This document shows, piece by piece, positions 1 to 64,000 of a DNA stretch of 64,000 nt (its first letter is position 1; each line of letters starts with the position of its first letter). A model generated the notes under the pieces. The model was not told the origin of the DNA. It ran no database searches and saw nothing but the letters and a program-made list of their open reading frames with translations. Origin of the DNA: Phycisphaerales bacterium (GTDB lineage: Bacteria; Planctomycetota; Phycisphaerae; Phycisphaerales; UBA1924); assembly GCA_023382935.1 (NCBI GenBank), contig JAHDXL010000003.1:365559-429558 (forward strand), in the 5' to 3' direction. The position numbers and the translations under genes were made by a program.

Positions 1-1
1 T

Positions 2-934
2 GACGGCGGCGCCGCGATCATCGCGCGACACCTGGCGGCCCTGGGCGCCTCGCCCGTGCTCATCACCGCGCTGCCGGAAACCGAACTGGCCCTGCTCGTC
101 ACACGCCGCCTTGCCGGCTCAGGCGTTGAGGTGCGCAGCGTGCCGACTCCCTCGGCCCTGGCCGAGAAGCAGCGCCTGCTCGTCGGCTCGAGCAAGATGC
201 TCAAACTCGATCTGGTCGAGCCCATCGTGCTTGACGCCCGGCAGCGCGATGCGCTGATTCACCTGGCCACCGACGCGGCGCGCGACAGCGCCGGCGCTGA
301 CGCGGGCATCATCGCCGACTTCGGGCTGGGGCTCTTCAGCCCCGCCATCACGCACGCGCTGTGTCGGGCGATGCGCCCCGACGTGGGCGTACTGACCGGG
401 GCGGCCCGCGGGCGACGCAGCAACCTGCGCTCCATGACGCTCATGGACCTGCTCTGCCCCACCGAACCACAGGTGCGCGAGACCTACCGCAACTTCGACC
501 AGAGCCTGCCGGCCGTCATGTGGGAAATGCTCGAAGAAACCAGCACACGGGCCGCAATCGTCTCACTCGACGCCGAAGGGCTCGTCGCCTTCAACCGCCT
601 GCCCGAAGAACACGGGCCCTGGCAGTCACGCCTGCACGGCGAGCACATCCCTTCGCTCTGCCACAGCACGCTCGACGCACTGGGCTGCGGCGATGCCCTG
701 CTCACCGTCGCGACCCTGGCCCTGGCCAGCGGTGGCTCGCTGCTCGCCGGGGCCTTCCTCGGCGCGGCGGGCTTTGCTGCCCACGGACGGCGCATCGGAA
801 ACGTCCCCCTCGAGCCATCGGACCTGCGGCGCGAAGTCTCGCGCGTGCTCGGCGCCCGCATCACCTTCACCCCGCCCGAACAGGCCGTCGTCGCGCGACT
901 CGGACGAAGCACCATCACGCGCACCGCGTCATGA
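2..934 (+). CDS. PfkB-family sugar kinase, HldE/RfaE1-like (5' truncated)
   Basis: The frame is open from the window edge, and its first residues (DGGAAIIARHLAALGA) match the PfkB glycine-rich opening, so the true start lies outside the window. Near the C-terminus DALGCGDALL matches PfkB signature 2 (D-x-x-G-x-G-D), whose last Asp is the catalytic base. KQRLLVGSSKMLKLD resembles the K-x-R segment of heptose-7-phosphate kinases such as the HldE N-terminal domain, which phosphorylate D-glycero-D-manno-heptose 7-phosphate in the cytoplasm. No cytidylyltransferase domain follows. The stop overlaps the next start (ATGA), so it is translationally coupled to a glycosyltransferase. That fits surface-sugar synthesis. 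Exact substrate is inferred; ribokinase-like specificity is possible. Confidence 0.75.
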   Translation, partial: DGGAAIIARHLAALGASPVLITALPETELALLVTRRLAGSGVEVRSVPTPSALAEKQRLLVGSSKMLKLDLVEPIVLDARQRDALIHLATDAARDSAGADAGIIADFGLGLFSPAITHALCRAMRPDVGVLTGAARGRRSNLRSMTLMDLLCPTEPQVRETYRNFDQSLPAVMWEMLEETSTRAAIVSLDAEGLVAFNRLPEEHGPWQSRLHGEHIPSLCHSTLDALGCGDALLTVATLALASGGSLLAGAFLGAAGFAAHGRRIGNVPLEPSDLRREVSRVLGARITFTPPEQAVVARLGRSTITRTAS

Positions 935-2049
935 TCTCCTACATCGTCCCCACCCGCGACCGTCCCGGCGACCTGGCCCGCACCCTCGGGTTCATCGGCC
1001 GCATCGTCGAGCACGACCAGACCGGCGCCGGGCGCGAGCCGGCCGAGGTCATCGTCATCGACAACGGCTCGCGAACCGTGCCCGTCGCGCCGCACCGGCT
1101 GCCCAACGGCGTGCCGGTCCGGATGATCGTGCTCGAGGGCAACCACGGCGCCGCCTCGCGCAACGTGGGCGCCAGCCGTGCACACCCCGACTCCGACTGG
1201 CTGGTCATGCTCGATGATGACTCACACCCGCTCGATGGACGCTTCATCGCGACGCTGCGCAGCGCGCCCGCCGACGTGGGCATCGTCACCGCCGACATCC
1301 ACCTGCCCGCCCAGCACAGACGCGAGGACGGCGGGCTGCCCGAGGTGTTCGTCGGCTGCGGCGCCGCCATCCGGCGCCACCTGTTCGACCAACTCGGCGG
1401 CTACGACGCCGCCTTCGAGTACTACGTCGAGGAGTACGACCTCTCGGCCCGCGCCATCGGGCTGGGCTACCGCACGATGTTCGAGCCGCGCTTCCGCGTC
1501 GATCATCACAAGTCGCCGGGCGGGCGCGACATGAACCGCATCGTCTCGCTGCTGCTGCGCAACGGGAGTTGGGTCATGCAGCGCTACGCCCCCGATGCCG
1601 ACCGTCGCGGACAGTTGCGGGAGATCCGGCGACGCTGCCGACTCATCGCTGATCTGGAACAGGCCCGCGAGGGATACACCCGCGGGCTGGCGCTGATGCG
1701 CCAGACGCTTCGCGGGCAGCGGCGCACTCCGCTCTCGCGGGCACACTTCGACCGATTCACCGGGCTGTGGCACGCCCGCGAGGCGCTGCGGCGCGCGCAC
1801 GAGAACGAGCGCTTCTCCACCTGCGCCGTGGTGGCCCGCGGCAAGAACGCCTGGGTGGTTGATCGCGCCGTGGCCGAAATGGGCATCGAGGTCGTGCCCG
1901 TCGATCAGGCCGACGCCCTCGTCATCGGCACCATGAGCCCAGGCCCGATGCTGGACGCGCTGGGCAAGTTCGCCGGAAAGGGCCGGGTGATCGCACCCTG
2001 GTCCGCAGCCGACCATGCCCGCTGGCGCCTCAATGAGCCGCGACCGTGA
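931..2049 (+). CDS. Family 2 glycosyltransferase
   Basis: Starts at the ATG of an ATGA overlap with the upstream sugar kinase; 372 aa. The first ~240 residues are a GT-A fold: MISYIVPTRDRP opening, VIVIDNGS, and the metal-binding MLDDDSHP (DxD-type) near residue 95. Later come GCGAAIRR, GGYDAAFEYYVEEYDLSAR and a helical region. GT2 enzymes transfer a nucleotide-activated sugar to a polysaccharide or lipid acceptor at the cytoplasmic face. The last ~80 residues (FSTCAVVARGKNAWVVDRAV to the end) look like a separate small alpha/beta domain that I do not recognise. Coupling to a heptose-kinase-like gene suggests cell-surface glycan assembly. Donor and acceptor cannot be read from sequence. Confidence 0.85.
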   Translation: MISYIVPTRDRPGDLARTLGFIGRIVEHDQTGAGREPAEVIVIDNGSRTVPVAPHRLPNGVPVRMIVLEGNHGAASRNVGASRAHPDSDWLVMLDDDSHPLDGRFIATLRSAPADVGIVTADIHLPAQHRREDGGLPEVFVGCGAAIRRHLFDQLGGYDAAFEYYVEEYDLSARAIGLGYRTMFEPRFRVDHHKSPGGRDMNRIVSLLLRNGSWVMQRYAPDADRRGQLREIRRRCRLIADLEQAREGYTRGLALMRQTLRGQRRTPLSRAHFDRFTGLWHAREALRRAHENERFSTCAVVARGKNAWVVDRAVAEMGIEVVPVDQADALVIGTMSPGPMLDALGKFAGKGRVIAPWSAADHARWRLNEPRP

Positions 2050-2065
2050 TGGAAGCGCTTTGCGC

Positions 2066-2920
2066 TCAGACGCGCTTCCGCAGCGTGCATGCGTGAAACG
2101 CACGCCCTTCCTCCCGGAACTTGCGCTCGAAGTTCGTGCCCACCAGTTCGCCCGCACCGGCCGACTCGGGACGATCGAACGTGAGCAAGTCGAACGGAGC
2201 GGCGGGCATCGCCGCACGCCGCACGCGCACCGCTTCCGGCATCGCTGGCACCAGGCTTCTCGCGCCCGCAAGGAGTTCCGGGTCGATGAACGCATCAGGC
2301 CCTTCCCGCGCGTGTGGGAGGGTCTGACCCTCGCTGACGCCTCTGGATCGGTTCCCCACCCACTGCTCGAAGTGGGCCATGTCCCAGGCCCACAGGTCCG
2401 CATGATCCGTCACCACGCGCAACTCGCCGCCGGGGATGAGCACCCGCCACACGTCGGCCAGCAGGCGGTGCTGGATCACCCTCTTCTTGTGATGCCGGTT
2501 CTTGGGCCACGGGTCGGAGAAGTACAGGTGCACGACGCGGCAGATCGTGTCGGGGCAGCGCCAGTGCAGAAACTCGCTGGCGTCGGTGTGCAGCATGCGC
2601 ACGTTGAGCAGTCGACCCGCCGTACGGCGCCGGCGCACCCGGTCGGCCGCATAGGTGTAGAACTCGCGCGCCCACTCGATTCCCAGGAAGTTGGTCTGCG
2701 GCTGGAGCACGGCCTGCTGGAGAAGAAACGTCCCCTTGCCCGAGCCAATCTCCAACTCGAATGGGCGGCGCGGGTCGGGAAACCAGTTCCGCGGATCAAT
2801 CCACCCCGAACGTGGGTCGCTGAGTATGTCGTCGGGCAGCGGGGGGAGTTCCTCCTCGCTGACGCCCACCCAGCCGGGGGCAGGATCCAGTGGACGGCCA
2901 TGTCCGAGTCCGAACGACAT
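2066..2920 (-). CDS. trmB: tRNA (guanine-N7-)-methyltransferase
   Basis: Makes m7G46 in the variable loop of tRNAs using S-adenosylmethionine. The SAM site ELEIGSGKGTFLLQQA (about residues 55-70) and the family signature YFSDPWPKNRHHKKRVI are both present, followed by GGELRVVTDHADLWAW. I chose the ATG at 2920 (284 aa); the frame stays open up to 3175, but the extension is Arg/Pro-rich and unlike the family. Even so the protein is longer than the usual 210-240 aa, with an N-terminal tail carrying SEEELPPLPDD and a C-terminal extension of about 70 residues. No clear Shine-Dalgarno precedes the start. It converges with the glycosyltransferase and is divergent from prkA. Confidence 0.9.
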   Translation of the reverse strand: MSFGLGHGRPLDPAPGWVGVSEEELPPLPDDILSDPRSGWIDPRNWFPDPRRPFELEIGSGKGTFLLQQAVLQPQTNFLGIEWAREFYTYAADRVRRRRTAGRLLNVRMLHTDASEFLHWRCPDTICRVVHLYFSDPWPKNRHHKKRVIQHRLLADVWRVLIPGGELRVVTDHADLWAWDMAHFEQWVGNRSRGVSEGQTLPHAREGPDAFIDPELLAGARSLVPAMPEAVRVRRAAMPAAPFDLLTFDRPESAGAGELVGTNFERKFREEGRAFHACTLRKRV

Positions 2921-3268
2921 GCCCAACTGTATCGTCGGCGTCGCATGATGCAGACCAGAACCGAACTGCGCACCTTCTCGGGCGTATGGACGTGGTGGAG
3001 GTGCAAGCCCCTGAATCGGCGGGCTCTGACCGGCCACAGGCGATTGGCGCGGCGCCTTTGCGGTTGGTCCTCGTCGCAGCGCGCGGTATTCTGCAAGCCG
3101 GTGCAACGCAGGACGATCGATGGGCCGATAGACCAGTGACTGCGCTCGCGAGCGAGCGTTGGCCCTGGGGGCCATGGCAGGCCCCGAGCGGCGTTGAGAG
3201 TGACGATGCGTGTGTTCGGGTCGACCCGCCCGGTCTTGCGCGGTCCCACCTCGGCCATGGAGGGCATG
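2921..3268. other. Divergent intergenic region trmB/prkA
   Basis: About 350 bp between two divergent genes. The minus frame of trmB remains open through much of it, but its translation is low-complexity and I do not call it coding. A GC-rich palindrome (gcgctcgcgagcgagcg) lies around 3143-3159. I could not recognise a convincing -35/-10 pair for either gene. The prkA ribosome site GGAGG (3259-3263) closes the region. Confidence 0.4.
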
Positions 3269-5383
<2,115 letters not shown>

Positions 5384-5408
5384 GCAGGCAGACAAGTCGG
5401 CTCTCCGA

Positions 5409-5463
5409 GCCGAACCAAGGCACGAAGGCAATCAGAGCCTCCCGCGCAAGCGGGAGGTTTCTG
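5409..5463 (+). repeat. Post-gene dispersed repeat, copy C (after prkA)
   Basis: Contains cacgaaggc then aatcagagcctcccgcg and agcgggagg. It matches copies at 21675, 24289 and (inverted) 5521 in the core aatcagagcc-cccgcgc-agcggggg. It lies 25 bp past the prkA stop, in the same orientation as the gene. Confidence 0.6.
5438..5460 (+). terminator. Rho-independent-like terminator after prkA
   Basis: Perfect 8-bp stem cctcccgc / gcgggagg (5438-5445 and 5450-5457) with a gcaa tetraloop, followed by ttt. It is 55 bp after the prkA stop and is embedded in the dispersed repeat. Confidence 0.6.
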
Positions 5464-5520
5464 CCCATCGAAGCGATGTGCCCGCCTCCACCAGCACTTC
5501 GAACTCCCATTGGCTTTCTC

Positions 5521-5582
5521 GGTCGATCCCTCGCCTGCGCGAGAAGCCCTGATCGCGTCGCGCCTTCGTCTCCGTCCCTCAG
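5521..5582 (-). repeat. Post-gene dispersed repeat, copy D (inverted, after comEC)
   Basis: On the minus strand this reads gacgaaggcgcgacgcgatc then agggcttctcgcgcaggcga, a diverged version of the element at 5409, 21675 and 24289. It is oriented with comEC and lies just past its stop, so each of the two convergent genes has its own copy. Confidence 0.5.
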
Positions 5583-5605
5583 TCTGTTCGTCTCTACACA
5601 CACCC

Positions 5606-8104
5606 TTACCTTGCAGACCCCGATTCTAACCTTCCATCCTCATGCACCTCCACCCAGGCCGCACCGTCCGCCGCCGTCGTGAACCACACGCGGCTGGCGC
5701 GATGATCTCCCCACCGCACGTCCCCCACCCGGCTGCCCCCCGACGACTGAAGCACCACCGCCGGGTCCGCGGCCGCCAGAAAACTCATCGCCTCGACGCG
5801 GAAACTCCCGTGGTGCGGAATCTCCAGCACATCAGTCCGCACCTGCGCCACGTCCTCCAGCAGCCGCATCATCGCGCCTGGCTGGATGTCCCCGGTCAAC
5901 AACACGCGCCTCTCGCCGGCCTGCGTCGGCACGCTGATCCGGCACACCAGCGACTGCTCATTGTCAGGCATCGCCTCGGCCGATTCGTCGGGCCAGAGAA
6001 ACTCCAGTCGCCCGCGCCCAAATACCATCGCATCGCCCCGCCTCACCGGCTCAACGCGCGCGCCCTTCTCCGCCAGCAGCGCCAGCAGCGCCCGCTCGGG
6101 CTCGCCCGCATCGCTCAAAACGTGCGGCGACACCAGCACTCGCTCGATGCCCAGCAAGTCCACGGCCTCGGGCAGCGACGAGTAGTGATCGAGATTCCCA
6201 TGCGTCACCACACCCAGCCGCGCCCGCCGCACGCCCAGCGCGGGCAGTGCTCTTTCGAGCACCGGCCGCAGGTCCATCCGCAGCGAGCCGCAGTCCCACA
6301 TCATCGCTTCGCGCCCGCTGCGCACGATGTGACAGGTTCCGTCGCCCACCGCCAGCATGTCGATGCGCAGTACGACGTCGCGCGCCAACAGCCCGCGCGG
6401 CATCGGGCCCAGCATCTCCCACAGTACGAGCACTCCCAGGCTGGCGAGCACGCGCAGGTTTCGCACACGCCGCTCCGCCAGCCAGACACACAGCGCCAGC
6501 GCCGCCACCCCCGCCAGCAACCCCGACATCGGCAAAACCTCGAAAACCAGAAGCGGCGCGTCGGCAAGCCCGCGCACCGCCTCGCTCGTCTCCTGCGACA
6601 CCCACGCCAGTTGATCGAAGATCCACGCGCCAGCCGCTTCGTTCACCAGCCCCACCGCCAGCGCGAAGTACCCGACCCCCAGGAGCAGCACCATCGCCGG
6701 CGTCACCAAGGCCGTCGCGATCGGGCCGGCCAGCGACAGCGTCCCCGTGTGCGCCAGCACCAGGGGCGTGGCCACCGCCCAGCACAGCACGCACACCACC
6801 ACGTACGACCGCACCCATCGCCACGCCGACCTCCACCACGAGCGACGCAACCGCCTCAGCCCGCGAATCTGAGTCGGCGACACCCACGGGTGCCGAACGC
6901 TCGAGAGCCAGATTAGCAGCGCGGTGATCCCCACGCTCAGTTGAGCGCCCAGGCTGAACACGTCGAGCGGCCGCCACACAAACAGACCGCACGCGATCCA
7001 GCCCAGCAGCGTGAGCCGGTCATAACGCCGCCCGATCATGTCGCCGGCGAGCAGCGCCAGCACCATCACGCCGGCCCGCACGATCGGCACCTGCGCCGGC
7101 GTCAGCACCAGCAGCGCCATCACCAGTCCGCCCACCGCGATCGCTTCAAGCCGCCCGTGGTCGCCGGTCAGACGCACCGCCAGCACGCCCAGTCCGCACA
7201 GCACCGTCAGGTGGAAGCCCGAAATCGCGAGCAGATGTGCCGTGCCTGACTTGCGAAACGCGCTGCGCGTTTCGCGCAAGGCCGGGTCGATCTCGCCCAG
7301 CAGCAGGGCTGCGAGCATGGCGCGTCCCTCCCCATTCTGCCCGTCGCCGGCGACTTGCTCGAGCATCCGCCCGCGCACCCCCGCCACCAGCCGCACCCAC
7401 GCGCCGCGCACGTCGAGTCGGCGCGGCGCCAATACCTCCATCAGTCCCCGCGACGCAACCAGCATCGACCCGACCCTTCCCTCCATGTTGGCCCACGGGC
7501 GGGCATCCCTTTCGCCGGGGTTCAGGCCCGCCCGTGGCGGCGCGTACCACCCCTTCATCCGCACGCGATCGCCCGGCCGGGGCAGCGCCTCCACCTCGCC
7601 CGGCGAAACTCCAACCGTGACGCGCAGGTGCCCGCACGCCGGCTCGGCCCTTCCGCCGCTCCACAGCGCCGCCAATTCGAGATCGAAACTCATCACCGGC
7701 TCGAGGCGCCGGAACCGCGCCAGTTGGTCCCGGTGCGGCCACGAGGGCCTAGGCACGCTCGTCACCAGCCCCTCGGCGTCAATCATCTCCCGCTCGACTG
7801 GCCCGAGCAGAACCTGCGGCGACCGCGCGCCGGCCGTCGCCGTTCGCACCTCCAGCCACCACGCGCCCATCAGCACCAGCGCGGCCAGCAAGACCCACCC
7901 GACGAACCGGCGCGGCGCCAGCACTGCCGCCAGCGCCATCACCAGCGCGCCCGGTAGCCACGCCGCCGGCGACCCCTCGAGTGCGCGAGCCAGCAGCGCC
8001 CCGCACGAGAGCGCTCCGACCGTGCTCCACGCGCGGCGTCGCGCCCGCCGGGGCGAAGGGTGGATCAACTCCGATGTGTTCGCACTGTCAAACGTCGCGT
8101 CCAC
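5606..8104 (-). CDS. comEC: ComEC/Rec2-type DNA uptake channel
   Basis: 832 aa inner-membrane protein for transport of single-stranded DNA during natural transformation. Order: N-terminal membrane helices, an OB-like soluble part (about 100-200), the Competence domain with the diagnostic HLLAISGFHLTVL near residue 295, about eight more helices, then a C-terminal metallo-beta-lactamase-like domain (VVTHGNLDHYSS, LLTGDIQPGAM, EIPHHGSF). The lactamase metal motif reads HGNLDH where ComEC usually has H-x-D-x-D-H, so one ligand is Asn. The start is GTG at 8104 with no obvious ribosome site; no in-frame ATG is better. A strong terminator separates it from the pseudopilin upstream; the pseudopilin may function in the same DNA-uptake machinery, but this is inference. 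Confidence 0.9.
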   Translation of the reverse strand: MDATFDSANTSELIHPSPRRARRRAWSTVGALSCGALLARALEGSPAAWLPGALVMALAAVLAPRRFVGWVLLAALVLMGAWWLEVRTATAGARSPQVLLGPVEREMIDAEGLVTSVPRPSWPHRDQLARFRRLEPVMSFDLELAALWSGGRAEPACGHLRVTVGVSPGEVEALPRPGDRVRMKGWYAPPRAGLNPGERDARPWANMEGRVGSMLVASRGLMEVLAPRRLDVRGAWVRLVAGVRGRMLEQVAGDGQNGEGRAMLAALLLGEIDPALRETRSAFRKSGTAHLLAISGFHLTVLCGLGVLAVRLTGDHGRLEAIAVGGLVMALLVLTPAQVPIVRAGVMVLALLAGDMIGRRYDRLTLLGWIACGLFVWRPLDVFSLGAQLSVGITALLIWLSSVRHPWVSPTQIRGLRRLRRSWWRSAWRWVRSYVVVCVLCWAVATPLVLAHTGTLSLAGPIATALVTPAMVLLLGVGYFALAVGLVNEAAGAWIFDQLAWVSQETSEAVRGLADAPLLVFEVLPMSGLLAGVAALALCVWLAERRVRNLRVLASLGVLVLWEMLGPMPRGLLARDVVLRIDMLAVGDGTCHIVRSGREAMMWDCGSLRMDLRPVLERALPALGVRRARLGVVTHGNLDHYSSLPEAVDLLGIERVLVSPHVLSDAGEPERALLALLAEKGARVEPVRRGDAMVFGRGRLEFLWPDESAEAMPDNEQSLVCRISVPTQAGERRVLLTGDIQPGAMMRLLEDVAQVRTDVLEIPHHGSFRVEAMSFLAAADPAVVLQSSGGSRVGDVRWGDHRASRVWFTTAADGAAWVEVHEDGRLESGSAR

Positions 8105-8130
8105 GCGGGCCAGAGCGTACCGCGCCGATC

Positions 8131-8183
8131 AAAAACGAGCCGCCGAACCCGCGCCCGCGCAGGCGGACCGGTGGCGGCTCGTT
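8131..8183 (-). terminator. Terminator after the pseudopilin gene
   Basis: Perfect 11-bp stem aacgagccgcc (8134-8144) / ggcggctcgtt (8173-8183). Read on the minus strand it is followed by TTTTT, so it should stop transcripts of the pseudopilin before comEC. Confidence 0.75.
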
Positions 8184-8202
8184 CAGCATGACTCGTGAAA
8201 TC

Positions 8203-9342
8203 TCAGCCCCCGCCGCCGATGACGATGTCGTCAAACTCGGCGATGATGTCGCGCGTGGTCGGATTCCCCTCGTCGTCGGTCAGCCGGGTTGACGGGTTGG
8301 CGAAAAAGTTCAGACCGTACTCGATGTGGTTACCCTCGTGCGCCACCGTCGAGAAGCCCTTGTCCTTGCTGCTCAGGTAGATTCCGTCGGCCCCGGCCGA
8401 GTGCAGCACAAACGCCCCGCGACCCATGCCCGGGAACAGGTTCTCGATGCTCGCCTCCGAAGGGCTTGCCAGCAACTGGTCCACCGCCTGCCCGCTCGGC
8501 GCCCGAGGCGCCGACACGCTGCCCAGCAGCCCGCTCATCGTCAGGATGCGATGCTGGTCGCTGGCGCCCGGGCCGAGCAGACTGGCCCGCTCACCCGGCT
8601 GCGGTGCGGGCGTCTGGTCATATCCCTTGCGCCCAAGGGCCGTCGAACGCAGAAACGCCGCGTTCGAATTCCAGTAGAACAGCGCCGTCGTGCTCGCCGA
8701 CGAAATCTGCGCAAACTGGTCCTTGCTGTTCACCCGCGGAAGCGTGTAAGTGTCGGCCGACCAGAACAGCACCGGGCTGCCGAACGCATCCACCACGTCC
8801 AGCAACTGCACGTCCGTCTCGTTCGCCCCCGCATGCCCCGGCACACTGCTGATCTGCTGCGTCCCCGCGATCTGCGCCTCGTAATACTCACGGGACGGCG
8901 CAAAATACGACCCCTTGTCCGTCCCCATCAGCGGCGCACGCACCACCACCTGCTCGCGCGTGTTGTTCGTCGGCCCCACCGCAATGTCGCCCAGACTGGC
9001 GTTCAACGGGGTGTCAAACACGCTGCCGATGATCGCGCCCTGACCGGCCAGGTCGAGCATCGCGTTTTCCATGCCCGACATGCCGCGCGTTGCGTTGTCA
9101 GAACTGCCCATCTGGCGCTCGGAGAAGTACCCCGGGTTGCGACCCTGGTTATCCAGTTTGAACCGCCCCGCCGCTCCGGCGATGTCGCTGAGCAACTGCT
9201 GCGAGGCCAGGCGCTTGCCCGTCGTCCGCGCCCCGCTCAACACCGGGATGATGATCGAGATCACCAGCGCGATAATGGCGATCACCGTCAGCAACTCCAC
9301 GAGGCTGAACCCTCTTGCTTTCATGTCCGTCCTCGAGCGCAT
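8203..9342 (-). CDS. Type II secretion/type IV pilus-like pseudopilin
   Basis: 379 aa from the ATG at 9342, preceded on the minus strand by AGGAG with good spacing; the alternative MKARGF start is 18 bp downstream. Residues 7-35 form a classic prepilin leader: KARG / FSLVELLTVIAIIALVIS, with cleavage expected after Gly and Glu at +5 of the mature protein. The rest is a large soluble domain with no family I recognise. It is rich in Ser/Thr/Asn and ends in FDDIVIGGGG. Planctomycetes encode many such proteins, assembled or anchored through the pilin helix in the envelope. It is monocistronic by the terminator downstream. Function beyond pilin-like export is unknown. Confidence 0.8.
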   Translation of the reverse strand: MRSRTDMKARGFSLVELLTVIAIIALVISIIIPVLSGARTTGKRLASQQLLSDIAGAAGRFKLDNQGRNPGYFSERQMGSSDNATRGMSGMENAMLDLAGQGAIIGSVFDTPLNASLGDIAVGPTNNTREQVVVRAPLMGTDKGSYFAPSREYYEAQIAGTQQISSVPGHAGANETDVQLLDVVDAFGSPVLFWSADTYTLPRVNSKDQFAQISSASTTALFYWNSNAAFLRSTALGRKGYDQTPAPQPGERASLLGPGASDQHRILTMSGLLGSVSAPRAPSGQAVDQLLASPSEASIENLFPGMGRGAFVLHSAGADGIYLSSKDKGFSTVAHEGNHIEYGLNFFANPSTRLTDDEGNPTTRDIIAEFDDIVIGGGG

Positions 9343-9559
9343 GCTCGGCTCCTCGACCCGACCCGATACTTGAGTGATCCGCGCTCGGATGCTCCACACC
9401 GCATCCAACGCCGTCTGGGGCAGCACGAAACCTGCCCGCGACCAGACCAGCCGCGGAAGACGGCCTCCCACTATACGACCGCGATCCGCCCAGGATGCCC
9501 CAACCGTCGCAGCCCCCCACATTTCTTGACGCACCCCCCAACGGCTACCCTGCTGCCCG

Positions 9560-9901
9560 ATGCCGGACTCTTCATCGACAGGCCCCAACCTGTTCACCCG
9601 CAACGCCGTGTGCGAGCACTGCGGGTATCACCTCTCCGGCATGCCGATCATCGACGAGTCGACCCGGTGCCCGGAATGCGGGAAACTGACCCACTTCCGC
9701 TTGCAAGCGTCCGATAAGCCTGTCCAGCCTCGTGATCGCGGGATGGGTTTCGCCGTCACCGTCGGGATCTTCCTGCTTGCCGTCGGCCTGCCCGTGTCAT
9801 TCCTCGTGCCGACTTGGGCGCTGGGAGTGATCGTGTTAGCCCTGGCGGTGGCCGCGCTGGCCGTCGCCCCACGCATGGTCCGCCGCTGGATCGGGTTGTG
9901 A
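9560..9901 (+). CDS. Small zinc-ribbon membrane protein
   Basis: 113 aa. Residues 18-41 form a Cys4 ribbon (CEHCGYHLSGMP...CPECGK), then two hydrophobic helices (FAVTVGIFLLAVGLPVSFLV and LGVIVLALAVAALAVA), ending in a short basic tail. This ribbon pattern, C-x2-C-x-Y-x-L-x-G with CPECG, recurs in Phycisphaerae proteins and also occurs at the C-terminus of the transporter at 54141. No enzymatic motif is visible. It may sit in the membrane with the ribbon in the cytoplasm. Divergent from the pseudopilin at 9342; no convincing Shine-Dalgarno. Confidence 0.7.
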   Translation: MPDSSSTGPNLFTRNAVCEHCGYHLSGMPIIDESTRCPECGKLTHFRLQASDKPVQPRDRGMGFAVTVGIFLLAVGLPVSFLVPTWALGVIVLALAVAALAVAPRMVRRWIGL

Positions 9902-9955
9902 AACCAGACCTGAAGACCGCACCACTGTCCGGCGCGGCCACAGGCCCAATCCCGC

Positions 9956-11230
9956 TCACGCCTCGGCCCCGAAGTCGAAACTCATCCGGTACCCCGTGCG
10001 CCAGGCCGGATAGGTCAGGTCGCACCGATACCCGACGTAGTCAGCCGGGTCGAGCCCGTCGGCATCGAACAGGAGTCTGAGCACCTCGGGATAGCGGGTG
10101 TAGGCGTCAGTGCGGGCGCTGCCCGGCGCCAGCAGTTCCAGCCGCACCGGGTCGGAAAAGCGCGTCTGCCAGCGTTCGCCCACCCGGGTCGAAAAGTCCG
10201 GTCGCCACAGGTGATGATCTAGGCCGGGCAGACACTGGCGCGCCAGCGATCGGTGCAGAAACACGTCGAACAGCATCCGCCGCACCGGGAAGTTCACCAG
10301 CGCCCACACCTCTTCCAGCGTGTTGGTGCGACTGGCCGGGTGCGTCATCAACCCGCGCAGGCCGAAGAGCAGGTCGATCGGCAACTCTGGTGCTCCCGGC
10401 TCGCGATCGATCGTCTGCACAACGTGCTCGCCCGGCTCCTTTGAGCGCACCACCGGGAGCGGCTGGGTCGAAAACGCCCGGAGAATGGCATCCGGCTCAC
10501 CTTTGAGCAGCGGGCGATACACGCCGACTTCATCGGGGTTCTCTGCACACACCTCGGTGCTGAAGACGTGAAACGTCAGGGGCACCGCATCGGGGCGCGC
10601 GTGGTGCCCCAGCAGCCCGTGCACACGCGACTGGATCAGCCGATCGGGCGTCGGCCCCGGTGTATAGACATGGGACGCCAGCCACAGGTGCGACCACCGC
10701 CCGGTCAGTTCCGCAGCCGCTTCGAACAGCCGCTGGCGCGTCGACCCATCTTCCTTTGCAAGCCTCCCCGGAGTCTGACTGGTCAGCCCGGCCAAACGAC
10801 GAAGCAAGCCGCTGCGACTCCCACCCAAGCGCCGAATTTCGGCTTCGAGCCGTGCGATGCAATCCGCCAAACGCTGCGAATCGGACAGTGCATACCCGGC
10901 CGCCTCGATCGCCTCGAGCAACGTTCGCAGACCGCGCGGTCCGGGGAGCGCTTCGATCAATCCGAGACCCGGATAGGGGGACGTGACCGCCGACACCACC
11001 CTCTGGCAGGTGGTCCGCTCGACCCCGCTGGCTCGGCTCAGTCCGCTGGCGGTCTGCGCTTCGGGGGGCAGATCGCTCAACATGGCCCGCAGGGACTGGA
11101 AGAGCGCCTGGAGGGTCTGGTCGAGCCCGGCGGCCTCCCCCGGAGCCAGATCCGACTCGGCGGGCGCTTCCACCCGAATTGGGGAACTGCCCAGGTTCAT
11201 GACGTACTTGCTCGACTTTCCTCTTGACAT
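9956..11230 (-). CDS. Putative HTH-containing regulator, unknown family
   Basis: 424 aa from the ATG at 11230 (the frame extends to 11263, into the promoter region). Residues about 55-85 (ASGLSRASGVERTTCQRVVS) look like a helix-turn-helix; the remainder has no domain I recognise but contains conserved-looking stretches (SHLWLASHVYTPGPTPDRL, LMTHPASRTNTLEEVWALVN). It is highly charged with no signal peptide or membrane helix, so cytoplasmic. It is divergent from a secreted PAP-tailed protein, with inverted repeats between them that could be its own operator. Regulatory role is inferred only from the HTH-like stretch and the context. Confidence 0.5.
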   Translation of the reverse strand: MSRGKSSKYVMNLGSSPIRVEAPAESDLAPGEAAGLDQTLQALFQSLRAMLSDLPPEAQTASGLSRASGVERTTCQRVVSAVTSPYPGLGLIEALPGPRGLRTLLEAIEAAGYALSDSQRLADCIARLEAEIRRLGGSRSGLLRRLAGLTSQTPGRLAKEDGSTRQRLFEAAAELTGRWSHLWLASHVYTPGPTPDRLIQSRVHGLLGHHARPDAVPLTFHVFSTEVCAENPDEVGVYRPLLKGEPDAILRAFSTQPLPVVRSKEPGEHVVQTIDREPGAPELPIDLLFGLRGLMTHPASRTNTLEEVWALVNFPVRRMLFDVFLHRSLARQCLPGLDHHLWRPDFSTRVGERWQTRFSDPVRLELLAPGSARTDAYTRYPEVLRLLFDADGLDPADYVGYRCDLTYPAWRTGYRMSFDFGAEA

Positions 11231-11235
11231 GGGCC

Positions 11236-11278
11236 CAGCATATGCTGAAACTGTGCTCAGCACAAGCGGAACACAGTT
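11236..11278. promoter_or_regulatory. Inverted repeats in divergent promoter region
   Basis: Three overlapping dyads: the perfect palindrome cagcatatgctg (11236-11247); tgctga / tcagca (11243-11248, 11257-11262); and aactgtg / cacagtt (11249-11255, 11272-11278). They lie between the start of the putative HTH protein and the secreted protein gene, a natural place for an autoregulator site. A TTGACA at 11224-11229 on the plus strand overlaps the first gene's start. Confidence 0.45.
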
Positions 11279-11322
11279 GCGTGTTCATGCGAATCCAAGG
11301 GCAGCATACTGAGGAGACGACG

Positions 11323-12012
11323 ATGAAGCAGGCAATCTTGGCGTTGTTGGTGGCTGGCGGCGTGGCAAGCGCGGACGTAACCACCTTTGACTCCGGCACC
11401 GAGGGCTGGTCGGTCAGCGGGCGCGACAACCTCTCCCCTGTCGGCGGAAACCCCGGGGCCAACATGGACGTCGAGGTGATCGACGTGTTCGGAGCCGACA
11501 TCCGCAACAGCACGGCCGCCTTCACCGGCGACTACCGCGGTCGAGGCCACCTCACCTTTACCGTGGACATCCGCATCGACTCGATCAATATGTTCGGCAC
11601 TGAGGTGTCGCGCGACCTGGTGATCGAACTGCGCAACTACGACACCCCGAACTGGGGCGGGTTCACGTCCATCTACGCTCACCTGGGCACGCTGAGCAGC
11701 GCCCTCACTTCCGACTGGACCACCTTTCAGGCCGTGCTCGATACGAACGCGGTCGGCTTGCCCAGCGGGTGGTTCGGTGCCGGCGATGAAGACCCCAACA
11801 CCTTCGAGCCCATCCTGCCGCCCGGCGTGAGCGTGCAGGACGTGCTGTCGGGAATCGACGAAATCTCGTTCACCACCTTCGTGCCCGGATACTTCTTCGG
11901 GTTCACCAACTTCATCATGGCGGTGGACAACGTGGGCTTCGTCCCGGCACCGGGCACGGGCGTGGCGTTGCTGGGCGCGGTGGGACTGGGTGCGCTCCGA
12001 CGGCGCCGGTGA
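11323..12012 (+). CDS. Secreted protein with PAP-type (PEP-CTERM-like) sorting tail
   Basis: 229 aa from the ATG at 11323, preceded by GAGGAG (11311-11316). The N-terminus is a short signal peptide (KQAILALLVAGGVASA, cleavage near residue 18). The body (TTFDSGTEGWSVSGRDN..., DLVIELRNYDTP) resembles beta-sandwich laminin-B/carbohydrate-binding-like domains seen in other PEP-CTERM proteins; this is a loose resemblance. The tail is VPAPGTGVALLGAVGLGALR plus RRR: a short motif (here PAP rather than PEP), one hydrophobic helix and an arginine cluster, the arrangement recognised by exosortase systems. No exosortase is in the window. Ligand unknown. Confidence 0.75.
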   Translation: MKQAILALLVAGGVASADVTTFDSGTEGWSVSGRDNLSPVGGNPGANMDVEVIDVFGADIRNSTAAFTGDYRGRGHLTFTVDIRIDSINMFGTEVSRDLVIELRNYDTPNWGGFTSIYAHLGTLSSALTSDWTTFQAVLDTNAVGLPSGWFGAGDEDPNTFEPILPPGVSVQDVLSGIDEISFTTFVPGYFFGFTNFIMAVDNVGFVPAPGTGVALLGAVGLGALRRRR

Positions 12013-12043
12013 GATGGATGACGAATCTCTGGTTCCCTCTCCA

Positions 12044-12080
12044 CGCCCGCTCGGCTCGCAAGGCCGGGCGGGCGTTGTTG
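12044..12080. terminator. Convergent-gene terminator
   Basis: 12-bp stem cgcccgctcggc (12044-12055) / gccgggcgggcg (12063-12074), one G-T wobble, 7-nt loop, followed by ttgttg. It sits between convergent genes ending at 12012 and 12094. Confidence 0.6.
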
Positions 12081-12093
12081 CAGGCGCGAGGAA

Positions 12094-12909
12094 TCAGGGT
12101 TTCTCGGCGATGAGTTCGTAGACGGTTGGCAGGTGGATGAACGAGTCCGGGTCGTTGGTCGCGTCGGCCCACGCCTGGTCGAAGGCCTGGTGTTGCTGCG
12201 CGGTCAGGTAGCCCGCCTCTTCGAGGCGCGGCATGAACGTTTTCCAGAACACCGTGGGCCAAGTCCACATCTGCTCGTGGGGGTGGGCAAATCGTTGGAT
12301 GACCTCGCGGTGGATGATCCGGAGTCCGGCCTTGCGGAGCAGGGCGGGCATGCCGCCCATGACGTCGGGGTTGCCGCCGCGGTCACGCCAACTCTGCGCG
12401 ACGGCCTGGATCCCTCGTGAGAAGGCCTCCCGGCGCGGAGCCAGCGACATGCACTCGTAGTTGAAGTAGTCCTGGATGACCAGCCGCCCACCCGGCTTGA
12501 GCAGTTCGGCCACTTGGGCGACCACGGTTCCGGGGTCTTGGACGAAGCAGAGCACCCAGCGGACGTAGCCCATGTCGAAGGGCGCTTCTCCGGCGGCGGC
12601 CAGGGCGATCTGGTGCACGTCTCCCGGAACGGCCGAGGCCCAGGGCAAACCGGCGGCGGACATGGCCTGATTGAACCACTGGACGTACCGATCGGACTCA
12701 TCGACACCGAAGACCGAGCCGGCAGGGCCGACGATTTGGGCCATGTCCAACGAAGCCCAGCCCGGGCCGCAGCCGACGTCGAGCACGCGCCACTCGGGGC
12801 GGAGCCCGGCGCGTTCCCAGGCCTGGTGGGCGCATGCGGACCAGAGACGGTGTTGCAGGCCGAGGCGAATGCGTTCCTGCTCATCGGTACCGAGGACATA
12901 TTCGGGCAT
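12094..12909 (-). CDS. Class I SAM-dependent methyltransferase
   Basis: 271 aa from the ATG at 12909 (MPEYVLGTDEQERIRLG). Motif I VLDVGCGPGWASLDMAQ (about 42-58) binds SAM; GVDESDRYVQWFNQA is motif II; DMGYVRWVLCFV and LLKPGGRLVIQDYFNY are motifs IV and V. The set matches Methyltransf_11/UbiE-like enzymes acting on small molecules. The C-terminal half (WTWPTVFWKTFMPRLEEAGY) should determine the substrate and is unfamiliar. Divergent from the MFS transporter at 13028, perhaps sharing regulation. No ribosome site is evident; an upstream in-frame start cannot be excluded. Confidence 0.8.
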   Translation of the reverse strand: MPEYVLGTDEQERIRLGLQHRLWSACAHQAWERAGLRPEWRVLDVGCGPGWASLDMAQIVGPAGSVFGVDESDRYVQWFNQAMSAAGLPWASAVPGDVHQIALAAAGEAPFDMGYVRWVLCFVQDPGTVVAQVAELLKPGGRLVIQDYFNYECMSLAPRREAFSRGIQAVAQSWRDRGGNPDVMGGMPALLRKAGLRIIHREVIQRFAHPHEQMWTWPTVFWKTFMPRLEEAGYLTAQQHQAFDQAWADATNDPDSFIHLPTVYELIAEKP

Positions 12910-13027
12910 GGGGGAAAGGGTAGAACGGTCGCGATTGAATCGCATCGGGGAGCGGGGAAGATTGCCTGCGTGGGGCCGAGGACAGGCCGCGATGGGAGAC
13001 GAGAGTTCGCGACGATTCATTCCGTTC

Positions 13028-14365
13028 ATGGATACGGGGTTGATGCCGTTTTCTTCGCGCGGCGTCCCGTCGATGAGCAGGCCGAACTACCGGCACGAAC
13101 TGGCATCGAGCCTGTGCCTGCCGTGGGCGGTGGCGGTTACGGAAGGCACCGTGGTCGGGGTGATTGTCAAGAACGCCTTTGAAGGCGTGGTCAGCGAGAC
13201 GGTGCTCAACTTCGCCGTGGCGACAGTGGCGGCTGCCCCGTCGGTGGCCAACATCATCAGTTTTGCTTGGGTGCGTCTGGCGCACGGGCGTCCCAAGGTG
13301 CCGTTCATCAACAGTCTTCAGATTTCGATGCTGGTGCTGGTGGCGGGGCTGGCACTGATCCCGCGCACGGCGCTGGGGCTGCATCTGCTGGTGCTGTCGG
13401 TGGCGCTGTCGCGGGTTTTCTACGCGGGGGTGCAGACGCTGCGCTCGACGGTGTGGGCGTCGAACTACCCGACGCGCGGGCGAGCCAGGCTGACCGGGCG
13501 GCTGACGACGGTGCAGTCTGAGTTCGTGGCCGTGGCGGGGCTGCTGATCGGGCTGTCCATGGAGTGGGATGCCCGGTCATACCACGTGATCACGCCGCTG
13601 CTGGCGATGGTGGGACTGGTGGGAGTGTGGCGGTTTTCGAGGATTCGGGTGCGCCAGCATCGGCGTATGCTGGCGCTCGAGCGGCAGGCCGAACTGCTCG
13701 ACCGCCCGTCGTTCAATCCGGCGGCGATGATTCGCGTGCTGGCCGGGGACCGGGCCTTTGCCGGGTTCATGTGGTGCCAGATGCTGCTGGGCATGGGCAA
13801 CCTGATGATGGGCCCGATCCTGACGGTGCTGCTCAAGGACCGCTTCGGCATGGGGTATGAGGGCGTGCTGGTGAACCACACGATCCCGCTGATCGCCCTT
13901 CCGGTGTTCATCCCGATGTGGGCCCGGCTGCTCGACCGGGTGCACATTGTCTGGTTTCGCGCGATTCACTCGTGGTCGTTCGTGCTGGCCATCGCGGTGC
14001 ACCTGGTGGCGGCGCTTGAGGCGGATCTGTGGCTGCTGTACCTGGGAGCGCTGCTCAAGGGGCTGGCGTTCGGAGGCGGGGCACTGGCGTGGTCGCTGGG
14101 GCACCTGGACTTTGCGCCGGCCGAGCGGTCCTCCCAGTACATGGGGGTGCATGTGACGCTGACGGGGGTACGGGGGCTGCTGGCGCCGGCGCTGGGGATG
14201 CAGATGTACGTGATGATGGAGGCTTTGCACCCCGGGAGCGGTTCATGGGTTTTTGCCCTTGCCCTGGGCTTCACGGTGCTGGGGGCGATCGGGTTTGGAG
14301 TTCTCGGGCGGGCGATGTCCAGCCGCCGGGGCGGGCTGGGCAAGCCGGAGGGACCGATCGGGTAA
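13028..14365 (+). CDS. MFS-type membrane transporter
   Basis: About 445 aa with 10-12 hydrophobic helices separated by short charged loops, e.g. RVFYAGVQTLRSTVWASNYP and ARLTGRLTTVQSEFVAVAG, a layout typical of major-facilitator proteins. The start is uncertain: ATGs at 12992, 13028, 13043 and 13073 are in frame and none has a strong ribosome site; the first membrane segment begins just after 13073. The substrate is not evident. Divergent from the methyltransferase gene at 12909. It ends 180 bp before the DUF1573 operon. Confidence 0.7.
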   Translation: MDTGLMPFSSRGVPSMSRPNYRHELASSLCLPWAVAVTEGTVVGVIVKNAFEGVVSETVLNFAVATVAAAPSVANIISFAWVRLAHGRPKVPFINSLQISMLVLVAGLALIPRTALGLHLLVLSVALSRVFYAGVQTLRSTVWASNYPTRGRARLTGRLTTVQSEFVAVAGLLIGLSMEWDARSYHVITPLLAMVGLVGVWRFSRIRVRQHRRMLALERQAELLDRPSFNPAAMIRVLAGDRAFAGFMWCQMLLGMGNLMMGPILTVLLKDRFGMGYEGVLVNHTIPLIALPVFIPMWARLLDRVHIVWFRAIHSWSFVLAIAVHLVAALEADLWLLYLGALLKGLAFGGGALAWSLGHLDFAPAERSSQYMGVHVTLTGVRGLLAPALGMQMYVMMEALHPGSGSWVFALALGFTVLGAIGFGVLGRAMSSRRGGLGKPEGPIG

Positions 14366-14545
14366 CTGTTTTGCAACAGGACTCGACGCGCGGTCGATCG
14401 GGGGCGAAAGTGTGCTAGCGTCTGGGCTGCCCGGCACATCGTCCGGGAACCCGGCAGGGTTCTAGAGTCAGTCCGGGGCGGGAGTTGGGTCGATTCACAG
14501 ATTGGCCGACCGGCAGCGGCGGCCTCTGGACAGCGAGGATCGAAG

Positions 14546-15643
14546 ATGTCACGACGAATCCATGCGATGATGCTTGCGGGAGTGCTGGCCGGTGTGTCCA
14601 CGGTTGGGGCGGCGCTGCCTCCTCCGCTCCCGCCGCTGACCGAGACGGAAGCGGCGCTCAAGCCGGCCGCGTCGCGGATGACTCTCAGCCAGAGCGATCA
14701 TGACTTCGGCACGATCATGGACAACGAGCCGAAGCGGGTGGTGTTTGAGTTCACCAACACCGGAGTGGATCCGCTGATCATCGGCGAAGTGAAGAGCACG
14801 TGCGGATGTACCGTCCCTGAACTGTCCAAGAAGATTTACCAGCCGGGAGAGAAGGGCGAAATCACCGTGCTGTACAACCCGCACGGCAAGCGCGGGCACG
14901 ACGTCCGGTCGGTCACTCTGGAGACCAACGACTCGATGCAGCCGAGCGTGAAACTCACCATCAAGGCCCACGTCAAGCAACTGGTGATCATCGAGCCCAA
15001 CCTGCTTCAGTTCGGGCAGACGGACAAGGGCAAGGGCAGGACGATGGAGGTTTTCGTGGCCGGTCGGACGGAGGATTTCCGCGTGACGCTGGCGACCACG
15101 ACGATGCCGGACGTCTACACGGTGGAACTGGGCGAGACGGAGGTGCGGGAGATCGGCGTGGAGAAGGAGCAACTGCGCGCCACCAAGGTGATCGTGAAGT
15201 TGCGGGAGGACGCGCCGGTGGGGATGCACACGGCCGAGATGACGCTGCGCACGAATGATGAGCGCATCCCGGTGGAACGCACACAGGTGCTCTCGCAGGT
15301 GCTGGGCGACATCCAGGTGACGCCGCCGCGGATCTCGCTGGGACGGATTGAACTGGGGCAGTCGTTCACGCGCGAGTTCCGCGTGCAGAGTCGCTCAGGT
15401 CAGCCGTTCCACATCAGCCAGGTCGAGGCACGCGACAGCACGGCCGACGTGCAGTTCCAGTTTGAGCCCGAGGACGCCAAGAAGCCGACGAGTTGGCGGA
15501 TCGTGATGAGCGGGCGCGCCCACCCGCAGGAGCGCCGCATCCTGGGGCAGATCCTCGTCCGCACCGACGTGCGCAGCGAAGAGACGATCGAAGTCCGCTA
15601 CAACGGGTTCATCAATGTCCCTGGCACCGAACCGGGCAACTAG
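14546..15643 (+). CDS. DUF1573-containing exported protein
   Basis: 365 aa; GAGGATCGAAG precedes the ATG. A signal peptide (HAMMLAGVLAGVSTVGAA) leads into a DUF1573 domain: HDFGTIMDNEPKRVVFEFTN then PLIIGEVKSTCGCTVPEL, with the characteristic TCGC pair near residue 88, about 40-150. Two further beta-sandwich repeats follow (LLQFGQTDKGKGRTMEVFVA; ISLGRIELGQSFTREFRVQS). DUF1573 proteins are envelope proteins of unclear role; the conserved Cys pair suggests metal or redox chemistry. The next gene, a rhodanese, begins inside its 3' end (29-bp overlap), and a MauE-like protein follows, so the three form a tight operon. Confidence 0.85.
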   Translation: MSRRIHAMMLAGVLAGVSTVGAALPPPLPPLTETEAALKPAASRMTLSQSDHDFGTIMDNEPKRVVFEFTNTGVDPLIIGEVKSTCGCTVPELSKKIYQPGEKGEITVLYNPHGKRGHDVRSVTLETNDSMQPSVKLTIKAHVKQLVIIEPNLLQFGQTDKGKGRTMEVFVAGRTEDFRVTLATTTMPDVYTVELGETEVREIGVEKEQLRATKVIVKLREDAPVGMHTAEMTLRTNDERIPVERTQVLSQVLGDIQVTPPRISLGRIELGQSFTREFRVQSRSGQPFHISQVEARDSTADVQFQFEPEDAKKPTSWRIVMSGRAHPQERRILGQILVRTDVRSEETIEVRYNGFINVPGTEPGN

Positions 15644-16205
15644 ACTCGGCCCGGCGCTGGCGGGCGCCCTGGCGCTGCTGGGAGCGGCGGTGATCGCCGG
15701 CGCGGCACACTCGTGGGTGGTGCCGGTGACGCTGCGCCCGGACTGGTCGAAGAACAGCGCCGCCCGCGGGCCCGGGAGGCAGGAGTCGGGCAGCCAGATC
15801 CGGCCGGACGCGCAGGCGGGCATTCCGGACCAGGTGGCTGCGCCCCCCTCGGCTCCGGGCGACGACGGGCAATACATCGACTTGGCTACAGCCCGGCGCC
15901 TCTTTGTGGACGAAGGCGCACTGTTTCTCGATGCGCGCTCGAAGGAGGAGTATGACAAGGCGCACATCGCCGGGGCGGTGCACCTCTCGGCCGAAATGGT
16001 CAGTTCCGGACGGGCGGCCGGCGTGGTCGCGGACCTGGTGGCCAGTTACGGGTATGACTTTCCGATCGTGATCTACTGCCACGGGGGTGATTGCGACGCT
16101 TCGGACAACGTGGCCAAACTGCTGTTGCCGATGGGCTTCCACAACCTGCGCGTGATGACGGCCGGGTTTGCAGACTGGCAGAACGCCGGATACGAGGTCG
16201 AATGA
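15615..16205 (+). CDS. Membrane-anchored rhodanese-like sulfurtransferase
   Basis: 196 aa. One N-terminal helix (GPALAGALALLGAAVIAGAA) anchors or exports the protein. After a Pro/Ser-rich linker, a single rhodanese domain spans about residues 85-195: FLDARSKEEYDKAHIAGAVH is the CH2A-like region and VIYCHGGDCDAS supplies the active-site Cys loop (C-H-G-G-D-C). Rhodaneses carry persulfide sulfur on that Cys; the second Cys in the loop is unusual and may allow disulfide chemistry. It overlaps the DUF1573 gene upstream and the MauE-like gene downstream (ATGA), so all three are likely translated together as an envelope redox or sulfur-handling module. Confidence 0.87.
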   Translation: MSLAPNRATRLGPALAGALALLGAAVIAGAAHSWVVPVTLRPDWSKNSAARGPGRQESGSQIRPDAQAGIPDQVAAPPSAPGDDGQYIDLATARRLFVDEGALFLDARSKEEYDKAHIAGAVHLSAEMVSSGRAAGVVADLVASYGYDFPIVIYCHGGDCDASDNVAKLLLPMGFHNLRVMTAGFADWQNAGYEVE

Positions 16206-16705
16206 TGCGAGCGATCGAGACCGGGCTTCTCCTGTTGGTGCGGGTGGTGCTCGGCGTGCTGTTCATCTTCGCGGCGTGGATGAAACTGAAGAACCCGCAG
16301 GCTTTCGCCGATTCGGTGCTGGCGTTCAAGATCTTCGGGCGGGCCGATCACCTGGTGGTGCTCACCACCTTCGTAGTGCCGTGGCTTGAGGTGATCTGCG
16401 GGGCGCTGCTGGTGCTGGGCCTGTGGTCGCGGGCGGCCGGGATCGCGCTGGGCGCGCAGTTGCTCATCTTCACGGGCGGCATCATCTCGGTGCTGGTTCG
16501 CAAACTGGACGTGACCTGCGGGTGCTTCGGTGAATATGAGTGGCCCTGCACCGGCGCGGTGTCGATGTGCCACGTCGGACGGAACGCGGTGCTGCTGCTG
16601 GCGGCCGGACTCCTGGCCTGGCGCGGGGGCGGCGTAGCAGGATTGGATGGACTGCTGTGGCGGAGACCATCGCGGGGGGCCATTCCGGAGCCGTCCCGTT
16701 CATAA
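16202..16705 (+). CDS. MauE/DoxX-family membrane protein
   Basis: 167 aa with four helices (LLLLVRVVLGVLFIFAAWMK, VVLTTFVVPWLEVICGALLV and two more). The motif VTCGCFG between helices 3 and 4 is shared with MauE-like proteins, which are thought to move electrons or reductant across the membrane to form or reduce periplasmic disulfides. LGVLFIFAAWMKLKNP matches the DoxX/MauE start. The ATG overlaps the rhodanese stop. Together with the two upstream Cys-containing envelope proteins this supports a thiol-redox relay; the actual partner is inferred. Confidence 0.8.
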   Translation: MMRAIETGLLLLVRVVLGVLFIFAAWMKLKNPQAFADSVLAFKIFGRADHLVVLTTFVVPWLEVICGALLVLGLWSRAAGIALGAQLLIFTGGIISVLVRKLDVTCGCFGEYEWPCTGAVSMCHVGRNAVLLLAAGLLAWRGGGVAGLDGLLWRRPSRGAIPEPSRS

Positions 16706-16821
16706 CGAGAGCCGGCACCCGGCCATTCGACACTACTCTGGGATCGGCGTACGCTTGCTGGCAATCCCACCCGTCGCCCGGGCCGTACTCGGGCCGAACA
16801 GACCAGGACGGAGCATTCCTG

Positions 16822-17067
16822 ATGAGTCGCTTCAATCGTTTCGGACCACCCACTCCCCAGGGCAAACTGACCAAGACCGGGGCCAACGGCACGGTCTACG
16901 TGGACTGGAAGGACATCGAGTCCCTCCGCCGCGCCATGAGCCCCAACGGGAAGATCTACGGGCGCAAGCGCCTGGGTACCACGGCCCGCGAGCAGAAGAT
17001 GGTTGCGGCGGCCGTGAAGCGCGCCCGCTTCATGGGCCTGCTGCCCTTCACGTCCGCGACGCTCTAA
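16822..17067 (+). CDS. rpsR: 30S ribosomal protein bS18
   Basis: 81 aa. YVDWKDIESLRRAMSPNGKI then YGRKRLGTTAREQKMVAAAV and KRARFMGLLPFT align with the bS18 core that binds 16S rRNA and pairs with bS6 on the platform. The start is the ATG at 16822. The usual neighbours rpsF, ssb and rplI are absent, so it stands alone between a redox operon and an fRMsr gene, 9 bp from the latter. The Cys residues of zinc-binding bS18 forms are missing. Either this is the only copy, relocated, or a second zinc-independent paralogue. Confidence 0.9.
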   Translation: MSRFNRFGPPTPQGKLTKTGANGTVYVDWKDIESLRRAMSPNGKIYGRKRLGTTAREQKMVAAAVKRARFMGLLPFTSATL

Positions 17068-17076
17068 ACTGGCACC

Positions 17077-17559
17077 ATGTACCGCGATTATCCGCGGATG
17101 GAAGAAAGACTGCGCGCGCTCAGGGGCTCGCGGGTTGACCGCATGCGCGGCGCGGCCGACGCCTTGTGGGACCAACTGGCCGACACCGGCGTGTCGTGGC
17201 TGGGTTTTTACACCGCTGAGCCGGGTGATGTGGAGATGATCCTGGGCCCGTGCCGCAACACGCCGGCATGCAGCCCGATCGGGCTTCACGGGGCGTGCGG
17301 GCAGTGCTGGACCAGCCGTCGCTCACTGGTGATCCATGATGTGGCGGTGCTGGGCGAGGGATACATTGCCTGTGACCCGCGCGATCGGTCCGAGTTGGTG
17401 GTTCCACTTTTCGACGATGGCGAATGCTGGGGCGTGCTCGACCTGGACAGCCACGAGGTCGGCGCGTTCATCGCCCGCGACGCCGAAGAACTTGAACGGC
17501 TGATGGTCATTGCGAAGTTGACCAGCGACCAGCCGCGGGAAGACCCGATCGAGTTCTGA
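17077..17559 (+). CDS. msrC: Free methionine-(R)-sulfoxide reductase (GAF domain)
   Basis: 160 aa GAF domain. VSWLGFYTA, LGPCRNTPACSPI, LHGACGQCWTS and YIACDPRDRSELVVPLFDDG match the fRMsr family; the three conserved cysteines lie in PAC, GAC(G) and IAC(D), with IAC(D) the usual catalytic one. The enzyme reduces free methionine-R-sulfoxide with thioredoxin. The extra Cys in GACGQC and in GPCRN are not typical. It starts 9 bp after rpsR and is probably cotranscribed. Confidence 0.88.
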   Translation: MYRDYPRMEERLRALRGSRVDRMRGAADALWDQLADTGVSWLGFYTAEPGDVEMILGPCRNTPACSPIGLHGACGQCWTSRRSLVIHDVAVLGEGYIACDPRDRSELVVPLFDDGECWGVLDLDSHEVGAFIARDAEELERLMVIAKLTSDQPREDPIEF

Positions 17560-17571
17560 CACCAGACCACT

Positions 17572-17612
17572 GAAACGAGCCGCGACCCGTCAGAAAGCGG
17601 TTTTCGTTTTCC
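17572..17612. terminator. Possible terminator, msrC/rluA convergence
   Basis: Imperfect stem gaaacgagccgc (about 17572-17583) with gcggttttcgtttt (about 17596-17610), with bulges and T-richness on the right arm. It lies between convergent genes. Confidence 0.4.
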
Positions 17613-17643
17613 AGAGTCCCTCCGTCTCGGCCGGGGCTCGTCG

Positions 17644-18330
17644 TCAGAACGGCGCGTCGGAGCGCACCGTGACGCGGCGCAGCGTGTCGGGGTCGGTGAT
17701 CGTCAGTTCGCAGGCGTGGAGCATGAGGCGCGGCGCGGGATACTCGGGGTCGTACAACTTATCGCCGACGATGGGACAGCCCAGGCCCCCGATGTCTCTC
17801 GAAGCCCACGCATGCATGCGGAGTTGATGGGTCTTGCCGGTGACGGGGCCGAACTCGACGCGGGTGTGCACGCCGCCATCTTGATCTGCCTCCACGCCGA
17901 GCACGCGCCAGTGGGTGATGGCCCTGGCCCCCTGTTCGAAGTCGACCATCTGGCGCGGGCGGTTGGACCAGTCGGCGCGTAGCGGCAGATCAACCACGCC
18001 CTCGTCTCCATTGGGTCGTCCCCGGAGGAGGGCGAGGTATCGCTTGTCGGCCCGGCGCCGCTGGAACTGGAGTGAGATGTGCCGCTGGGCGTCGTGATCG
18101 AGGGCAAAGACGATCAGCCCGCTGGTGGGCTGGTCGAGCCGGTGGCAGATCATCGGCCCCGAGGCCGAGGGGAACAGGGCTGCCACCTGCGAGCAGGCGC
18201 AGACCTGGTTCTCCGCGCTCCGCCCGGGCACGCTGAGCATGTCGGCCGGCTTGTCGATCACGACGAAGCGCGAGTGCTCGAAGAGCACGCGAACCGGCGG
18301 CCACTGGTAGGTTGGCGGGCTAACGTTCAC
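17644..18330 (-). CDS. RluA-family pseudouridine synthase
   Basis: About 228 aa. FVVIDKPADMLSVPGR, PMICHRLDQPTSGLIVFALD (motif II, catalytic Asp in HRLD), KRYLALLRGRP and GPVTGKTHQLRMHAWASRDI mark the RluA family, which isomerises uridine to pseudouridine in 23S rRNA or tRNA. There is no S4 domain. No in-frame ATG precedes the domain; GTG at 18330 or 18351 is the best start, without a clear ribosome site. The open frame beyond 18373 runs antisense through the next gene and is rejected. The short length resembles RluE/TruC-like single-domain members; the target nucleotide is unknown. Confidence 0.85.
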   Translation of the reverse strand: MNVSPPTYQWPPVRVLFEHSRFVVIDKPADMLSVPGRSAENQVCACSQVAALFPSASGPMICHRLDQPTSGLIVFALDHDAQRHISLQFQRRRADKRYLALLRGRPNGDEGVVDLPLRADWSNRPRQMVDFEQGARAITHWRVLGVEADQDGGVHTRVEFGPVTGKTHQLRMHAWASRDIGGLGCPIVGDKLYDPEYPAPRLMLHACELTITDPDTLRRVTVRSDAPF

Positions 18331-18372
18331 TGTCGGACTGTAGAGTGCCACTTGTGAAAGGGGAGTGCTTCG

Positions 18373-19620
18373 ATGCAACTGGTCTTGGCCGCGTGTGTGA
18401 GCGCTTTCCTCGGGCAGACCGACTGGGCCCAGATGGAAGCCCCGATCCTGACCGAGCAGGTGCAACTGACCTTCCCCGACCTGTTCGTCAAGGCGGGTGA
18501 GGCGTACTTCGCACCGTCGGGCAAGCACATCATCTTCCAAGCGACGCCGGTGCCGGCGGAGGGTCAGCAGCCGGGGCCGCACTACGAGATGTACGTGGCG
18601 ATGCTGCGGACCGATGGAGAAGGCCAAAGCAGGTTGGAAATCGGACCGAACGGCGAACGCCGCGAGGTACCAAGTGATCAACTTCCGACGGGCGAACTGA
18701 TGAGCATCATCCAGGTGAGCCAGACCGGCTCGGCCAACACATGCGGGTGGTGGCACCCGCTCCAGCCCGAGGTTGTGCTGTTCGGATCAACGATCCTCCC
18801 GCCCGACGCGCCAGACAAGGCGGGATATCAGCGCGACTCAGGGCGGTACCGCTGGCAGTTCCCGGCCGAGATGGAGATCGTGGTTGGGCAGGTTCGCCTG
18901 CGCCGTGGGCGCGGCCCGATCGCCTATTCGCCGATCATCACGCCGCTGTGGAAGGAGCCGGGCTACTCGGCCGAGGGCTCGTGGTCGCCGGACGGGAAGT
19001 TCGTGCTCTACACCTGGGTGAACCCGGACACCAGCGACCCCGACATATATCTGCGCGATCCTGCGACGGGATATGTGACGCCGATCGTCGAAGCCGAGGG
19101 ATACGACGGCGGGCCGTTCTTCAGCCCAGATGGACACTGGATTACGTATCGCTCGGACCGCCGCGGCGACAACCTGCTGCAGATTTTCATGGCCGAGTTG
19201 TCCTTTGACAACCAGGGACGTCCGAACGGGATCAAGCGCGAAATCCAACTGACTGACAACGAGTACGTGAACTGGGGCCCGTTCTGGCATCCGTCGGGGG
19301 CATTCCTGGTGTACTCGACCAATGAGGCGGCGCCGGAGGCGCACAACTACGAGGTGTTCGCCATCGATGCCCGCGCCACCAGCGAGCATCCGAAGAAGTT
19401 GCGGCTGACGTTTGCCGAGGGATTCGACGGTCTGCCGGTGTTCAGCCGCGACGGCTCCATGATGATGTGGACCAGCCAGCGCGGCTCGCCCACCAAGCCC
19501 GGCGAGCGCCCCAGCAGCCAGATCTGGCTGGCCAAGTTCAACTTCGAGGCCTTCATCGAAAAATTCAGCCAGGTATCGGCCGCGCCGGCCCCGGCAGCAA
19601 GCCACGGCGACCATGATTGA
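18373..19620 (+). CDS. TolB-like beta-propeller (PD40) exported protein
   Basis: 415 aa; GGGGAG lies 7 nt before the ATG. A short signal-like N-terminus (QLVLAACVSAFLGQTDWAQ) precedes PD40/TolB blades with the hallmarks YFAPSGKHIIFQA, GSWSPDGKFVLYTWVN, GPFFSPDGHWITYRSDRRGD, GPFWHPSGAFLVYSTN and LPVFSRDGSMMMWTSQRG. These propellers sit in the periplasm and bind proteins or glycans. The C-terminus ends in a His/Asp tail. Its stop overlaps the start of an alpha/beta hydrolase gene, and a third gene overlaps that, so the three are an operon. No enzymatic residue is evident. Confidence 0.82.
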   Translation: MQLVLAACVSAFLGQTDWAQMEAPILTEQVQLTFPDLFVKAGEAYFAPSGKHIIFQATPVPAEGQQPGPHYEMYVAMLRTDGEGQSRLEIGPNGERREVPSDQLPTGELMSIIQVSQTGSANTCGWWHPLQPEVVLFGSTILPPDAPDKAGYQRDSGRYRWQFPAEMEIVVGQVRLRRGRGPIAYSPIITPLWKEPGYSAEGSWSPDGKFVLYTWVNPDTSDPDIYLRDPATGYVTPIVEAEGYDGGPFFSPDGHWITYRSDRRGDNLLQIFMAELSFDNQGRPNGIKREIQLTDNEYVNWGPFWHPSGAFLVYSTNEAAPEAHNYEVFAIDARATSEHPKKLRLTFAEGFDGLPVFSRDGSMMMWTSQRGSPTKPGERPSSQIWLAKFNFEAFIEKFSQVSAAPAPAASHGDHD

Positions 19621-20740
19621 GCCCTCGGACTATGGGCTGAGCGCCGCGGAAACCCTCGCTCGCGTGGGTGACCCCACCCGCGCGCGCGATCACAAGGTTT
19701 TCTGGACGCAGTGGTGGCAGGCAGTCACCAGCGCCCGACCAATCCTCGTCGAGCGGCGCGAGCACGACCGCAGCGACCCGTCGGCCACGCACGAGTTTGA
19801 GAGCATCCGGCATGTGCGCATCGGCTGCCGGTTTGTGCGGCCGGAGGGCACGCTCAAGGCGATCGTGGTCATTACGCACGGATACGACACGGTGCCGAGC
19901 CTCGAGGAGCAGGCTCGCCAGCACGCGGCTTTGGCGGCCGAAGGACTCGGGCTGTTGCTCGTGCGCGTGCGGGGCTTTGCTGGCTCGCGCCTGGACACCC
20001 CGCAACTGCCCGAAGGCGGCAGGAGCGGCACGGGGTGGATCACCTGCGGGCTGGACATCCCCGGCGAGGGTCCAACGGCGATCAACCCCTGGGTGGTGCC
20101 GCAGGCCGTGGCCGACGTGGTCAACGCCTGTCGCGCGGCGCGCAATCTGCTGATCGATGAAGTGGGAAGCGAAGCACACGTCGGGCTGATGGGCGAGTCT
20201 CTGGGCGCGACGTTGAGCGTCGTGTCGGCGGCGCTGCTCAACGGACGACTGCCCCACGACCCGGTGGTCGAGCGCCTGGTGTTCGGGCTGCCGACCATGA
20301 GCGACTGGCCCTGGCGCCAGACCCAGCCGGCGCCCACCACCGGCACAGGCGCCGAGATTCAGCAAGCGCTCGATCGTGCCACCGAGGCCGACCGGCAGAT
20401 GATGCTTGATCGCCTGCGCGTCATGGACCCGGTGGTGCATGCAACCCATGTCCGCTGTCCCGTGCTGTGCAAACTGGCGCTGCGCGACGATGTGGCCCCG
20501 GCGCCCGCGGCCGCGGCGGTGTTCAACGCTCTGGGCAGCGACACGGGACGCAAGTGGCGTTTTATCGTTCCCTACGGACATTTTGACGGGGGGCTGACCA
20601 ACGCGCGCCGGCATGCGCTCTTCGATCGCTGCGCGGCCGACTTCCTGCACCCGGGCGTGCATCCGCGTGATTCCATGCGGCGCTGGGACGGGACATTCAT
20701 GGCCGGTGAACGCTTGGCCGATCCGGCGGAGAAGGCATGA
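19613..20740 (+). CDS. Alpha/beta hydrolase
   Basis: 375 aa. VVITHGYDTVP is the oxyanion-side HG motif, GLMGESLGATLSVVSA carries the nucleophile elbow G-E-S-L-G near residue 203, and VPYGHFDGGLTN supplies a likely catalytic His near residue 325. CPVLCKLALRDDVAPAPAAA contains the candidate acid, as in acetyl-xylan-esterase-like hydrolases. No signal peptide, so cytoplasmic, unlike its TolB-like neighbour. Starts inside the upstream stop (8-bp overlap) and overlaps the downstream gene by 4 bp. Substrate unknown. Confidence 0.8.
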   Translation: MIEPSDYGLSAAETLARVGDPTRARDHKVFWTQWWQAVTSARPILVERREHDRSDPSATHEFESIRHVRIGCRFVRPEGTLKAIVVITHGYDTVPSLEEQARQHAALAAEGLGLLLVRVRGFAGSRLDTPQLPEGGRSGTGWITCGLDIPGEGPTAINPWVVPQAVADVVNACRAARNLLIDEVGSEAHVGLMGESLGATLSVVSAALLNGRLPHDPVVERLVFGLPTMSDWPWRQTQPAPTTGTGAEIQQALDRATEADRQMMLDRLRVMDPVVHATHVRCPVLCKLALRDDVAPAPAAAAVFNALGSDTGRKWRFIVPYGHFDGGLTNARRHALFDRCAADFLHPGVHPRDSMRRWDGTFMAGERLADPAEKA

Positions 20741-21672
20741 CTCGATCGCTGCACACGCTGCTGGAAGGGCTGATCGACTACGCGGGGCTGTTTCCACCGG
20801 CCGGGCTACCGATGGACAAGGCTGTCGAGAACTACGCGCGCTACGCGATGGGCGAGCATGCCTCTGCTCTGGGACGATTCATCTGCCCGGTGTCGCGCCT
20901 GGAGGAGTTCTCAAGGGCTGCTGCGCCCCTCATGCCCGGCACCTTTGCGACCAGCGGTTACCGGGAGATGGCCGACGCCCCGGCGTGGCGGCTCTCGGCG
21001 ATCATCGACGCCCCGCTCGACGAGTGCATGGTGAAGGTCGATGCCTTCAACGAGCATCACGAGAAGGAGGAAAACGGCAAGGCAGGGATCGAGACGATCG
21101 AGTTGAAGGTCGACGACGCCGACGCGATCGACGAGGCGCTCGACCTGCTGCCCAAAGACATCACGCCCTATTTTGAGATCGCCACCGGCCGCGACCCGCG
21201 GGGATGCATCGCGGCCCTTGCTGGAGAGAGCGCGGGGGCGAAGATCCGCTGCGGGGGTGTGACACCGAGTGCCATCCCTCCGATCGAGGCGGTGGCGGGG
21301 TTCATCGCGGCCTGCGCGCTGGCCAACGTGCCTTTCAAGGCCACCGCCGGTCTGCATCACCCGGTGCGGGCCGAGCAGGCATTGACGTATGACGCCCACC
21401 CACCGCGCGCCGTGATGCACGGATTTGTCAACGTATTCCTCGCCGCAGCATTCCTGTTCGATCGAGCGCTCGATGAGTCCGCCGCGCGGGCGCTGCTGGC
21501 CGAGAACGACCCCAAGGCCTTCGCGTTCACCGACACCCACGCGCGCTGGCGCGAACGGACGATCGGCATCGACGCGCTCGCCAAGGCGCGCTCGCACCTG
21601 GCGCTGGGCTACGGCAGTTGCTCGTTTGAGGAGCCGATCTCCGACCTGCAGGCGCTTGGGTGGATGGGCTAA
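20737..21672 (+). CDS. Conserved protein of unknown function
   Basis: 311 aa, ATGA overlap with the hydrolase. Opens LLEGLIDYAGLFPPAGLPMD, a start I have seen in uncharacterised proteins of acidobacteria and planctomycetes. KIRCGGVTPSAIPPIEAVAG and VPFKATAGLHHPVR suggest a TIM-barrel-like core with basic residues and a His pair that could bind a phosphorylated or carboxylate ligand; FATSGYREMADAP is also conserved-looking. No signal peptide or helix. I do not assign a reaction. Its place after a hydrolase suggests it handles the released product. Confidence 0.55.
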   Translation: MTRSLHTLLEGLIDYAGLFPPAGLPMDKAVENYARYAMGEHASALGRFICPVSRLEEFSRAAAPLMPGTFATSGYREMADAPAWRLSAIIDAPLDECMVKVDAFNEHHEKEENGKAGIETIELKVDDADAIDEALDLLPKDITPYFEIATGRDPRGCIAALAGESAGAKIRCGGVTPSAIPPIEAVAGFIAACALANVPFKATAGLHHPVRAEQALTYDAHPPRAVMHGFVNVFLAAAFLFDRALDESAARALLAENDPKAFAFTDTHARWRERTIGIDALAKARSHLALGYGSCSFEEPISDLQALGWMG

Positions 21673-21674
21673 AA

Positions 21675-21745
21675 AGCACGAGAAGAGACCAAAAGGCGCA
21701 AGGGGATTGAATCAGAGCCCCGCGCCAGCGGGGGTCTTGTTGCGC
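21675..21745 (+). repeat. Post-gene dispersed repeat, copy A
   Basis: Begins 3 bp past the stop of the gene at 20737. Contains cacgagaagagaccaaaagg, gattgaatcagagccccg and gccagcgggggtc. Homologous to copy B at 24289 over about 120 bp, including the hairpin that follows, and to shorter copies at 5409 and 5521. Confidence 0.65.
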
Positions 21746-21768
21746 CGGTCGAGAGGAACAGGAATCGT

Positions 21769-21800
21769 GCCGGCAACGTCCGTCGCCGGACGTTGCCGGC
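21769..21800. repeat. Perfect 14-bp stem hairpin
   Basis: gccggcaacgtccg (21769-21782) pairs exactly with cggacgttgccggc (21787-21800) around a 4-nt loop. There is no T tract after it. The equivalent place in copy B (about 24373-24403) reads gtcggcgatgtccgtcattg and the second arm is decayed. Confidence 0.7.
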
Positions 21801-21902
21801 GTTGGTCAAACGTCCGCACGAAAGCAGCCACCTTGAGATCAAGGTTGCGGGCACCCGCTCGAGCGCAAACCCGCGTCAGTCCGATGGAGTAGGAAGGGAA
21901 TC

Positions 21903-22550
21903 ATGGCGCGCCCACGCTTTTCAACCATGCTCGCCTTCACCGCCGCCGGTGCGCTGGGCGTGGGTGCGTCGCTGCTGGGCTATCACCTCATCCGGGCGGA
22001 TGTGGCCGAGAGCGTGTACCGCCAGCGCCTCGAAGACATCGCCGGGCGTTACGAGAGCCTGCGCGAGCAGTACAACGAGGCAGTGCGACGCACAGCCGTC
22101 ACTGAACTGCTGGTACGTGACGGCAGACTCAGCGTGCGCATCTGCAACGCCGCGGGCGTGGTCAAGGAAATCCCGACTGACTTCAACCCGGCAGGCGAGA
22201 TTTACGTCGATTACGCGATCGTCGATGGGCGGTTGTGGATCCGCCGAGTCTTCGACGCCCAGACCCCCCCGGCGCGAGGGCTGCTGGTCGATCCGTCCCT
22301 GGCGAACATCGACTGGGACGGCGGGAGCGCCACGTTCGGCAAGGCCGTCTACCGCAGCCTCGGCGAAGGGCGCTGGGTGGTCTCAGCGAGCGGTGACGGG
22401 AGCCTGGAACTGCGGCAGGCCGGCAAGGAGCCGGCCGTGCTCTCGCCCCCGCCGCGCCTCGGGACATTTGACGAGATCGACTCGGAGTTGCGCCGACGCC
22501 TTGACGACATTGGGCCCGGCGACGTGTGGAAGCAGTTCTGGGGCACCTGA
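21903..22550 (+). CDS. Membrane-anchored protein of unknown function
   Basis: 215 aa; AGGAAGGG a few bases before the ATG. One N-terminal helix (TMLAFTAAGALGVGASLLGY) followed by a short coiled-coil (residues about 35-65, VYRQRLEDIAGRYESLREQY) and a globular domain with VRICNAAGVVKEIPTDF and IYVDYAIVDGRLWIRRVFDA. It resembles the general layout of periplasmic anchored proteins in planctomycetes; no catalytic motif is visible. 20 bp before the thioesterase gene, probably cotranscribed. Confidence 0.6.
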   Translation: MARPRFSTMLAFTAAGALGVGASLLGYHLIRADVAESVYRQRLEDIAGRYESLREQYNEAVRRTAVTELLVRDGRLSVRICNAAGVVKEIPTDFNPAGEIYVDYAIVDGRLWIRRVFDAQTPPARGLLVDPSLANIDWDGGSATFGKAVYRSLGEGRWVVSASGDGSLELRQAGKEPAVLSPPPRLGTFDEIDSELRRRLDDIGPGDVWKQFWGT

Positions 22551-22570
22551 CGTTTCCTACACTGCCCGCG

Positions 22571-23053
22571 ATGACCGAACGCCCGACGCACGCGCCGGCT
22601 CCATTGGTGCCCGTCCCCGATCGCGGGGTGACGCAGGTGCGCGTCCGCTACTGCGAGTGCGACCCCATGGGCGTGGCCCATCACGCCAGTTACGTCCCGT
22701 GGCTGGAAATGGCCCGAACCGAAATCCTGCGAAACGCGGGCGTCACCTATGCCCAACTCGAGCAGGCAGGCGTGTTCCTGGTCGTCACGAAACTCGAGTT
22801 GCGCTATCGGCGCCCGGTCCGATACGACGATCTGCTGGAGATCCGCACGCGCGTCGTCGGCGGCAGCCGGATCAAAATCCGGCATGAATACGAGGTATTG
22901 GTGATCGAACGCGGGGGGCAGGCACCCAACCCCCACGATCCTAGCATCCCTCTGGACGGCGTCTGTTGCGTCAGTTCAAGTGAACTGGCCTGCGTGGACC
23001 GAAGCGGACGCCCCCAGGCGCTGCCGGAATGGCTTATCCCTGCGGGCGAATAG
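22571..23053 (+). CDS. Acyl-CoA thioesterase, YbgC/4HBT hot-dog family
   Basis: 160 aa. VRVRYCECDPMGVAHHASYV carries the family Asp and the following Gly-Val-Ala-His-His (usually DxMGVVxH), then WLEMARTEILRNAGVTY and KLELRYRRPVRYDDLLEIRT. These enzymes hydrolyse acyl-CoA or 4-hydroxybenzoyl-CoA thioesters; members near tol genes act in lipid metabolism. The catalytic Asp is present. The N-terminus has about 20 extra residues rich in Pro. No neighbour points to a specific substrate. Confidence 0.85.
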   Translation: MTERPTHAPAPLVPVPDRGVTQVRVRYCECDPMGVAHHASYVPWLEMARTEILRNAGVTYAQLEQAGVFLVVTKLELRYRRPVRYDDLLEIRTRVVGGSRIKIRHEYEVLVIERGGQAPNPHDPSIPLDGVCCVSSSELACVDRSGRPQALPEWLIPAGE

Positions 23054-23064
23054 TTATTGATTCC

Positions 23065-23092
23065 TTGAAGATCCGAATATCTTGAATATCAT
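23065..23092 (+). promoter_or_regulatory. Putative sigma-70-like promoter of the porin gene
   Basis: TTGAAG (23065-23070), 16-bp spacer, TATCAT (23087-23092), in a locally AT-rich stretch 35 bp upstream of the porin ribosome site. Two cttga(a)-at words lie between the boxes. Confidence 0.4.
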
Positions 23093-23127
23093 CCTCCCTA
23101 CGCGCATTTCTCAGCGGGAGGTGATTC

Positions 23128-24285
23128 GTGCTGGCATTGGCCGTCCTGTGCACCGGACTCGCGTGCGGGTTGGAAACCACGGACGAGGCGCGGGCGTTTG
23201 AGCGCGAACTGCTCGGGCAGGCCGGTCGCGACAAGATGTTCTATGTCGAGCAGCCCGGCGGACCCAAACTGAACCTGGGTGGGTACATGCAGTTCCGCTA
23301 CTACGGCGTGGTCGGAGGCGACCAGACGCCTGAGGATGTGACCAGCGGTTTCACGATGCAGCGGACGCGCCTGCTCATCAGCGGCAAGTTGGCCGAGCCG
23401 AAGATCGAGTTCCTGATACTCCCCTCGGCGGGGCCAAACGGGAAGGTCAGCGTGTTTGATGCGTGGACGAAGTGGAACATCAACGACCAGTGGTCGCTGA
23501 CGATCGGTCAGTTCAAGTTGCCGCTGCTGCGCGAGTGGCTGGTAGCCGAGCGATACCTGCTCGCGATCGAGCGCTCAGTGGTGAACACGACCTTCTGCAC
23601 GATCTACTCGCAGGGTGTGCAGGCCGAGTATAAGGGCGAAAGTCTGCACTTCATGGCGGCGGTGTCCGACGGCATCCGCGGGTTCAACACGCCCTACGAC
23701 GCGCCGGGCGAGGCGGACTACGCGCTGACCGCGCGATTGGAAGCGCTGTTCGACGGCACTTGGGCCCAGTTCGGCGACATCACCAGTTTGGGCAACGAGC
23801 AGAGCGGACTGATGGGGGGCGTTGCGATTCACCACCAGGGACACACCGACACCTTCGCGGCCGTGCCGATCGACACGCTGACCGAACTGACGCTGGACCT
23901 GTCGTGGGAAGGGCGGCGCGCCTCAATCATGGCCGGGGGAGTGGCGCGATACGTGGAACGCGACGGGGGCGACGACTCGGTGGACTGCGGCGTGCTGGTG
24001 CAGGGCGGCGTGTTCGTCAGCGACACGGTCGAGTTGTACGCGCGGGGGGCGATGGTCATTCCGGACAGCGATTCGAGCGGCGACGATCCGTTCCCGGCCA
24101 TCACCGGCGGGCTGACGTGGTACATCGCCGGGCATGCCCTGCGCTTCAAAGCCGACGCGGAGTGGTTCCCAAACGATCTGCCCGACACGGTGATCCTGAA
24201 CTTCGGACCCGACACCGGCTCGGGGCTGCTCGGCCCCGGGGGTGGACAGGTGGCTGTGCGGGCCGAGTTGCAGTTGGTGTTCTGA
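23128..24285 (+). CDS. OprP/OprO-like outer-membrane porin
   Basis: 385 aa with a GTG start at 23128, chosen because GGGAGGTGA ends 4 nt upstream. Residues 45-140 show the OprP signature: GGYMQFRYYGVVGGD, TMQRTRLLISGKLAEPKIEF and DAWTKWNINDQWSLTIGQFK. Alternating beta-strands follow and the protein ends in Phe (QLVF), as expected for an outer-membrane beta-barrel inserted by BAM. Such porins pass anions such as phosphate or pyrophosphate; the size is close to the family. The leader is short (MLALAVLCTGLACG). The repeat copy B starts right after its stop. Confidence 0.8.
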   Translation: MLALAVLCTGLACGLETTDEARAFERELLGQAGRDKMFYVEQPGGPKLNLGGYMQFRYYGVVGGDQTPEDVTSGFTMQRTRLLISGKLAEPKIEFLILPSAGPNGKVSVFDAWTKWNINDQWSLTIGQFKLPLLREWLVAERYLLAIERSVVNTTFCTIYSQGVQAEYKGESLHFMAAVSDGIRGFNTPYDAPGEADYALTARLEALFDGTWAQFGDITSLGNEQSGLMGGVAIHHQGHTDTFAAVPIDTLTELTLDLSWEGRRASIMAGGVARYVERDGGDDSVDCGVLVQGGVFVSDTVELYARGAMVIPDSDSSGDDPFPAITGGLTWYIAGHALRFKADAEWFPNDLPDTVILNFGPDTGSGLLGPGGGQVAVRAELQLVF

Positions 24286-24288
24286 GAG

Positions 24289-24352
24289 AAGGGACGAGAA
24301 GACAAAGCGGGATGGAGTCTGAGCCGCGCGCGCCAGCGAAGGGTTTCACGCC
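24289..24352 (+). repeat. Post-gene dispersed repeat, copy B
   Basis: Starts 4 bp past the porin stop: gagaagggacgagaagacaa, then gagtctgagccgcgcgcgcc and agcgaaggg. It is the more decayed partner of copy A at 21675. Confidence 0.6.
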
Positions 24353-24490
24353 CGCCGCACGGAACGGGAAGCTTGTCGGCGATGTCCGTCATTGGACGCT
24401 GCTCGAGTGGTCGCCCGTTGGCGGAGGCAGCAACACTGCGGACGGCTTTCCGGCATGGCTCCTGATGGCCACATGCCGGTTGCGGCTCGC

Positions 24491-25984
24491 TCAATCCGCC
24501 GGCACGCAGCGCCCCCTCGCCCACCGGCGGAGGGCTTGGACGCGCTCGGCCATTGTCACCGCGAGCGGTGGGCTGGTGCGAAGGGACTCCAGCACGTCGC
24601 GCTGGGTCAGGTGGCGCTGTTCGGCAAAGGCCGCGTGCAGCCCGCTGAGCACCGCCTGCTCGATTTCGGCCCCGCTGAAACCCTCGGACGCGTCGGCCAG
24701 TTCGGACAAATCAAACTTCGCCGGATCCTGCTTGCGCCGGCGCAAATGAATCGCGAAAATCTGCCGCCGCGCCGCGTCGGTGGGCAGATCGACGAAGAAC
24801 ACCTCGTCGAAACGACCCTTGCGCAGCAGTTCCGGAGGCAGCGCGTCAATGTTGTTGGCCGTCGCGACCAGGAACACGGGCTCACTGTGGTCCTGCATCC
24901 AGGTCAGCAGCGTACCGAACATGCGCTGGCTCAACCCGCCGTCGGTTGACTGGGCGGCCGCCGAAGCAAATGCCTTCTCGATCTCGTCGATCCACAGGAC
25001 GACCGGGGCAGAGGCCTCGGCCTGACGCAGCGCCTCGCGCAGGCGCCGCTCCGATTCCCCGACAAATCGGTCGTACAAGGCGCCCGGGTCCATGCGCAGC
25101 AGCGGGCGCTTCCACGCCGTCGCGATGGCCTTGGCGCACAGACTCTTTCCCGCGCCCTGCACCCCAAGCATCAGCACCCCGCGCGGGGGCAGCAGCCCAA
25201 AGTCGCTGGCCGCGTCCTCAAACGAGCGCTCCCGCTGCGCCAGCCACGTCTTGAGTCGGCCCAGCCCGCCGATGTCATCCAGACTGGCCGGCGACTCGAC
25301 GTATTCGAGGACGGTGCTCTGCGACATCAGCCGTCGTTTCCCGGCCAGGACGTGGTTGATGTCCTCGCAGTCGAAGCGCCGGTCCTCGATGACCACCTCG
25401 CGCACCACCTGCTCGATCTGGCGTGTGGACAGCCCGCCGAGGTTCTTGATGATCAGTTCGTACTGACGGGTGCTCAGTTCGATCTCGATCGGGCTGCGCC
25501 GGTGCAGTTCCTTGAGCGTGCGGCGCACGATGTTCTCGATCTGTTCGCGCCGGGGAAGACTCATCTCGAACGGCGTGACGTGGGCCTTGACAACCGGCGG
25601 CAGCGCGTCGGCCGCGTCGCAGAGCACCACGCACCCGTTGCAGCGCCTGGCCGACTCGAGCAGGGCGCGCAGGGCCCGCAACGTGTGCGGGTCGGAGAGG
25701 TGCGGGCCCAGATCGAGCAGCAGCATCACGCTGGGCAACTCGCGCCGGGCCAGATAGAACATCGCCCCGGCTGGGTTGGTCGTGTCGCTGCTCGGCTCCG
25801 AACCTGCGCTGAGCGGGCAGCGCAGTCCCCCGATCAGATCCCATTCCCACAGGAAGTCCCCCCGCTGTCGGCAGTGCGTGCGGACCATCTCGACCACCTC
25901 GGCCTCTTCGGTCGAGGTGATGGCCACGGCGGAGTGTCCGCACGCGAGCAGGCGGGCGAATCGATCAATGTGCTGATCAGACAT
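24491..25984 (-). CDS. Ycf46-like AAA+ ATPase
   Basis: 497 aa from the ATG at 25984. The first ~200 residues are a divergent N-terminal module (MLLLDLGPHLSDPHTLRALR, SLPRREQIENIVRRTLKEL) like that of Ycf46 proteins of cyanobacteria and plastids, which have a non-functional first AAA domain. The second domain is intact: Walker A GVLMLGVQGAGKSLCAKAIA (about 270), Walker B PVVLWIDEIEKAFAS, sensor 1 VFLVATANNI and the arginine-finger region LLRKGRFDEVFF. Ycf46 is linked to photosynthetic CO2 use in cyanobacteria; the role outside that group is unclear. Cytoplasmic and monocistronic here. Confidence 0.85.
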   Translation of the reverse strand: MSDQHIDRFARLLACGHSAVAITSTEEAEVVEMVRTHCRQRGDFLWEWDLIGGLRCPLSAGSEPSSDTTNPAGAMFYLARRELPSVMLLLDLGPHLSDPHTLRALRALLESARRCNGCVVLCDAADALPPVVKAHVTPFEMSLPRREQIENIVRRTLKELHRRSPIEIELSTRQYELIIKNLGGLSTRQIEQVVREVVIEDRRFDCEDINHVLAGKRRLMSQSTVLEYVESPASLDDIGGLGRLKTWLAQRERSFEDAASDFGLLPPRGVLMLGVQGAGKSLCAKAIATAWKRPLLRMDPGALYDRFVGESERRLREALRQAEASAPVVLWIDEIEKAFASAAAQSTDGGLSQRMFGTLLTWMQDHSEPVFLVATANNIDALPPELLRKGRFDEVFFVDLPTDAARRQIFAIHLRRRKQDPAKFDLSELADASEGFSGAEIEQAVLSGLHAAFAEQRHLTQRDVLESLRTSPPLAVTMAERVQALRRWARGRCVPAD

Positions 25985-26313
25985 GTTCGCCCGATGGTAC
26001 CTCAGACCGGCTCCAGCCCGCAGGCGCGTCACGCTCCCCCCTCAAGAGTTTGCTTCCTGCCTGCAACCGATCGGTTTGGCGCCGCGTATCGGCGGGCACC
26101 TCGCCTCGAATGCCCTGTTTGGGCTTTTCACTTGGTCGTCTCGACCTGCGGGGAGTGTGGCATCTGGAAGGGTCTTCATCGCGCCTGTGTCCTGATCGGG
26201 CGTCGGGCGTGATCGCAAGAGTGGCGGCCTGCAACGATCGCCCGGGCAGTTCGGAGGGGATTGCCCGGGCGACCGGCCGCCCACTCAACCCGTTTCGGGC
26301 CCCCGTCGATGGG
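25985..26313. other. Divergent intergenic region AAA/S8 protease
   Basis: About 330 bp between divergent genes. Both strands carry open frames, but they are continuations of the neighbouring frames and look non-coding. I see no convincing promoter, hairpin or repeat. Confidence 0.4.
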
Positions 26314-28275
26314 ATGATGCGGATGAGGCGATCTTCCACCCGGTTCCTGCGAGGGCGTGCCTGCGCGGCGGGACTGCTCGCCTTTTCCGCAGCATTGGCC
26401 AGTGCTGGCCACGTCGATCAGTCGAAGTCCGAGAACCTGGCGGGCACGCGCATGCTCGCGCCGATTCCCGGCGGAATCGTGGAACTGGAGGTCGAACGTC
26501 CGGCAGACAGGTTCAGTCGGGCGGGGATTCGCGTCTCGGGCGCTCGCGTGGCGGGGGCGTCTGAGCCGCTGATCCTCTCCTCGAGCCTGATCGTCGATGC
26601 CGATTCGGCTCAGTTGCGTCGCCTGGTGGGGCGGCGGGGGGCGGTGCGACCCGGGCCGGCGCGCGGATTTGCGGTCGTTGAAACCGGCTCGGTCGAGCAG
26701 GCCGTGGCGCTGGCGCACCAGATGATGCGCGAGCCGGGCATCGGGTCCGTGGAACTCGACGTCGAGCAGTCCCGAGCGCTGCGCGTGCCGAGCGACCCAT
26801 TTTTCCCGGGGCAGTGGACGCTGCGCAACCTGGCCGATCCCGCAGCCGACGTGAACGCGGTGCCAGCGTGGGATCTGGGGTACACCGGGCTCGGAGTGGT
26901 GGTCGGAGTGGTGGAGTTCGCCTGGCAGGTCGATCACCCGGACCTGGCGGCCAACTTCATTGCCGAGGCATCGATGCCTCCGGCCGGGCTCAACTCGCAC
27001 GCAACCTCGGTGGCCGGTGTGATTGCCGCTGACAACGACAACGGGCTGGGCGGCGTGGGCGTGGCGTATGACGCGGGGCTGGCGCGGCTGATCTATGGCA
27101 CCAGCGCGCAGACGGCCTCGGCCCTACTGCACCGCAACGACCTCACCGACATCAAGAACAACTCGTGGGGGCCATCGGACAACAACCGCGTGTCGTACAT
27201 GTCGGCGGTCGAGCGTGCGGCGATCGCACAGGGCGTGGCCGAGGGTCGCGGCGGGCTGGGCGAGATCTACGTCTGGGCTGCGGGCAATGGCGGCACCAAC
27301 GACCGCCTCGACTACGATCCCTATGCCTCGAGCCGTTTCACCATCGCCGTCGGAGCCATCGGCGACCAGAATGTGCGGGCCACCTACAACGAGACCGGCT
27401 CGTCGATGTTCGTGGTGGCCCACTCGAGCGGAAACGTGCAGGGCGTGTTCAGCACGGTCCTCAACGGGTACACGACGGCCTTCGGCGGCACCAGCGCCTC
27501 GGCCCCGCTGGTCTCCGGCGTCATCGCCCTCATGCTCCAGGCCAACCCCGACCTGACGTGGCGCGACGTGCAGCACGTATTGGCGGCGACGGCCTGGCGG
27601 GTTGACCCGGACAACGAGAGTTGGGCCATCAACGCCGCGGGCAGACATGTCAGCGAAGACTTCGGCTTCGGCGCGGTGGATGCCCATGCCGCGGTCGTGG
27701 CATCCGAGTCGTGGGTGAACGTGGGGCCGGAGGTCCATGCCGACTCCGGGCGGATCGTGATCGAACAGGCGGTGCCGGACAACAACCTGGTGGGGGTCAG
27801 CGCGTTCGTCACGCTCGATCGGCTGGTTCGCGTCGAATCGGTGGAGGTGATCGTCAACGTTCGCTGCGATGCCGCGGGCGACATCCGCCTGGAACTGGTC
27901 AGCCCCGGCGGAACGGTGAGCACGCTGTCGGTGCCGCGCTTCGACGGGACCGACGACCTGGTGGATTACGTGTTCACCACCACGCGCTGCTGGGGCGAGT
28001 CTTCAGGCGGAACGTGGACTGTGCGCCTGTCAGACGAGCGCGCCAGCCAGAGCACCTACTGGAACGACGTGCGCGTGATCGCCCACGGGTCGGCGTGGTC
28101 GTCGGCCTGCCCGGCCGACCTCAACGGCGACGGAGCCCTGACCCACGTCGACGTGCAACTGTTCCTGGCGGCCTATCACGCCGGCGACCCCGTCGCTGAC
28201 ATGATCGCCGACGGGACCATCAACTTCTTCGACCTTCAGGCCTATCTGAATCGCTTCTCCGACGGGTGTCCCTGA
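26314..28275 (+). CDS. Kexin-like S8 serine protease with P domain and dockerin tail
   Basis: 653 aa. Signal peptide (GRACAAGLLAFSAALASAGH), propeptide, S8 domain about 180-450, a P/homo-B beta-domain about 480-590 (GDIRLELVSPGGTVSTL, GGTWTVRLSDERAS), and a C-terminal GC-type dockerin-like module (CPADLNGDGALTHVDVQLFL, TINFFDLQAYLNRF) ending GCP. The nucleophile is in FGGTSASAPLVSGV (Ser394) and the oxyanion Asn in IKNNSWGP. The His is in NSHATSVAG (His229), where Gly after His is Ala. The first triad position reads VVGVVEFAWQVDHPDL: Glu201 replaces the expected Asp of VVDDG. The enzyme may still work, or be weakened. Start is the first of three close ATGs. Confidence 0.88.
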   Translation: MMRMRRSSTRFLRGRACAAGLLAFSAALASAGHVDQSKSENLAGTRMLAPIPGGIVELEVERPADRFSRAGIRVSGARVAGASEPLILSSSLIVDADSAQLRRLVGRRGAVRPGPARGFAVVETGSVEQAVALAHQMMREPGIGSVELDVEQSRALRVPSDPFFPGQWTLRNLADPAADVNAVPAWDLGYTGLGVVVGVVEFAWQVDHPDLAANFIAEASMPPAGLNSHATSVAGVIAADNDNGLGGVGVAYDAGLARLIYGTSAQTASALLHRNDLTDIKNNSWGPSDNNRVSYMSAVERAAIAQGVAEGRGGLGEIYVWAAGNGGTNDRLDYDPYASSRFTIAVGAIGDQNVRATYNETGSSMFVVAHSSGNVQGVFSTVLNGYTTAFGGTSASAPLVSGVIALMLQANPDLTWRDVQHVLAATAWRVDPDNESWAINAAGRHVSEDFGFGAVDAHAAVVASESWVNVGPEVHADSGRIVIEQAVPDNNLVGVSAFVTLDRLVRVESVEVIVNVRCDAAGDIRLELVSPGGTVSTLSVPRFDGTDDLVDYVFTTTRCWGESSGGTWTVRLSDERASQSTYWNDVRVIAHGSAWSSACPADLNGDGALTHVDVQLFLAAYHAGDPVADMIADGTINFFDLQAYLNRFSDGCP

Positions 28276-28296
28276 TCCACGGGCGTATCGTCTGGC

Positions 28297-29211
28297 ATGG
28301 CACACGCGCTGACCCGCCCCACCCTGCCGCTGCTGGCCGGGGTGGCGCGGGACATCAAACTGGCTCACTCGATCTTCGCACTGCCCTTTGCGGTGTTCGG
28401 GGCGTTTCTGGCGCGGCAGCCGGACGCGGCGTGGAGCACGTTTGCGGGGCAACTGGGGCTGGTCGTCCTGTGCATGGTAACGGCGCGGACGTGGGCGATG
28501 CTGGTCAATCGCCTGGCCGACCGGCGCATCGACGCCGAGAATCCGCGCACCGCGGGACGGCTCTTCGCCGCAGGGCGGGCCGGGCTGCGCGAAGGTGTGA
28601 TCGTCTGCGGGCTGGCGGGGCTGCTGTTCGTGGTCTTTGCCTGCGGATTCGGGTTCTTCTCCGGCAACTGGCTGCCGGGGCTGCTGGCCGTCCCCGTGCT
28701 AGCGTGGATCGCCCTGTATTCGTTCACAAAGCGATTCACATGGGCGTGCCACATGTTCCTGGGCGGGGCACTGGCGGCCTCGCCGCTGGCGGCGTGCATC
28801 GCCGTCCGGCCTGAGTTCCTGCTCGAGTCGCCGTGCGCCTGGTGGCTGGCGGGCATGGTCGCGCTGTGGGTCGCCGGCTTTGACGTGATCTACGCCCTGC
28901 AGGATCTGGATTTTGACCGTGGCGCCGGGTTGTTCAGCATTCCCGCGCGGTTCGGGCCGGACGGGGCCATCTGGATCAGCCGGTTCCTGCACGCGCTGGC
29001 GTTCGCGTCGCTGCTGGCGTCGTGGTGGGCGGACACGCGCCTGGGGGTACTGACGGCAACGGCCCTCGTGGCCGTGGCGGGGCTGCTGGCGGCCGAACAC
29101 GTCGTGCTCGCTCGTCGCGGACAGGCGGGGCTGGAGATGGCTTTCTTCACGCTCAACGGCGTGGTCAGTTGCGTGCTCGGGCTGCTCGGCTCACTGGACA
29201 CCTTGATCTAG
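28297..29211 (+). CDS. mqnP: UbiA-family prenyltransferase, MqnP-like
   Basis: 304 aa, eight or nine helices. The two Asp-rich motifs are NRLADRRIDAENPRT (near residue 72) and VIYALQDLDFDRGA (near residue 200), matching UbiA enzymes that bind prenyl diphosphate with Mg2+. The spacing and YALQDLDFDR form fit MqnP of the futalosine menaquinone route, which prenylates 1,4-dihydroxy-6-naphthoate derivatives, and 4-hydroxybenzoate polyprenyltransferases are the alternative. No other menaquinone gene is nearby. It starts 21 bp after the protease stop. Confidence 0.82.
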   Translation: MAHALTRPTLPLLAGVARDIKLAHSIFALPFAVFGAFLARQPDAAWSTFAGQLGLVVLCMVTARTWAMLVNRLADRRIDAENPRTAGRLFAAGRAGLREGVIVCGLAGLLFVVFACGFGFFSGNWLPGLLAVPVLAWIALYSFTKRFTWACHMFLGGALAASPLAACIAVRPEFLLESPCAWWLAGMVALWVAGFDVIYALQDLDFDRGAGLFSIPARFGPDGAIWISRFLHALAFASLLASWWADTRLGVLTATALVAVAGLLAAEHVVLARRGQAGLEMAFFTLNGVVSCVLGLLGSLDTLI

Positions 29212-29262
29212 AGACTCGGACGTGCTTTATGATCTGTCCGCCCTTTTGGGAAGGACACCCGC

Positions 29263-30036
29263 TTGCCCGGCTCACTCATCGCGTACGAGTATCAACTCAA
29301 TCCGGGTTTCACGCTCGAGCCAGCCAGTCCGCGGCGAGACTGGATGGACGAGTTTCCGTTCCGCGCTCCGTACAGGTGCCTGCCGCTGGTGATGGCCAAT
29401 CAGGCCGGATGGGTCATCCGCACCCCCATCGCGTTCACCGTGACGTGGAAGGGCAAGCCGGGGCTGGCCAGCCTGACGATCGACTATCCCGAGCCGTTCA
29501 GCGATCCATTCAGGCAGAAGTCGATGGAGCGGTGCGTCAGTTCGCACTTCGGCGGCGGGATCTTCACGATCATGTTTCCCTGGCTTTTCCGCACCGAGAA
29601 GGGCATCGGGCTGTGGGTGCATGGGCCTGCGAACCAGCCGCGGCACAACGCCCACGCGCTCGAAGGCATCGTGGAGACCGACTGGGCGCACACGACCTTC
29701 ACTATGAACTGGCAGGTGACCAAGCGCCAGACGCCGGTGTACTTCAAGAAGGGCGACGTGGTGTGCGTGCTCACTCCCTTCCCCCTCAGTCTCCTCGAGT
29801 CGATCGAGCCTGAGATTCGCTCGATCAGCGAAGAGCCGGAATTGCAGCGCAAACTCGAGGCGGCCGCAAGGGAACGCCAGGAGACGCTGTCGCAGTATCA
29901 GCCGTTGCTGGAGACTGAGGGTCGGTTCGAGTTGAACTACATGCGTGGCGAGACGCGCGACCAGAACGTCAGGGCCGAGGGGCATCGCACCAACTTCAAA
30001 CTGCACGACTTCGTCGACCGTCGCACCGCGAAGTGA
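29263..30036 (+). CDS. DUF6065-like protein
   Basis: 257 aa with a TTG start at 29263 preceded by AAGGA; no ATG fits. RRDWMDEFPFRAPYRCLPLV then MANQAGWVIRTPIAFTVTW resembles DUF6065, proteins of unknown function often near natural-product or cell-surface genes. HFGGGIFTIMFPWLFRTEKG and NWQVTKRQTPVYFKKGDVVC are further conserved-looking. A Glu/Arg-rich helix near 185-230 (ELQRKLEAAARERQETLSQY) and a basic tail follow. No signal peptide. Function unknown. Confidence 0.65.
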   Translation: MPGSLIAYEYQLNPGFTLEPASPRRDWMDEFPFRAPYRCLPLVMANQAGWVIRTPIAFTVTWKGKPGLASLTIDYPEPFSDPFRQKSMERCVSSHFGGGIFTIMFPWLFRTEKGIGLWVHGPANQPRHNAHALEGIVETDWAHTTFTMNWQVTKRQTPVYFKKGDVVCVLTPFPLSLLESIEPEIRSISEEPELQRKLEAAARERQETLSQYQPLLETEGRFELNYMRGETRDQNVRAEGHRTNFKLHDFVDRRTAK

Positions 30037-30042
30037 GCCCGA

Positions 30043-30927
30043 TCAGGGCGTGGACGCAGGTACGGGGGTGGGCACAGGTTCACCGGGAAGCCGATAGATC
30101 TGCTTGTCGTGCGCGCGTTGCAGGACTCCGGCGAGGAAGGCGCAGTCCGCGTCTCCGGCCGGCTCGGTTGCCGTCACGACGATCGGTTCGGTGGCGTTGC
30201 CGGTCACGTCGAAGCTCAACTCCTCCCACGTTTCGGGCGAGGAATAGACCGGGACCATATTGTCTGAAACTCCGCCCTGCCGGTACAGGCGAACCCGCAC
30301 GATCTCCTTGCCGGCGGGCATGCACAGTTCGGTGCTGAGGTGCGGATAGCCTGCGCGCAGGAGCAGTCTTGATTCCGTGTCGGGTTGGGCAGTTTCGCTC
30401 GTCGGCGTCTCCTTGCCGTTGCGCACCAAGAAGATCGTCAGTTCCTCTCCCTGCCAGCGCATGATGGCCGTCGTGCCGATCGACCCGGCGTCGATGTTGC
30501 GCACCCAGATCAGAGGCCAGCGGAACGTGATGAACGACCAACCCACATTATGGCGCATGCCGGGCCCTCGCGGACCCGGCTCAGGCGGTTGCCCATCGGT
30601 CTCGTTCTTCGGCGTCATGTAGAACTTGGCGCCCGCATCGCCGCTGTTCTCGATGCCGCACAGGACGTGGTACTCGCCCAACTGCCCGTCTTCCTCGAAG
30701 CCGATGCAGTAGTGCACGGCGTTCTCAAACCCGGCAGCGCTGACGGTGGCGAACCTCATGTCGATGAGCCGGCCGGGAGGCCAGCGCACCTTCAGGGATT
30801 CGCCCACACACTGTCCGTCCACCCCCCGCCCGCCGGGTGTGGGAGCCCTGCAACCGCCTGCCAGCAGGCAGCCCACCGTCAAGATCGCCCACGCCACCTG
30901 CGTTCTGTTCAGGATTGCTCCGCCCAT
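30043..30927 (-). CDS. Secreted lipoprotein, paralogue of the next gene
   Basis: 294 aa from the ATG at 30927, preceded on the minus strand by AGGAGA. A lipobox (VGCLLAGGC, Cys about residue 27) marks a lipoprotein. The core GWSFITFRWPLIWVRNIDAG and SIGTTAIMR matches residues of the gene at 31724 almost word for word, although the flanking parts differ. The body has many Cys-containing positions and an Asp/Glu rich region; the C-terminus is a Pro/Thr tail. I know no family for it. It is last in a minus-strand run behind a CHASE2 kinase. Confidence 0.65.
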   Translation of the reverse strand: MGGAILNRTQVAWAILTVGCLLAGGCRAPTPGGRGVDGQCVGESLKVRWPPGRLIDMRFATVSAAGFENAVHYCIGFEEDGQLGEYHVLCGIENSGDAGAKFYMTPKNETDGQPPEPGPRGPGMRHNVGWSFITFRWPLIWVRNIDAGSIGTTAIMRWQGEELTIFLVRNGKETPTSETAQPDTESRLLLRAGYPHLSTELCMPAGKEIVRVRLYRQGGVSDNMVPVYSSPETWEELSFDVTGNATEPIVVTATEPAGDADCAFLAGVLQRAHDKQIYRLPGEPVPTPVPASTP

Positions 30928-30944
30928 GCCCCGGTCTCCTGATT

Positions 30945-31724
30945 TCAGTCGATCTTGTAGAGCCCCTGCGAACACGCCGCGTCAAGCACTTCCTGCAGGA
31001 ACTCGTCGCCCTCTACCAGAATCGCGCCCGCGCTCGACCTGGTGATCTTGAGCGGTGTTTCTGATGACAGCGTGGTGCCGGCCACATGCCCCTGCTCGTT
31101 CCGCTCAATCTTGTAGGAACGGCGCACCCCCTGGCAGTCGGTCGGCAGCGCCACCGAGGTGCTGCCCGCCACACCGGCCACCCGCACGTAGAGCCGCGCG
31201 TTCGGGTCGGTGCAGTCGGGCGGGCGCACCGGCTCCTTGGGGTTGTTCTTGTCGAGTTTGTTGAGCACCAGGTACAGGTCAACCTTCTCCGGCGTGGCGC
31301 GGACCACCGAGGTCGTTCCGATCGAGCCGGCATCGATTGACTCGGTCCAGATCAGAGGCCAACGAAACGTGATGAACGCCCAACCCGTGACAACGCGCAG
31401 GCCGGGGCCTTCGGGATACTGGATGTTGGGCGTGCCCGTGACGCTGTTGCGCTTGGTGAGCGTGATGCTGGTGGCGGCGCCGGTTGAGCCGTAGATGATC
31501 TCCAAGTCGCGCGGCTGGTTGTCGGCGGTGGCATATTTCACCTTGACGCGCTGCGCGGGACCATCGGGCGCCGCGGCGCCCAAGGCTGTGTCATTGCTCG
31601 AGTTGGTCCACGTCACCGGCGGCTGGGCGGAGATGGGCGGCGGATCCATCCGTCTTTCTCCCAAGCCGGGCAGGATCGATCCCGCGGCAATCATCGTTGC
31701 GATCAGTATGGCCAGCGAATCCAT
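30945..31724 (-). CDS. Secreted protein sharing a core with its lipoprotein neighbour
   Basis: 259 aa; GAGGGA precedes the ATG at 31724. The N-terminus DSLAILIATMIAAGSILPGL is a signal or anchor helix. The core GWAFITFRWPLIWTESIDAG SIGTTSVVR is the paralogue of the region in the lipoprotein at 30043, whose start lies 18 bp downstream of this stop. Outside the core the proteins diverge: here a Ser/Thr/Asn region about 40-90 and a Cys pair late (PPDCTDPN and TDCQGVRR). No family is recognised. It follows the Ser/Thr kinase gene with a 24-bp gap. Confidence 0.65.
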   Translation of the reverse strand: MDSLAILIATMIAAGSILPGLGERRMDPPPISAQPPVTWTNSSNDTALGAAAPDGPAQRVKVKYATADNQPRDLEIIYGSTGAATSITLTKRNSVTGTPNIQYPEGPGLRVVTGWAFITFRWPLIWTESIDAGSIGTTSVVRATPEKVDLYLVLNKLDKNNPKEPVRPPDCTDPNARLYVRVAGVAGSTSVALPTDCQGVRRSYKIERNEQGHVAGTTLSSETPLKITRSSAGAILVEGDEFLQEVLDAACSQGLYKID

Positions 31725-31748
31725 CGTCTTCCCTCGTGTCGCCGGATC

Positions 31749-34064
31749 TCACGCTTGCAACGGCCTTGGGAACAGGATACACAGGAGCCCGCTCACCCAC
31801 AGGGCGAACAGCCCGAGCAACGGCACCATGAGCACGCCCCACACATGCAACGCCACCAGGCTGACGGCGACGAAACACGCCGAGACCGCCACCAGGCACC
31901 CCACCGACCAGGCCCGGTGCACCGTCGAGGGCATGAAAAGCAGGAGCGACCCGAGTACCGCCCCGATCAGGATGTGCCAGGCCGCCATCTCTCGCCCTGC
32001 CCCGCGGATGGATGTTGACTTTGCCCATGCGCCCTCGGCGTCGCGCGCCGCCCCGTCGCGCAGCGCCCCCTCCAGCCAGGTCGCCCACAGGTACCCCTTG
32101 TGAAACTCGACGCCGTCGCGCGTGGTCGCGGTGTCTTCTCCTGCTCGCAGATCAATCACGATCACCGTCTTGCCATGCACCCACTGTCGCAGGCGCTCGA
32201 TGGGCCACTCATCTTCCCGCAGCACTTCCTCGATCAGTTGCGTGTGCGGGGGGCGCTGGCTCAGAGCCCATTCGTCCAGTCTCACGGCCGCGCTGGAAAG
32301 CAAATCGCCCTTGCTGACCAGCCTCTGCTCGTCGGCGTCTGCTGGCCCGCTTTCCACCTGCGTCAGCAAGTCGTCGGTCGGAGCGCCGCGTGGGCGCCCG
32401 CCGGGCGGATCCAGGTAGTTGATGCTGACGCCGGCATCGGTGATGTTGATGCCATAACCGATCGCGTCAGGACGTCGAGACGCGGCGAATATCGCCGTTC
32501 CCAGACTCGGCGCGCCCGCCTGCGTACCCGCCTTGACCATGCCCAGGCGCACCACGAAGTTGCCCGGCGTTGACTCCGACACCGCAATCGCCCCCCACCC
32601 CCAGGCCGCGTTCACCACGTCGTCGCACACTTCGCCAGGGCGTTCACGCACGCGAAAGAAGGCCTGCGTGCCCACCACAGTGCCCACGCCGACGGAGCGC
32701 AGTTGCTCCATGCCATCGACCAGCCACTCGGCCTGCGTACAACTGATGAAGCGGAAGTCAAACCCCACCGCGCGAGGCTGGCACTCGGCCAGTCGCTTCA
32801 TCAGCAAACCGTACGCAAAGCGCCAACTGGACGGATCCCGCGGATTCACCGGCCCCGCGCCCGCCGGCCCGGCCAGATCGGCTAGCGCGGTCGGTTCACG
32901 CAGCCCGATCACCGCCACATGCACCGGCTCGATGGACGGCGCCGGAGCGGTCCCGGTCAGCCAACCTGCGTAACGAGCCGCCATTCCGGTCCACTGATAA
33001 AGCAGTTTCGGGCCTGCCAGCATCGATACCGCCATCCCCAGCAGCATGATGGCCGCACCGGTCACATGGATGTTCTCGTGCTTGGCGCGAGACAGCGCCT
33101 TGCGCAACCGGTAGCGAGCGGTGTCGCGTCGCGCATGCACCGGGCGACCGCGCAGATAACGCTCGATGTCATCAGCCGCCTCCCCGGCCGACTGGTACCG
33201 ACGCGGGCGCTCCTTGGCCAGCATCTTGAGCAGAATGGTCTGCATCTCGTCGCTGAACCCTCGCCGCACCTGCGTCGGCAGCGTGGGCGGATCGTCGCAG
33301 ATCACCCGCATCGCCTCCAGCGGCGAGCGGCGCGAAACCTCATACGGCAGCCGCCCACACAGCAGTTCATAGAGCACCACGCCCAGCCCGTACACGTCGG
33401 TGCGCGCGTCGATCAGTTCGCTGCGTCCCTGCACTTGCTCAGGCGACATGTACTCGGGCGTGCCCACCAGCCGCCCCTGTTCAGTGACGTGCGAGCGCTC
33501 ACCCGCCGCCCCCAGCACCTTGGCCACGCCAAAGTCGATCACCTTGGCCACGCCGTCACCGTCGACCAGTATGTTGCTCGGCTTGAGGTCGCGATGCACC
33601 ACGCCTCGCCCGTTGGCGTGATCGACCGCGCGGCACACGCTCACGAACAATTCGAGTTTCTCCCGCTCGCTGCGGTCCTTCGCGTACGCCGTGATCGGAC
33701 GTGCGCCGGGCAGATACTCCATCGCGATGTACGGCGTCTCGACCCCGTCAATCTCCTCGGTTCCCGCGTCATGCACAGCCGCGATGCCGGGGTGGCGCAG
33801 ACTGCCCAGCGCCTTGGCTTCCTGCTTGAGCCGCGCGACCGTCTCCTCGGTCACCGACTCGCCGCGGATGAGTTTGAGCGCCACGTCGGCGCCAGTCTCG
33901 CAGTGCCGGGCGCGGTACACCACTCCCATGCCCCCGCTGCCGATGCGCTCGCCGACGATGTAGCGCCCGATGCGAAGCGGCGGCGCGCCGAACAGCCGCG
34001 CGTCGCCCACCGGCGCCGTCGTGCGTTCCTGCGCCGTCAGGTGTTCATCCTGCCCCTCGGACAT
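31749..34064 (-). CDS. Serine/threonine protein kinase with CHASE2 sensor
   Basis: 771 aa from the ATG at 34064. A Pkn2-type kinase domain (about 33-300) has the Gly loop ERIGSGGMGVVYRA, VALKL Lys, catalytic HRDLKPSNIL, DFG and GTPEYMSPEQ. A helix (AAIMLLGMAVSMLAG) leads to an extracytoplasmic CHASE2 domain (about 340-670; PRAVGFDFRF, GKTVIVIDLRAGEDTATTRD then VEFHKGYLWATWLEGAL). The C-terminus has two or three more helices. CHASE2 domains sense unknown extracellular signals. Its 3' end is followed by two paralogous secreted genes, possible partners. The start overlaps the end of purK by 20 bp. Confidence 0.9.
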   Translation of the reverse strand: MSEGQDEHLTAQERTTAPVGDARLFGAPPLRIGRYIVGERIGSGGMGVVYRARHCETGADVALKLIRGESVTEETVARLKQEAKALGSLRHPGIAAVHDAGTEEIDGVETPYIAMEYLPGARPITAYAKDRSEREKLELFVSVCRAVDHANGRGVVHRDLKPSNILVDGDGVAKVIDFGVAKVLGAAGERSHVTEQGRLVGTPEYMSPEQVQGRSELIDARTDVYGLGVVLYELLCGRLPYEVSRRSPLEAMRVICDDPPTLPTQVRRGFSDEMQTILLKMLAKERPRRYQSAGEAADDIERYLRGRPVHARRDTARYRLRKALSRAKHENIHVTGAAIMLLGMAVSMLAGPKLLYQWTGMAARYAGWLTGTAPAPSIEPVHVAVIGLREPTALADLAGPAGAGPVNPRDPSSWRFAYGLLMKRLAECQPRAVGFDFRFISCTQAEWLVDGMEQLRSVGVGTVVGTQAFFRVRERPGEVCDDVVNAAWGWGAIAVSESTPGNFVVRLGMVKAGTQAGAPSLGTAIFAASRRPDAIGYGINITDAGVSINYLDPPGGRPRGAPTDDLLTQVESGPADADEQRLVSKGDLLSSAAVRLDEWALSQRPPHTQLIEEVLREDEWPIERLRQWVHGKTVIVIDLRAGEDTATTRDGVEFHKGYLWATWLEGALRDGAARDAEGAWAKSTSIRGAGREMAAWHILIGAVLGSLLLFMPSTVHRAWSVGCLVAVSACFVAVSLVALHVWGVLMVPLLGLFALWVSGLLCILFPRPLQA

Positions 34065-35169
34065 GAGCGTTGGATCCTTCCAGAATCGCGCCCAGTGCAC
34101 TCATGCGCGCCTCTCTCGATCGTTCATCAGCCTCGCAGACGTTTACGTGACCGATCTTCCGTCCCGCACGCGGTTCCTTCCCGTACAGATGGACATGCAC
34201 CGACTCGTCCTCCAGCAACCTCTCGAGCGGAGGCGCCGTTCCGACGAGGTTCAACATCCCCGCCCAACCCCGCGCCTCGGTCGAACCGAGCGGCAGACCC
34301 AGCACCGCACGCACATGGTTCTCAAACTGGCTCGTCCGGGCTCCATCCACTGTCCAGTGAGCAGAGTTATGCACCCGCGGCGCCATCTCGTTGGCCAGCA
34401 GCAGACCGCCCGTCTCGAAAAACTCCAGCGCGATCACCCCGACGTACCCCAGCCGGTCGAGCATGTGCTCCAGTTGCCTGCGGGCCAACGCCAGCGTCTT
34501 CGCGTCCACCGGGGCCGGCGCCCGCGACGTCCACAAGATTCCCTCCCGATGCACGTTCTCAATCGGCGGATAGTGCACCGTCGTACCATCGCTCCCACGC
34601 ACTGCTACAAGCGAAATCTCGCGATCGAACCTCACGCCCTGGTCCAGCAGCAGCGGATGCCCGCCGAGTCGTGCCCATGCGGGCTCCACGTCCGCGACTG
34701 ACCGCACCCACGCCTGGCCCTTGCCGTCGTAACCGAGCCGCCGGGTCTTGAGCAGGAGTGGTTTTTCTCGCCGCGCGACCGCATCACGCAGATCCTGCAG
34801 GCTGTCGATCGCCTCGGAAACGGGCGTGGCGAAACCCGCCCGGCCCAGCACGCCCCGCTCGTGCAGCCGGTCCTGCGCGATGGCGATGCTCTCCAGCCCC
34901 GGGCGCAGCGGCACATGTTGTCCGGCGATCTCCGCCGCGCGCACCGGCACATTCTCGAACTCGATTGTCACGACGTCGAGTCCAGCACAGAAGCGCGCGA
35001 GTGCCGATTCATCTTCAAACGAGCCACAGACCAGTTGGGCCACGTCGCCAGCGCAGGCGTCGGGCGCGGGGTCATAGACCCGGCTGCGCACGCCCAGCCG
35101 GGCCGCCGCCAGCGCGAGCATGCGCCCCAGTTGCCCGCCGCCGAGAATGCCCAGCACCGGTTTGCTCAC
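34045..35169 (-). CDS. purK: N5-carboxyaminoimidazole ribonucleotide synthase
   Basis: 374 aa, GTG start at 35169. ATP-grasp enzyme converting AIR plus bicarbonate and ATP to N5-CAIR in de novo purine synthesis. [20 protein letters not shown] opens the family, [11 protein letters not shown] and [19 protein letters not shown]-type glycine loop ([15 protein letters not shown]) bind ATP, and [20 protein letters not shown] is the active-site segment. purE overlaps the start (GTGA), so the pair is one unit. Its 3' end overlaps the kinase gene by 20 bp, and transcription probably continues into it. Confidence 0.94.
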
Positions 35170-35660
35170 GCCTGAACCCTCGGATCGCTCGACTTGAGCA
35201 CCTGCCGGGTCTGCTCGGCGCGTCGCGCCTCCAGCGCCTCGGCCACGCGTGTATCGCCAGTGCCGATGATCGCCGCCGCCAGCAGACCCGCGTTGGTGGC
35301 GCCGGCCCTGCCGATCGCCAGCGTTCCCACCGGCACGCCCGCCGGCATCTGCACGATGGAAAGTAGGGAGTCAAGTCCGTTGAGCGCCCTGCTCTGCACC
35401 GGCACGCCCAGCACCGGCAGCGTCGTCTTGGAAGCCACCATGCCGGGCAGATGAGCCGCGCCTCCCGCGCCGGCGATGATGACCTTCAGCCCGCGCGCCC
35501 GCGCTGAGGCGGCATATTCGAACATCGCGTCCGGCGTGCGATGCGCACTCACCACCCGCACTTCATGCTCTACCCCCACCGACGAGAGCGCTTCGGACGC
35601 TGCCGACATGGTTTCCCAGTCCGAACGCGAGCCCATGATGATGCCAACCAGTGCGCCCAC
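35166..35660 (-). CDS. purE: N5-carboxyaminoimidazole ribonucleotide mutase
   Basis: 164 aa, GTG start at 35660 supported by GGAGGA on the minus strand. The signature [20 protein letters not shown] and [17 protein letters not shown] (with AHRTP) are followed by [19 protein letters not shown], all class I PurE. The octameric enzyme shifts the carboxylate of N5-CAIR to CAIR, completing the purK step. Overlaps purK by 4 bp. Confidence 0.95.
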
Positions 35661-35879
35661 GCGTCATCCTCCACTTTCGCTGGAAAATCTGCAGGCCGCG
35701 CGCGACGGGCCAAATGCTTCACATCCACTTCGATCCGACTGTCGATCCCATTTTCCATGCACTGAAGGCCCGACCGAAAACGTCCGAATTGAAGATGGAT
35801 AAACCTGTCTGTTTGTCTGGAGTCTTGTAGTGGTCATTCCCGCTTGCGTTCGAGTCGCGAAGACGTAATCATTCCCACA

Positions 35880-36119
35880 ATGTCGGAGTCGGGCCGGATC
35901 CAAGTCGTGTTCTGTCTGCGCAACATTGATCGCGCCATCTACGACGCGCTCAAGTCGCTGGCGCAGGTGAACCCCGAGATCAAACTCGAACCGGCCGGTT
36001 GCCTGTGCAACTGCACCCGATGCTTCGAGGTGCCCTTTCTCCAGATCAACGGGCGCATCATCGAGGGCTCGACTCACCAGGAGATCCTTGAAGAAGTCCT
36101 CGCGGCTCTTCAGACCTGA
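35880..36119 (+). CDS. YuzB-like DUF1450 protein
   Basis: 79 aa from the ATG at 35880; a TTG at 35844 would add 12 residues. IQVVFCLRNIDRAIYDALKS then GCLCNCTRCFEVPFLQINGR matches DUF1450 proteins such as Bacillus YuzB, including the C-x-C-x2-C cluster (C-L-C-N-C-T-R-C). The cysteines resemble those of thioredoxin-fold ferredoxins and could bind a metal or an Fe-S cluster; family function is unknown. Divergent from purE and convergent with the ABC permease. Small, with no signal peptide. Confidence 0.75.
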   Translation: MSESGRIQVVFCLRNIDRAIYDALKSLAQVNPEIKLEPAGCLCNCTRCFEVPFLQINGRIIEGSTHQEILEEVLAALQT

Positions 36120-36121
36120 TT

Positions 36122-37981
36122 TCACCGGACCCCCGCCAGTTTTCGGACCGTGAAGTCGAAGTTCCTCACCAGGTTGGCGCGGATCCCGTACACCACGCCC
36201 AGGTAGATCATCGATGCCGCGATCGAGCCGATCAGCAGCCCCACCCGCGCCCCGTTCAGTCCACCACCCCCCGTCACAGTGTCAAACATCGCGTCGGCAG
36301 GCGTGACTGCGGCATAGATCAGCGTCACCGGCGTCAGCGCCGTCATCACCGGCCCGATCAACTCGATCGACGAGCCCGACTGCCACCCGCACAGCCCCAG
36401 CGTGCCACCCACCACCCCCACCACCCCCACCGTGCCGATCACGCTGCTGATCGTGCCCCTGCTCTTGAGCGACCACTGCAGACCCACCATGACGCAGAAG
36501 GCCGTGAACGTCAGCAGCACCGGTGCGGCCACCAGACCGGCCTCGGGCACGATGACCGGCGCCTGTCCACCCGCCACGCCCCCCACCGGCACCATCACGC
36601 CGCCGGCGCGCCCAAACCCACCAAAGGCGACGTAGATCCCCGCGATCACGAGCGTGGCCACCGGCACCGCCAGCAGCGGCGCCAGGTACTCCACCAGTCC
36701 GCGCAGTTTTCCCGACAGGTACACGCTCGGTGTGATGGGCGTGGTCAGCAGCAGGTCCAGCGTTCCATCCTCACGCTCGCGACTGATGGCCGTCGCCGCC
36801 ATGTTGATGCCCACCAACGTGATCACCGCCACCTCGGTCCACACCGTCGAGAGCAGCGCCAACTGAAAAGTCGGTGCCGCCAGTTTTCCGAAATGAAAGA
36901 GCCCGACCAGCAGCAGCCCGAACGCCCCGCCGACGGCACAGAAACTCCACCTCGCCAGGATGCGCCCAAAAGTCGCGTTGCGGGCCGTCGACTCACGCCA
37001 TGCGATCGGATTGCTCCCGACCGGCCGGGGGGGGCGGTGCTCGGCATCCTTCCCGCCCAGCCCCATCATCCGCCGATACCAAGGCACGCCCGCCCGCACG
37101 CTGGCAAACTGGCTCAGCCCGCCTAGGCGCACCGTCAACGCGCTCAGCCCGAGCAACACCACGCTCAACCCGCCGCTCAGCACGCACCAGGCCGTCACCG
37201 GGCTCTCGAGCATGAACGCCCGCAGCCCCGTCATCGAGCCCGCTTCCGCCCTCGGGTAGGACGACGGGTTCAGCAATGCGTGCAGCGCCAGAAAGGGATT
37301 GAGGGAGGTCAGCAGCGTCACGCCCCTGCCGTTGATCCCCTGTCCAAGTCCGACCTGCCGCAGCCACTGGTCTAGGGCCGCCGTCACCGCGATGTACGAC
37401 ACCACCGCGACATAAAACGTGAAGACGGCGCGCTTGCCCACCAGCCGACTGACCGACAAACTCACCGCGACCGTACCGACGAGAAGGGCAGCACAGCCCG
37501 CGATCAAATAACTCACCAGGATCGACCGCCCCGGCACCCCGCCGAAAAACTGCGTCATCGCAAACAACGGCAGTGACGCGCTCAGCAGCGCCAGCACAAA
37601 GAACAACCTTCCGAACAGGTTGCCCAGCACGATCTGCACCGTGCTCAACGGGGAGACCAGCAGTATGTCCCAAGTGCGCGGGTCCGACTCCTGCGCAATC
37701 GCGCCGGCCATGAACACCGGCGCCAGTACGCAGATCAACCCGATCTGGAGATACGCGATCCAAGTGAAACTGCTCGCCCCGGCCTGGGCCAGTTCGCGGT
37801 AGTTCAGCGCTCCAGAGTTGGTCTTGAGCAACAGCAACCACAGCAGCACCAGCATGAGCACCGCCAGGTAGGCCGCCCGAACGTACATGTGTTTGCTGCG
37901 GCGCGACCCATTCTGCACGAGACGCACGACGATGGGGTTGAGCGGACCGAGGGCAAGCACCCACCGGAGGAAAACAGGCAT
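36122..37981 (-). CDS. ABC-2 type transport permease
   Basis: 619 aa from the ATG at 37981. Two similar membrane halves: the first (about 1-290) has PIVVRLVQNGSRRSKHMYV, MAGAIAQESDPRTWDILLVS and PLSTVQIVLGNLFGRLF; the second (about 340-619) repeats NPIAWRESTARN and AISREREDGTLDLLLTTPIT PSVYLSGKLRG. The E-R-x-x-G-T-x-D-L-L word is the mark of ABC-2 permeases of the CcmB/NatB kind. About 12 helices. No ATPase gene is beside it. It is divergent from the ECF sigma factor. Substrate unknown. Confidence 0.82.
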   Translation of the reverse strand: MPVFLRWVLALGPLNPIVVRLVQNGSRRSKHMYVRAAYLAVLMLVLLWLLLLKTNSGALNYRELAQAGASSFTWIAYLQIGLICVLAPVFMAGAIAQESDPRTWDILLVSPLSTVQIVLGNLFGRLFFVLALLSASLPLFAMTQFFGGVPGRSILVSYLIAGCAALLVGTVAVSLSVSRLVGKRAVFTFYVAVVSYIAVTAALDQWLRQVGLGQGINGRGVTLLTSLNPFLALHALLNPSSYPRAEAGSMTGLRAFMLESPVTAWCVLSGGLSVVLLGLSALTVRLGGLSQFASVRAGVPWYRRMMGLGGKDAEHRPPRPVGSNPIAWRESTARNATFGRILARWSFCAVGGAFGLLLVGLFHFGKLAAPTFQLALLSTVWTEVAVITLVGINMAATAISREREDGTLDLLLTTPITPSVYLSGKLRGLVEYLAPLLAVPVATLVIAGIYVAFGGFGRAGGVMVPVGGVAGGQAPVIVPEAGLVAAPVLLTFTAFCVMVGLQWSLKSRGTISSVIGTVGVVGVVGGTLGLCGWQSGSSIELIGPVMTALTPVTLIYAAVTPADAMFDTVTGGGGLNGARVGLLIGSIAASMIYLGVVYGIRANLVRNFDFTVRKLAGVR

Positions 37982-38036
37982 GGGCACATGCTACCAGCCT
38001 GCCCGCGCCCAAACACCAGGTACCATCGACGCTGCG

Positions 38037-38600
38037 ATGAAGCGCCCCGGTCCCACCACGAGTCAGGATGAACTGCTCGCCGCCGCCCGGCGAGGCAATC
38101 GTGACGCCCGGGGCGAACTCGTCCGCCGGTTCCAAAAGCCGGTGCTCGCGCTGTGCGCCCAACTCGTCGGCTCGCGCGAGGCCGAGGATCTGGCCCAGGA
38201 CTCCCTCACCCAGGTGCTCTCTCGCCTCGATACCTTCGCCGGGCGCAGCGATCTGGGAACCTGGATCTATCGTGTCACTACGAACACATGCCTGACATAC
38301 CTGCGCCGACGGAAACGCTCCCCCATTCAGAGCGACATCGGCGAAGTGTCCCAGACGATCCGGGAACCCGGCGGAGACTCGGGCGTCCAAACAGGTGAAG
38401 GCCGCGGATCTATCCGCCGGGCGTTGGACAGCCTGCCGGATGAACACCGGGTCATCCTGATTCTCCGCGATGTGCGGGGGATGGAGTACGAGCAACTGGC
38501 CGACGTGCTAGGAATCGCGCCCGGAACCGTCCGCAGCCGCCTGTTCCGGGCCCGTCGCGCCCTTCGAGAGGCACTCGGGCCCGAATTTGAAACCAGATGA
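38037..38600 (+). CDS. ECF-family RNA polymerase sigma factor
   Basis: 187 aa from the ATG at 38037. Region 2: DELLAAARRGNRDARGELVR, AEDLAQDSLTQVLSRLDTFA (the -10 binding helices) and GTWIYRVTTNTCLTYLRRRK. Region 4: DSLPDEHRVILILRDVRGME and YEQLADVLGIAPGTVRSRLF (helix-turn-helix for -35). No C-terminal extension. The gene downstream overlaps by 4 bp and has an anti-sigma-like layout, so the pair is a sigma/anti-sigma module. Divergent from the ABC permease, which may be a target. Confidence 0.92.
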   Translation: MKRPGPTTSQDELLAAARRGNRDARGELVRRFQKPVLALCAQLVGSREAEDLAQDSLTQVLSRLDTFAGRSDLGTWIYRVTTNTCLTYLRRRKRSPIQSDIGEVSQTIREPGGDSGVQTGEGRGSIRRALDSLPDEHRVILILRDVRGMEYEQLADVLGIAPGTVRSRLFRARRALREALGPEFETR

Positions 38601-39640
38601 GCAAGCCGCTGCCCCAACTCGATCCTCATGAAGAGGCCTTGGCGCTCGAAGCCATCGAGGGGACGCTGGCACCCGAGCAGCGCGGCGCCCTGGAAGCCCT
38701 GCTCAGACGGAACCCCGGATTGCGGGAGCACATCGCCGCGATGCGATCGGACCGGTATCGTCTGGCCGATCTGCCCATTGAGTTGCCGTCGGAGGTCGAT
38801 CTGGTCGAGGCGGTTTTGGCGCGTCTGGAGCCGGAAGTGCTTCCGTTGCGCCGGATGGATGTCCCGCGCCGTCGGCGTGACGGGCTCTGGTCGCCGGCGA
38901 CGGGTCGGCGCGCGGCGTTGGCCGCCGCCGTGCTGCTCATCACCGGGTTCACGGCCGCCTACGTGCGATCGCAGATGCACAAGCCGAGCACGCACCCGCC
39001 CGTGGCAGTGGATGCACCCGAGACCATTGTGCCGCCAATGCTCGTCGCCGAAGGGTCCGGCACGGAACTTCCCATGGCGTCGACCGAGGATCCGGTCGCG
39101 TCGGAGGAACTGCTCGTGGCGGCCGAAGGGTTCTGGGAAGCCGATCGCGCGCTGGAACCCGATTTGCCTCGGGCCGTGCAGTTGCTGGGCGAGGGGCGTC
39201 TGGCCATCCGCGTGCTGGCCCGGTCGGAGCACGCGGCTCGCGCGGGCCTCGATGCGATGCATGCGGGCCTGGCCTCCCGCAGCACCGCCTGGACACTGGC
39301 CGGGCGGCTGGATGCCAGTTTGTGCCGGCGCTGGGAGCGCATCGCCTCGCAACAGCCGGTGTGGGCGTTCGACCGGCAGACTGACGACCTGATCGAGGTG
39401 CCGCGACCGATGCTCGTCGAAGTCTGGTCGGCCGAACTGCAACTCGACGCGACCGCCCTGGCTTCGCTCGTACATGCGCTGTCCAAACTGAACTGGCGCG
39501 TGCACCTCGAGGAAATGTCGCGACCCGTCGACATCGAGCCCACCTCGCTGGAGTCGGCCCTGTGGTGGGATCAGCCGCCCTCCACCTGGCGCCCGACCGG
39601 CAGCGTGCCAATCGTCATCGACGCGCTGGTTCGCCCCTGA
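38597..39640 (+). CDS. Anti-sigma-factor-like membrane protein
   Basis: 347 aa, ATGA overlap with the sigma gene. The first ~80 residues are helical and charged (LDPHEEALALEAIEGTLAPE, LEALLRRNPGLREHIAAM), as in anti-sigma domains, though the zinc H-x3-C-x2-C motif is absent. A single helix (AALAAAVLLITGFTAAYV) near 110 crosses the membrane, and a large periplasmic part follows with no recognised domain. It would hold the sigma factor at the membrane until a signal releases it. Function inferred from position and topology. Confidence 0.7.
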   Translation: MSKPLPQLDPHEEALALEAIEGTLAPEQRGALEALLRRNPGLREHIAAMRSDRYRLADLPIELPSEVDLVEAVLARLEPEVLPLRRMDVPRRRRDGLWSPATGRRAALAAAVLLITGFTAAYVRSQMHKPSTHPPVAVDAPETIVPPMLVAEGSGTELPMASTEDPVASEELLVAAEGFWEADRALEPDLPRAVQLLGEGRLAIRVLARSEHAARAGLDAMHAGLASRSTAWTLAGRLDASLCRRWERIASQQPVWAFDRQTDDLIEVPRPMLVEVWSAELQLDATALASLVHALSKLNWRVHLEEMSRPVDIEPTSLESALWWDQPPSTWRPTGSVPIVIDALVRP

Positions 39641-39649
39641 TCGTCGCGT

Positions 39650-40003
39650 TCAGCCCCGGAAACTCTGGGCGTCGAGTTTGCGTTGCTCGGCCTGGCGATA
39701 GCGCATGCGCACCACGGGCAGCAACCCGCCCATCAGGCCGGCGGCGATCACGCCGGGGCCGACGAACGACACCCACACCCACCAGGGCTGCCCCATCACC
39801 AACGCTGCCAAGCCGACGGCCACCAGGGCGACCCCCACGACGATGCCGAAGACGAAGATGCCCAGGACAAAGTGTTTGGCCTTTCCCATCGCTGCCAGCG
39901 GGCCGCCCACGCCGCCGCCGATGCCGCCCAGCACGCCGCCGACGCCCGCGCCCAGCAGTCCGCCCACCATTCCGGCCGTCTGTTCGTCAAACCACGGAGT
40001 CAT
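39650..40003 (-). CDS. Small glycine-rich membrane protein
   Basis: 117 aa. Two or three hydrophobic segments: a Gly-rich one (GGLLGAGVGGVLGGIGGGVG, a GxxxG packing pattern) and FVLGIFVFGIVVGVALVAVG, WVSFVGPGVIAAGLMGGLLP; a basic tail RYRQAEQRKLDAQSFRG. Its start overlaps the stop of the DUF2089 gene by 4 bp, so they form a transcriptional pair. This arrangement of a DUF2089 regulator with a small membrane protein resembles regulator/membrane-sensor pairs in Firmicutes; role inferred. Confidence 0.6.
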   Translation of the reverse strand: MTPWFDEQTAGMVGGLLGAGVGGVLGGIGGGVGGPLAAMGKAKHFVLGIFVFGIVVGVALVAVGLAALVMGQPWWVWVSFVGPGVIAAGLMGGLLPVVRMRYRQAEQRKLDAQSFRG

Positions 40004-40353
40004 GCGTCCCCCTTTGCCTGGTTGACTCGCTCGTCGGCCAGCGACGCGATGCGCCGGGCCGTGTCCACGTTCATGTGTCCGCGTTCGATCAGGTCGGCCA
40101 GGAACTCGCGCAGCGGATCGGGCCGACGTCCCTGCATGGCCAGTTGCAGGCGATCGATGACTCGATCGAGCCGCGCCCGGATGGTCGGGTAACTGACACC
40201 ATACACCTCCGCCAACCCCTTGAGCGAGCCGGACTGGAGCACCAGTTCGCTGACCAGGGCCAGATCCTCGTCCGACAGGCTCAGGAGTGGGTGGTCGTGC
40301 CGGCCGGCGAGGCGCGTTTTCGATTCGTTGATCGACACATGAATATTATTCAC
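40000..40353 (-). CDS. DUF2089-family transcriptional regulator
   Basis: 117 aa from the GTG at 40353; an alternative GTG at 40338 is attractive because a promoter (40345-40373) would begin transcription close to it, giving a nearly leaderless message. SLSDEDLALVSELVLQSGSL then KGLAEVYGVSYPTIRARLDR VIDRLQ is the DUF2089 helix-turn-helix. The C-terminal part (LREFLADLIERGHMNVDTAR) resembles an SHOCT-like helix pair. The membrane protein follows by overlap. Autoregulation is plausible since the promoter overlaps its start. Confidence 0.75.
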   Translation of the reverse strand: MNNIHVSINESKTRLAGRHDHPLLSLSDEDLALVSELVLQSGSLKGLAEVYGVSYPTIRARLDRVIDRLQLAMQGRRPDPLREFLADLIERGHMNVDTARRIASLADERVNQAKGDA

Positions 40354-40373
40354 TTCATCTTGAGTATTGTCAA
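40343..40373 (-). promoter_or_regulatory. Promoter for the DUF2089 gene
   Basis: On the minus strand TTGACA (40368-40373) lies 17 bp before AATAAT (40345-40350), or 19 bp before TAATAT (40343-40348). A transcript from it would start at or near the GTG at 40338. The stretch is the most AT-rich in this part of the window. Confidence 0.5.
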
Positions 40374-40442
40374 GTCACATTTCAAAAAAACGAAGATGGT
40401 GCGATCGGGCAGGTTTGCCGGGCAAGTCCTGTAGAATCAGAG

Positions 40443-41210
40443 ATGATCCACCTCGGCGTAAACATCGACCATGTGGCCACCGTCCGGCAGGCCCGGTATC
40501 CCGATCAGCCCGACCTGGGCGAGCCAGACCCGGTGCGGGCGGCCCACGAGGCCGAGATGGGCGGGGCCGACGGGATCACCGTCCACCTGCGCGAAGATCG
40601 GCGTCACATCAACGACCGCGACGTGGAACTCATCCGCCGCCTGTCGCGCGTGCGGCTGAACCTCGAGATGGCCGCGACCGACGAGATGATCGATATTGCG
40701 CGTCGCATCCGACCCGACACCTCGATGCTGGTGCCCGAGGGTCGGCGTGAGGTGACCACCGAAGGCGGGCTCGACGTGGCTTCGCAGTTGGCGCGTCTGA
40801 AGGAAGTCGTCGCGGCCCTGCGTGACGGGGGCATGATCGTCAGCGCGTTCATTGATGCGGATCTGAGACAGGTTGAGGCCGCGGCCGAGGCAGGCTTCGA
40901 CGTCTGTGAGGTCCACACCGGGCCCTACGCCAAGTCGTTCTTCGAGTGCGGGGGCGACATGCGGCGCGGCAACCTTCGCAGCGAACTGGACCGCGTAGCG
41001 CTGGCCGGGCGGCGCATCAGCGAACTGGGCATGCGCTTCAACGCAGGGCACGCGCTCAACTACCACAACGTCGGACCCATCGCGGGCCTGCGCGGTGTCG
41101 CGGAACTGCACATCGGTCACGCGATTGTCAGCCGGGCCGTGTTCGTCGGACTGCGCGAGGCGGTGGCCCAGATGAAGCGGCTGATGGTCGAGGCGTGCGG
41201 GAGTTGGTGA
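40443..41210 (+). CDS. pdxJ: Pyridoxine 5'-phosphate synthase
   Basis: 255 aa. Condenses 1-deoxyxylulose 5-phosphate with 3-amino-2-oxopropyl phosphate in the DXP-dependent vitamin B6 pathway. GVNIDHVATVRQARYP, GITVHLREDRRHI (active-site His and Arg-Glu-Asp), RLNLEMAAT, VCEVHTGPYA and ELHIGHAIVSRAVF match PdxJ; the phosphate site GHAIVSRA is intact and the length is usual. Divergent from the DUF2089 gene. No pdxA nearby. Confidence 0.95.
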   Translation: MIHLGVNIDHVATVRQARYPDQPDLGEPDPVRAAHEAEMGGADGITVHLREDRRHINDRDVELIRRLSRVRLNLEMAATDEMIDIARRIRPDTSMLVPEGRREVTTEGGLDVASQLARLKEVVAALRDGGMIVSAFIDADLRQVEAAAEAGFDVCEVHTGPYAKSFFECGGDMRRGNLRSELDRVALAGRRISELGMRFNAGHALNYHNVGPIAGLRGVAELHIGHAIVSRAVFVGLREAVAQMKRLMVEACGSW

Positions 41211-41359
41211 AAGCGGTCAAGATCCACGAACCCCGACCATGAGGGAGGGGTCTTGCTTCGATCGACCAGACCCGAGTTCCCAATACTTGCGCCTGATTTC
41301 CCGGGTTCCGGCGATGGCTCCTTCATGGTCGCGCCTCATGGAAGTCACGGTGCGCGACC

Positions 41360-42964
41360 TCATCCCCCCCGCGGCCTGACGCGCCCGCGCATCTGCCGCG
41401 GCGGGAGTTTGCTTGGCACGATGCCCCCGGGGAACTTGGCCTTCAGTTCATCTTCACTGAGTTTGCTCGTCTCGGGCTTGACGTCGGCCTCAAAGCGGCT
41501 GCGCGAGGCGGCCGCGGGCACCCCCTCGATCTGCACCACATTGGGCGACACCGGAGCCTCGTCCTTCCAGTCGGCCGGCTTCTCGCGGTGCTCAAAGTCC
41601 GGGTAGTCGAGTTTGGGAATCTCGGCGTTGATGAGCAGTTCGATCTCGGTGAGCAGCCCGCCCTGCGCGGGCGTGACAAGGCTCCACGCCACGCCGTTAC
41701 GCCCCGCGCGTGCGGTACGCCCGATGCGATGCACGTAGATGTCGGGATCCTCGGGCAGATCGTAGTTGACGACGTGCGTGATGCCCTCCACGTCGATGCC
41801 GCGGCTGGCCAGGTCGCTGGCGACCAGCACCTCGAGTTTGCCGTGGCGCAGACGCTCCATCACGCGGTTGCGCTGCGACTGGTTCATGTCGCCGTGGATT
41901 GCGTGGGCCTCGATCTCCTTGCGGTTGAGATACTCGGCCACCGAATCCACCGTGCGCTTCATGCGGCAGAACACCAGCGTCAGCGCCGGCTCCTCGTGCG
42001 TGAGAAGATGCGCCAGCAGCCGGCGCTTGTCCCACGGCTGCACGGTCAGGTAACGCTGCTGCACCATGTCCACGGTCAGCGCGCCAGCCGAGACGATCAA
42101 CTTCTCCGGGTCGCGCATGTGTTTGCGCGCCAATTCCTCGATCTCGCCGGAGATGGTGGCCGACACGAAGATCGTCTGCCGCTCGGTTGGACACTTGCGC
42201 AGAATCTGCCGGATGTCGTCACGGAAGCCGATGTCGAACATGCGGTCGACTTCATCGAGCACGGCGAAGCGGACGTTGTCGAGCAAGAGGAGGCGCCGGT
42301 CGATCATGTCGAGCACGCGGCCCGGCGTACCGACGATGATCTCCGGGCCTTCCTCAAGTTTGCGGGCCTGCGTCGAGATACTCTGCCCGCCGTAGATCGC
42401 CACGCAGCGGACGCTGGAGTAGCGCCCGAGTTGGGCGAAATCCTGCTGGATCTGGATGGCCAGTTCGCGCGTCGGCGCCAGGATGATGGTCTGAAAGCGC
42501 ACGCCCGCCTCGGCTAGGTGCAGCAGCGGAAGCGCAAAGGCGGCCGTCTTGCCGGTGCCCGTCTTGGCCTGTCCCAGCACGTCGCGGCGCGTCAGCGCCA
42601 GCGGCACCAGCGCCGCCTGGATCTTCGTCGGGTGTTTAAATCCCGCGGCCACGCAGCCGCGCACGATGGCCTCGGCCAGACCGAGATCGGCGAAAGTCTT
42701 GTCCGTGTCAAAGACCGAGGGGTCCCAGTGCCGATCCTCGGCCACCCTGGGCTCGGGAATTTCCTGAGTCGGGTCGCGTTCTTCGGGCGGGCGTGACTTG
42801 CGACGACGGCGACGGCGCTTCTTCTGCGGGCCCGGCTCCTCGCCGGAGGCCGGGCGATCAACGGGCGCGACCTGTTCGGTCGCTTCGGTGCTGGCGGGCT
42901 TTCGTCTGCGACGGCGCGGGCGCTTTTGCTCGGCGCCGCTTCCCTGATCGGTCGAGTCGCTCAT
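41360..42964 (-). CDS. DEAD-box ATP-dependent RNA helicase
   Basis: 534 aa. A basic N-terminal tail with two Arg/Lys clusters (PRRRRRKPAS, KKRRRRRRKSRPP) precedes the helicase core: Q motif GFKHPTKIQAALVPLALTRR, motif I AKTGTGKTAAFALPL, PTRELAIQ, motif II AVLDEVDRMFDIG (DEVD, not DEAD), SAT VSATIS, LTLVFCRMKR, ASRGIDVEGITHVVNYDLPE and HRIGRTARAG. RhlE/CshA-type enzymes remodel RNA in ribosome assembly and decay. The DEVD box occurs in some family members and need not be inactive. Single gene; GT2 gene upstream is on the same strand. Confidence 0.93.
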   Translation of the reverse strand: MSDSTDQGSGAEQKRPRRRRRKPASTEATEQVAPVDRPASGEEPGPQKKRRRRRRKSRPPEERDPTQEIPEPRVAEDRHWDPSVFDTDKTFADLGLAEAIVRGCVAAGFKHPTKIQAALVPLALTRRDVLGQAKTGTGKTAAFALPLLHLAEAGVRFQTIILAPTRELAIQIQQDFAQLGRYSSVRCVAIYGGQSISTQARKLEEGPEIIVGTPGRVLDMIDRRLLLLDNVRFAVLDEVDRMFDIGFRDDIRQILRKCPTERQTIFVSATISGEIEELARKHMRDPEKLIVSAGALTVDMVQQRYLTVQPWDKRRLLAHLLTHEEPALTLVFCRMKRTVDSVAEYLNRKEIEAHAIHGDMNQSQRNRVMERLRHGKLEVLVASDLASRGIDVEGITHVVNYDLPEDPDIYVHRIGRTARAGRNGVAWSLVTPAQGGLLTEIELLINAEIPKLDYPDFEHREKPADWKDEAPVSPNVVQIEGVPAAASRSRFEADVKPETSKLSEDELKAKFPGGIVPSKLPPRQMRGRVRPRGG

Positions 42965-43030
42965 GCAAATCCTCGGACGCCTGCACGCCCCGGCTCAATC
43001 AGTCGGGGCGATGGCAGTCGGAAGACAATA

Positions 43031-43831
43031 CTACGCACCCGGCCCATGCGGGCCGTCTTGTTCCCCCAGTTCCAGCAGGATGATGTGTTTCATCAAGGCC
43101 CCGGCTGCCGCGGTGCCCCCCGCCAGCCAGCCCGGCACTCCGTCACGCCATCCCTGCTTGAGCACCACCTGCTTGAACATCGCCCCGGGAGGCGAACCGA
43201 TCAGCCGCATCAGACTGCCCCGTTCTCCCGCCCGGTGCAGGCTCTCGGCCGCGATGCGCGACAAAGCCAACTGCTTGCCCAGATGCTCTGCAAAGGTGAG
43301 GAACGACTCATGCCGCAGCGTGCCGGGCAAATTCACCACGCGCCCGGCTCCGGGGTCCAGTTCGAGTCGATCGTGCGGGTCGGCCCCTGCCCAGCGCGCC
43401 AACCCAGAGACGACGTGCTCGCGACGCACCAGGCGCAATCGCCACTCGGGCTGCCAGGCATGTTCGAGAAAACGCCCGCGATACCAGATCTTGCGGTTGA
43501 CGCGCGCCCCGCTCACACCCGGCTCGCATCGCTCGATGAACGCGCCGATGGATCGGGCCAGGTCGGGTTCGACCGGCTCATCGGAGTCCAGGTGCAGGAT
43601 CCATTCCTGCGTGCAGGCTTCCAACGCCATCTGCTTGGTCGCCACATGCCCCTTCCACTCTGTCTCGATGACACGGGCCCCGCGGGAGGCCAGCAGGTCG
43701 AGCGTGCCGTCGGTCGAGCCGGAATCGACTGCGACGATTTCGCCTGCCAGACCGGCCACCGAGTCGAGCACACGCTCCAGGCTCTGCCGGTTGTTGCGGC
43801 AGACAGTGGCGATGGAGAGCGGCAGGGTCAT
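43031..43831 (-). CDS. Family 2 glycosyltransferase, LPS-core type
   Basis: 266 aa. LSIATVCRNNRQSLERVLDS opens a GT-A fold; GEIVAVDSGSTDGTLDLLAS and WILHLDSDEPVEPDLARSIG carry the DxD-like DSDE. ATKQMALEACTQEWILHLDS, YRGRFLEHAWQPEWRLRLVR and HESFLTFAEHLGKQLALSRI resemble WaaE/KdtX-like inner-core glucosyltransferases. The C-terminal part has a hydrophobic stretch (AGGTAAAGALMKHIILLEL). Divergent from a sugar-kinase-like gene, a pairing typical of surface-polysaccharide loci. Exact acceptor not known. Confidence 0.85.
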   Translation of the reverse strand: MTLPLSIATVCRNNRQSLERVLDSVAGLAGEIVAVDSGSTDGTLDLLASRGARVIETEWKGHVATKQMALEACTQEWILHLDSDEPVEPDLARSIGAFIERCEPGVSGARVNRKIWYRGRFLEHAWQPEWRLRLVRREHVVSGLARWAGADPHDRLELDPGAGRVVNLPGTLRHESFLTFAEHLGKQLALSRIAAESLHRAGERGSLMRLIGSPPGAMFKQVVLKQGWRDGVPGWLAGGTAAAGALMKHIILLELGEQDGPHGPGA

Positions 43832-43875
43832 GCCGAGATGGTCAACCCTCCGATGCGTGCTGTCAACCGGGCGCG

Positions 43876-44787
43876 ATGTACGCCGCGCGGGCAGGACTGG
43901 CCGGATACGCTGCCTGCATGCCCGCCCCAGCCGCTGAAGAACTGGCCGTCGTGCGCTACGCCGAAGGCTGGGGCTATTCGGCCCGGGAATGGCAGACCGC
44001 CCTGCGGCAGGTCGACTGGGTCAACCCTGACGCCCCGCGCGGGGCTCGACGGCTCAAGATCCGGCGCGACGGCGACTGCCGCGTGTGGCAGATGCGACTG
44101 CTCGTCGGCGAGCACGAACGCGACGTGGTGCTCAAGGTGGAGCCACTGCCCACCCCGTGGGCATTGGTTCGATCATGGCTGGGGCTCACTCGACACGCGC
44201 GACAGTGGCATGGAGCCGAGTTGCTGATCGCCCGCGGCTTTCAGGCGGCCCGTCCCCTGGCCATACTCCGCACCGGCGCGGCCACATCACGCTGCGAGGT
44301 GTTGATCATCGAGTGGATCGCCGGCCAAAGCGTTCTGGAACTGATGGGCCCGGGACTGCCCGTCAAGGACCAGCACGCCCTGGCCGGGGCGGTGGGGCGC
44401 CTCTTCGCCCGTTTCCAACACCAGGGGCTTGTGGTACGCGATCCCAAGCCTTCGAACCTCATCGTCACCGGTTGGCATCCGCTGAGCCTGGCGCTGGTGG
44501 ACACCGTCGACGTCCGCCGCGGCTCGATGGACCCTCTGGACATCACCAAGGCCTACTTCGAGCCGACCGGGATCGGTCTGAAACCCCGCCGCACGCTGAT
44601 GGCGCGAGCGCTGTTCGCACTGGTCGACGGGTGCGCCGACTCCAACGCCCCCCGCCCGCACGATCGCCGGCAGCGCGTGCGTCGCCTGTGGGCCCGAGCG
44701 TCGGAGCGCGTGAGTCGGCACGGGAGTGCCACGCCCGCGGATCACCCCCTGCGGACGGACCGAACCGGGGCGCCACCTTCGCCCTGA
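43876..44787 (+). CDS. Kinase-fold protein, lipopolysaccharide-kinase-like
   Basis: 303 aa from the ATG at 43876; ATG at 43918 is an equal alternative. ERDVVLKVEPLPTPWALV holds a candidate Lys, LVVRDPKPSNLIVTGWHP corresponds to the H-R-D-x-K-x-x-N loop (His replaced by Arg; Asp and Asn kept), and LALVDTVDVRRGSMDPLD stands for the metal-binding Asp. The layout is like Kdo/WaaP and other sugar kinases that phosphorylate lipid-A core sugars. Basic C-terminal tail. Divergent from a WaaE-like glycosyltransferase, which supports a surface-glycan role. Moderate confidence. Confidence 0.65.
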   Translation: MYAARAGLAGYAACMPAPAAEELAVVRYAEGWGYSAREWQTALRQVDWVNPDAPRGARRLKIRRDGDCRVWQMRLLVGEHERDVVLKVEPLPTPWALVRSWLGLTRHARQWHGAELLIARGFQAARPLAILRTGAATSRCEVLIIEWIAGQSVLELMGPGLPVKDQHALAGAVGRLFARFQHQGLVVRDPKPSNLIVTGWHPLSLALVDTVDVRRGSMDPLDITKAYFEPTGIGLKPRRTLMARALFALVDGCADSNAPRPHDRRQRVRRLWARASERVSRHGSATPADHPLRTDRTGAPPSP

Positions 44788-44788
44788 C

Positions 44789-45064
44789 TCACATTTCACC
44801 AAAGCCCGCCGCGACCAGGTCCGACAGCGCCTTGACGCACTGGTCTGCGTCGTCTCCCTCGGCGACGATTTCGAGCACCGTTCCCTGCGTGGCGGCCAGC
44901 ATCATCATCTCCATGATCGACTTGCCGCTGACGCTCTCATCGCCCTTGGTGACCGTGACCTCGCTGACAAACCCACTGGCTACGTCGACAAACTCGGTTG
45001 CGGGTCTGGCGTGCAGCCCAAGCCGATTGGCAATGGTCACCCGGACGGTTGCTCGCTGGGCCAT
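44789..45064 (-). CDS. ptsH: HPr phosphocarrier protein
   Basis: 91 aa from the ATG at 45064 (a GTG one codon upstream is possible). NRLGLHARPATEFVDVAS carries active His15; GKSIMEMMMLAATQG carries the Ser46 region phosphorylated by HPr kinase in some bacteria. HPr moves phosphate from enzyme I to IIA proteins. It follows a IIA-Ntr gene on the same strand, so the set hpf-ptsN-ptsH resembles the regulatory nitrogen PTS rather than a sugar uptake system. No enzyme I or HPr kinase gene is near. Convergent with the kinase-like gene at 43876. Confidence 0.93.
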   Translation of the reverse strand: MAQRATVRVTIANRLGLHARPATEFVDVASGFVSEVTVTKGDESVSGKSIMEMMMLAATQGTVLEIVAEGDDADQCVKALSDLVAAGFGEM

Positions 45065-45099
45065 CACGTTTCTCGGGTCGGGGGACTCCGGGGGTGGTC

Positions 45100-45576
45100 T
45101 TACCCGGTGAGAAGTTGGTCGTCTGCTTCCCTGAGCAGGTTCATAACCTGCTCGGGCGTGCTGGACTGCCGCAGGAAGCGCCGGAAGGTATCCTTCCGCA
45201 GGTTCTTGAAGATCGTTTCCATGGCCTGGAGGTGTTCCTCCGGGCGGCCTTCGGGGCTGAGGAGGAGGAAGATCGAGTAGACCGGCTGCTTGTCCAGCGC
45301 GTTGAAGTCCACACCCTTGTGGCTCAGCCCCACCGTCGCGACCAACTGATCGATGGATGGGTGCTTGACGTGCGGCACGGCCACGCCCCGGCCGAAGCCC
45401 GTCGAACTCATCTTCTCTCGATCCAGCACCTTGCTGACCAGATGGTCACGCAGCGAAGGGTCGATCTTGCCCGCTGCGATCACCGCGTCCACCAGTTCGG
45501 CGATCACGTCGTCGCGCTCCTGGCTGGCCAGTTCCGCGACGATCGCCCGCTCGACCACCAACTCACTGAGTTTCAT
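45100..45576 (-). CDS. ptsN: PTS IIA-Ntr-type protein
   Basis: 158 aa from the ATG at 45576 (GTG at 45582 possible). FGRGVAVPHVKHPSIDQLVA holds the active His (PHVKH) of the fructose/mannitol IIA fold; LVSKVLDREKMSSTGFGRGV and VYSIFLLLSPEGRPEEHLQA complete the domain. No EIIB or EIIC is attached or nearby, as expected for PtsN, which regulates nitrogen and potassium responses by its phosphorylation state. Lies between hpf and ptsH with short gaps (28 and 35 bp). Confidence 0.92.
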   Translation of the reverse strand: MKLSELVVERAIVAELASQERDDVIAELVDAVIAAGKIDPSLRDHLVSKVLDREKMSSTGFGRGVAVPHVKHPSIDQLVATVGLSHKGVDFNALDKQPVYSIFLLLSPEGRPEEHLQAMETIFKNLRKDTFRRFLRQSSTPEQVMNLLREADDQLLTG

Positions 45577-45604
45577 CTTCACGCACCCGTGGCCTGTCGG
45601 CCCC

Positions 45605-45910
45605 TTACGAACGCTTACCCTGCTTGAGTTTCTCTTTGTAGTCCGTCAATTGGCGCTGACTCTTGCCCACCGCCAGATCCAGAGCCGTGTACAGATCCTC
45701 ATTGTCGGCATGGCTGATCAGATCTTCGCCCTTCTCGACATCCACCACCAGTTCCACCCGGAAGAGATGGTGGTGATCGGGCTTGGAGATGGCACAGGTG
45801 ATTTGCTGAATCCCGTCGAAGTAGCGCGTCAGTTTCTCGACCTTCCCCTCGGCGTGCGACCGCACCGCGTCGCTCACGTAAACCTGACGTCCCACGACTT
45901 CCACTCGCAT
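45605..45910 (-). CDS. hpf: Ribosome hibernation promoting factor
   Basis: 101 aa, short form without the dimerising C-terminal domain. AGGAGAG precedes the ATG. VEVVGRQVYVSDAVRSHAEG and VEKLTRYFDGIQQITCAISK open the beta-alpha-beta fold, and VELVVDVEKGEDLISHADNE follows. The protein sits in the mRNA/tRNA channel of 30S subunits and promotes 100S dimers in stationary phase. First gene of the hpf-ptsN-ptsH run, like the arrangement downstream of rpoN in proteobacteria but without rpoN. Confidence 0.93.
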   Translation of the reverse strand: MRVEVVGRQVYVSDAVRSHAEGKVEKLTRYFDGIQQITCAISKPDHHHLFRVELVVDVEKGEDLISHADNEDLYTALDLAVGKSQRQLTDYKEKLKQGKRS

Positions 45911-45991
45911 GCGCTCTCCTGTCGTCTGGCCACGCCATGCATCGACCTTCTGACGCCCTGAGCATAGACCCAGCGCCCTCGCCCGGCCCGA

Positions 45992-46897
45992 TCAGCCCGG
46001 CAACTCCTCCTTGGGAGGCTTTTCGGGCTCGGTTCCAGGGCCGAGAACTCCCCGTCCCTTGGCCTGGGCCTCGCGCACCTTCTCGGGCGTGAGCACGCCT
46101 CCGGTCAGGACGAACCGCAGTGCTTCGTCCACCGGGATGTCCACGCGGTGCACCAGTTCCTTGCGCAGGTTGATCACGAACCCCGTGAAAGGCGTCGGCG
46201 AAGTCGGGACGAACACGCTCACCACGTCCCCGCCGGCGATCTCATCGATCACCTTGAACGACTCGCCGGTCAGGAAACCAATCGTCCACGCGTTCTGGAT
46301 CGGATACTCGATGACCACCACCGTGTTGAACGCCATCGCCCGCTCACCCAGAACCAGGTCCACCACCTGCTTGACGTGCGGGTACACCTGCTTGAAACCG
46401 GGGATCCGGGCGATCAACTTCTCCAACTTGAGGTACAACTGCCGTCCGACGATGTTCCCCAGCAGCAACCCCGCCAGATAGATCAGCAGGACCGCGATGA
46501 AGAGCCCGAGGATCTGCAGGTACCACTGGTCCTGCCAGAAGTCGCGCAGCCGGTCGCGACGGATCTGCTTGATCACCGCGCTGCGGCGCTCCTCCATTGT
46601 CTGCTGGACCACCTCCGCATCGGCCGGCGCCGTCCGGCCCGCGGACAGTCGCGCCCGGATCTGGTCCTCCGTCACAATGAACCACTTGGGCGGGTTGTCA
46701 TCATTGACCACGAACGGCACCGCCCACACCGTGGCCGCCCGCAGCCCGGTGTTGATAGGCTCGGCCACGTTCTTGAGCAGGAATGAGAAGGCCTGCCACA
46801 GCAGCCACAGCGTCAGCACGCTGGGCAGCAGAATCGCCAGCCCGCGACCGAAGAAGTGCCGAAAGTCCTTTCCGAAACTCTTGTCCTTGCGTGCCAT
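45992..46897 (-). CDS. DUF502 membrane protein
   Basis: 301 aa. RGLAILLPSVLTLWLLWQAF is the first helix, WYLQILGLFIAVLLIYLAGL the second; IPGFKQVYPHVKQVVDLVLG and FNTVVVIEYPIQNAWTIGFL TGESF are the DUF502 signature region, and FVPTSPTPFTGFVINL the other. The family is conserved in many bacteria, and in plants as COV1-like proteins; function unclear. The loop between helices contains a long charged insertion (about 65-115). A Pro/Lys/Glu tail ends the protein. It lies 73 bp from der on the same strand. Confidence 0.85.
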   Translation of the reverse strand: MARKDKSFGKDFRHFFGRGLAILLPSVLTLWLLWQAFSFLLKNVAEPINTGLRAATVWAVPFVVNDDNPPKWFIVTEDQIRARLSAGRTAPADAEVVQQTMEERRSAVIKQIRRDRLRDFWQDQWYLQILGLFIAVLLIYLAGLLLGNIVGRQLYLKLEKLIARIPGFKQVYPHVKQVVDLVLGERAMAFNTVVVIEYPIQNAWTIGFLTGESFKVIDEIAGGDVVSVFVPTSPTPFTGFVINLRKELVHRVDIPVDEALRFVLTGGVLTPEKVREAQAKGRGVLGPGTEPEKPPKEELPG

Positions 46898-46969
46898 TGC
46901 CCATCATCTCTCTTGGCGCGCCGACAGGACGTCGCGCCCACCACCCGCTGACGCACCACCCGCCCCCGT

Positions 46970-48556
46970 TCATCCCTGGTCATCATCGAAGTATGATTCC
47001 GCCTCGTCCGACTCGTCGGCCAGCAGTGCGTCCATGTCCAGCGTCTCCGGATCGAACGCCAGGGCCGAATCGTCCGTCGAGTGCAGGTGGCCCTTGCCGC
47101 GCCGTCCGGCCGCACGTCGCTCGTCCCGCGCCGCGATCTCCTCGGCCCGGCGCTTGCTCCGGTAGATCACCTTGACCGGCACCTCCTCAAACGGAAGTTC
47201 CTCGCGGAAGCGGTTCATCAGGTAGCGCTCGTACCGGACCGTGAACAGTTCCGGGCGGTTCACCACGATCACGATCGTTGGTGGGTTGGTCCGCACCTGC
47301 GCCGCGTAATACACCCGCGCCTGGTGCCCAGCCGGATTGGCCGGGCCCTGTCGCTCCACGATCGTCTGCACGATCCGGTTCAACTGCCCGGTGCCCACCC
47401 GCGTGGACGCCTGCCCGTGCAGTTCAAACGCCACGTCGAGCACCCCGCGCACGTTCAGCCCCTCCTTGGCCGACATGAACGCGATCGGTGCAAACGCCAG
47501 TCCCTTCAACTCCCGGCGAATGTACTTCTCGTAGTCCTGCACCGTGATCGGCTTGCCCGTCGGACCGGCTCTACCCTGGGCCAGATCCCACTTGTTCACC
47601 ACGATCACCACCGGCTTGTACGACTCGACCACATAGGCCGCCAGTTGCTCGTCCACCTGGCTGACCGGCTCGGTCGCATCGATGAGCATGAGCACCACGT
47701 CGGCCCGCCCGATCGCCCGCTGGGCGCGATCGAGCGCGTACCACTCGATCTGGTTCTGGAAACTCTTCTTCCGCCGCAGCCCGGCCGTATCAATCGCCAG
47801 GATCGACCGGCCGTCGATCTCGAAGCGCACGTCGATCGCGTCGCGCGTCGTGCCGGCGATCTCCGAAACGATCACCCGCTCCTCGCCCGCCAGCCGATTG
47901 ACCAGCGTGCTCTTACCCGCATTGCGCTTGCCGACAATCGCCACCTTCAGGTCGGCCTCGGGGTCGCGATGCTCCACCAGCGGCACCATCTCGTACAACC
48001 GGTCGATCAGGTCACGACGCAGGTAGTTGCTCATCGCCGAGCACAGCATCGGCTCGCCGAAACCCAGCCCGGCCAACTCGAGCGCGTGCGACTCCCACTT
48101 GGGCCCGTCCACCTTCGTCGCCACCACCTGCACCCGCACCGGCTCGCCCTGCCGCGTGCCAAACTTCTGCTCCCGAAGCATTCGGGCGATCTCCCAGTCG
48201 GCCGCGGTCGGACCCGCCTGGGCGTCGACCGCGAACAGGATCAGGTCAGCATGCGAAACCGCCTCGCCGATCTGGAACTCGATGTCCTTGGTCAGGCTGG
48301 ACAGGTCTGCCCCGATTTCGTCATAGCGCCCTCCTTCGGCGACGTAGACGCCGTACCCCCCGGTGTCTGTCAGTTCCACCGGCTTGGGCGGGCGACGCCC
48401 GTCGGGGCTGTCCAGATCGACCACGATGGACACCCGGTCGCGCGTCACGCCCGGCGTCGGGTCCACGATCGCCACCCGCTCGCCCGCGAGCATGTTCAAC
48501 AGGGAACTCTTGCCGACGTTAGGTCGGCCCACAATGGCGATGCGAGGGACTGGCAT
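46970..48556 (-). CDS. der: Ribosome-assembly GTPase Der (EngA)
   Basis: 528 aa from the ATG at 48556, with AGGATCAGG on the minus strand; the frame stays open to 49453, but that is antisense to the next gene and is rejected. Two tandem G domains: first IAIVGRPNVGKSSLLNML, LTDTGGYGV, VATKVDG; second VAIVGKRNAGKSTLVNRL, AIDTAGLRRKKSF, VVNKWDLA. A KH-like C-terminal domain follows (about 420-500), then an acidic tail. Longer than the usual ~440-490 aa because of an insertion in the first G domain. Der matures 50S subunits. First G4 motif is TKVD, not NKxD. Confidence 0.95.
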   Translation of the reverse strand: MPVPRIAIVGRPNVGKSSLLNMLAGERVAIVDPTPGVTRDRVSIVVDLDSPDGRRPPKPVELTDTGGYGVYVAEGGRYDEIGADLSSLTKDIEFQIGEAVSHADLILFAVDAQAGPTAADWEIARMLREQKFGTRQGEPVRVQVVATKVDGPKWESHALELAGLGFGEPMLCSAMSNYLRRDLIDRLYEMVPLVEHRDPEADLKVAIVGKRNAGKSTLVNRLAGEERVIVSEIAGTTRDAIDVRFEIDGRSILAIDTAGLRRKKSFQNQIEWYALDRAQRAIGRADVVLMLIDATEPVSQVDEQLAAYVVESYKPVVIVVNKWDLAQGRAGPTGKPITVQDYEKYIRRELKGLAFAPIAFMSAKEGLNVRGVLDVAFELHGQASTRVGTGQLNRIVQTIVERQGPANPAGHQARVYYAAQVRTNPPTIVIVVNRPELFTVRYERYLMNRFREELPFEEVPVKVIYRSKRRAEEIAARDERRAAGRRGKGHLHSTDDSALAFDPETLDMDALLADESDEAESYFDDDQG

Positions 48557-48613
48557 GGTCCTGATCCTACGGGCCCCGCCGGCCCAAGCCGAATTGTCCG
48601 GTATCCTGACACC

Positions 48614-49990
48614 ATGCCCCTTCGGCTCGCATGGCTCTTCCTGCTCCTTTGCCTGCCGACACCCGCGCGCGCCCAACAGCCTCTCCCGTCCGAGGCCTCC
48701 TGGCTGGACACCCACGCCCTCCGGCTTAGGTCCATCCATCCCGAGTACGCCGACGACGCCGACCTGGATCAACTGGTGCACGAGATCGGCGACAAGCGGA
48801 TCGTGGTGCTGGCCGAGCGCAGCGCCGGAGACGGCGCGACGCTGCTGGCCAAGACCCGCCTGAGTCGCCGACTCATCAAGACTGGCGGCTTTTCGGTCAT
48901 CCTCTTCGAAGCCGGTTTCTACGACTGCCGGGCCATGAATGCCCAGTTCGCCGCCGGCACCGACTACAGCGCCTGCGCCCCGCTCGGGCTGCCCGCCGAC
49001 TGGGCGCAGTCGGGACTGATGAGCCCACTCTACCGCCAGGTGTGGACGAGTTATTTCGGCAAACGCCCGGTCGACGTGGGCGGTTTCGATCACCGCGCCA
49101 CCGGGCGACGCACCGCGCGACAACTCCCGCGCGAACTGCTGGACTACCTCGACTCGATCGACCCGCACCCCTTCGACAAGGATCAGCGTCGTCACATGCT
49201 CACCGTCCTCGAACGCCTGGATGAGGCCGCCAGGGCACAGGACGACAAGGCCATTGTCCAGGCCTGGCAGGATCTGCACCAACTGGCCAAGGCGCTCAGC
49301 GCGCACGCCGAAGCGCTGATCGCCGCGACCAGCCCGATGGAACACCTCATCTGGACTCACATTCTCGAAGATCAGATCGAAAACGCCCGGGCCGCAATGG
49401 CCTTTGAACCTCCCGCCGGCACGCTGCGCGACGACAACCGGCGTCAGGCCCACATGGGCGACCGCCTGGTCTGGCTGGCCGGCGAGGTATACCCCGATCG
49501 GAAGATCATCGTCTGGTGCTCGTCACTGACCGCCCTCCACGATGCGGCCGACATCCGCCTTGACGTGGATCAGGATCGTTTCCAGGGCTTCCTTCCCGCC
49601 GGCGCCAAGTGGCGCGAGGCGCTGGGCGAGCAGATGTACGTCATCGGCTTCGACGCCGCCCGGGGACTCACGGCCCGATTACGCGAACAACCCCTGCCCG
49701 AACTGTCTGCCCGAGCCGGCTCACTCGAACAGTACTTCGCTCGCATCGACTGGCCTTTCCTCTTCGTGCCGCTGCACGATCTCGAAGGCTCAGGGCTCGA
49801 TCAGGCCATGCCCGGCAATCTCATCTGCGTCGACGAGTTACTGCCGGCCGACGACGGCTCCATGCGGGCCCACGTTGCCACCGCCCGCTGGAGCGAGCAC
49901 TTCAACGCGGTGTTCTTCATCCGCACCATGTTTCCCAACTCCTTCGACAAACCGCCCGAAGGGGCTGTTCACACCGTTGACACCGAATGA
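48614..49990 (+). CDS. Erythromycin-esterase-family homologue, degenerate active site
   Basis: 458 aa exported protein: the signal peptide is PLRLAWLFLLLCLPTPARAQ. VLAERSAGDGATLLAKTRLS replaces the esterase word (G-E-x-T-H-G): the position of the catalytic His reads A. Later motifs of the family are present: FSVILFEAGFYDCRAMNAQF, RDDNRRQAHMGDRLVWLAGE and KIIVWCSSLTALHDAADIRL. Members hydrolyse macrolide lactones or have unknown esterase-like roles; here the changed motif argues against macrolide resistance. Overlaps the next gene miaA by 4 bp. Divergent from der. Confidence 0.75.
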   Translation: MPLRLAWLFLLLCLPTPARAQQPLPSEASWLDTHALRLRSIHPEYADDADLDQLVHEIGDKRIVVLAERSAGDGATLLAKTRLSRRLIKTGGFSVILFEAGFYDCRAMNAQFAAGTDYSACAPLGLPADWAQSGLMSPLYRQVWTSYFGKRPVDVGGFDHRATGRRTARQLPRELLDYLDSIDPHPFDKDQRRHMLTVLERLDEAARAQDDKAIVQAWQDLHQLAKALSAHAEALIAATSPMEHLIWTHILEDQIENARAAMAFEPPAGTLRDDNRRQAHMGDRLVWLAGEVYPDRKIIVWCSSLTALHDAADIRLDVDQDRFQGFLPAGAKWREALGEQMYVIGFDAARGLTARLREQPLPELSARAGSLEQYFARIDWPFLFVPLHDLEGSGLDQAMPGNLICVDELLPADDGSMRAHVATARWSEHFNAVFFIRTMFPNSFDKPPEGAVHTVDTE

Positions 49991-50925
49991 CCCCGCGCAT
50001 CCCCGTCATCGTCGGGCCCACGGCCGGGGGCAAGACCGACCTGTCGCTCCTCGTCGCCCAGATGGTCTCGGAGCGCACCGGACGGGCCGCGGAGATCATC
50101 AGCGCCGACTCGGTGCAGATCTTCCGCGGAATGGACATCGGCTCGGCCAAGCCCACGGTCGCCGAGCGCCGCGGCATTCCCCACCACCTCATCGACATCG
50201 TCGAGCCGGGAGGGGCCTACAGCGTCCACCAATGGCTGGAAGACGCGGAACAGACCATCGACCAGGTGCGGGCGCGCGGAGGGCTGCCCATCGTGGTCGG
50301 GGGAACGCATCTTTACATCAAGGCTCTGCTTGACGGGTTGTTCGAGGCGCCCGAGCCTGATCGGGGACTGCGCGAGCGACTGGCCGCACGCGGCTTGTCG
50401 GAGTTGCGGGCCGAACTGGAACGGGTTGACCCCGCCGCCGCGCGGCGCATTCACCCCAACGATCTGCGACGAACGGTGCGCGCGCTCGAAGTCTTTCACC
50501 AGACAGGCACACCCATTTCGGTGCTTCAGTCGCAGTGGGATCGCAAACACCCGCGCCGACCGGACCTGCATGTCTTTGCCCTGCTGTGGCCGAGCGACCT
50601 GATCAACCGTCGCATCAACCAGCGGGTGCGGCGCATGATGGAGATCGGGCTGGTCGAGGAAGTCCGTAGGTTATCCCCAGTATTGGGGATTCAGGCGAGA
50701 GAAGCCTTGGGATACAAGCAGGTGTTGGCGGCCTTGGCTGGTCAAATGTCACTGGAGGAGGCTTTCGAGCAGATCAAGATCGAGACGCGGCGCTTTGCCA
50801 AGAACCAGCGAACGTGGTTGAAACGCCTGGCTCAACATCAGAACTACACGGGATTTGCGCTCTCCGAGACACCTGGGCCGACGCAGGCGGCTCGCATTGT
50901 CGAGCAGTGTCTGGCATCGTCTTGA
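49987..50925 (+). CDS. miaA: tRNA dimethylallyltransferase
   Basis: 312 aa. Adds a dimethylallyl group to N6 of A37 in tRNAs reading UNN codons. P-loop IVGPTAGGKTDLSLLVAQMV, SADSVQIFRGMDIGSAKPTV, YSVHQWLEDAEQTID, IVVGGTHLYIKALLDGLFEA, GYKQVLAALAGQMSLEEAFE and the tail RRFAKNQRTWLKRL are all MiaA motifs. It overlaps the upstream gene (ATGA). topA starts 134 bp downstream with no terminator T tract; a short stem ccccga/tcgggg sits at 50953-50972. Confidence 0.94.
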   Translation: MTPRIPVIVGPTAGGKTDLSLLVAQMVSERTGRAAEIISADSVQIFRGMDIGSAKPTVAERRGIPHHLIDIVEPGGAYSVHQWLEDAEQTIDQVRARGGLPIVVGGTHLYIKALLDGLFEAPEPDRGLRERLAARGLSELRAELERVDPAAARRIHPNDLRRTVRALEVFHQTGTPISVLQSQWDRKHPRRPDLHVFALLWPSDLINRRINQRVRRMMEIGLVEEVRRLSPVLGIQAREALGYKQVLAALAGQMSLEEAFEQIKIETRRFAKNQRTWLKRLAQHQNYTGFALSETPGPTQAARIVEQCLASS

Positions 50926-51059
50926 GCGGCCTTCGTCCGCCAGGTTTCCAAGCCCCGATTCCAAAGTCGGGGACAAGGATCGACCGAGAGATTCCTCCCC
51001 GGGCGGCGCTTGACTCGCCCCTGGCGACCGTCTTCTCTCAGGCACGACCAGGGACCGAC

Positions 51060-53828
51060 ATGGCCAAGAAACCCGCCTCATCCCGCAAGAAGACCCCGGC
51101 CCGGCGTGCCCCGCGTCAGGGCTACAAGCCCGGACAGGCGGCCGGCAAGAGTCTGGTCATCGTCGAGAGCCCCAGCAAGGCCAAGACCATCAATAAGTAC
51201 CTCGGGCCTGACTACCTCGTGATGGCCAGCGTGGGGCATGTGCGCGATCTTCCCTCCAAGGCGAAGAAGGGCGACAAGTCACCCGTTCCCGGGGTGGACC
51301 TGGAGCACGAGTTCTGTCCCTCGTACGAAGTTCTCAGCGGGAAGGAGCAGGTCATTCGCGACCTGAAGAAGGCTGCCAAAGAAGCCCGCGACGTCTGGTT
51401 CGCCACCGACCTCGATCGCGAGGGAGAGGCGATTGCCTGGCATCTGGCCGAAGTGCTGGACATCGAGCCCGAGCAGGCGCGTCGCGTGGTGTTCGCAGCC
51501 ATCACGAAGGGCGAGATCGAGCGGGCGTTCGCGCATCCGCACCCGATCGACATGGACCGGGTCAATGCCCAGCAGGCCCGGCGGATCCTTGACCGGATCG
51601 TGGGGTACCAGGTCAGCCCGCTGCTGTGGAAGAAGGTGGCGCGGGGACTGAGCGCCGGCCGCGTGCAGTCGGTGGCCGTGCGACTGGTGGTGGAGCGCGA
51701 GCGTGAGATTCGCAGTTTCATTCCCGATGAATACTGGCAGATCCAGGGCAAGTTCGCACTTTCTGAACAGGCGGCCCGCTCGCTGGAGACGTCGTGGGTG
51801 AAGTTCAACGCCCACAGGGACGAGAAGGGCAACACGCCGACGATCAAGCAGCAGAATGCCTGGCTGAGTGATCACGAGGCGATTCGTGCCGAACTGGTGC
51901 GCGTGGGGGGCGAGGAGTTTGATCTGCGTCTGACGGCCGAGGTATGGCAGAAGGCGGGGGGCAAGCAGAACAAGAACCCGATCGACCTGACGCCCCGGGT
52001 GAGCGAGGTCGCGGCGTTGGCGGGCCTGAAGAACATCCAGGCGCGCGCCGAGGAGAACCCCGAGGGTCGCGGACCGGCGCGGTTTGTGCGCACGGTGGCA
52101 GGCGAAGTCGATCCGGCGACGCCGTACCGGATCACGTCGATCGAGACGAAGCGGACGAGCACGAGGCCGGCGGGTCCGTTCATTACGTCGACGCTGCAGC
52201 AGGCCGCGTCGAGCCGGCTGGGATTCGGCGCGCAGCGCACGATGCGGGCGGCGCAGGCGTTGTATGAGGGCGTCGAGATTCCGGGCGAAGGGCCGGTAGG
52301 CCTGATCACCTACATGCGAACCGACTCGACGCACATCGCCGGGGAGGCACTCAGCGCGGTGCGAGCGCACATCGAGCGCACCTATGGCGCGGACTACCTG
52401 CCCGAGAAGCCGAACTTCTTCGGGTCGTCGAACAAGGACGCGCAGGAGGCGCACGAGGCGATCCGTCCGACCTCGCTGGAGTATCCACCGTCGCGGGTGA
52501 AGAGCGCGCTGCGCGAGGATCAGTTCAGGTTGTACGAACTGATCTGGAAGCGGTTTGTCGCCTGCCAGATGACGGCGGCCGAGTGGGACTCGACCACGTT
52601 CCTGATCGAGGGCGGGACGGACCCGGCAAGGCCGGTGACGTTCAAGGCCAATGGTCGCCGGCTGGCGTTCGACGGGTTTTACAAGGTCGCCGGCGTGCCC
52701 AGCGGGGGCGACGACGTGGTGCTGCCGGACCTGCGCGAACAGCAGGAACTCCGTCCGTTTGCGCTCGACGCGCAGCAGAAGTTCACGAGCCCGCCGGCCC
52801 GCTACACCGAGGCGAGTCTGATCAAGACGCTGGAGAGCGAGGGCATCGGGCGGCCTTCGACGTATGCGTCGATCATCCAGGTGATACAGGACCGTCGCTA
52901 CGTCGAGCAGGTGAACCGGGCGTTCTACGCGACGGACCTGGGCGAGGTGGTGACGGACAAGTTGATCGAGGCCTTTCCGCGCCTGATGGATGTCGGGTAC
53001 ACGCGGCAGATGGAAGGCGAACTGGACAAGGTGGAGGAAGAGCACCTGGACTGGATCGAAATGCTGAAGCGCTTTTATGAGCCTTTCAGCGCCAGTCTGG
53101 GCCGGGCGCACGAAGAGTTGCAGCACGCCAAGGCCGAGACGCAGCCTTCGAAGTATGACTGCCCCAAGTGCGGCAAGCCCCTGGTCTACCGATTTGGGCG
53201 GAACGGGCGGTTCCTCTCGTGTTCGACCTATCCGGAGTGCGCGCATGCCAGTCCGGTGGATCGGCTGGGGCGGCCTCGCACGGCTGAGTTCGTGAACATC
53301 CGCTGCCCCAGGACCGGGCGTCCAATGGTCAAGCGGACAGGACGGTTCGGGCCATTCGTCGCGACTCTGTTGGAAGAGGGCGAGGATCAGAGCGTCGGGG
53401 TGATTTTGAATATTGATAAGAAGGGGCATGTGACCGCGCCGTCGCCGCCGCCGCTGGAGACGGACATTCCATGCCCCAAGTGCAGCGCGGAGCCCGGGCT
53501 GAGCGCCGACGAGATCAACTACCTCTATCTGCGCGACGGCGTGCGGGGGCCCTGGCTTGGGTGCAGCGCGTTTCCCAAGTGTCGCGGTCGCGGGAAGTGG
53601 ACCGATCAACCCGAAGAAAAGCGGGCCTTGCTGGAGAAGCAGTTGGCGGCCCACATGAAGGCCAATCCCATTCCGATCATCACGACACTCCAAGGCGTGC
53701 CGCTGACCGATGCGAAGGGGCGTCCGCTCAAGGACGCGCCGACGGTGGATCAACTGGTCTTGGACGAGGATCCGACGGCGTCGAGCGCGGCGGCCAAGCC
53801 GCGACGGCGGAGCGAATCGGCGGCGTGA
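51060..53828 (+). CDS. topA: DNA topoisomerase I
   Basis: 922 aa from the ATG at 51060. TOPRIM: SLVIVESPSKAKTINKYLGP and FATDLDREGEAIAWHLAEVL (D-x-D). The active-site Tyr is in LITYMRTDSTHIAG. Zinc ribbons near the C-terminus: YDCPKCGKPLVYRFGRNGRF then LSCSTYPECAHA (Cys4), a CPRTGRPMVKRTGRFGPFVA degenerate repeat, and CPKCSAEPGLSADEIN...CSAFPKCRG. TopA relaxes negative supercoils. The basic N-terminal 30 residues and Arg-rich tail are extensions. About 57 aa longer than E. coli TopA. No Shine-Dalgarno is obvious. Confidence 0.95.
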   Translation: MAKKPASSRKKTPARRAPRQGYKPGQAAGKSLVIVESPSKAKTINKYLGPDYLVMASVGHVRDLPSKAKKGDKSPVPGVDLEHEFCPSYEVLSGKEQVIRDLKKAAKEARDVWFATDLDREGEAIAWHLAEVLDIEPEQARRVVFAAITKGEIERAFAHPHPIDMDRVNAQQARRILDRIVGYQVSPLLWKKVARGLSAGRVQSVAVRLVVEREREIRSFIPDEYWQIQGKFALSEQAARSLETSWVKFNAHRDEKGNTPTIKQQNAWLSDHEAIRAELVRVGGEEFDLRLTAEVWQKAGGKQNKNPIDLTPRVSEVAALAGLKNIQARAEENPEGRGPARFVRTVAGEVDPATPYRITSIETKRTSTRPAGPFITSTLQQAASSRLGFGAQRTMRAAQALYEGVEIPGEGPVGLITYMRTDSTHIAGEALSAVRAHIERTYGADYLPEKPNFFGSSNKDAQEAHEAIRPTSLEYPPSRVKSALREDQFRLYELIWKRFVACQMTAAEWDSTTFLIEGGTDPARPVTFKANGRRLAFDGFYKVAGVPSGGDDVVLPDLREQQELRPFALDAQQKFTSPPARYTEASLIKTLESEGIGRPSTYASIIQVIQDRRYVEQVNRAFYATDLGEVVTDKLIEAFPRLMDVGYTRQMEGELDKVEEEHLDWIEMLKRFYEPFSASLGRAHEELQHAKAETQPSKYDCPKCGKPLVYRFGRNGRFLSCSTYPECAHASPVDRLGRPRTAEFVNIRCPRTGRPMVKRTGRFGPFVATLLEEGEDQSVGVILNIDKKGHVTAPSPPPLETDIPCPKCSAEPGLSADEINYLYLRDGVRGPWLGCSAFPKCRGRGKWTDQPEEKRALLEKQLAAHMKANPIPIITTLQGVPLTDAKGRPLKDAPTVDQLVLDEDPTASSAAAKPRRRSESAA

Positions 53829-54140
53829 ACGAGGAGGCATGAGAACCCATCATCCCTCTCGCTGCACTCGGCTCTTTTCTCCCCCCAGACACTCACGCTT
53901 CCCTTTCCCCCTGAGCACGCGGCCACTTGATCTGGCCGCCATCGGCTTGGGCTGTCCAGCCGCTTCCTTGCCGGCCCGCGTCCATGCGGGAAGGTGGCCG
54001 GATCGTCGGTGGTCAGCACGCGCTCAGGTTCAGGCTGTTCGATGAATCTCCAGTCATGGTCGAAGCAGGCTCGCGGCGGGCGATGTAAACGCTTACAATC
54101 GGTGTTTCCCCGGCGAACGGTCGCCGGCAGGAGCCCTCGC
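53829..54140. other. Intergenic region topA to sugar transporter
   Basis: About 310 bp without a gene I can support. It contains a short GC-rich stem cccgcgtccatgcggg (about 53975-53990) and, at its 3' end, a LacI-type operator (54084-54097) overlapping a TACAAT -10-like box, then AGGAG before the transporter ATG. Confidence 0.6.
54084..54097. promoter_or_regulatory. LacI-family-type operator upstream of the sugar transporter
   Basis: TGTAAACGCTTACA: dyad TGTAA...TTACA around a central CG, as in LacI-family and CcpA-like operators. TTACAAT at its 3' edge resembles a -10 box, so a bound repressor would block RNA polymerase. It lies 44 bp from the transporter start. A close relative is at 62446. 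Confidence 0.7.
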
Positions 54141-55649
54141 ATGGCTGCCCGATCGCATATCACCGCCGCCCGCGACCGCATCCCGTGGATCCAGATGCTC
54201 GCCTACGGCTTGGGCGGGTTCGTGCCCATCGCCCTGTTCAACTCGGTCGGCCAGTTGTCTGGTTTGATCGTCAACGTGGGGCTGGGAGTAAGCGCGATCC
54301 TGGTCGGGGTGGCCCAGATGGTGCCGCGCCTGTGGGACGCGATCACCGATCCGATCATGGGGCACATTTCGGACAACACGCGCACACCCTTCGGGCGCAG
54401 GCGGCCATACATCCTCGTCGGCGGGTTCCTGGTCGCGGCGACATTCGTGGCGATGTGGTCGGTGCCGCGCGAGTGGGGCGTGATGCCGCAGTTCTGGTAC
54501 TTCCTGGCGATGTCGTTGTTGTTTTATACGGCCGTGACGGTGTTCGAGATTCCGCACGGGGCGCTGGGCATGGAGATGACGGGGGATTATCACGAGCGCA
54601 CGCGCCTCTTCAGCGCCAAGAGTTTCGTGGGCAACGTGGGCGCGATGATCACGCCGTGGTTTTACGCGATGGCCAACATGCCGCTGTTCCGGGGCGGCGG
54701 CGATGAAGTCGACGGCATGCGTCACGTCGGTTACTTGGCGGCCGGCATCGTGGTCGTCTTCGCGGTGATGTGCGCGCTGCTGTGCGAAGAGCGTTATGTG
54801 GAGCGTGTGGCCAAGCAGGATCGCATCCCGCTGTGGGCGCAGTTGAAGATGACGATGCGCAACCGCACCTTCCTGATGCTGGTCGCCATCGTCTTTGCGA
54901 CCGTGCTCGGCTTCAACCTGGTCAACAACTTCGCCAACTACATCACCATCTTCTATCTGTTCGGCGGCGACAAGCAGACGGCCTCGAAACTGATGGGCTG
55001 GCTGGGCACGACGTGGGGCGTGACGGCCGTGATCGCGGTGTTTCCGCTCAACTGGGTATCGGCGCGCATCGGCAAGACGCGGACGCTGCTGCTGGCGGTG
55101 GGAATGATGCTCGGCGCGCAGGCGAGCAAGGTGCTGTGCTATAACCCGGATTTCCCGAAGTTGCTGTTCATCCCCACGGCGATGCTCTCGGCCGGCATGC
55201 TGATGTTCTTCACGCTGGCCAGTTCAATGATCGCCGACGTGTGCGACGAGGACGAACTGAACACCGGGCGGCGCAGCGAGGGCAGTTACTACGCGGTGTT
55301 CTGGTGGTTCATGAAGATGGGCATGGCCGGGGCGTACTTCGTCGCCGGTGTGCTCATCTCCGCGACGGGGTTCCAGGAAAAGGTGGACGTGCAGACGCCG
55401 CAGACGCTGCTGATCATGCGTGTGTTCGAGATCGGTATCCCGATCGCGCTGGGGCTGGTGTCGCTGGTGCTGATCCGCAGGTACCCGCTGTCCGAGAAGC
55501 GGGCGTACGAGATCAAGAACGCGCTGGAAGGGCGCCGGCCCGAGCAGAAGTGCGAAGACTGCGACTACGACCTGCGCGGACTCGACCCGGCGGCGGCATG
55601 CCCGGAGTGCGGGCGAGCGAGCCAGCAGGTCGAGTCGCCGACGACGTGA
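54141..55649 (+). CDS. GPH-type sugar transporter with C-terminal zinc ribbon
   Basis: 502 aa from the ATG at 54141 (AGGAG upstream). About 12 helices in the GPH (glycoside-pentoside-hexuronide:cation symporter) pattern: LWDAITDPIMGHISDNTRTP FGRRRPYIL is the family signature, near residue 60, and SSMIADVCDEDELNTGRRSE another. The transporter would import a sugar or glycoside with H+ or Na+. After the last helix comes KCEDCDYDLRGLDPAAACPE CGRA, a Cys4 zinc ribbon like that in the gene at 9560; this fusion is unusual. A LacI-type operator lies upstream, so sugar-responsive repression is likely. Confidence 0.85.
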   Translation: MAARSHITAARDRIPWIQMLAYGLGGFVPIALFNSVGQLSGLIVNVGLGVSAILVGVAQMVPRLWDAITDPIMGHISDNTRTPFGRRRPYILVGGFLVAATFVAMWSVPREWGVMPQFWYFLAMSLLFYTAVTVFEIPHGALGMEMTGDYHERTRLFSAKSFVGNVGAMITPWFYAMANMPLFRGGGDEVDGMRHVGYLAAGIVVVFAVMCALLCEERYVERVAKQDRIPLWAQLKMTMRNRTFLMLVAIVFATVLGFNLVNNFANYITIFYLFGGDKQTASKLMGWLGTTWGVTAVIAVFPLNWVSARIGKTRTLLLAVGMMLGAQASKVLCYNPDFPKLLFIPTAMLSAGMLMFFTLASSMIADVCDEDELNTGRRSEGSYYAVFWWFMKMGMAGAYFVAGVLISATGFQEKVDVQTPQTLLIMRVFEIGIPIALGLVSLVLIRRYPLSEKRAYEIKNALEGRRPEQKCEDCDYDLRGLDPAAACPECGRASQQVESPTT

Positions 55650-56409
55650 GGCCCCCGCTTCCGGCGGATGCGGCTCACTGCCTGTGGCCTGTCGGCCCGG
55701 GCGGTCAGGGCGTCAAAGCATGGGCCACTGCACATTCTGCGCGGTTTCGAGCCGCGGAAAGGGGCGCTTGCGCCGCGCAAGAGGTGTCTCGCGCCGCGCG
55801 AGACCGCGCTTGCGCGACGAATGACCGCTCTGGCGCCGCGCGAGAGCGCTGTTGCGCCGCGCCGCAGCGGTGTTGCGCCGCGCGAGAGAGCGCTCGCGCC
55901 GTTCCACAGCGCTCTCGCGCCGCGCCGGTGCCCACCCGCGCGCCTCATTTGTGCTTGGGCGCAGCCCACATCCGCCCTCGCGAGCCTGAGAACTGCCTCG
56001 GACCTTCCAGCGCCGGACTTTCTCACCCTCGGCGCAAGTCCCGCGCGATCCCATCACGACTCAATCCTCGCTGGTCCCTCTGACTTGAATGAAAACGAAA
56101 AGATCCGACGGCGGATACGCGGCCCGGATGCCTTTTCCCAAGTACCTACGGTGTCACGGCTCCGCAACGACTGGCAGCGAGCCCATGGGTTCTCGGCAGT
56201 TTCGATGCCTGAGCCGCCGCCCCGCCGGGCTGCGGACCGCGAAACGCGTGCACTTCGTCAATAGGAAATCCTCCCTAATGACTCCCCAGAATAGGCCAAC
56301 CCCGCTTAGTCTGTTCGCACCCTTTCGTCCGAGTTGTTCGTCGCGTTGCGTTCCGCCAGTATCAAAAAAGGGCACGCTGCTATCGAAGTTTCATCGAGAA
56401 GGGAACACC
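55650..56409. other. Long intergenic region with minisatellite
   Basis: 760 bp with no gene I can support. It contains the 21-bp tandem array at 55749-55937, then about 450 bp of lower-GC sequence with short open frames on both strands and no recognisable product. A Shine-Dalgarno-like gagaaggga precedes the ATG at 56410. Confidence 0.5.
55749..55937. repeat. 21-bp tandem repeat (about nine units)
   Basis: Nine degenerate 21-bp units around the core gcgctNNcgccgcgcgaga. In one plus frame every unit codes a heptad, A-P-R-x-x-A-L. In the minus frame it codes A-R-R-x-x-A-L-like heptads. Either frame is open through the array, so length-preserving expansion would keep reading frame. I do not claim it is translated. 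Confidence 0.8.
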
Positions 56410-57716
56410 ATGCACGGTCAACACCTGCGTCGCTCACACACACCCCCAAAGGCCCCTTGCACGCAGTTTGGATCGGAGTTCGTTTCTCCACAATCGTGCT
56501 CACCAATGCGGCCAGCGGGCAGGTTTGTGCCTTCACGCGGTGCGTACGCGCCGGGGCGGAGGCCAGGCTTGTGTCGGAACCAGGCTTTGGCGTCGGCTCC
56601 CAATACTCCTTCGCATATGGAGCCGCAGGTGGAACGACTCCCGATTCGGGCGGCTGCACCCCCAGTGTCGTGCTTTTCGAAGACGGAGAAGCGGACGACA
56701 CGTATGGCCCTGGATCGACATTGGCTAGTGGACGCGGATTCGGCCAGTGTGATCGCTGGGCTCTGGCCGTCAATGCGGAGACGGAGACCATTGGTACTCA
56801 ATGGCTCGCTGCGGTTGAAGCGGACTCTTATACTCACCTTCAAAACGAGGGCGTGTGCTGCCCGACCTCATTCCTGAGCGCCACTATCCACCTCGCCCAT
56901 ATTGACTTTACGGTGGACCAGGAAACTGAATGGGCGTGGAGTGCGACCGTAGCCGTTTCCTGCAACCTCATCTACCCCGGCGCTGAGAGCCGCGACTTCG
57001 CTGCCATTCGTACTACCATTGGCAACGCGCGCAATGTACTTCAGCATGACGCAATCCTCATCGAAACCGCGCAGGGCACCGCAAGTTCTGGCTGGGAGCC
57101 AAATGGCTTGGGGCTCTACGAATGGGAAGGTCAAGGCTCTCTTTTCGGATCGGGATTCGCCGAGGTACAGTGCTTCACGGGCAATGACGCGAGATTCGAT
57201 CGCGACGGCGACGGACGGTTTACTCAGCTGGACCTAAGTCTGGTGGCTAGCATCGTCGGTACGCCTGATGCAACTGATCCCGACGAGTTGCTCGTCTGGG
57301 ACTTCAACGACGATGGGGTCATTGACGAGGAGGATGTCGAAGGGGTGCAATTCGCGATCAATGCGGGCGTCGGCGCCGGCGTTCTGGGGGATCTCGATCA
57401 GGACGGCGACATTGACTGCGACGACTTTGACCTGCTTCCGGCTTCGCCCAATTACACGATCGGCGACGACGACCATCTCGCCCAACTCGACGCTGACCTT
57501 GATGGAGACAACGACGCCGCTGACCGGGCGGTGGTGTCCGAGATTCTCCAGCCGGCTGACTGGGACAACGACGGCGACGTGGACTACGTTGACACCCAAT
57601 CCTACCTGGCAGACTTTTCGGCGCAAGTGTCCGCGGCCGACCTCAACGGCGACCAGCCATGGGACTTCTACGACGTGCAGATCTGGCTGGCTTGGGTGTC
57701 CGCGGCCTGTCCCTGA
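56410..57716 (+). CDS. Secreted GC-type dockerin protein with -1 frameshift near the start
   Basis: The best ribosome site (GAGAAGGGA) precedes the ATG at 56410, which opens the frame MHGQHLRRSHTPPK. The rest of the protein is in the -1 frame, and the two join at the heptamer C-CCA-AAG (56445-56451). The joined N-terminus has a basic start and hydrophobic core (HAVWIGVRFSTIVLTNAASG), a good signal peptide. The in-frame alternative is TTG at 56334. The body has Cys pairs (GVCCPTSFLS) and ends in acidic Asp-rich loops (DLDQDGDIDCDDFDLL, DWDNDGDVDYVDTQSYLADF) and AADLNGDQPWDFYDVQIWLA, a GC-type dockerin ending ACP. An indel, a sequencing error or a programmed slip are all possible. Confidence 0.6.
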
Positions 57717-57757
57717 TCGCGAGTATCTATCAGCAACCGGACGCACCCTATCGACAA

Positions 57758-57790
57758 GCAACCTCCCGAGCGGGGAGGTTGCTCTATTCG
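57758..57790. terminator. Bidirectional terminator between convergent genes
   Basis: Perfect 10-bp stem gcaacctccc (57758-57767) / gggaggttgc (57773-57782), 5-nt loop, followed by tctatt. It serves both the dockerin protein and the gene ending at 57805. Confidence 0.75.
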
Positions 57791-57804
57791 TTTCTTCGCT
57801 CGTG

Positions 57805-58179
57805 TCACCCGCCCGCGTGCTTGCGGTCCTTGACCAGGTCTTTCATCTTGTTGACGTAGTTCACCGTTTCCTGCCACACGCCCTTGTCAACGATGACGCC
57901 GGTGGGGCGTCCCTCGGCAAACTTGCTCGGGATGCCCTTTGTGGGATCGATCATGCCCGGCTGGTACATGAGCAATTCCATGAGTTCCCCGCGATTCATG
58001 TCCCATTCCTGCCCGGTCTCCGTGCAGCGAATCGTGACCATCTGAGACAACTTGTCCATGCTGTCCGGCGCCGATTGCGAGCCTCCGCGGACATAGAAAA
58101 GGACCGCGACTCCGATGGCCAGCAAAGCGATGGTCCAGGCGATCCACGGCTTCGAGTTCAAGACTTCGCGAACGCCCAT
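57805..58179 (-). CDS. Small membrane-anchored protein of the GH94 operon
   Basis: 124 aa from the ATG at 58179, after GGGGGG on the minus strand. A single helix (WIAWTIALLAIGVAVLFYV) is followed by a soluble domain: MVTIRCTETGQEWDMNRGEL has a lone Cys near residue 55, and GIPSKFAEGRPTGVIVDKGV WQETVNYVNKMK the rest. Planctomycete pseudopilin genes often have such a companion. No catalytic motif. It is the last gene of the carbohydrate locus, 14 bp after the pseudopilin stop. Confidence 0.65.
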   Translation of the reverse strand: MGVREVLNSKPWIAWTIALLAIGVAVLFYVRGGSQSAPDSMDKLSQMVTIRCTETGQEWDMNRGELMELLMYQPGMIDPTKGIPSKFAEGRPTGVIVDKGVWQETVNYVNKMKDLVKDRKHAGG

Positions 58180-58193
58180 TCGAATCCCCCCAT

Positions 58194-59018
58194 TCAGTCG
58201 CTGTACTTGTGACCCCACGCGTAGAACGGCGTATCAGACCCGTACTTGTCGGGGAGCAACTTATACTCCGCAACGACCATTTCCTGGACGCGAAGATCGC
58301 CTCGCAGGAGCATGCTGCTTCCCATGGTGTTCTGATCGTCGACTCTCTCCCACGCGGGCGAACGGTGACGCGGAATCCAATCGACCGCGTCGATGAAGAG
58401 CACGAGTTCTTCCGGATGCCGGATTGCACGCAAACTTTGGCCGGAAACACCCGAGTCGGCCGTCCCGTTCGGGTCGTAGTACCAGTCGTTGGCCCAGTAC
58501 TCACTGAACTCCTCTGTACCGTCGAGGTCGTAGTCGAGCACCTGGACGCGGGCGCCGTACTCCATGGACAAGCGGGTCTGGCGATCCAGCACGCTCGAAG
58601 CGCCGCGAGCGCTGGGGCACTCGAAGATGCCGTTCTCAGAGTTTCCCGAAAGATAATCCTGCAGCACCTGCATCGGCACCCAGCGATGGGCCCTCATGTC
58701 ATATCGCCCGGTCACGGGATTCACCCGCTTCCCCTTCAGGGGAGGATTGCTCGAAGCCGGGTTGAGAAACGGATACATGTCCATCATGCGTTCGTCGCCA
58801 TCCGGCTGATCATCGAGATACATCTGCGTGGCCATCCCGATATTTTTCAGGTTGTTCATGCAGATGATGTCCTTGGCCGCCTCGCGCGCCTTCGCGAGCG
58901 AGGGAAGCAGGATGCCGATCAGCATGGCGATGATGGCGATGACGACGAGCAGTTCGATGAGCGTGAAGGCCGGGTGCACACACCGGGCTTGTCCTTCTGG
59001 GGCAAGTCGGCTCTTCAT
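58194..59018 (-). CDS. DUF1559-like pseudopilin in a carbohydrate operon
   Basis: 274 aa from the ATG at 59018, whose ATGA overlaps the GH94 stop; AGGAG precedes it. Leader [32 protein letters not shown] is a prepilin type, cleaved before Phe, and the mature domain contains a variable central part ([20 protein letters not shown]), [18 protein letters not shown] and the closing region [20 protein letters not shown], as in planctomycete pseudopilins. Such proteins are thought to form surface fibres or to be part of a secretion apparatus. Translational coupling to a cytoplasmic phosphorylase is notable. Confidence 0.85.
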
Positions 59019-61456
59019 GATGGGCTCCTGGCGCCGGCGCGGGCGCCGATGACGGTGACCGGGGACGTCGGGCGGTCCCACGAAACGCGAATGTGGACTT
59101 CTCCTGATGCAGGCAGATTGGCTTCGGTCAGCACGCACCCGGCGATCGGCGAGCCGTCGGCGGTGCTCAGCACGGGATCGACGGCCGGATCGAACGCGGC
59201 AGCGTCGAACTCGACGGTGACGGTGCGTCTGCGCCAGAGGCGCGAAGCGCGCACACGGCCCATCGAGGGGAACGGGCACGGGTCGATGCGCAGGCCTTCC
59301 CACGTGGCACGCAGCCCGACGATCCACTCGAGGCTGACGCGGTTGAGCCACGCCGCCGAGCCGGTGTACCACGTCCAGCCGGCGCGGCCGGGGGTGGGCG
59401 ACAGCGGGCCGTCCACGTTGCCCGGCAGCGCATAGGGCTCGGCGAAGTACGCATCAGCGTCGAGACAGCGCAGCGGCGGAGAGATGCCGCGCCAGATGCG
59501 TTCAACCGCGTCGACGTCGCGGCGCTTGCACGCGGCGGCCAAGGCCCAGGTCGCGGCGTGCATGTAGACCCCGCCGTTCTCGCGGGCGCCTGGCGCGTAG
59601 CGCGTCAGGTATCCGATCTTCGGATCGGGCACGGTGTACGCCGGCGCCAGCAGCAGCGGGCCATAGGGCGTGACGAGTCGATCGAGCACCGATTGCCACG
59701 CGGCGTCGGCGCGCTCGGCGGTGGTCGCGCTGGTGAGGATGGCCCAGGTCTGGGCGTTGAGGAAGATCTGCCCCTCGGTGCAGTCTTTCGAGCCGAGCCA
59801 TCGGCCATCAATATCCGTCGCGCGGCGGAACCACTTGCCGTCCCACGCCAGTTCATCAACCGCGCGTATGAGGCGCAAACGCTCGGCGTCGTAGGCGTCG
59901 GCGGTGGCGTGGTCGTCGATGGTGCGCAGCGCGCGCCCGAACTCCTCGAGCACGGCAATCATGAAGAAGGCCAGCCAGACCGACTCGCCATCGGTCTCAT
60001 TGCCGAGGTTGGACAGCCCGTCGTTCCAGTCGTTGTCGCCGATGAGGGGAAGCCCTCGCCTGCTCATGCGCGACATGGCACGCGCGATGGCGCGCCGCCC
60101 GTGGTCGGCCAGCGTCGTCGGCTCGGCGTCGTCGACGAAGCGGACGCGCTGCGCGAGAATGCCCACGTCGCCGGTGTCGCGGATGTACGACGCGGTGATG
60201 AAGGGCAGCCAGAGATAGTCGTCGCTGCACGCGGAGCGCAGACCCGTTTCTGTGATCGGGTTCCACCAGTGATAGACACTGCCGTCGGCGAACTGGTGGG
60301 CGGCGTGGTGCAGGATCTGGGCGCGGCAGCGAGCGGGATCGCGGAGCAGCCAGACCTGGGAGTCCTGCAACTGGTCGCGATAGCCAAAGGCGCCGGACTG
60401 CTGGTAGTAGCCGGTGCGCCCGAAGAGACGCGCGGAGATGGCCTGGTAGGCCAGCCACGTGGAGTTGAGCAGGTCGAAGTCGGGCATGTCCGACTTGACC
60501 TGCGACGGCGTGAGCAGGCGCTGCCAGAAGGCTTCGGAGGCGTCCAGGGCCGCGTCGACGGCCCGCGGGTCGGTGTAACGGTCGAGCAGGGCTCCGACAG
60601 CCTCGGAGTTGTCGTCGATGGCGGTGAGCAGGCAGATGGTGCGCGAGGCCCCCGGAGCGAGTTCAAAGTCGCCCCCGAGCCCGCTGCAGGCGTCGTGGAA
60701 ACGCCCGAAGACCCCTTCGACCGGCTCGCGCAGGGCGCGCGGGTCCGCCTGCGGGGCGTAGCGCCCGAAAAAGTCGGTCTTGTCGGAAGTGGCGAACGGT
60801 TGATCGAGCCCGACGATCGCGCACGCAGCCGCGTGGGGCCAGGGGCGGTTCCAGTGATCGTCTCGATTGCCGAACGGCGCTTCCCAGAGATTCTTGGTGG
60901 CGATGATGGCGTGGCGCGAGCGGTCGTGGACGGTCGTGAAGAAGAGTCGGTGGAACTCGCGCTTCACGTCAGGCGCGGTGCCGCAGCACCACTCAAAGAA
61001 CGACGCCAGGCGCAGGCGGCGCGTGCGCGGCGATTTGTTGCGGATGGTGATACGCCATAGTTCAATCTGGTCGGCCGAAGCGACGCCCATATCCCAGGTG
61101 GCGCTGATGCCGTGGATGTCGGTGTGGAAGGAGGTGCGCCCCGGACGATGTGTGCACGTGAAGTGGTCGTAGTTCGGGCGGCAGGGCTGGGGAGAGAGCG
61201 ACCAGGTCACGCCAGCGTCGAGGTCGCGCAGGTACACCCAGCGGCCGGAGTCATCGCGGACGTGGTCCATGTTCCAGCGCGTGATGACGTTGAGTTGGCA
61301 GTGATCGAGGAAACTGAAGCCACCGCCGTTGTGACTGACGACCAGGCCGTAACGACCGTTGCAGATCACGTTGGTCCACGGCGTCGGTGGCTCGGTGGAG
61401 GTGATGTGGAATGAACGGCCATCGTCCGAGAAACGGCCGTACTTGTTCTTGAGCAT
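59015..61456 (-). CDS. GH94 glycoside phosphorylase
   Basis: 813 aa from the ATG at 61456; GAGGA precedes it. N-terminal beta-sandwich (about 1-290; [31 protein letters not shown]), linker helix, then the (alpha/alpha)6 barrel: [53 protein letters not shown] (catalytic Asp about residue 475), and a C-terminal domain. GH94 enzymes split cellobiose, chitobiose or beta-1,2-glucans with phosphate, giving sugar-1-phosphate. Length is like cellobiose or chitobiose phosphorylases. No signal peptide, so the sugar is imported first; the GPH transporter at 54141 is the candidate importer. Confidence 0.9.
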
Positions 61457-61594
61457 GCCGTCCGTCCTCGCGCCGGTAGAGCGGCGGAAAGAAGCCGCGT
61501 CATGCGGCGCGCGTTGTGCGAGACTGAAAGGGGAGTCGCGGCGTTTCGACCGCGATTCCCGTGAACCGAGCCGGGGTAGGCCCCGGGCTGCACA

Positions 61595-62374
61595 TCAGCG
61601 ACGGCGGCGCAGAGCCGCCAGGCCGGCCAGACCGAGCATGCCCAGCGCTCCGGGGGCGGGGATGGCAATCTTGCTGAAGTTGACGTCCACGACGCCGGTG
61701 GTGCCATTGGGCTGGTTGATCTGGGCGCCAACACCCAGGAAGAAGTCGAAGAAGGAGGGGATGCCGCCCTCGAGGGTGGTGAAGTCGATCTCGCCACTGG
61801 AGATCCAGCCGGTGCCGGTGGTGTAGTTGTTGTACATGTACTCCATGGTCGAGCGGACGGCGCCCATTTCCGCGTCGCCGGGGCGATGGATCATGCGCAG
61901 CCCGAGCACATCGCCGACGGTGTAGAGCCCGCTGCCGAACGAGTGGAACGGCAGGATCGAGCCGAAGGCGGCGATTTCACCGTTCCAGGTCAGCACGCCG
62001 AACAGGCCGAAACCAAACAGGTCGGCCTGAAAGCCGGCTTCGACGTTGCCAACGTCGGTCGCCTGGTTGACCTGCAGGGTCAGGCTCATGTCCCACCCAT
62101 CACCGAAATTGAAGTCAACCTTGCTGGGTCCGTTGCCGAACCAAGCGGCATGGCGGTTGGCCCACCCGCCGGGTCCGTAGTTCTGCTCGTGGATATACAG
62201 CGAGCCGTTGCTGGCGCTGTAGTTGCTCATGTAGATGAGCGAAGAACCGGAGAAGTCATTGAACAGGCGCGGCTGATCGACGTAGTTGGTGATGTCACCG
62301 ACGCCGCTGGCCAAGGCGGGCGCGACGAGAGCGCCGGCCGCGAGCACGAAACTCAAACGCGTGATCTCCCTCAT
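61595..62374 (-). CDS. Secreted protein with PAP-type (PEP-CTERM-like) sorting tail
   Basis: 259 aa; GAAGGAGA precedes the ATG. Signal peptide (ITRLSFVLAAGALVAPALAS), then a beta-rich body with FGDGWDMSLTLQVNQATDVG and LFGFGLFGVLTWNGEIAAFG, and a C-terminal tail IPAPGALGMLGLAGLAALRR RR: short PAP motif, one helix, Arg cluster. It is the first gene after the 62446 operator, and GH94 starts 138 bp after its stop. Exosortase substrates of this type sit in the outer envelope or in the extracellular matrix. The lectin-like role is only suggested by context. Confidence 0.75.
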   Translation of the reverse strand: MREITRLSFVLAAGALVAPALASGVGDITNYVDQPRLFNDFSGSSLIYMSNYSASNGSLYIHEQNYGPGGWANRHAAWFGNGPSKVDFNFGDGWDMSLTLQVNQATDVGNVEAGFQADLFGFGLFGVLTWNGEIAAFGSILPFHSFGSGLYTVGDVLGLRMIHRPGDAEMGAVRSTMEYMYNNYTTGTGWISSGEIDFTTLEGGIPSFFDFFLGVGAQINQPNGTTGVVDVNFSKIAIPAPGALGMLGLAGLAALRRRR

Positions 62375-62445
62375 TGCAGTCTCCTTCTCTCGAGTGCGTT
62401 GGTCCCAGTGAACCGGCGAGAGCGAAATCTCCTGACCGGATCCTC

Positions 62446-62459
62446 TGTAAACGTTTTCA
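62446..62459. promoter_or_regulatory. LacI-family-type operator upstream of the GH94 operon
   Basis: TGTAAACGTTTTCA, 12 of 14 matching the operator at 54084. It abuts the -10-like box of the promoter below and lies 71 bp upstream of the PAP-tailed gene, in the classical repressor position. Confidence 0.7.
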
Positions 62460-62487
62460 TCTTCCTGAACTGAACTTCTGTTGTCAA
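62459..62487 (-). promoter_or_regulatory. Promoter of the carbohydrate operon
   Basis: On the minus strand TTGACA (62482-62487), 17-bp spacer, then GAAGAT (62459-62464) just ahead of the LacI-type operator. The -35 box is perfect; the -10 is weak, as expected for a regulated promoter. Confidence 0.5.
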
Positions 62488-62507
62488 CACCTCAAAGCGG
62501 GATTCTG

Positions 62508-64000
62508 TCAATTTTCCGGCGTTCTCCGGAACGCGGTGGCCGGAGACAGCCGCAGACGATCGAGACCAGACCGTACCGCCGGGTGGTCCGAGAACAGACG
62601 CCAGATCATTCCGGATCGGGCGTTTTCAATCCCCAGAATCAGTGGCCCTTGGTCGATTGCCACGAAATCCGTCGCCACCCAAGGCTCCCCGGCCTTGGTG
62701 TCGAAGGTGTAGGCATCGAGGAATCCGTAGCCTCCGGCGTCGGGAGCACGCCAGACCAGCGGCTGCCCGTCTGAGCCTGTCAGTGCTCGGTAGTGCCGCA
62801 GGGCTTCGAGCGCCAATTGCGGCTCGAACATGATGGCCGAGCCTGCCGAGTAGGGCGCGATCACGCCGTCGTTCCATTGCTCGACATAGGAGTGGTTGGC
62901 GGGCGGGATGTCGTAGTCATCGCGTGCGCCGGGCAAGGGGATGCGGTCAGGGTGGAGGTGGGCGACGTAGTACCCGCCTGGCCCGTCGCTGGCCGAAAGC
63001 CCCCAGGCGGACGGGCCGGGGGTGCGCAAGTTGAGCGGGTTTTCCATGGCCTTGGCGCGGTGCATGAGCACGTGCCGGCGCGCATCTTCCCACCAGTTGA
63101 TGCGGGCTCGCTGCGGATAGCCGAACGAGGCCGGGTCGTCGGGCGCCAGCGCGCGGTAGTCGATCCAGCAGTGGTCGGTGATGGACGTGAACAGCGCGCC
63201 CGAGTAGGGGAAGCAGAACATGGGCCCGATGTCGCGGTACTGCCCGAGCGGACGGCGGAGTTGGTAGTAGCGCTCGGGGGGGAGGCGGTGGCCTTCGACC
63301 GTGGCACAGGAGCCGAGGAACGCGATGAGTCGGTGCTCGCCGCCGGCGTCAGCCCAGTAGAGCGTGAGGAGTTTGCCGCCCTCTTCCAGATGGCGCGGGT
63401 TGTTGGCTTTCCAGCCCAGACTCATGAACCCGCGATAGGCAGGGTGCTCGGTGTCCGGCGCGAGGAAGGCGGTCCAGTTCGCGTCGGCGAAGAGCGCGTC
63501 GGCGACCTGCGCCACCTCGCCCTGAAAGTAGACCGAAGCGGTCAGGAGGCCGGCAAAGAGGATGGCCGAGTCAATGGTGCTGACGACGTGCTCGTAGGCG
63601 TCGGGGTGCGGGACGCCGGTCGGGTCGAGGAAGTGAAAGAACAGCCCCTCGTGCCGGTTGGTCGGGTGATCGCGCAGACTGGTGACAACCTGAAGGGCGC
63701 GGGCGTAGCCCTGCTGGCGTGTGATCCAGCCACGTTCGACGCCGATGGGCAGGGCGCTGAGTTGGAACCCGACTCCGGCAACGCTGACCAGGTCATTGCT
63801 GGTGCGGTCGAGCACCATGCCGGTGTGTTTCGAGACGGCGTTCCAGAAGAAGAGGAAGGCGGCTCGCTGAATTTCGTCGAGGAAGGCCTCGTCTTCGGCG
63901 GAGAAGGCAAACGGGGGGACGGGCGTGCTGGGCGCAATGTCGATGACGACTTGCGAAGCATCGACGATCGGCTCGATCCGGTTCTCGGACGGGGTGGATT
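62508..64000 (-). CDS. Glucoamylase-like (pfam10091) enzyme, 5' truncated
   Basis: The frame runs off the window end; 497 codons are visible. FLDEIQRAAFLFFWNAVSKH then VAGVGFQLSALPIGVERGWI and GLFFHFLDPTGVPHPDAYEH are the glucoamylase-like domain (PF10091), which includes GH144 endo-beta-1,2-glucanases. STIDSAILFAGLLTASVYFQ and FPYSGALFTSITDHCWIDYR are other conserved segments. It sits upstream of the operator and promoter of the GH94 operon and reads in the same direction. An endo-glucanase plus a phosphorylase plus a transporter would be a complete glucan-use set; substrate (beta-1,2-glucan or other) is inferred. Confidence 0.82.
   Translation of the reverse strand, partial: STPSENRIEPIVDASQVVIDIAPSTPVPPFAFSAEDEAFLDEIQRAAFLFFWNAVSKHTGMVLDRTSNDLVSVAGVGFQLSALPIGVERGWITRQQGYARALQVVTSLRDHPTNRHEGLFFHFLDPTGVPHPDAYEHVVSTIDSAILFAGLLTASVYFQGEVAQVADALFADANWTAFLAPDTEHPAYRGFMSLGWKANNPRHLEEGGKLLTLYWADAGGEHRLIAFLGSCATVEGHRLPPERYYQLRRPLGQYRDIGPMFCFPYSGALFTSITDHCWIDYRALAPDDPASFGYPQRARINWWEDARRHVLMHRAKAMENPLNLRTPGPSAWGLSASDGPGGYYVAHLHPDRIPLPGARDDYDIPPANHSYVEQWNDGVIAPYSAGSAIMFEPQLALEALRHYRALTGSDGQPLVWRAPDAGGYGFLDAYTFDTKAGEPWVATDFVAIDQGPLILGIENARSGMIWRLFSDHPAVRSGLDRLRLSPATAFRRTPEN

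Follow-up and report, generated by a model that had tools for sequence, protein, structure and literature searches.

The repeats that stand behind four genes of the window, by which we mean the whole 64-kb stretch of DNA analyzed here, belong to a hairpin family that we named F1 (TCAG-AG-CCYCCYGC-GCNA-GCRGGRGG). F1 is dispersed through the planctomycete genome to which the window belongs (G000; 3.72 Mb, 35 contigs, 95.4% complete), in more than these four copies. According to our best reading, it is an orphaned REP-like family kept behind stop codons and in permissive protein loops. F1 works like a REP and probably derives from one. However, in its host it differs in two respects from the GTAG REPs as described in the available text of two studies (PMC3733652, PMC6006769): its foot is TCAG or ACAG and not GTAG or GTGG, and no transposase was found.

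The four window copies are each located behind a gene of the same strand, the gene boundaries being those of a codon-usage caller trained on the window and not of a standard annotation. Copy A (5425..5466, + strand, with its stem at about 5438–5457) follows a PrkA-type serine kinase gene (3200..5383, +; Pfam PF08298 and PF06798). The degenerate copy B (5518..5559, −) follows a gene for a Competence/DUF4131 protein (5606..8104, −; PF03772 and PF13567). Copy C (21705..21744, +) lies behind a gene without Pfam match at E ≤ 0.001 (20737..21672, +), and the degenerate copy D (24311..24352, +) behind a Porin_O_P gene (23128..24285, +; PF07396). An AAA ATPase gene (24491..26032, −), predicted by the gene caller and Pfam, converges on D. 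Both C and D adjoin a second repeat, F2. The 26-nt cores of A, B, C, and D start 49, 54, 40, and 33 bp past the stop codon, respectively. The hairpin cores reported in the initial annotation were thus confirmed on the strands claimed, each past a called stop (33–54 bp), although the starts given there lie further upstream.

We built a covariance model, R1, from 10 copies of F1. A, B, C, and D score 46.7, 33.8, 42.6, and 40.2 bits, but these values are not independent because all four are among the 10 sequences. As an independent test of the window, a model made from other genomes only (R3, 29 sequences) was searched against 464 kb. It gave three matches, including A (E = 2.3e-6) and C (E = 0.0035); B and D were not matched at E ≤ 1 in these 464 kb. 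Pairwise local alignments, each compared with 500 simple shuffles, relate C to D over 176 columns (score 95.5, best shuffle 39.5) and A to B over 39 columns (39.0, best shuffle 31). A also aligns with C (40.5, best shuffle 39.5) and with D (39.5, best shuffle 30.5), while the B–C score (32.0) was equaled by 10 of 500 shuffles and the B–D score (38.0) by 2 of 500. A likeness over 120 bp, as described in the initial annotation, therefore exists for the copies at 21675 and 24289 but not for those at 5409 and 5521. The long likeness of C and D is partly due to F2 following F1 at both places. Predicted RNA folding is much better than in shuffled sequences for A (z = −4.25, 5384–5480) and C (z = −3.53, 21673–21760), and no better for B (z = 0.52) and D (z = +1.68). 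On the alignment and R3 results, D is assigned to F1 through its similarity to C, and B, the weakest copy, through its similarity to A and the presence of AATCAGAGC at the same site in a sister species. The exact sequence AATCAGAGCC is found at six sites in the genome, four of which, including A and C, bear the hairpin; its reversed control is found at none. When up to two mismatches are allowed, the window shows no enrichment of the ten-letter core, with 41 matches against an expectation of 47.9. Rfam gave no match in the window at gathering scores.

At least 57 R1 matches were obtained in G000 at E ≤ 10. R1 copy numbers are lower bounds, 150 of 6,925 first-look candidates having been scored. 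We examined the best 40 of the 57 matches (E ≤ 0.13), leaving out the remaining 17, and all 37 matches at E ≤ 0.001 in G010, which belongs to another genus of the same family. At this latter threshold, a search of 26 genomes yielded at least 27 matches in G000, at least 37 in G010, at least three in G002, and at least one in G006, and none in the other 22, including G001 of the same genus as G000. At E ≤ 0.1, preset stretches of G000 totaling 400 kb contained two copies versus four in the 64-kb window, suggesting that the window is rich in F1; all four window copies and one of the two others are model seeds. A degenerate 25-nt pattern corresponding to one form of F1, CAGAGCCYCCYGCGCVAGCRGGRGG, identified 67 stretches among 84,980 species genomes, a collection that may omit records of the window's own genome. 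All 67 come from five Planctomycetota assemblies: JADFOF, JADFGU, CAIVHJ, JAUZRR, and JAJRZG.

The stem of F1 is conserved by covariation. Across 38 copies of G000, pairing holds for 88.7% of the stem cells, and two-sided changes affect 29 cells, compared with 8.2 ± 5.2 in shuffled and at most 9 in slid alignments; R1 models the stem, so that the copies collected favor paired ones. The foot is mostly TCAG followed by AG in G000 and mostly ACAG followed by AG in G010. A GT[AG]G foot was observed in none of the 40 and 37 copies of these genomes. Unlike in CGTC REPs, no CGTC end occurs among the tabulated feet of F1, the opposite end having been judged by eye. Three inverted pairs are present among the 40 G000 copies, A and B forming one of these.

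F1 copies are preferentially located past the stop codon of a same-strand gene. We compared the 36 copies outside the window, six of which are also R1 seeds picked regardless of placement, with random positions in 20 × 20 kb of the same genome. Twenty-nine are intergenic with both neighbors called, six overlap genes, and one lacks a neighbor. Among the 29, a gene of the same strand ends upstream of 25 (40.4% for random positions, binomial p = 8e-7), 20 are within 70 bp past a same-strand stop (17.7%, p = 2e-9), and 22 are in convergent gaps (13.5%, p = 4e-14). Three of the four exceptions are oriented against co-directional genes and one is in a divergent gap. In comparison with the 6 of 36 copies, 91.6% of the random positions overlap called genes, only 8.4% being intergenic. 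Copies therefore do not lie inside genes or before starts as often as past same-strand stops. The initial description as a post-gene family applies to most copies, although not purely, since some lie within genes. Likewise, pointing along the gene is true of 25 of the 29 intergenic copies outside the window but not of the co-directional gaps of G000, where the orientation is even (three versus three); in those of G010 it is 10 to 1. The 37 copies of G010 comprise 10 overlapping genes, six without neighbor on the contig, and 21 intergenic ones, of which 19 are past a same-strand stop. Within convergent gaps outside the window, 15 of 22 copies are closer to the stop of the gene whose direction they share (p = 0.13); with the window included, this holds for 18 of 25 (p = 0.04).

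Among the six G000 and ten G010 copies overlapping genes, reading of the frames placed eleven well within the gene, four of them in G000 and seven in G010; seven are in sense and four in antisense orientation. The others lie at the end of a gene or in a frame that is doubtful. By Pfam, the sense hosts encode a dehydrogenase E1, an asparagine synthase, an amidohydrolase (HutI by PDB matches), a TruA-type pseudouridine synthase, a glycosyl transferase 2, PurL-type AIRS/FGAR-AT domains, and DNA polymerase I exonuclease domains. Five in-frame hosts were compared with solved homologs. In the PDH E1-alpha homolog, 14 residues are missing precisely at F1. The homologs of HutI, TruA, and PurL are shorter around the F1 site by 38, 36, and 55 residues, more than the coding share of F1, which suggests a gain of further sequence at these places. 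For PolA, the F1 site lay outside the alignment, and the comparison was not counted.

Comparison with sister species separates the window copies into two groups. At site A, both G002 and G001 retain a hairpin that lacks the AATCAGAG foot and flank; in G001, CCTCCCG...CGGGAGG is followed by CTTTTTT, a tail of six T. At site B, AATCAGAGC is retained in G002. Conversely, both F1 and F2 are unrecognizable at site C in G002 and G001 and at site D in G002. A and B therefore look old, whereas C and D were either gained in the G000 lineage or lost in its sisters. The G001 hairpin without F1 flank suggests that some of the copies may be ordinary terminators.

F2 is an element of about 95 bp with the ends CGTGCCGGCAA...TTGCCGGCACG, the terminal repeats GTGCCRGCAA...TTGCYGGCAC, and two inner hairpins. 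Initially taken for a part of F1, it is a separate repeat. It is found directly behind C (21760..21860, +; 96 bits with model R2) and, decayed, directly behind D (24366..24462, +; 71.5 bits), both being R2 seeds; other F2 loci are L067–L103. Matches were obtained in three of the 26 genomes, all of one genus (36 in G000, eight in G002, and three in G001, several representing both strands of one place), and in none of the other 23. Among the 30 best copies of G000, 29 are intergenic, 15 are in convergent gaps, and several are flush with a stop codon. At E ≤ 0.001, F2 directly follows F1 in the same direction in three of 40 cases (C, D, and L041), at −14 to +16 nt. There are two further cases, L048 and L054, if weaker F2 matches (E = 0.73 and 0.006), added because of their location there, are counted. 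F2 resembles the bacterial MITEs described in the text available of a previous study (PMC3733652) by its terminal inverted repeats, inner hairpins, size of about 95 bp, and dozens of matches, and like them it has no coding capacity that we could see. It differs from them by the absence of a target duplication, as judged by eye, and by its restriction to one genus among the 26 genomes.

A tail was counted as T-rich if five or more of the 9 nt following the stem are T; the T fraction of the genome is 0.17. Such tails are carried by 7 of 40 copies in G000, 3 of 37 in G010, 1 of 23 in JADFGU, and 17 of 23 in CAIVHJ. All window copies fall below this threshold (four, one, three, and three T for A to D). 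A consensus terminator scan of the window listed nine sites, compared with 9.9 ± 3.6 in shuffles, and C was the only one of the four copies among them. As judged from sequence, the earlier suggestion that some copies double as terminators may hold for the 7 of 40 in the genome, but not for the window copies, none of which is T-rich. These shares fit an occasional co-option of F1 as predicted terminator, differing by lineage.

The REP-associated transposase sought in this genome was detected neither with PF01797 nor with A3, a six-row alignment of a small RAYT-like subfamily, in an assembly 95.4% complete. Of the 26 genomes searched with PF01797, 20 have matches, and within the order A3 matches 88 of 201 genomes. 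However, a stand-alone Y1_Tnp gene of a relative, L236 (1423–1905, −, in G028, i.e., JAUZRR), has matches to the F1 model on both sides. Four R3 matches lie within about 130 bp, one 18 bp past the stop and three within about 125 bp upstream, and a fifth is 1.2 kb off (E = 0.001–0.005). Three 8-bp hairpins were listed there, the distant one included; the sequence preceding the stem is GTAGAG in two of them and GTGGAG in the third. L260 in G113 is the same transposase locus, and G028 and G113 may be the same species. The homologous gene of G006 (L232) is surrounded by four related 7-bp hairpins, two per side, with weak R3 matches (E = 0.56–0.69). R3 was run on 43 of the 51 loci of the transposase search and gave no match at E ≤ 1 except at L236, L260, L232, and L238; among these 43, F1 flanks are clear only at L236/L260 and weak at L232. 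The one strong match at L238, upstream of an alaS frame, is itself an R3 seed (L189), and another has an E value of 0.7. The Y1 loci of the F1-rich G010 (L235 and L240) and of JADFGU (L237) have no R3 match.

Transposase domains were also identified within housekeeping genes of relatives. In at least 14 of the 201 genomes from the order, a single open frame contains both ValS and a transposase of the A3 type. Eleven of these genomes (G022, G023, G052, G057, G061, G062, G092, G130, G133, G136, and G187) were recognized because the two matches agree in contig, position, and frame length, and three by reading (G107, G146, and G004). In all ten ValS frames read (L245, L246, L249, L250, L251, L264, L265, L266, L268, and L269), the insertion lies between a DQWY...VTD stretch and CISRQLWW; in L249 and L251, the transposase at this site is of a different Y1 type. 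Seven of the eight A3-type cases have GAGCCGCGACCGTNAGGGAGCGG on the left and its inverted form on the right (GAGCCGCGACCG-type REPs), the left one being one base off in L266; the eighth, L250, has a different hairpin pair, as judged by eye. Pfam recognizes Y1_Tnp inside frames with ValS domains in L245, L246, and L250, and in LeuS frames in L248 and in L235, where a stop codon parts the first LeuS piece from the rest. It is also recognized with AlaS in L238, where the contig ends within the insert, in Ham1 frames in L239 and L241, and, at the cut-off (23.1 bits), in an IPP transferase frame in L253. For L258 (Ham1), Pfam gave no Y1_Tnp at E ≤ 1e-4, though PF01797 matches at E = 2.1e-4. The ValS frame of G000 is 1076 aa long, and this genome has no A3 match. 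Beside the transposase domains of L239, L241, L258, and L249, the peptides GTGFQPV, RLEAGPT, and GGTDLQSV look by eye like translated further REP families. Nothing was recognized as a valS transposase cassette in the open-access literature text covered.

As far as the text available of two previous studies describes them, canonical REPs have a GT[AG]G foot, with degenerate variants in some families, and lie mainly downstream of genes, some being in frame within genes; they are present in Planctomycetes (PMC6006769, PMC3733652). Like these GTAG REPs, F1 is a short dispersed hairpin with a 4-nt foot and inverted pairs. It is likewise found mostly downstream of genes, in convergent and co-directional gaps, with some copies in frame; a further parallel comes from a related genome, in which hairpins resembling F1 surround a Y1 transposase. 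The likeness to REP elements noted initially is therefore supported by the small hairpin with its short 5′ foot, the dispersed and patchy family, the inverted pairs, and the in-gene copies, as well as by the Y1 transposase with F1-like flanking hairpins in a relative. Rickettsia palindromic elements, likened here by their description in the text seen of PMC3733652, are also found in frame in housekeeping genes, as are some F1 copies, but F1 is mainly intergenic and post-stop. The F1 sequence family itself was not recognized in the passages of open-access text covered.

Could F1 be immobile, and simply the intrinsic terminator that this lineage favors behind its genes, whether by convergence or by vertical inheritance? 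The placement past stops, the T-rich tails in G000 (7 of 40) and CAIVHJ (17 of 23), the hairpin retained at site A in both sister species, with CTTTTTT in G001, and an apparently orthologous pair with TTTTT tails (L059/L105) are all in its favor. We nevertheless consider this explanation unlikely. No T-rich tail is present in 33 of 40 copies in G000, 34 of 37 in G010, and 22 of 23 in JADFGU, copies lie in frame and antisense inside genes, and the common 5′ foot does not mirror a T tract. Moreover, 22 of the 26 genomes, which presumably need terminators too, have no match.

It is less probable still that F1 travels as a passenger or terminal part in a composite F1+F2 element moved by an F2 system and not by a RAYT. 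The likeness of C and D, spanning both repeats, points in this direction, as do the three of 40 copies followed by F2 (C, D, and L041) and the two more on weaker matches. Against such a composite, 35 of 40 F1 copies have no listed F2 match behind them, G010 has at least 37 F1 matches and no F2, and F2 is confined to three genomes of one genus among the 26. A chance likeness of GC-rich hairpins, finally, is highly improbable. It would agree with the lack of enrichment of the mismatched ten-letter core in the window, and with B and D being missed by R3 and folding no better than shuffles. It conflicts with the independent R3 matches to A and C, the C–D likeness, the stem covariation, and the limitation to few planctomycetes. 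For A and C, and by way of C also for D, chance is refuted, and only B stays weak.

We therefore favor, with a probability of roughly two in three, the reading of F1 as a REP-like family that arose by RAYT-type copying, whose transposase was lost or never fixed, and that survives behind stops and in protein loops. Its copies are palindromes of about 40 nt, able to fold as single strands and provided with a short 5′ foot. A Y1 (HUH) transposase of a small RAYT-like clade, characterized by TYGTWLHGD, would have copied them to new sites, and its gene would have been lost from the G000 lineage or never fixed there. Copies would survive where they are least harmful or somewhat useful, that is, past stops, chiefly in convergent gaps, and in frame in permissive loops; the placement is an observation, the selective reason for it is what we infer. 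The T-tailed minority may serve as intrinsic terminators, and at C and D, F1 adjoins the genus-restricted F2. This explanation is supported by the placement, the covariation, the patchy matches, the restriction to five assemblies, the in-frame copies, the absence of C in the sister species, and the flanking hairpins of L236 and L232. Several observations speak against it: the lack of a detected RAYT and of the GT[AG]G foot in G000, the small number of F1-flanked Y1 loci, and the hairpin of site A, tailed but unflanked in G001. The preference of the R1 stem model for paired copies also weakens it.

More tentatively, the REP/RAYT system may live partly inside housekeeping proteins in this planctomycete order, probably Phycisphaerales, with F1 in frame in enzyme loops and REP-RAYT-REP cassettes in frame at a single site of valS and in further genes, the window copies of F1 then being orphaned debris of this system. 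The cassettes would be comparable to unspliced inteins, in a refuge where only precise excision would be a harmless loss. G000 thus appears as a genome full of REP-like repeats without detected RAYT, beside relatives that may hold the cognate enzyme. The loss of the transposase, the decay of the repeats, and their conversion to terminators or protein loops could therefore be compared species by species. Together, the in-frame F1 copies and the transposase domains in valS, leuS, alaS, Ham1, and IPP-transferase genes make a housekeeping shelter without splicing a testable idea.
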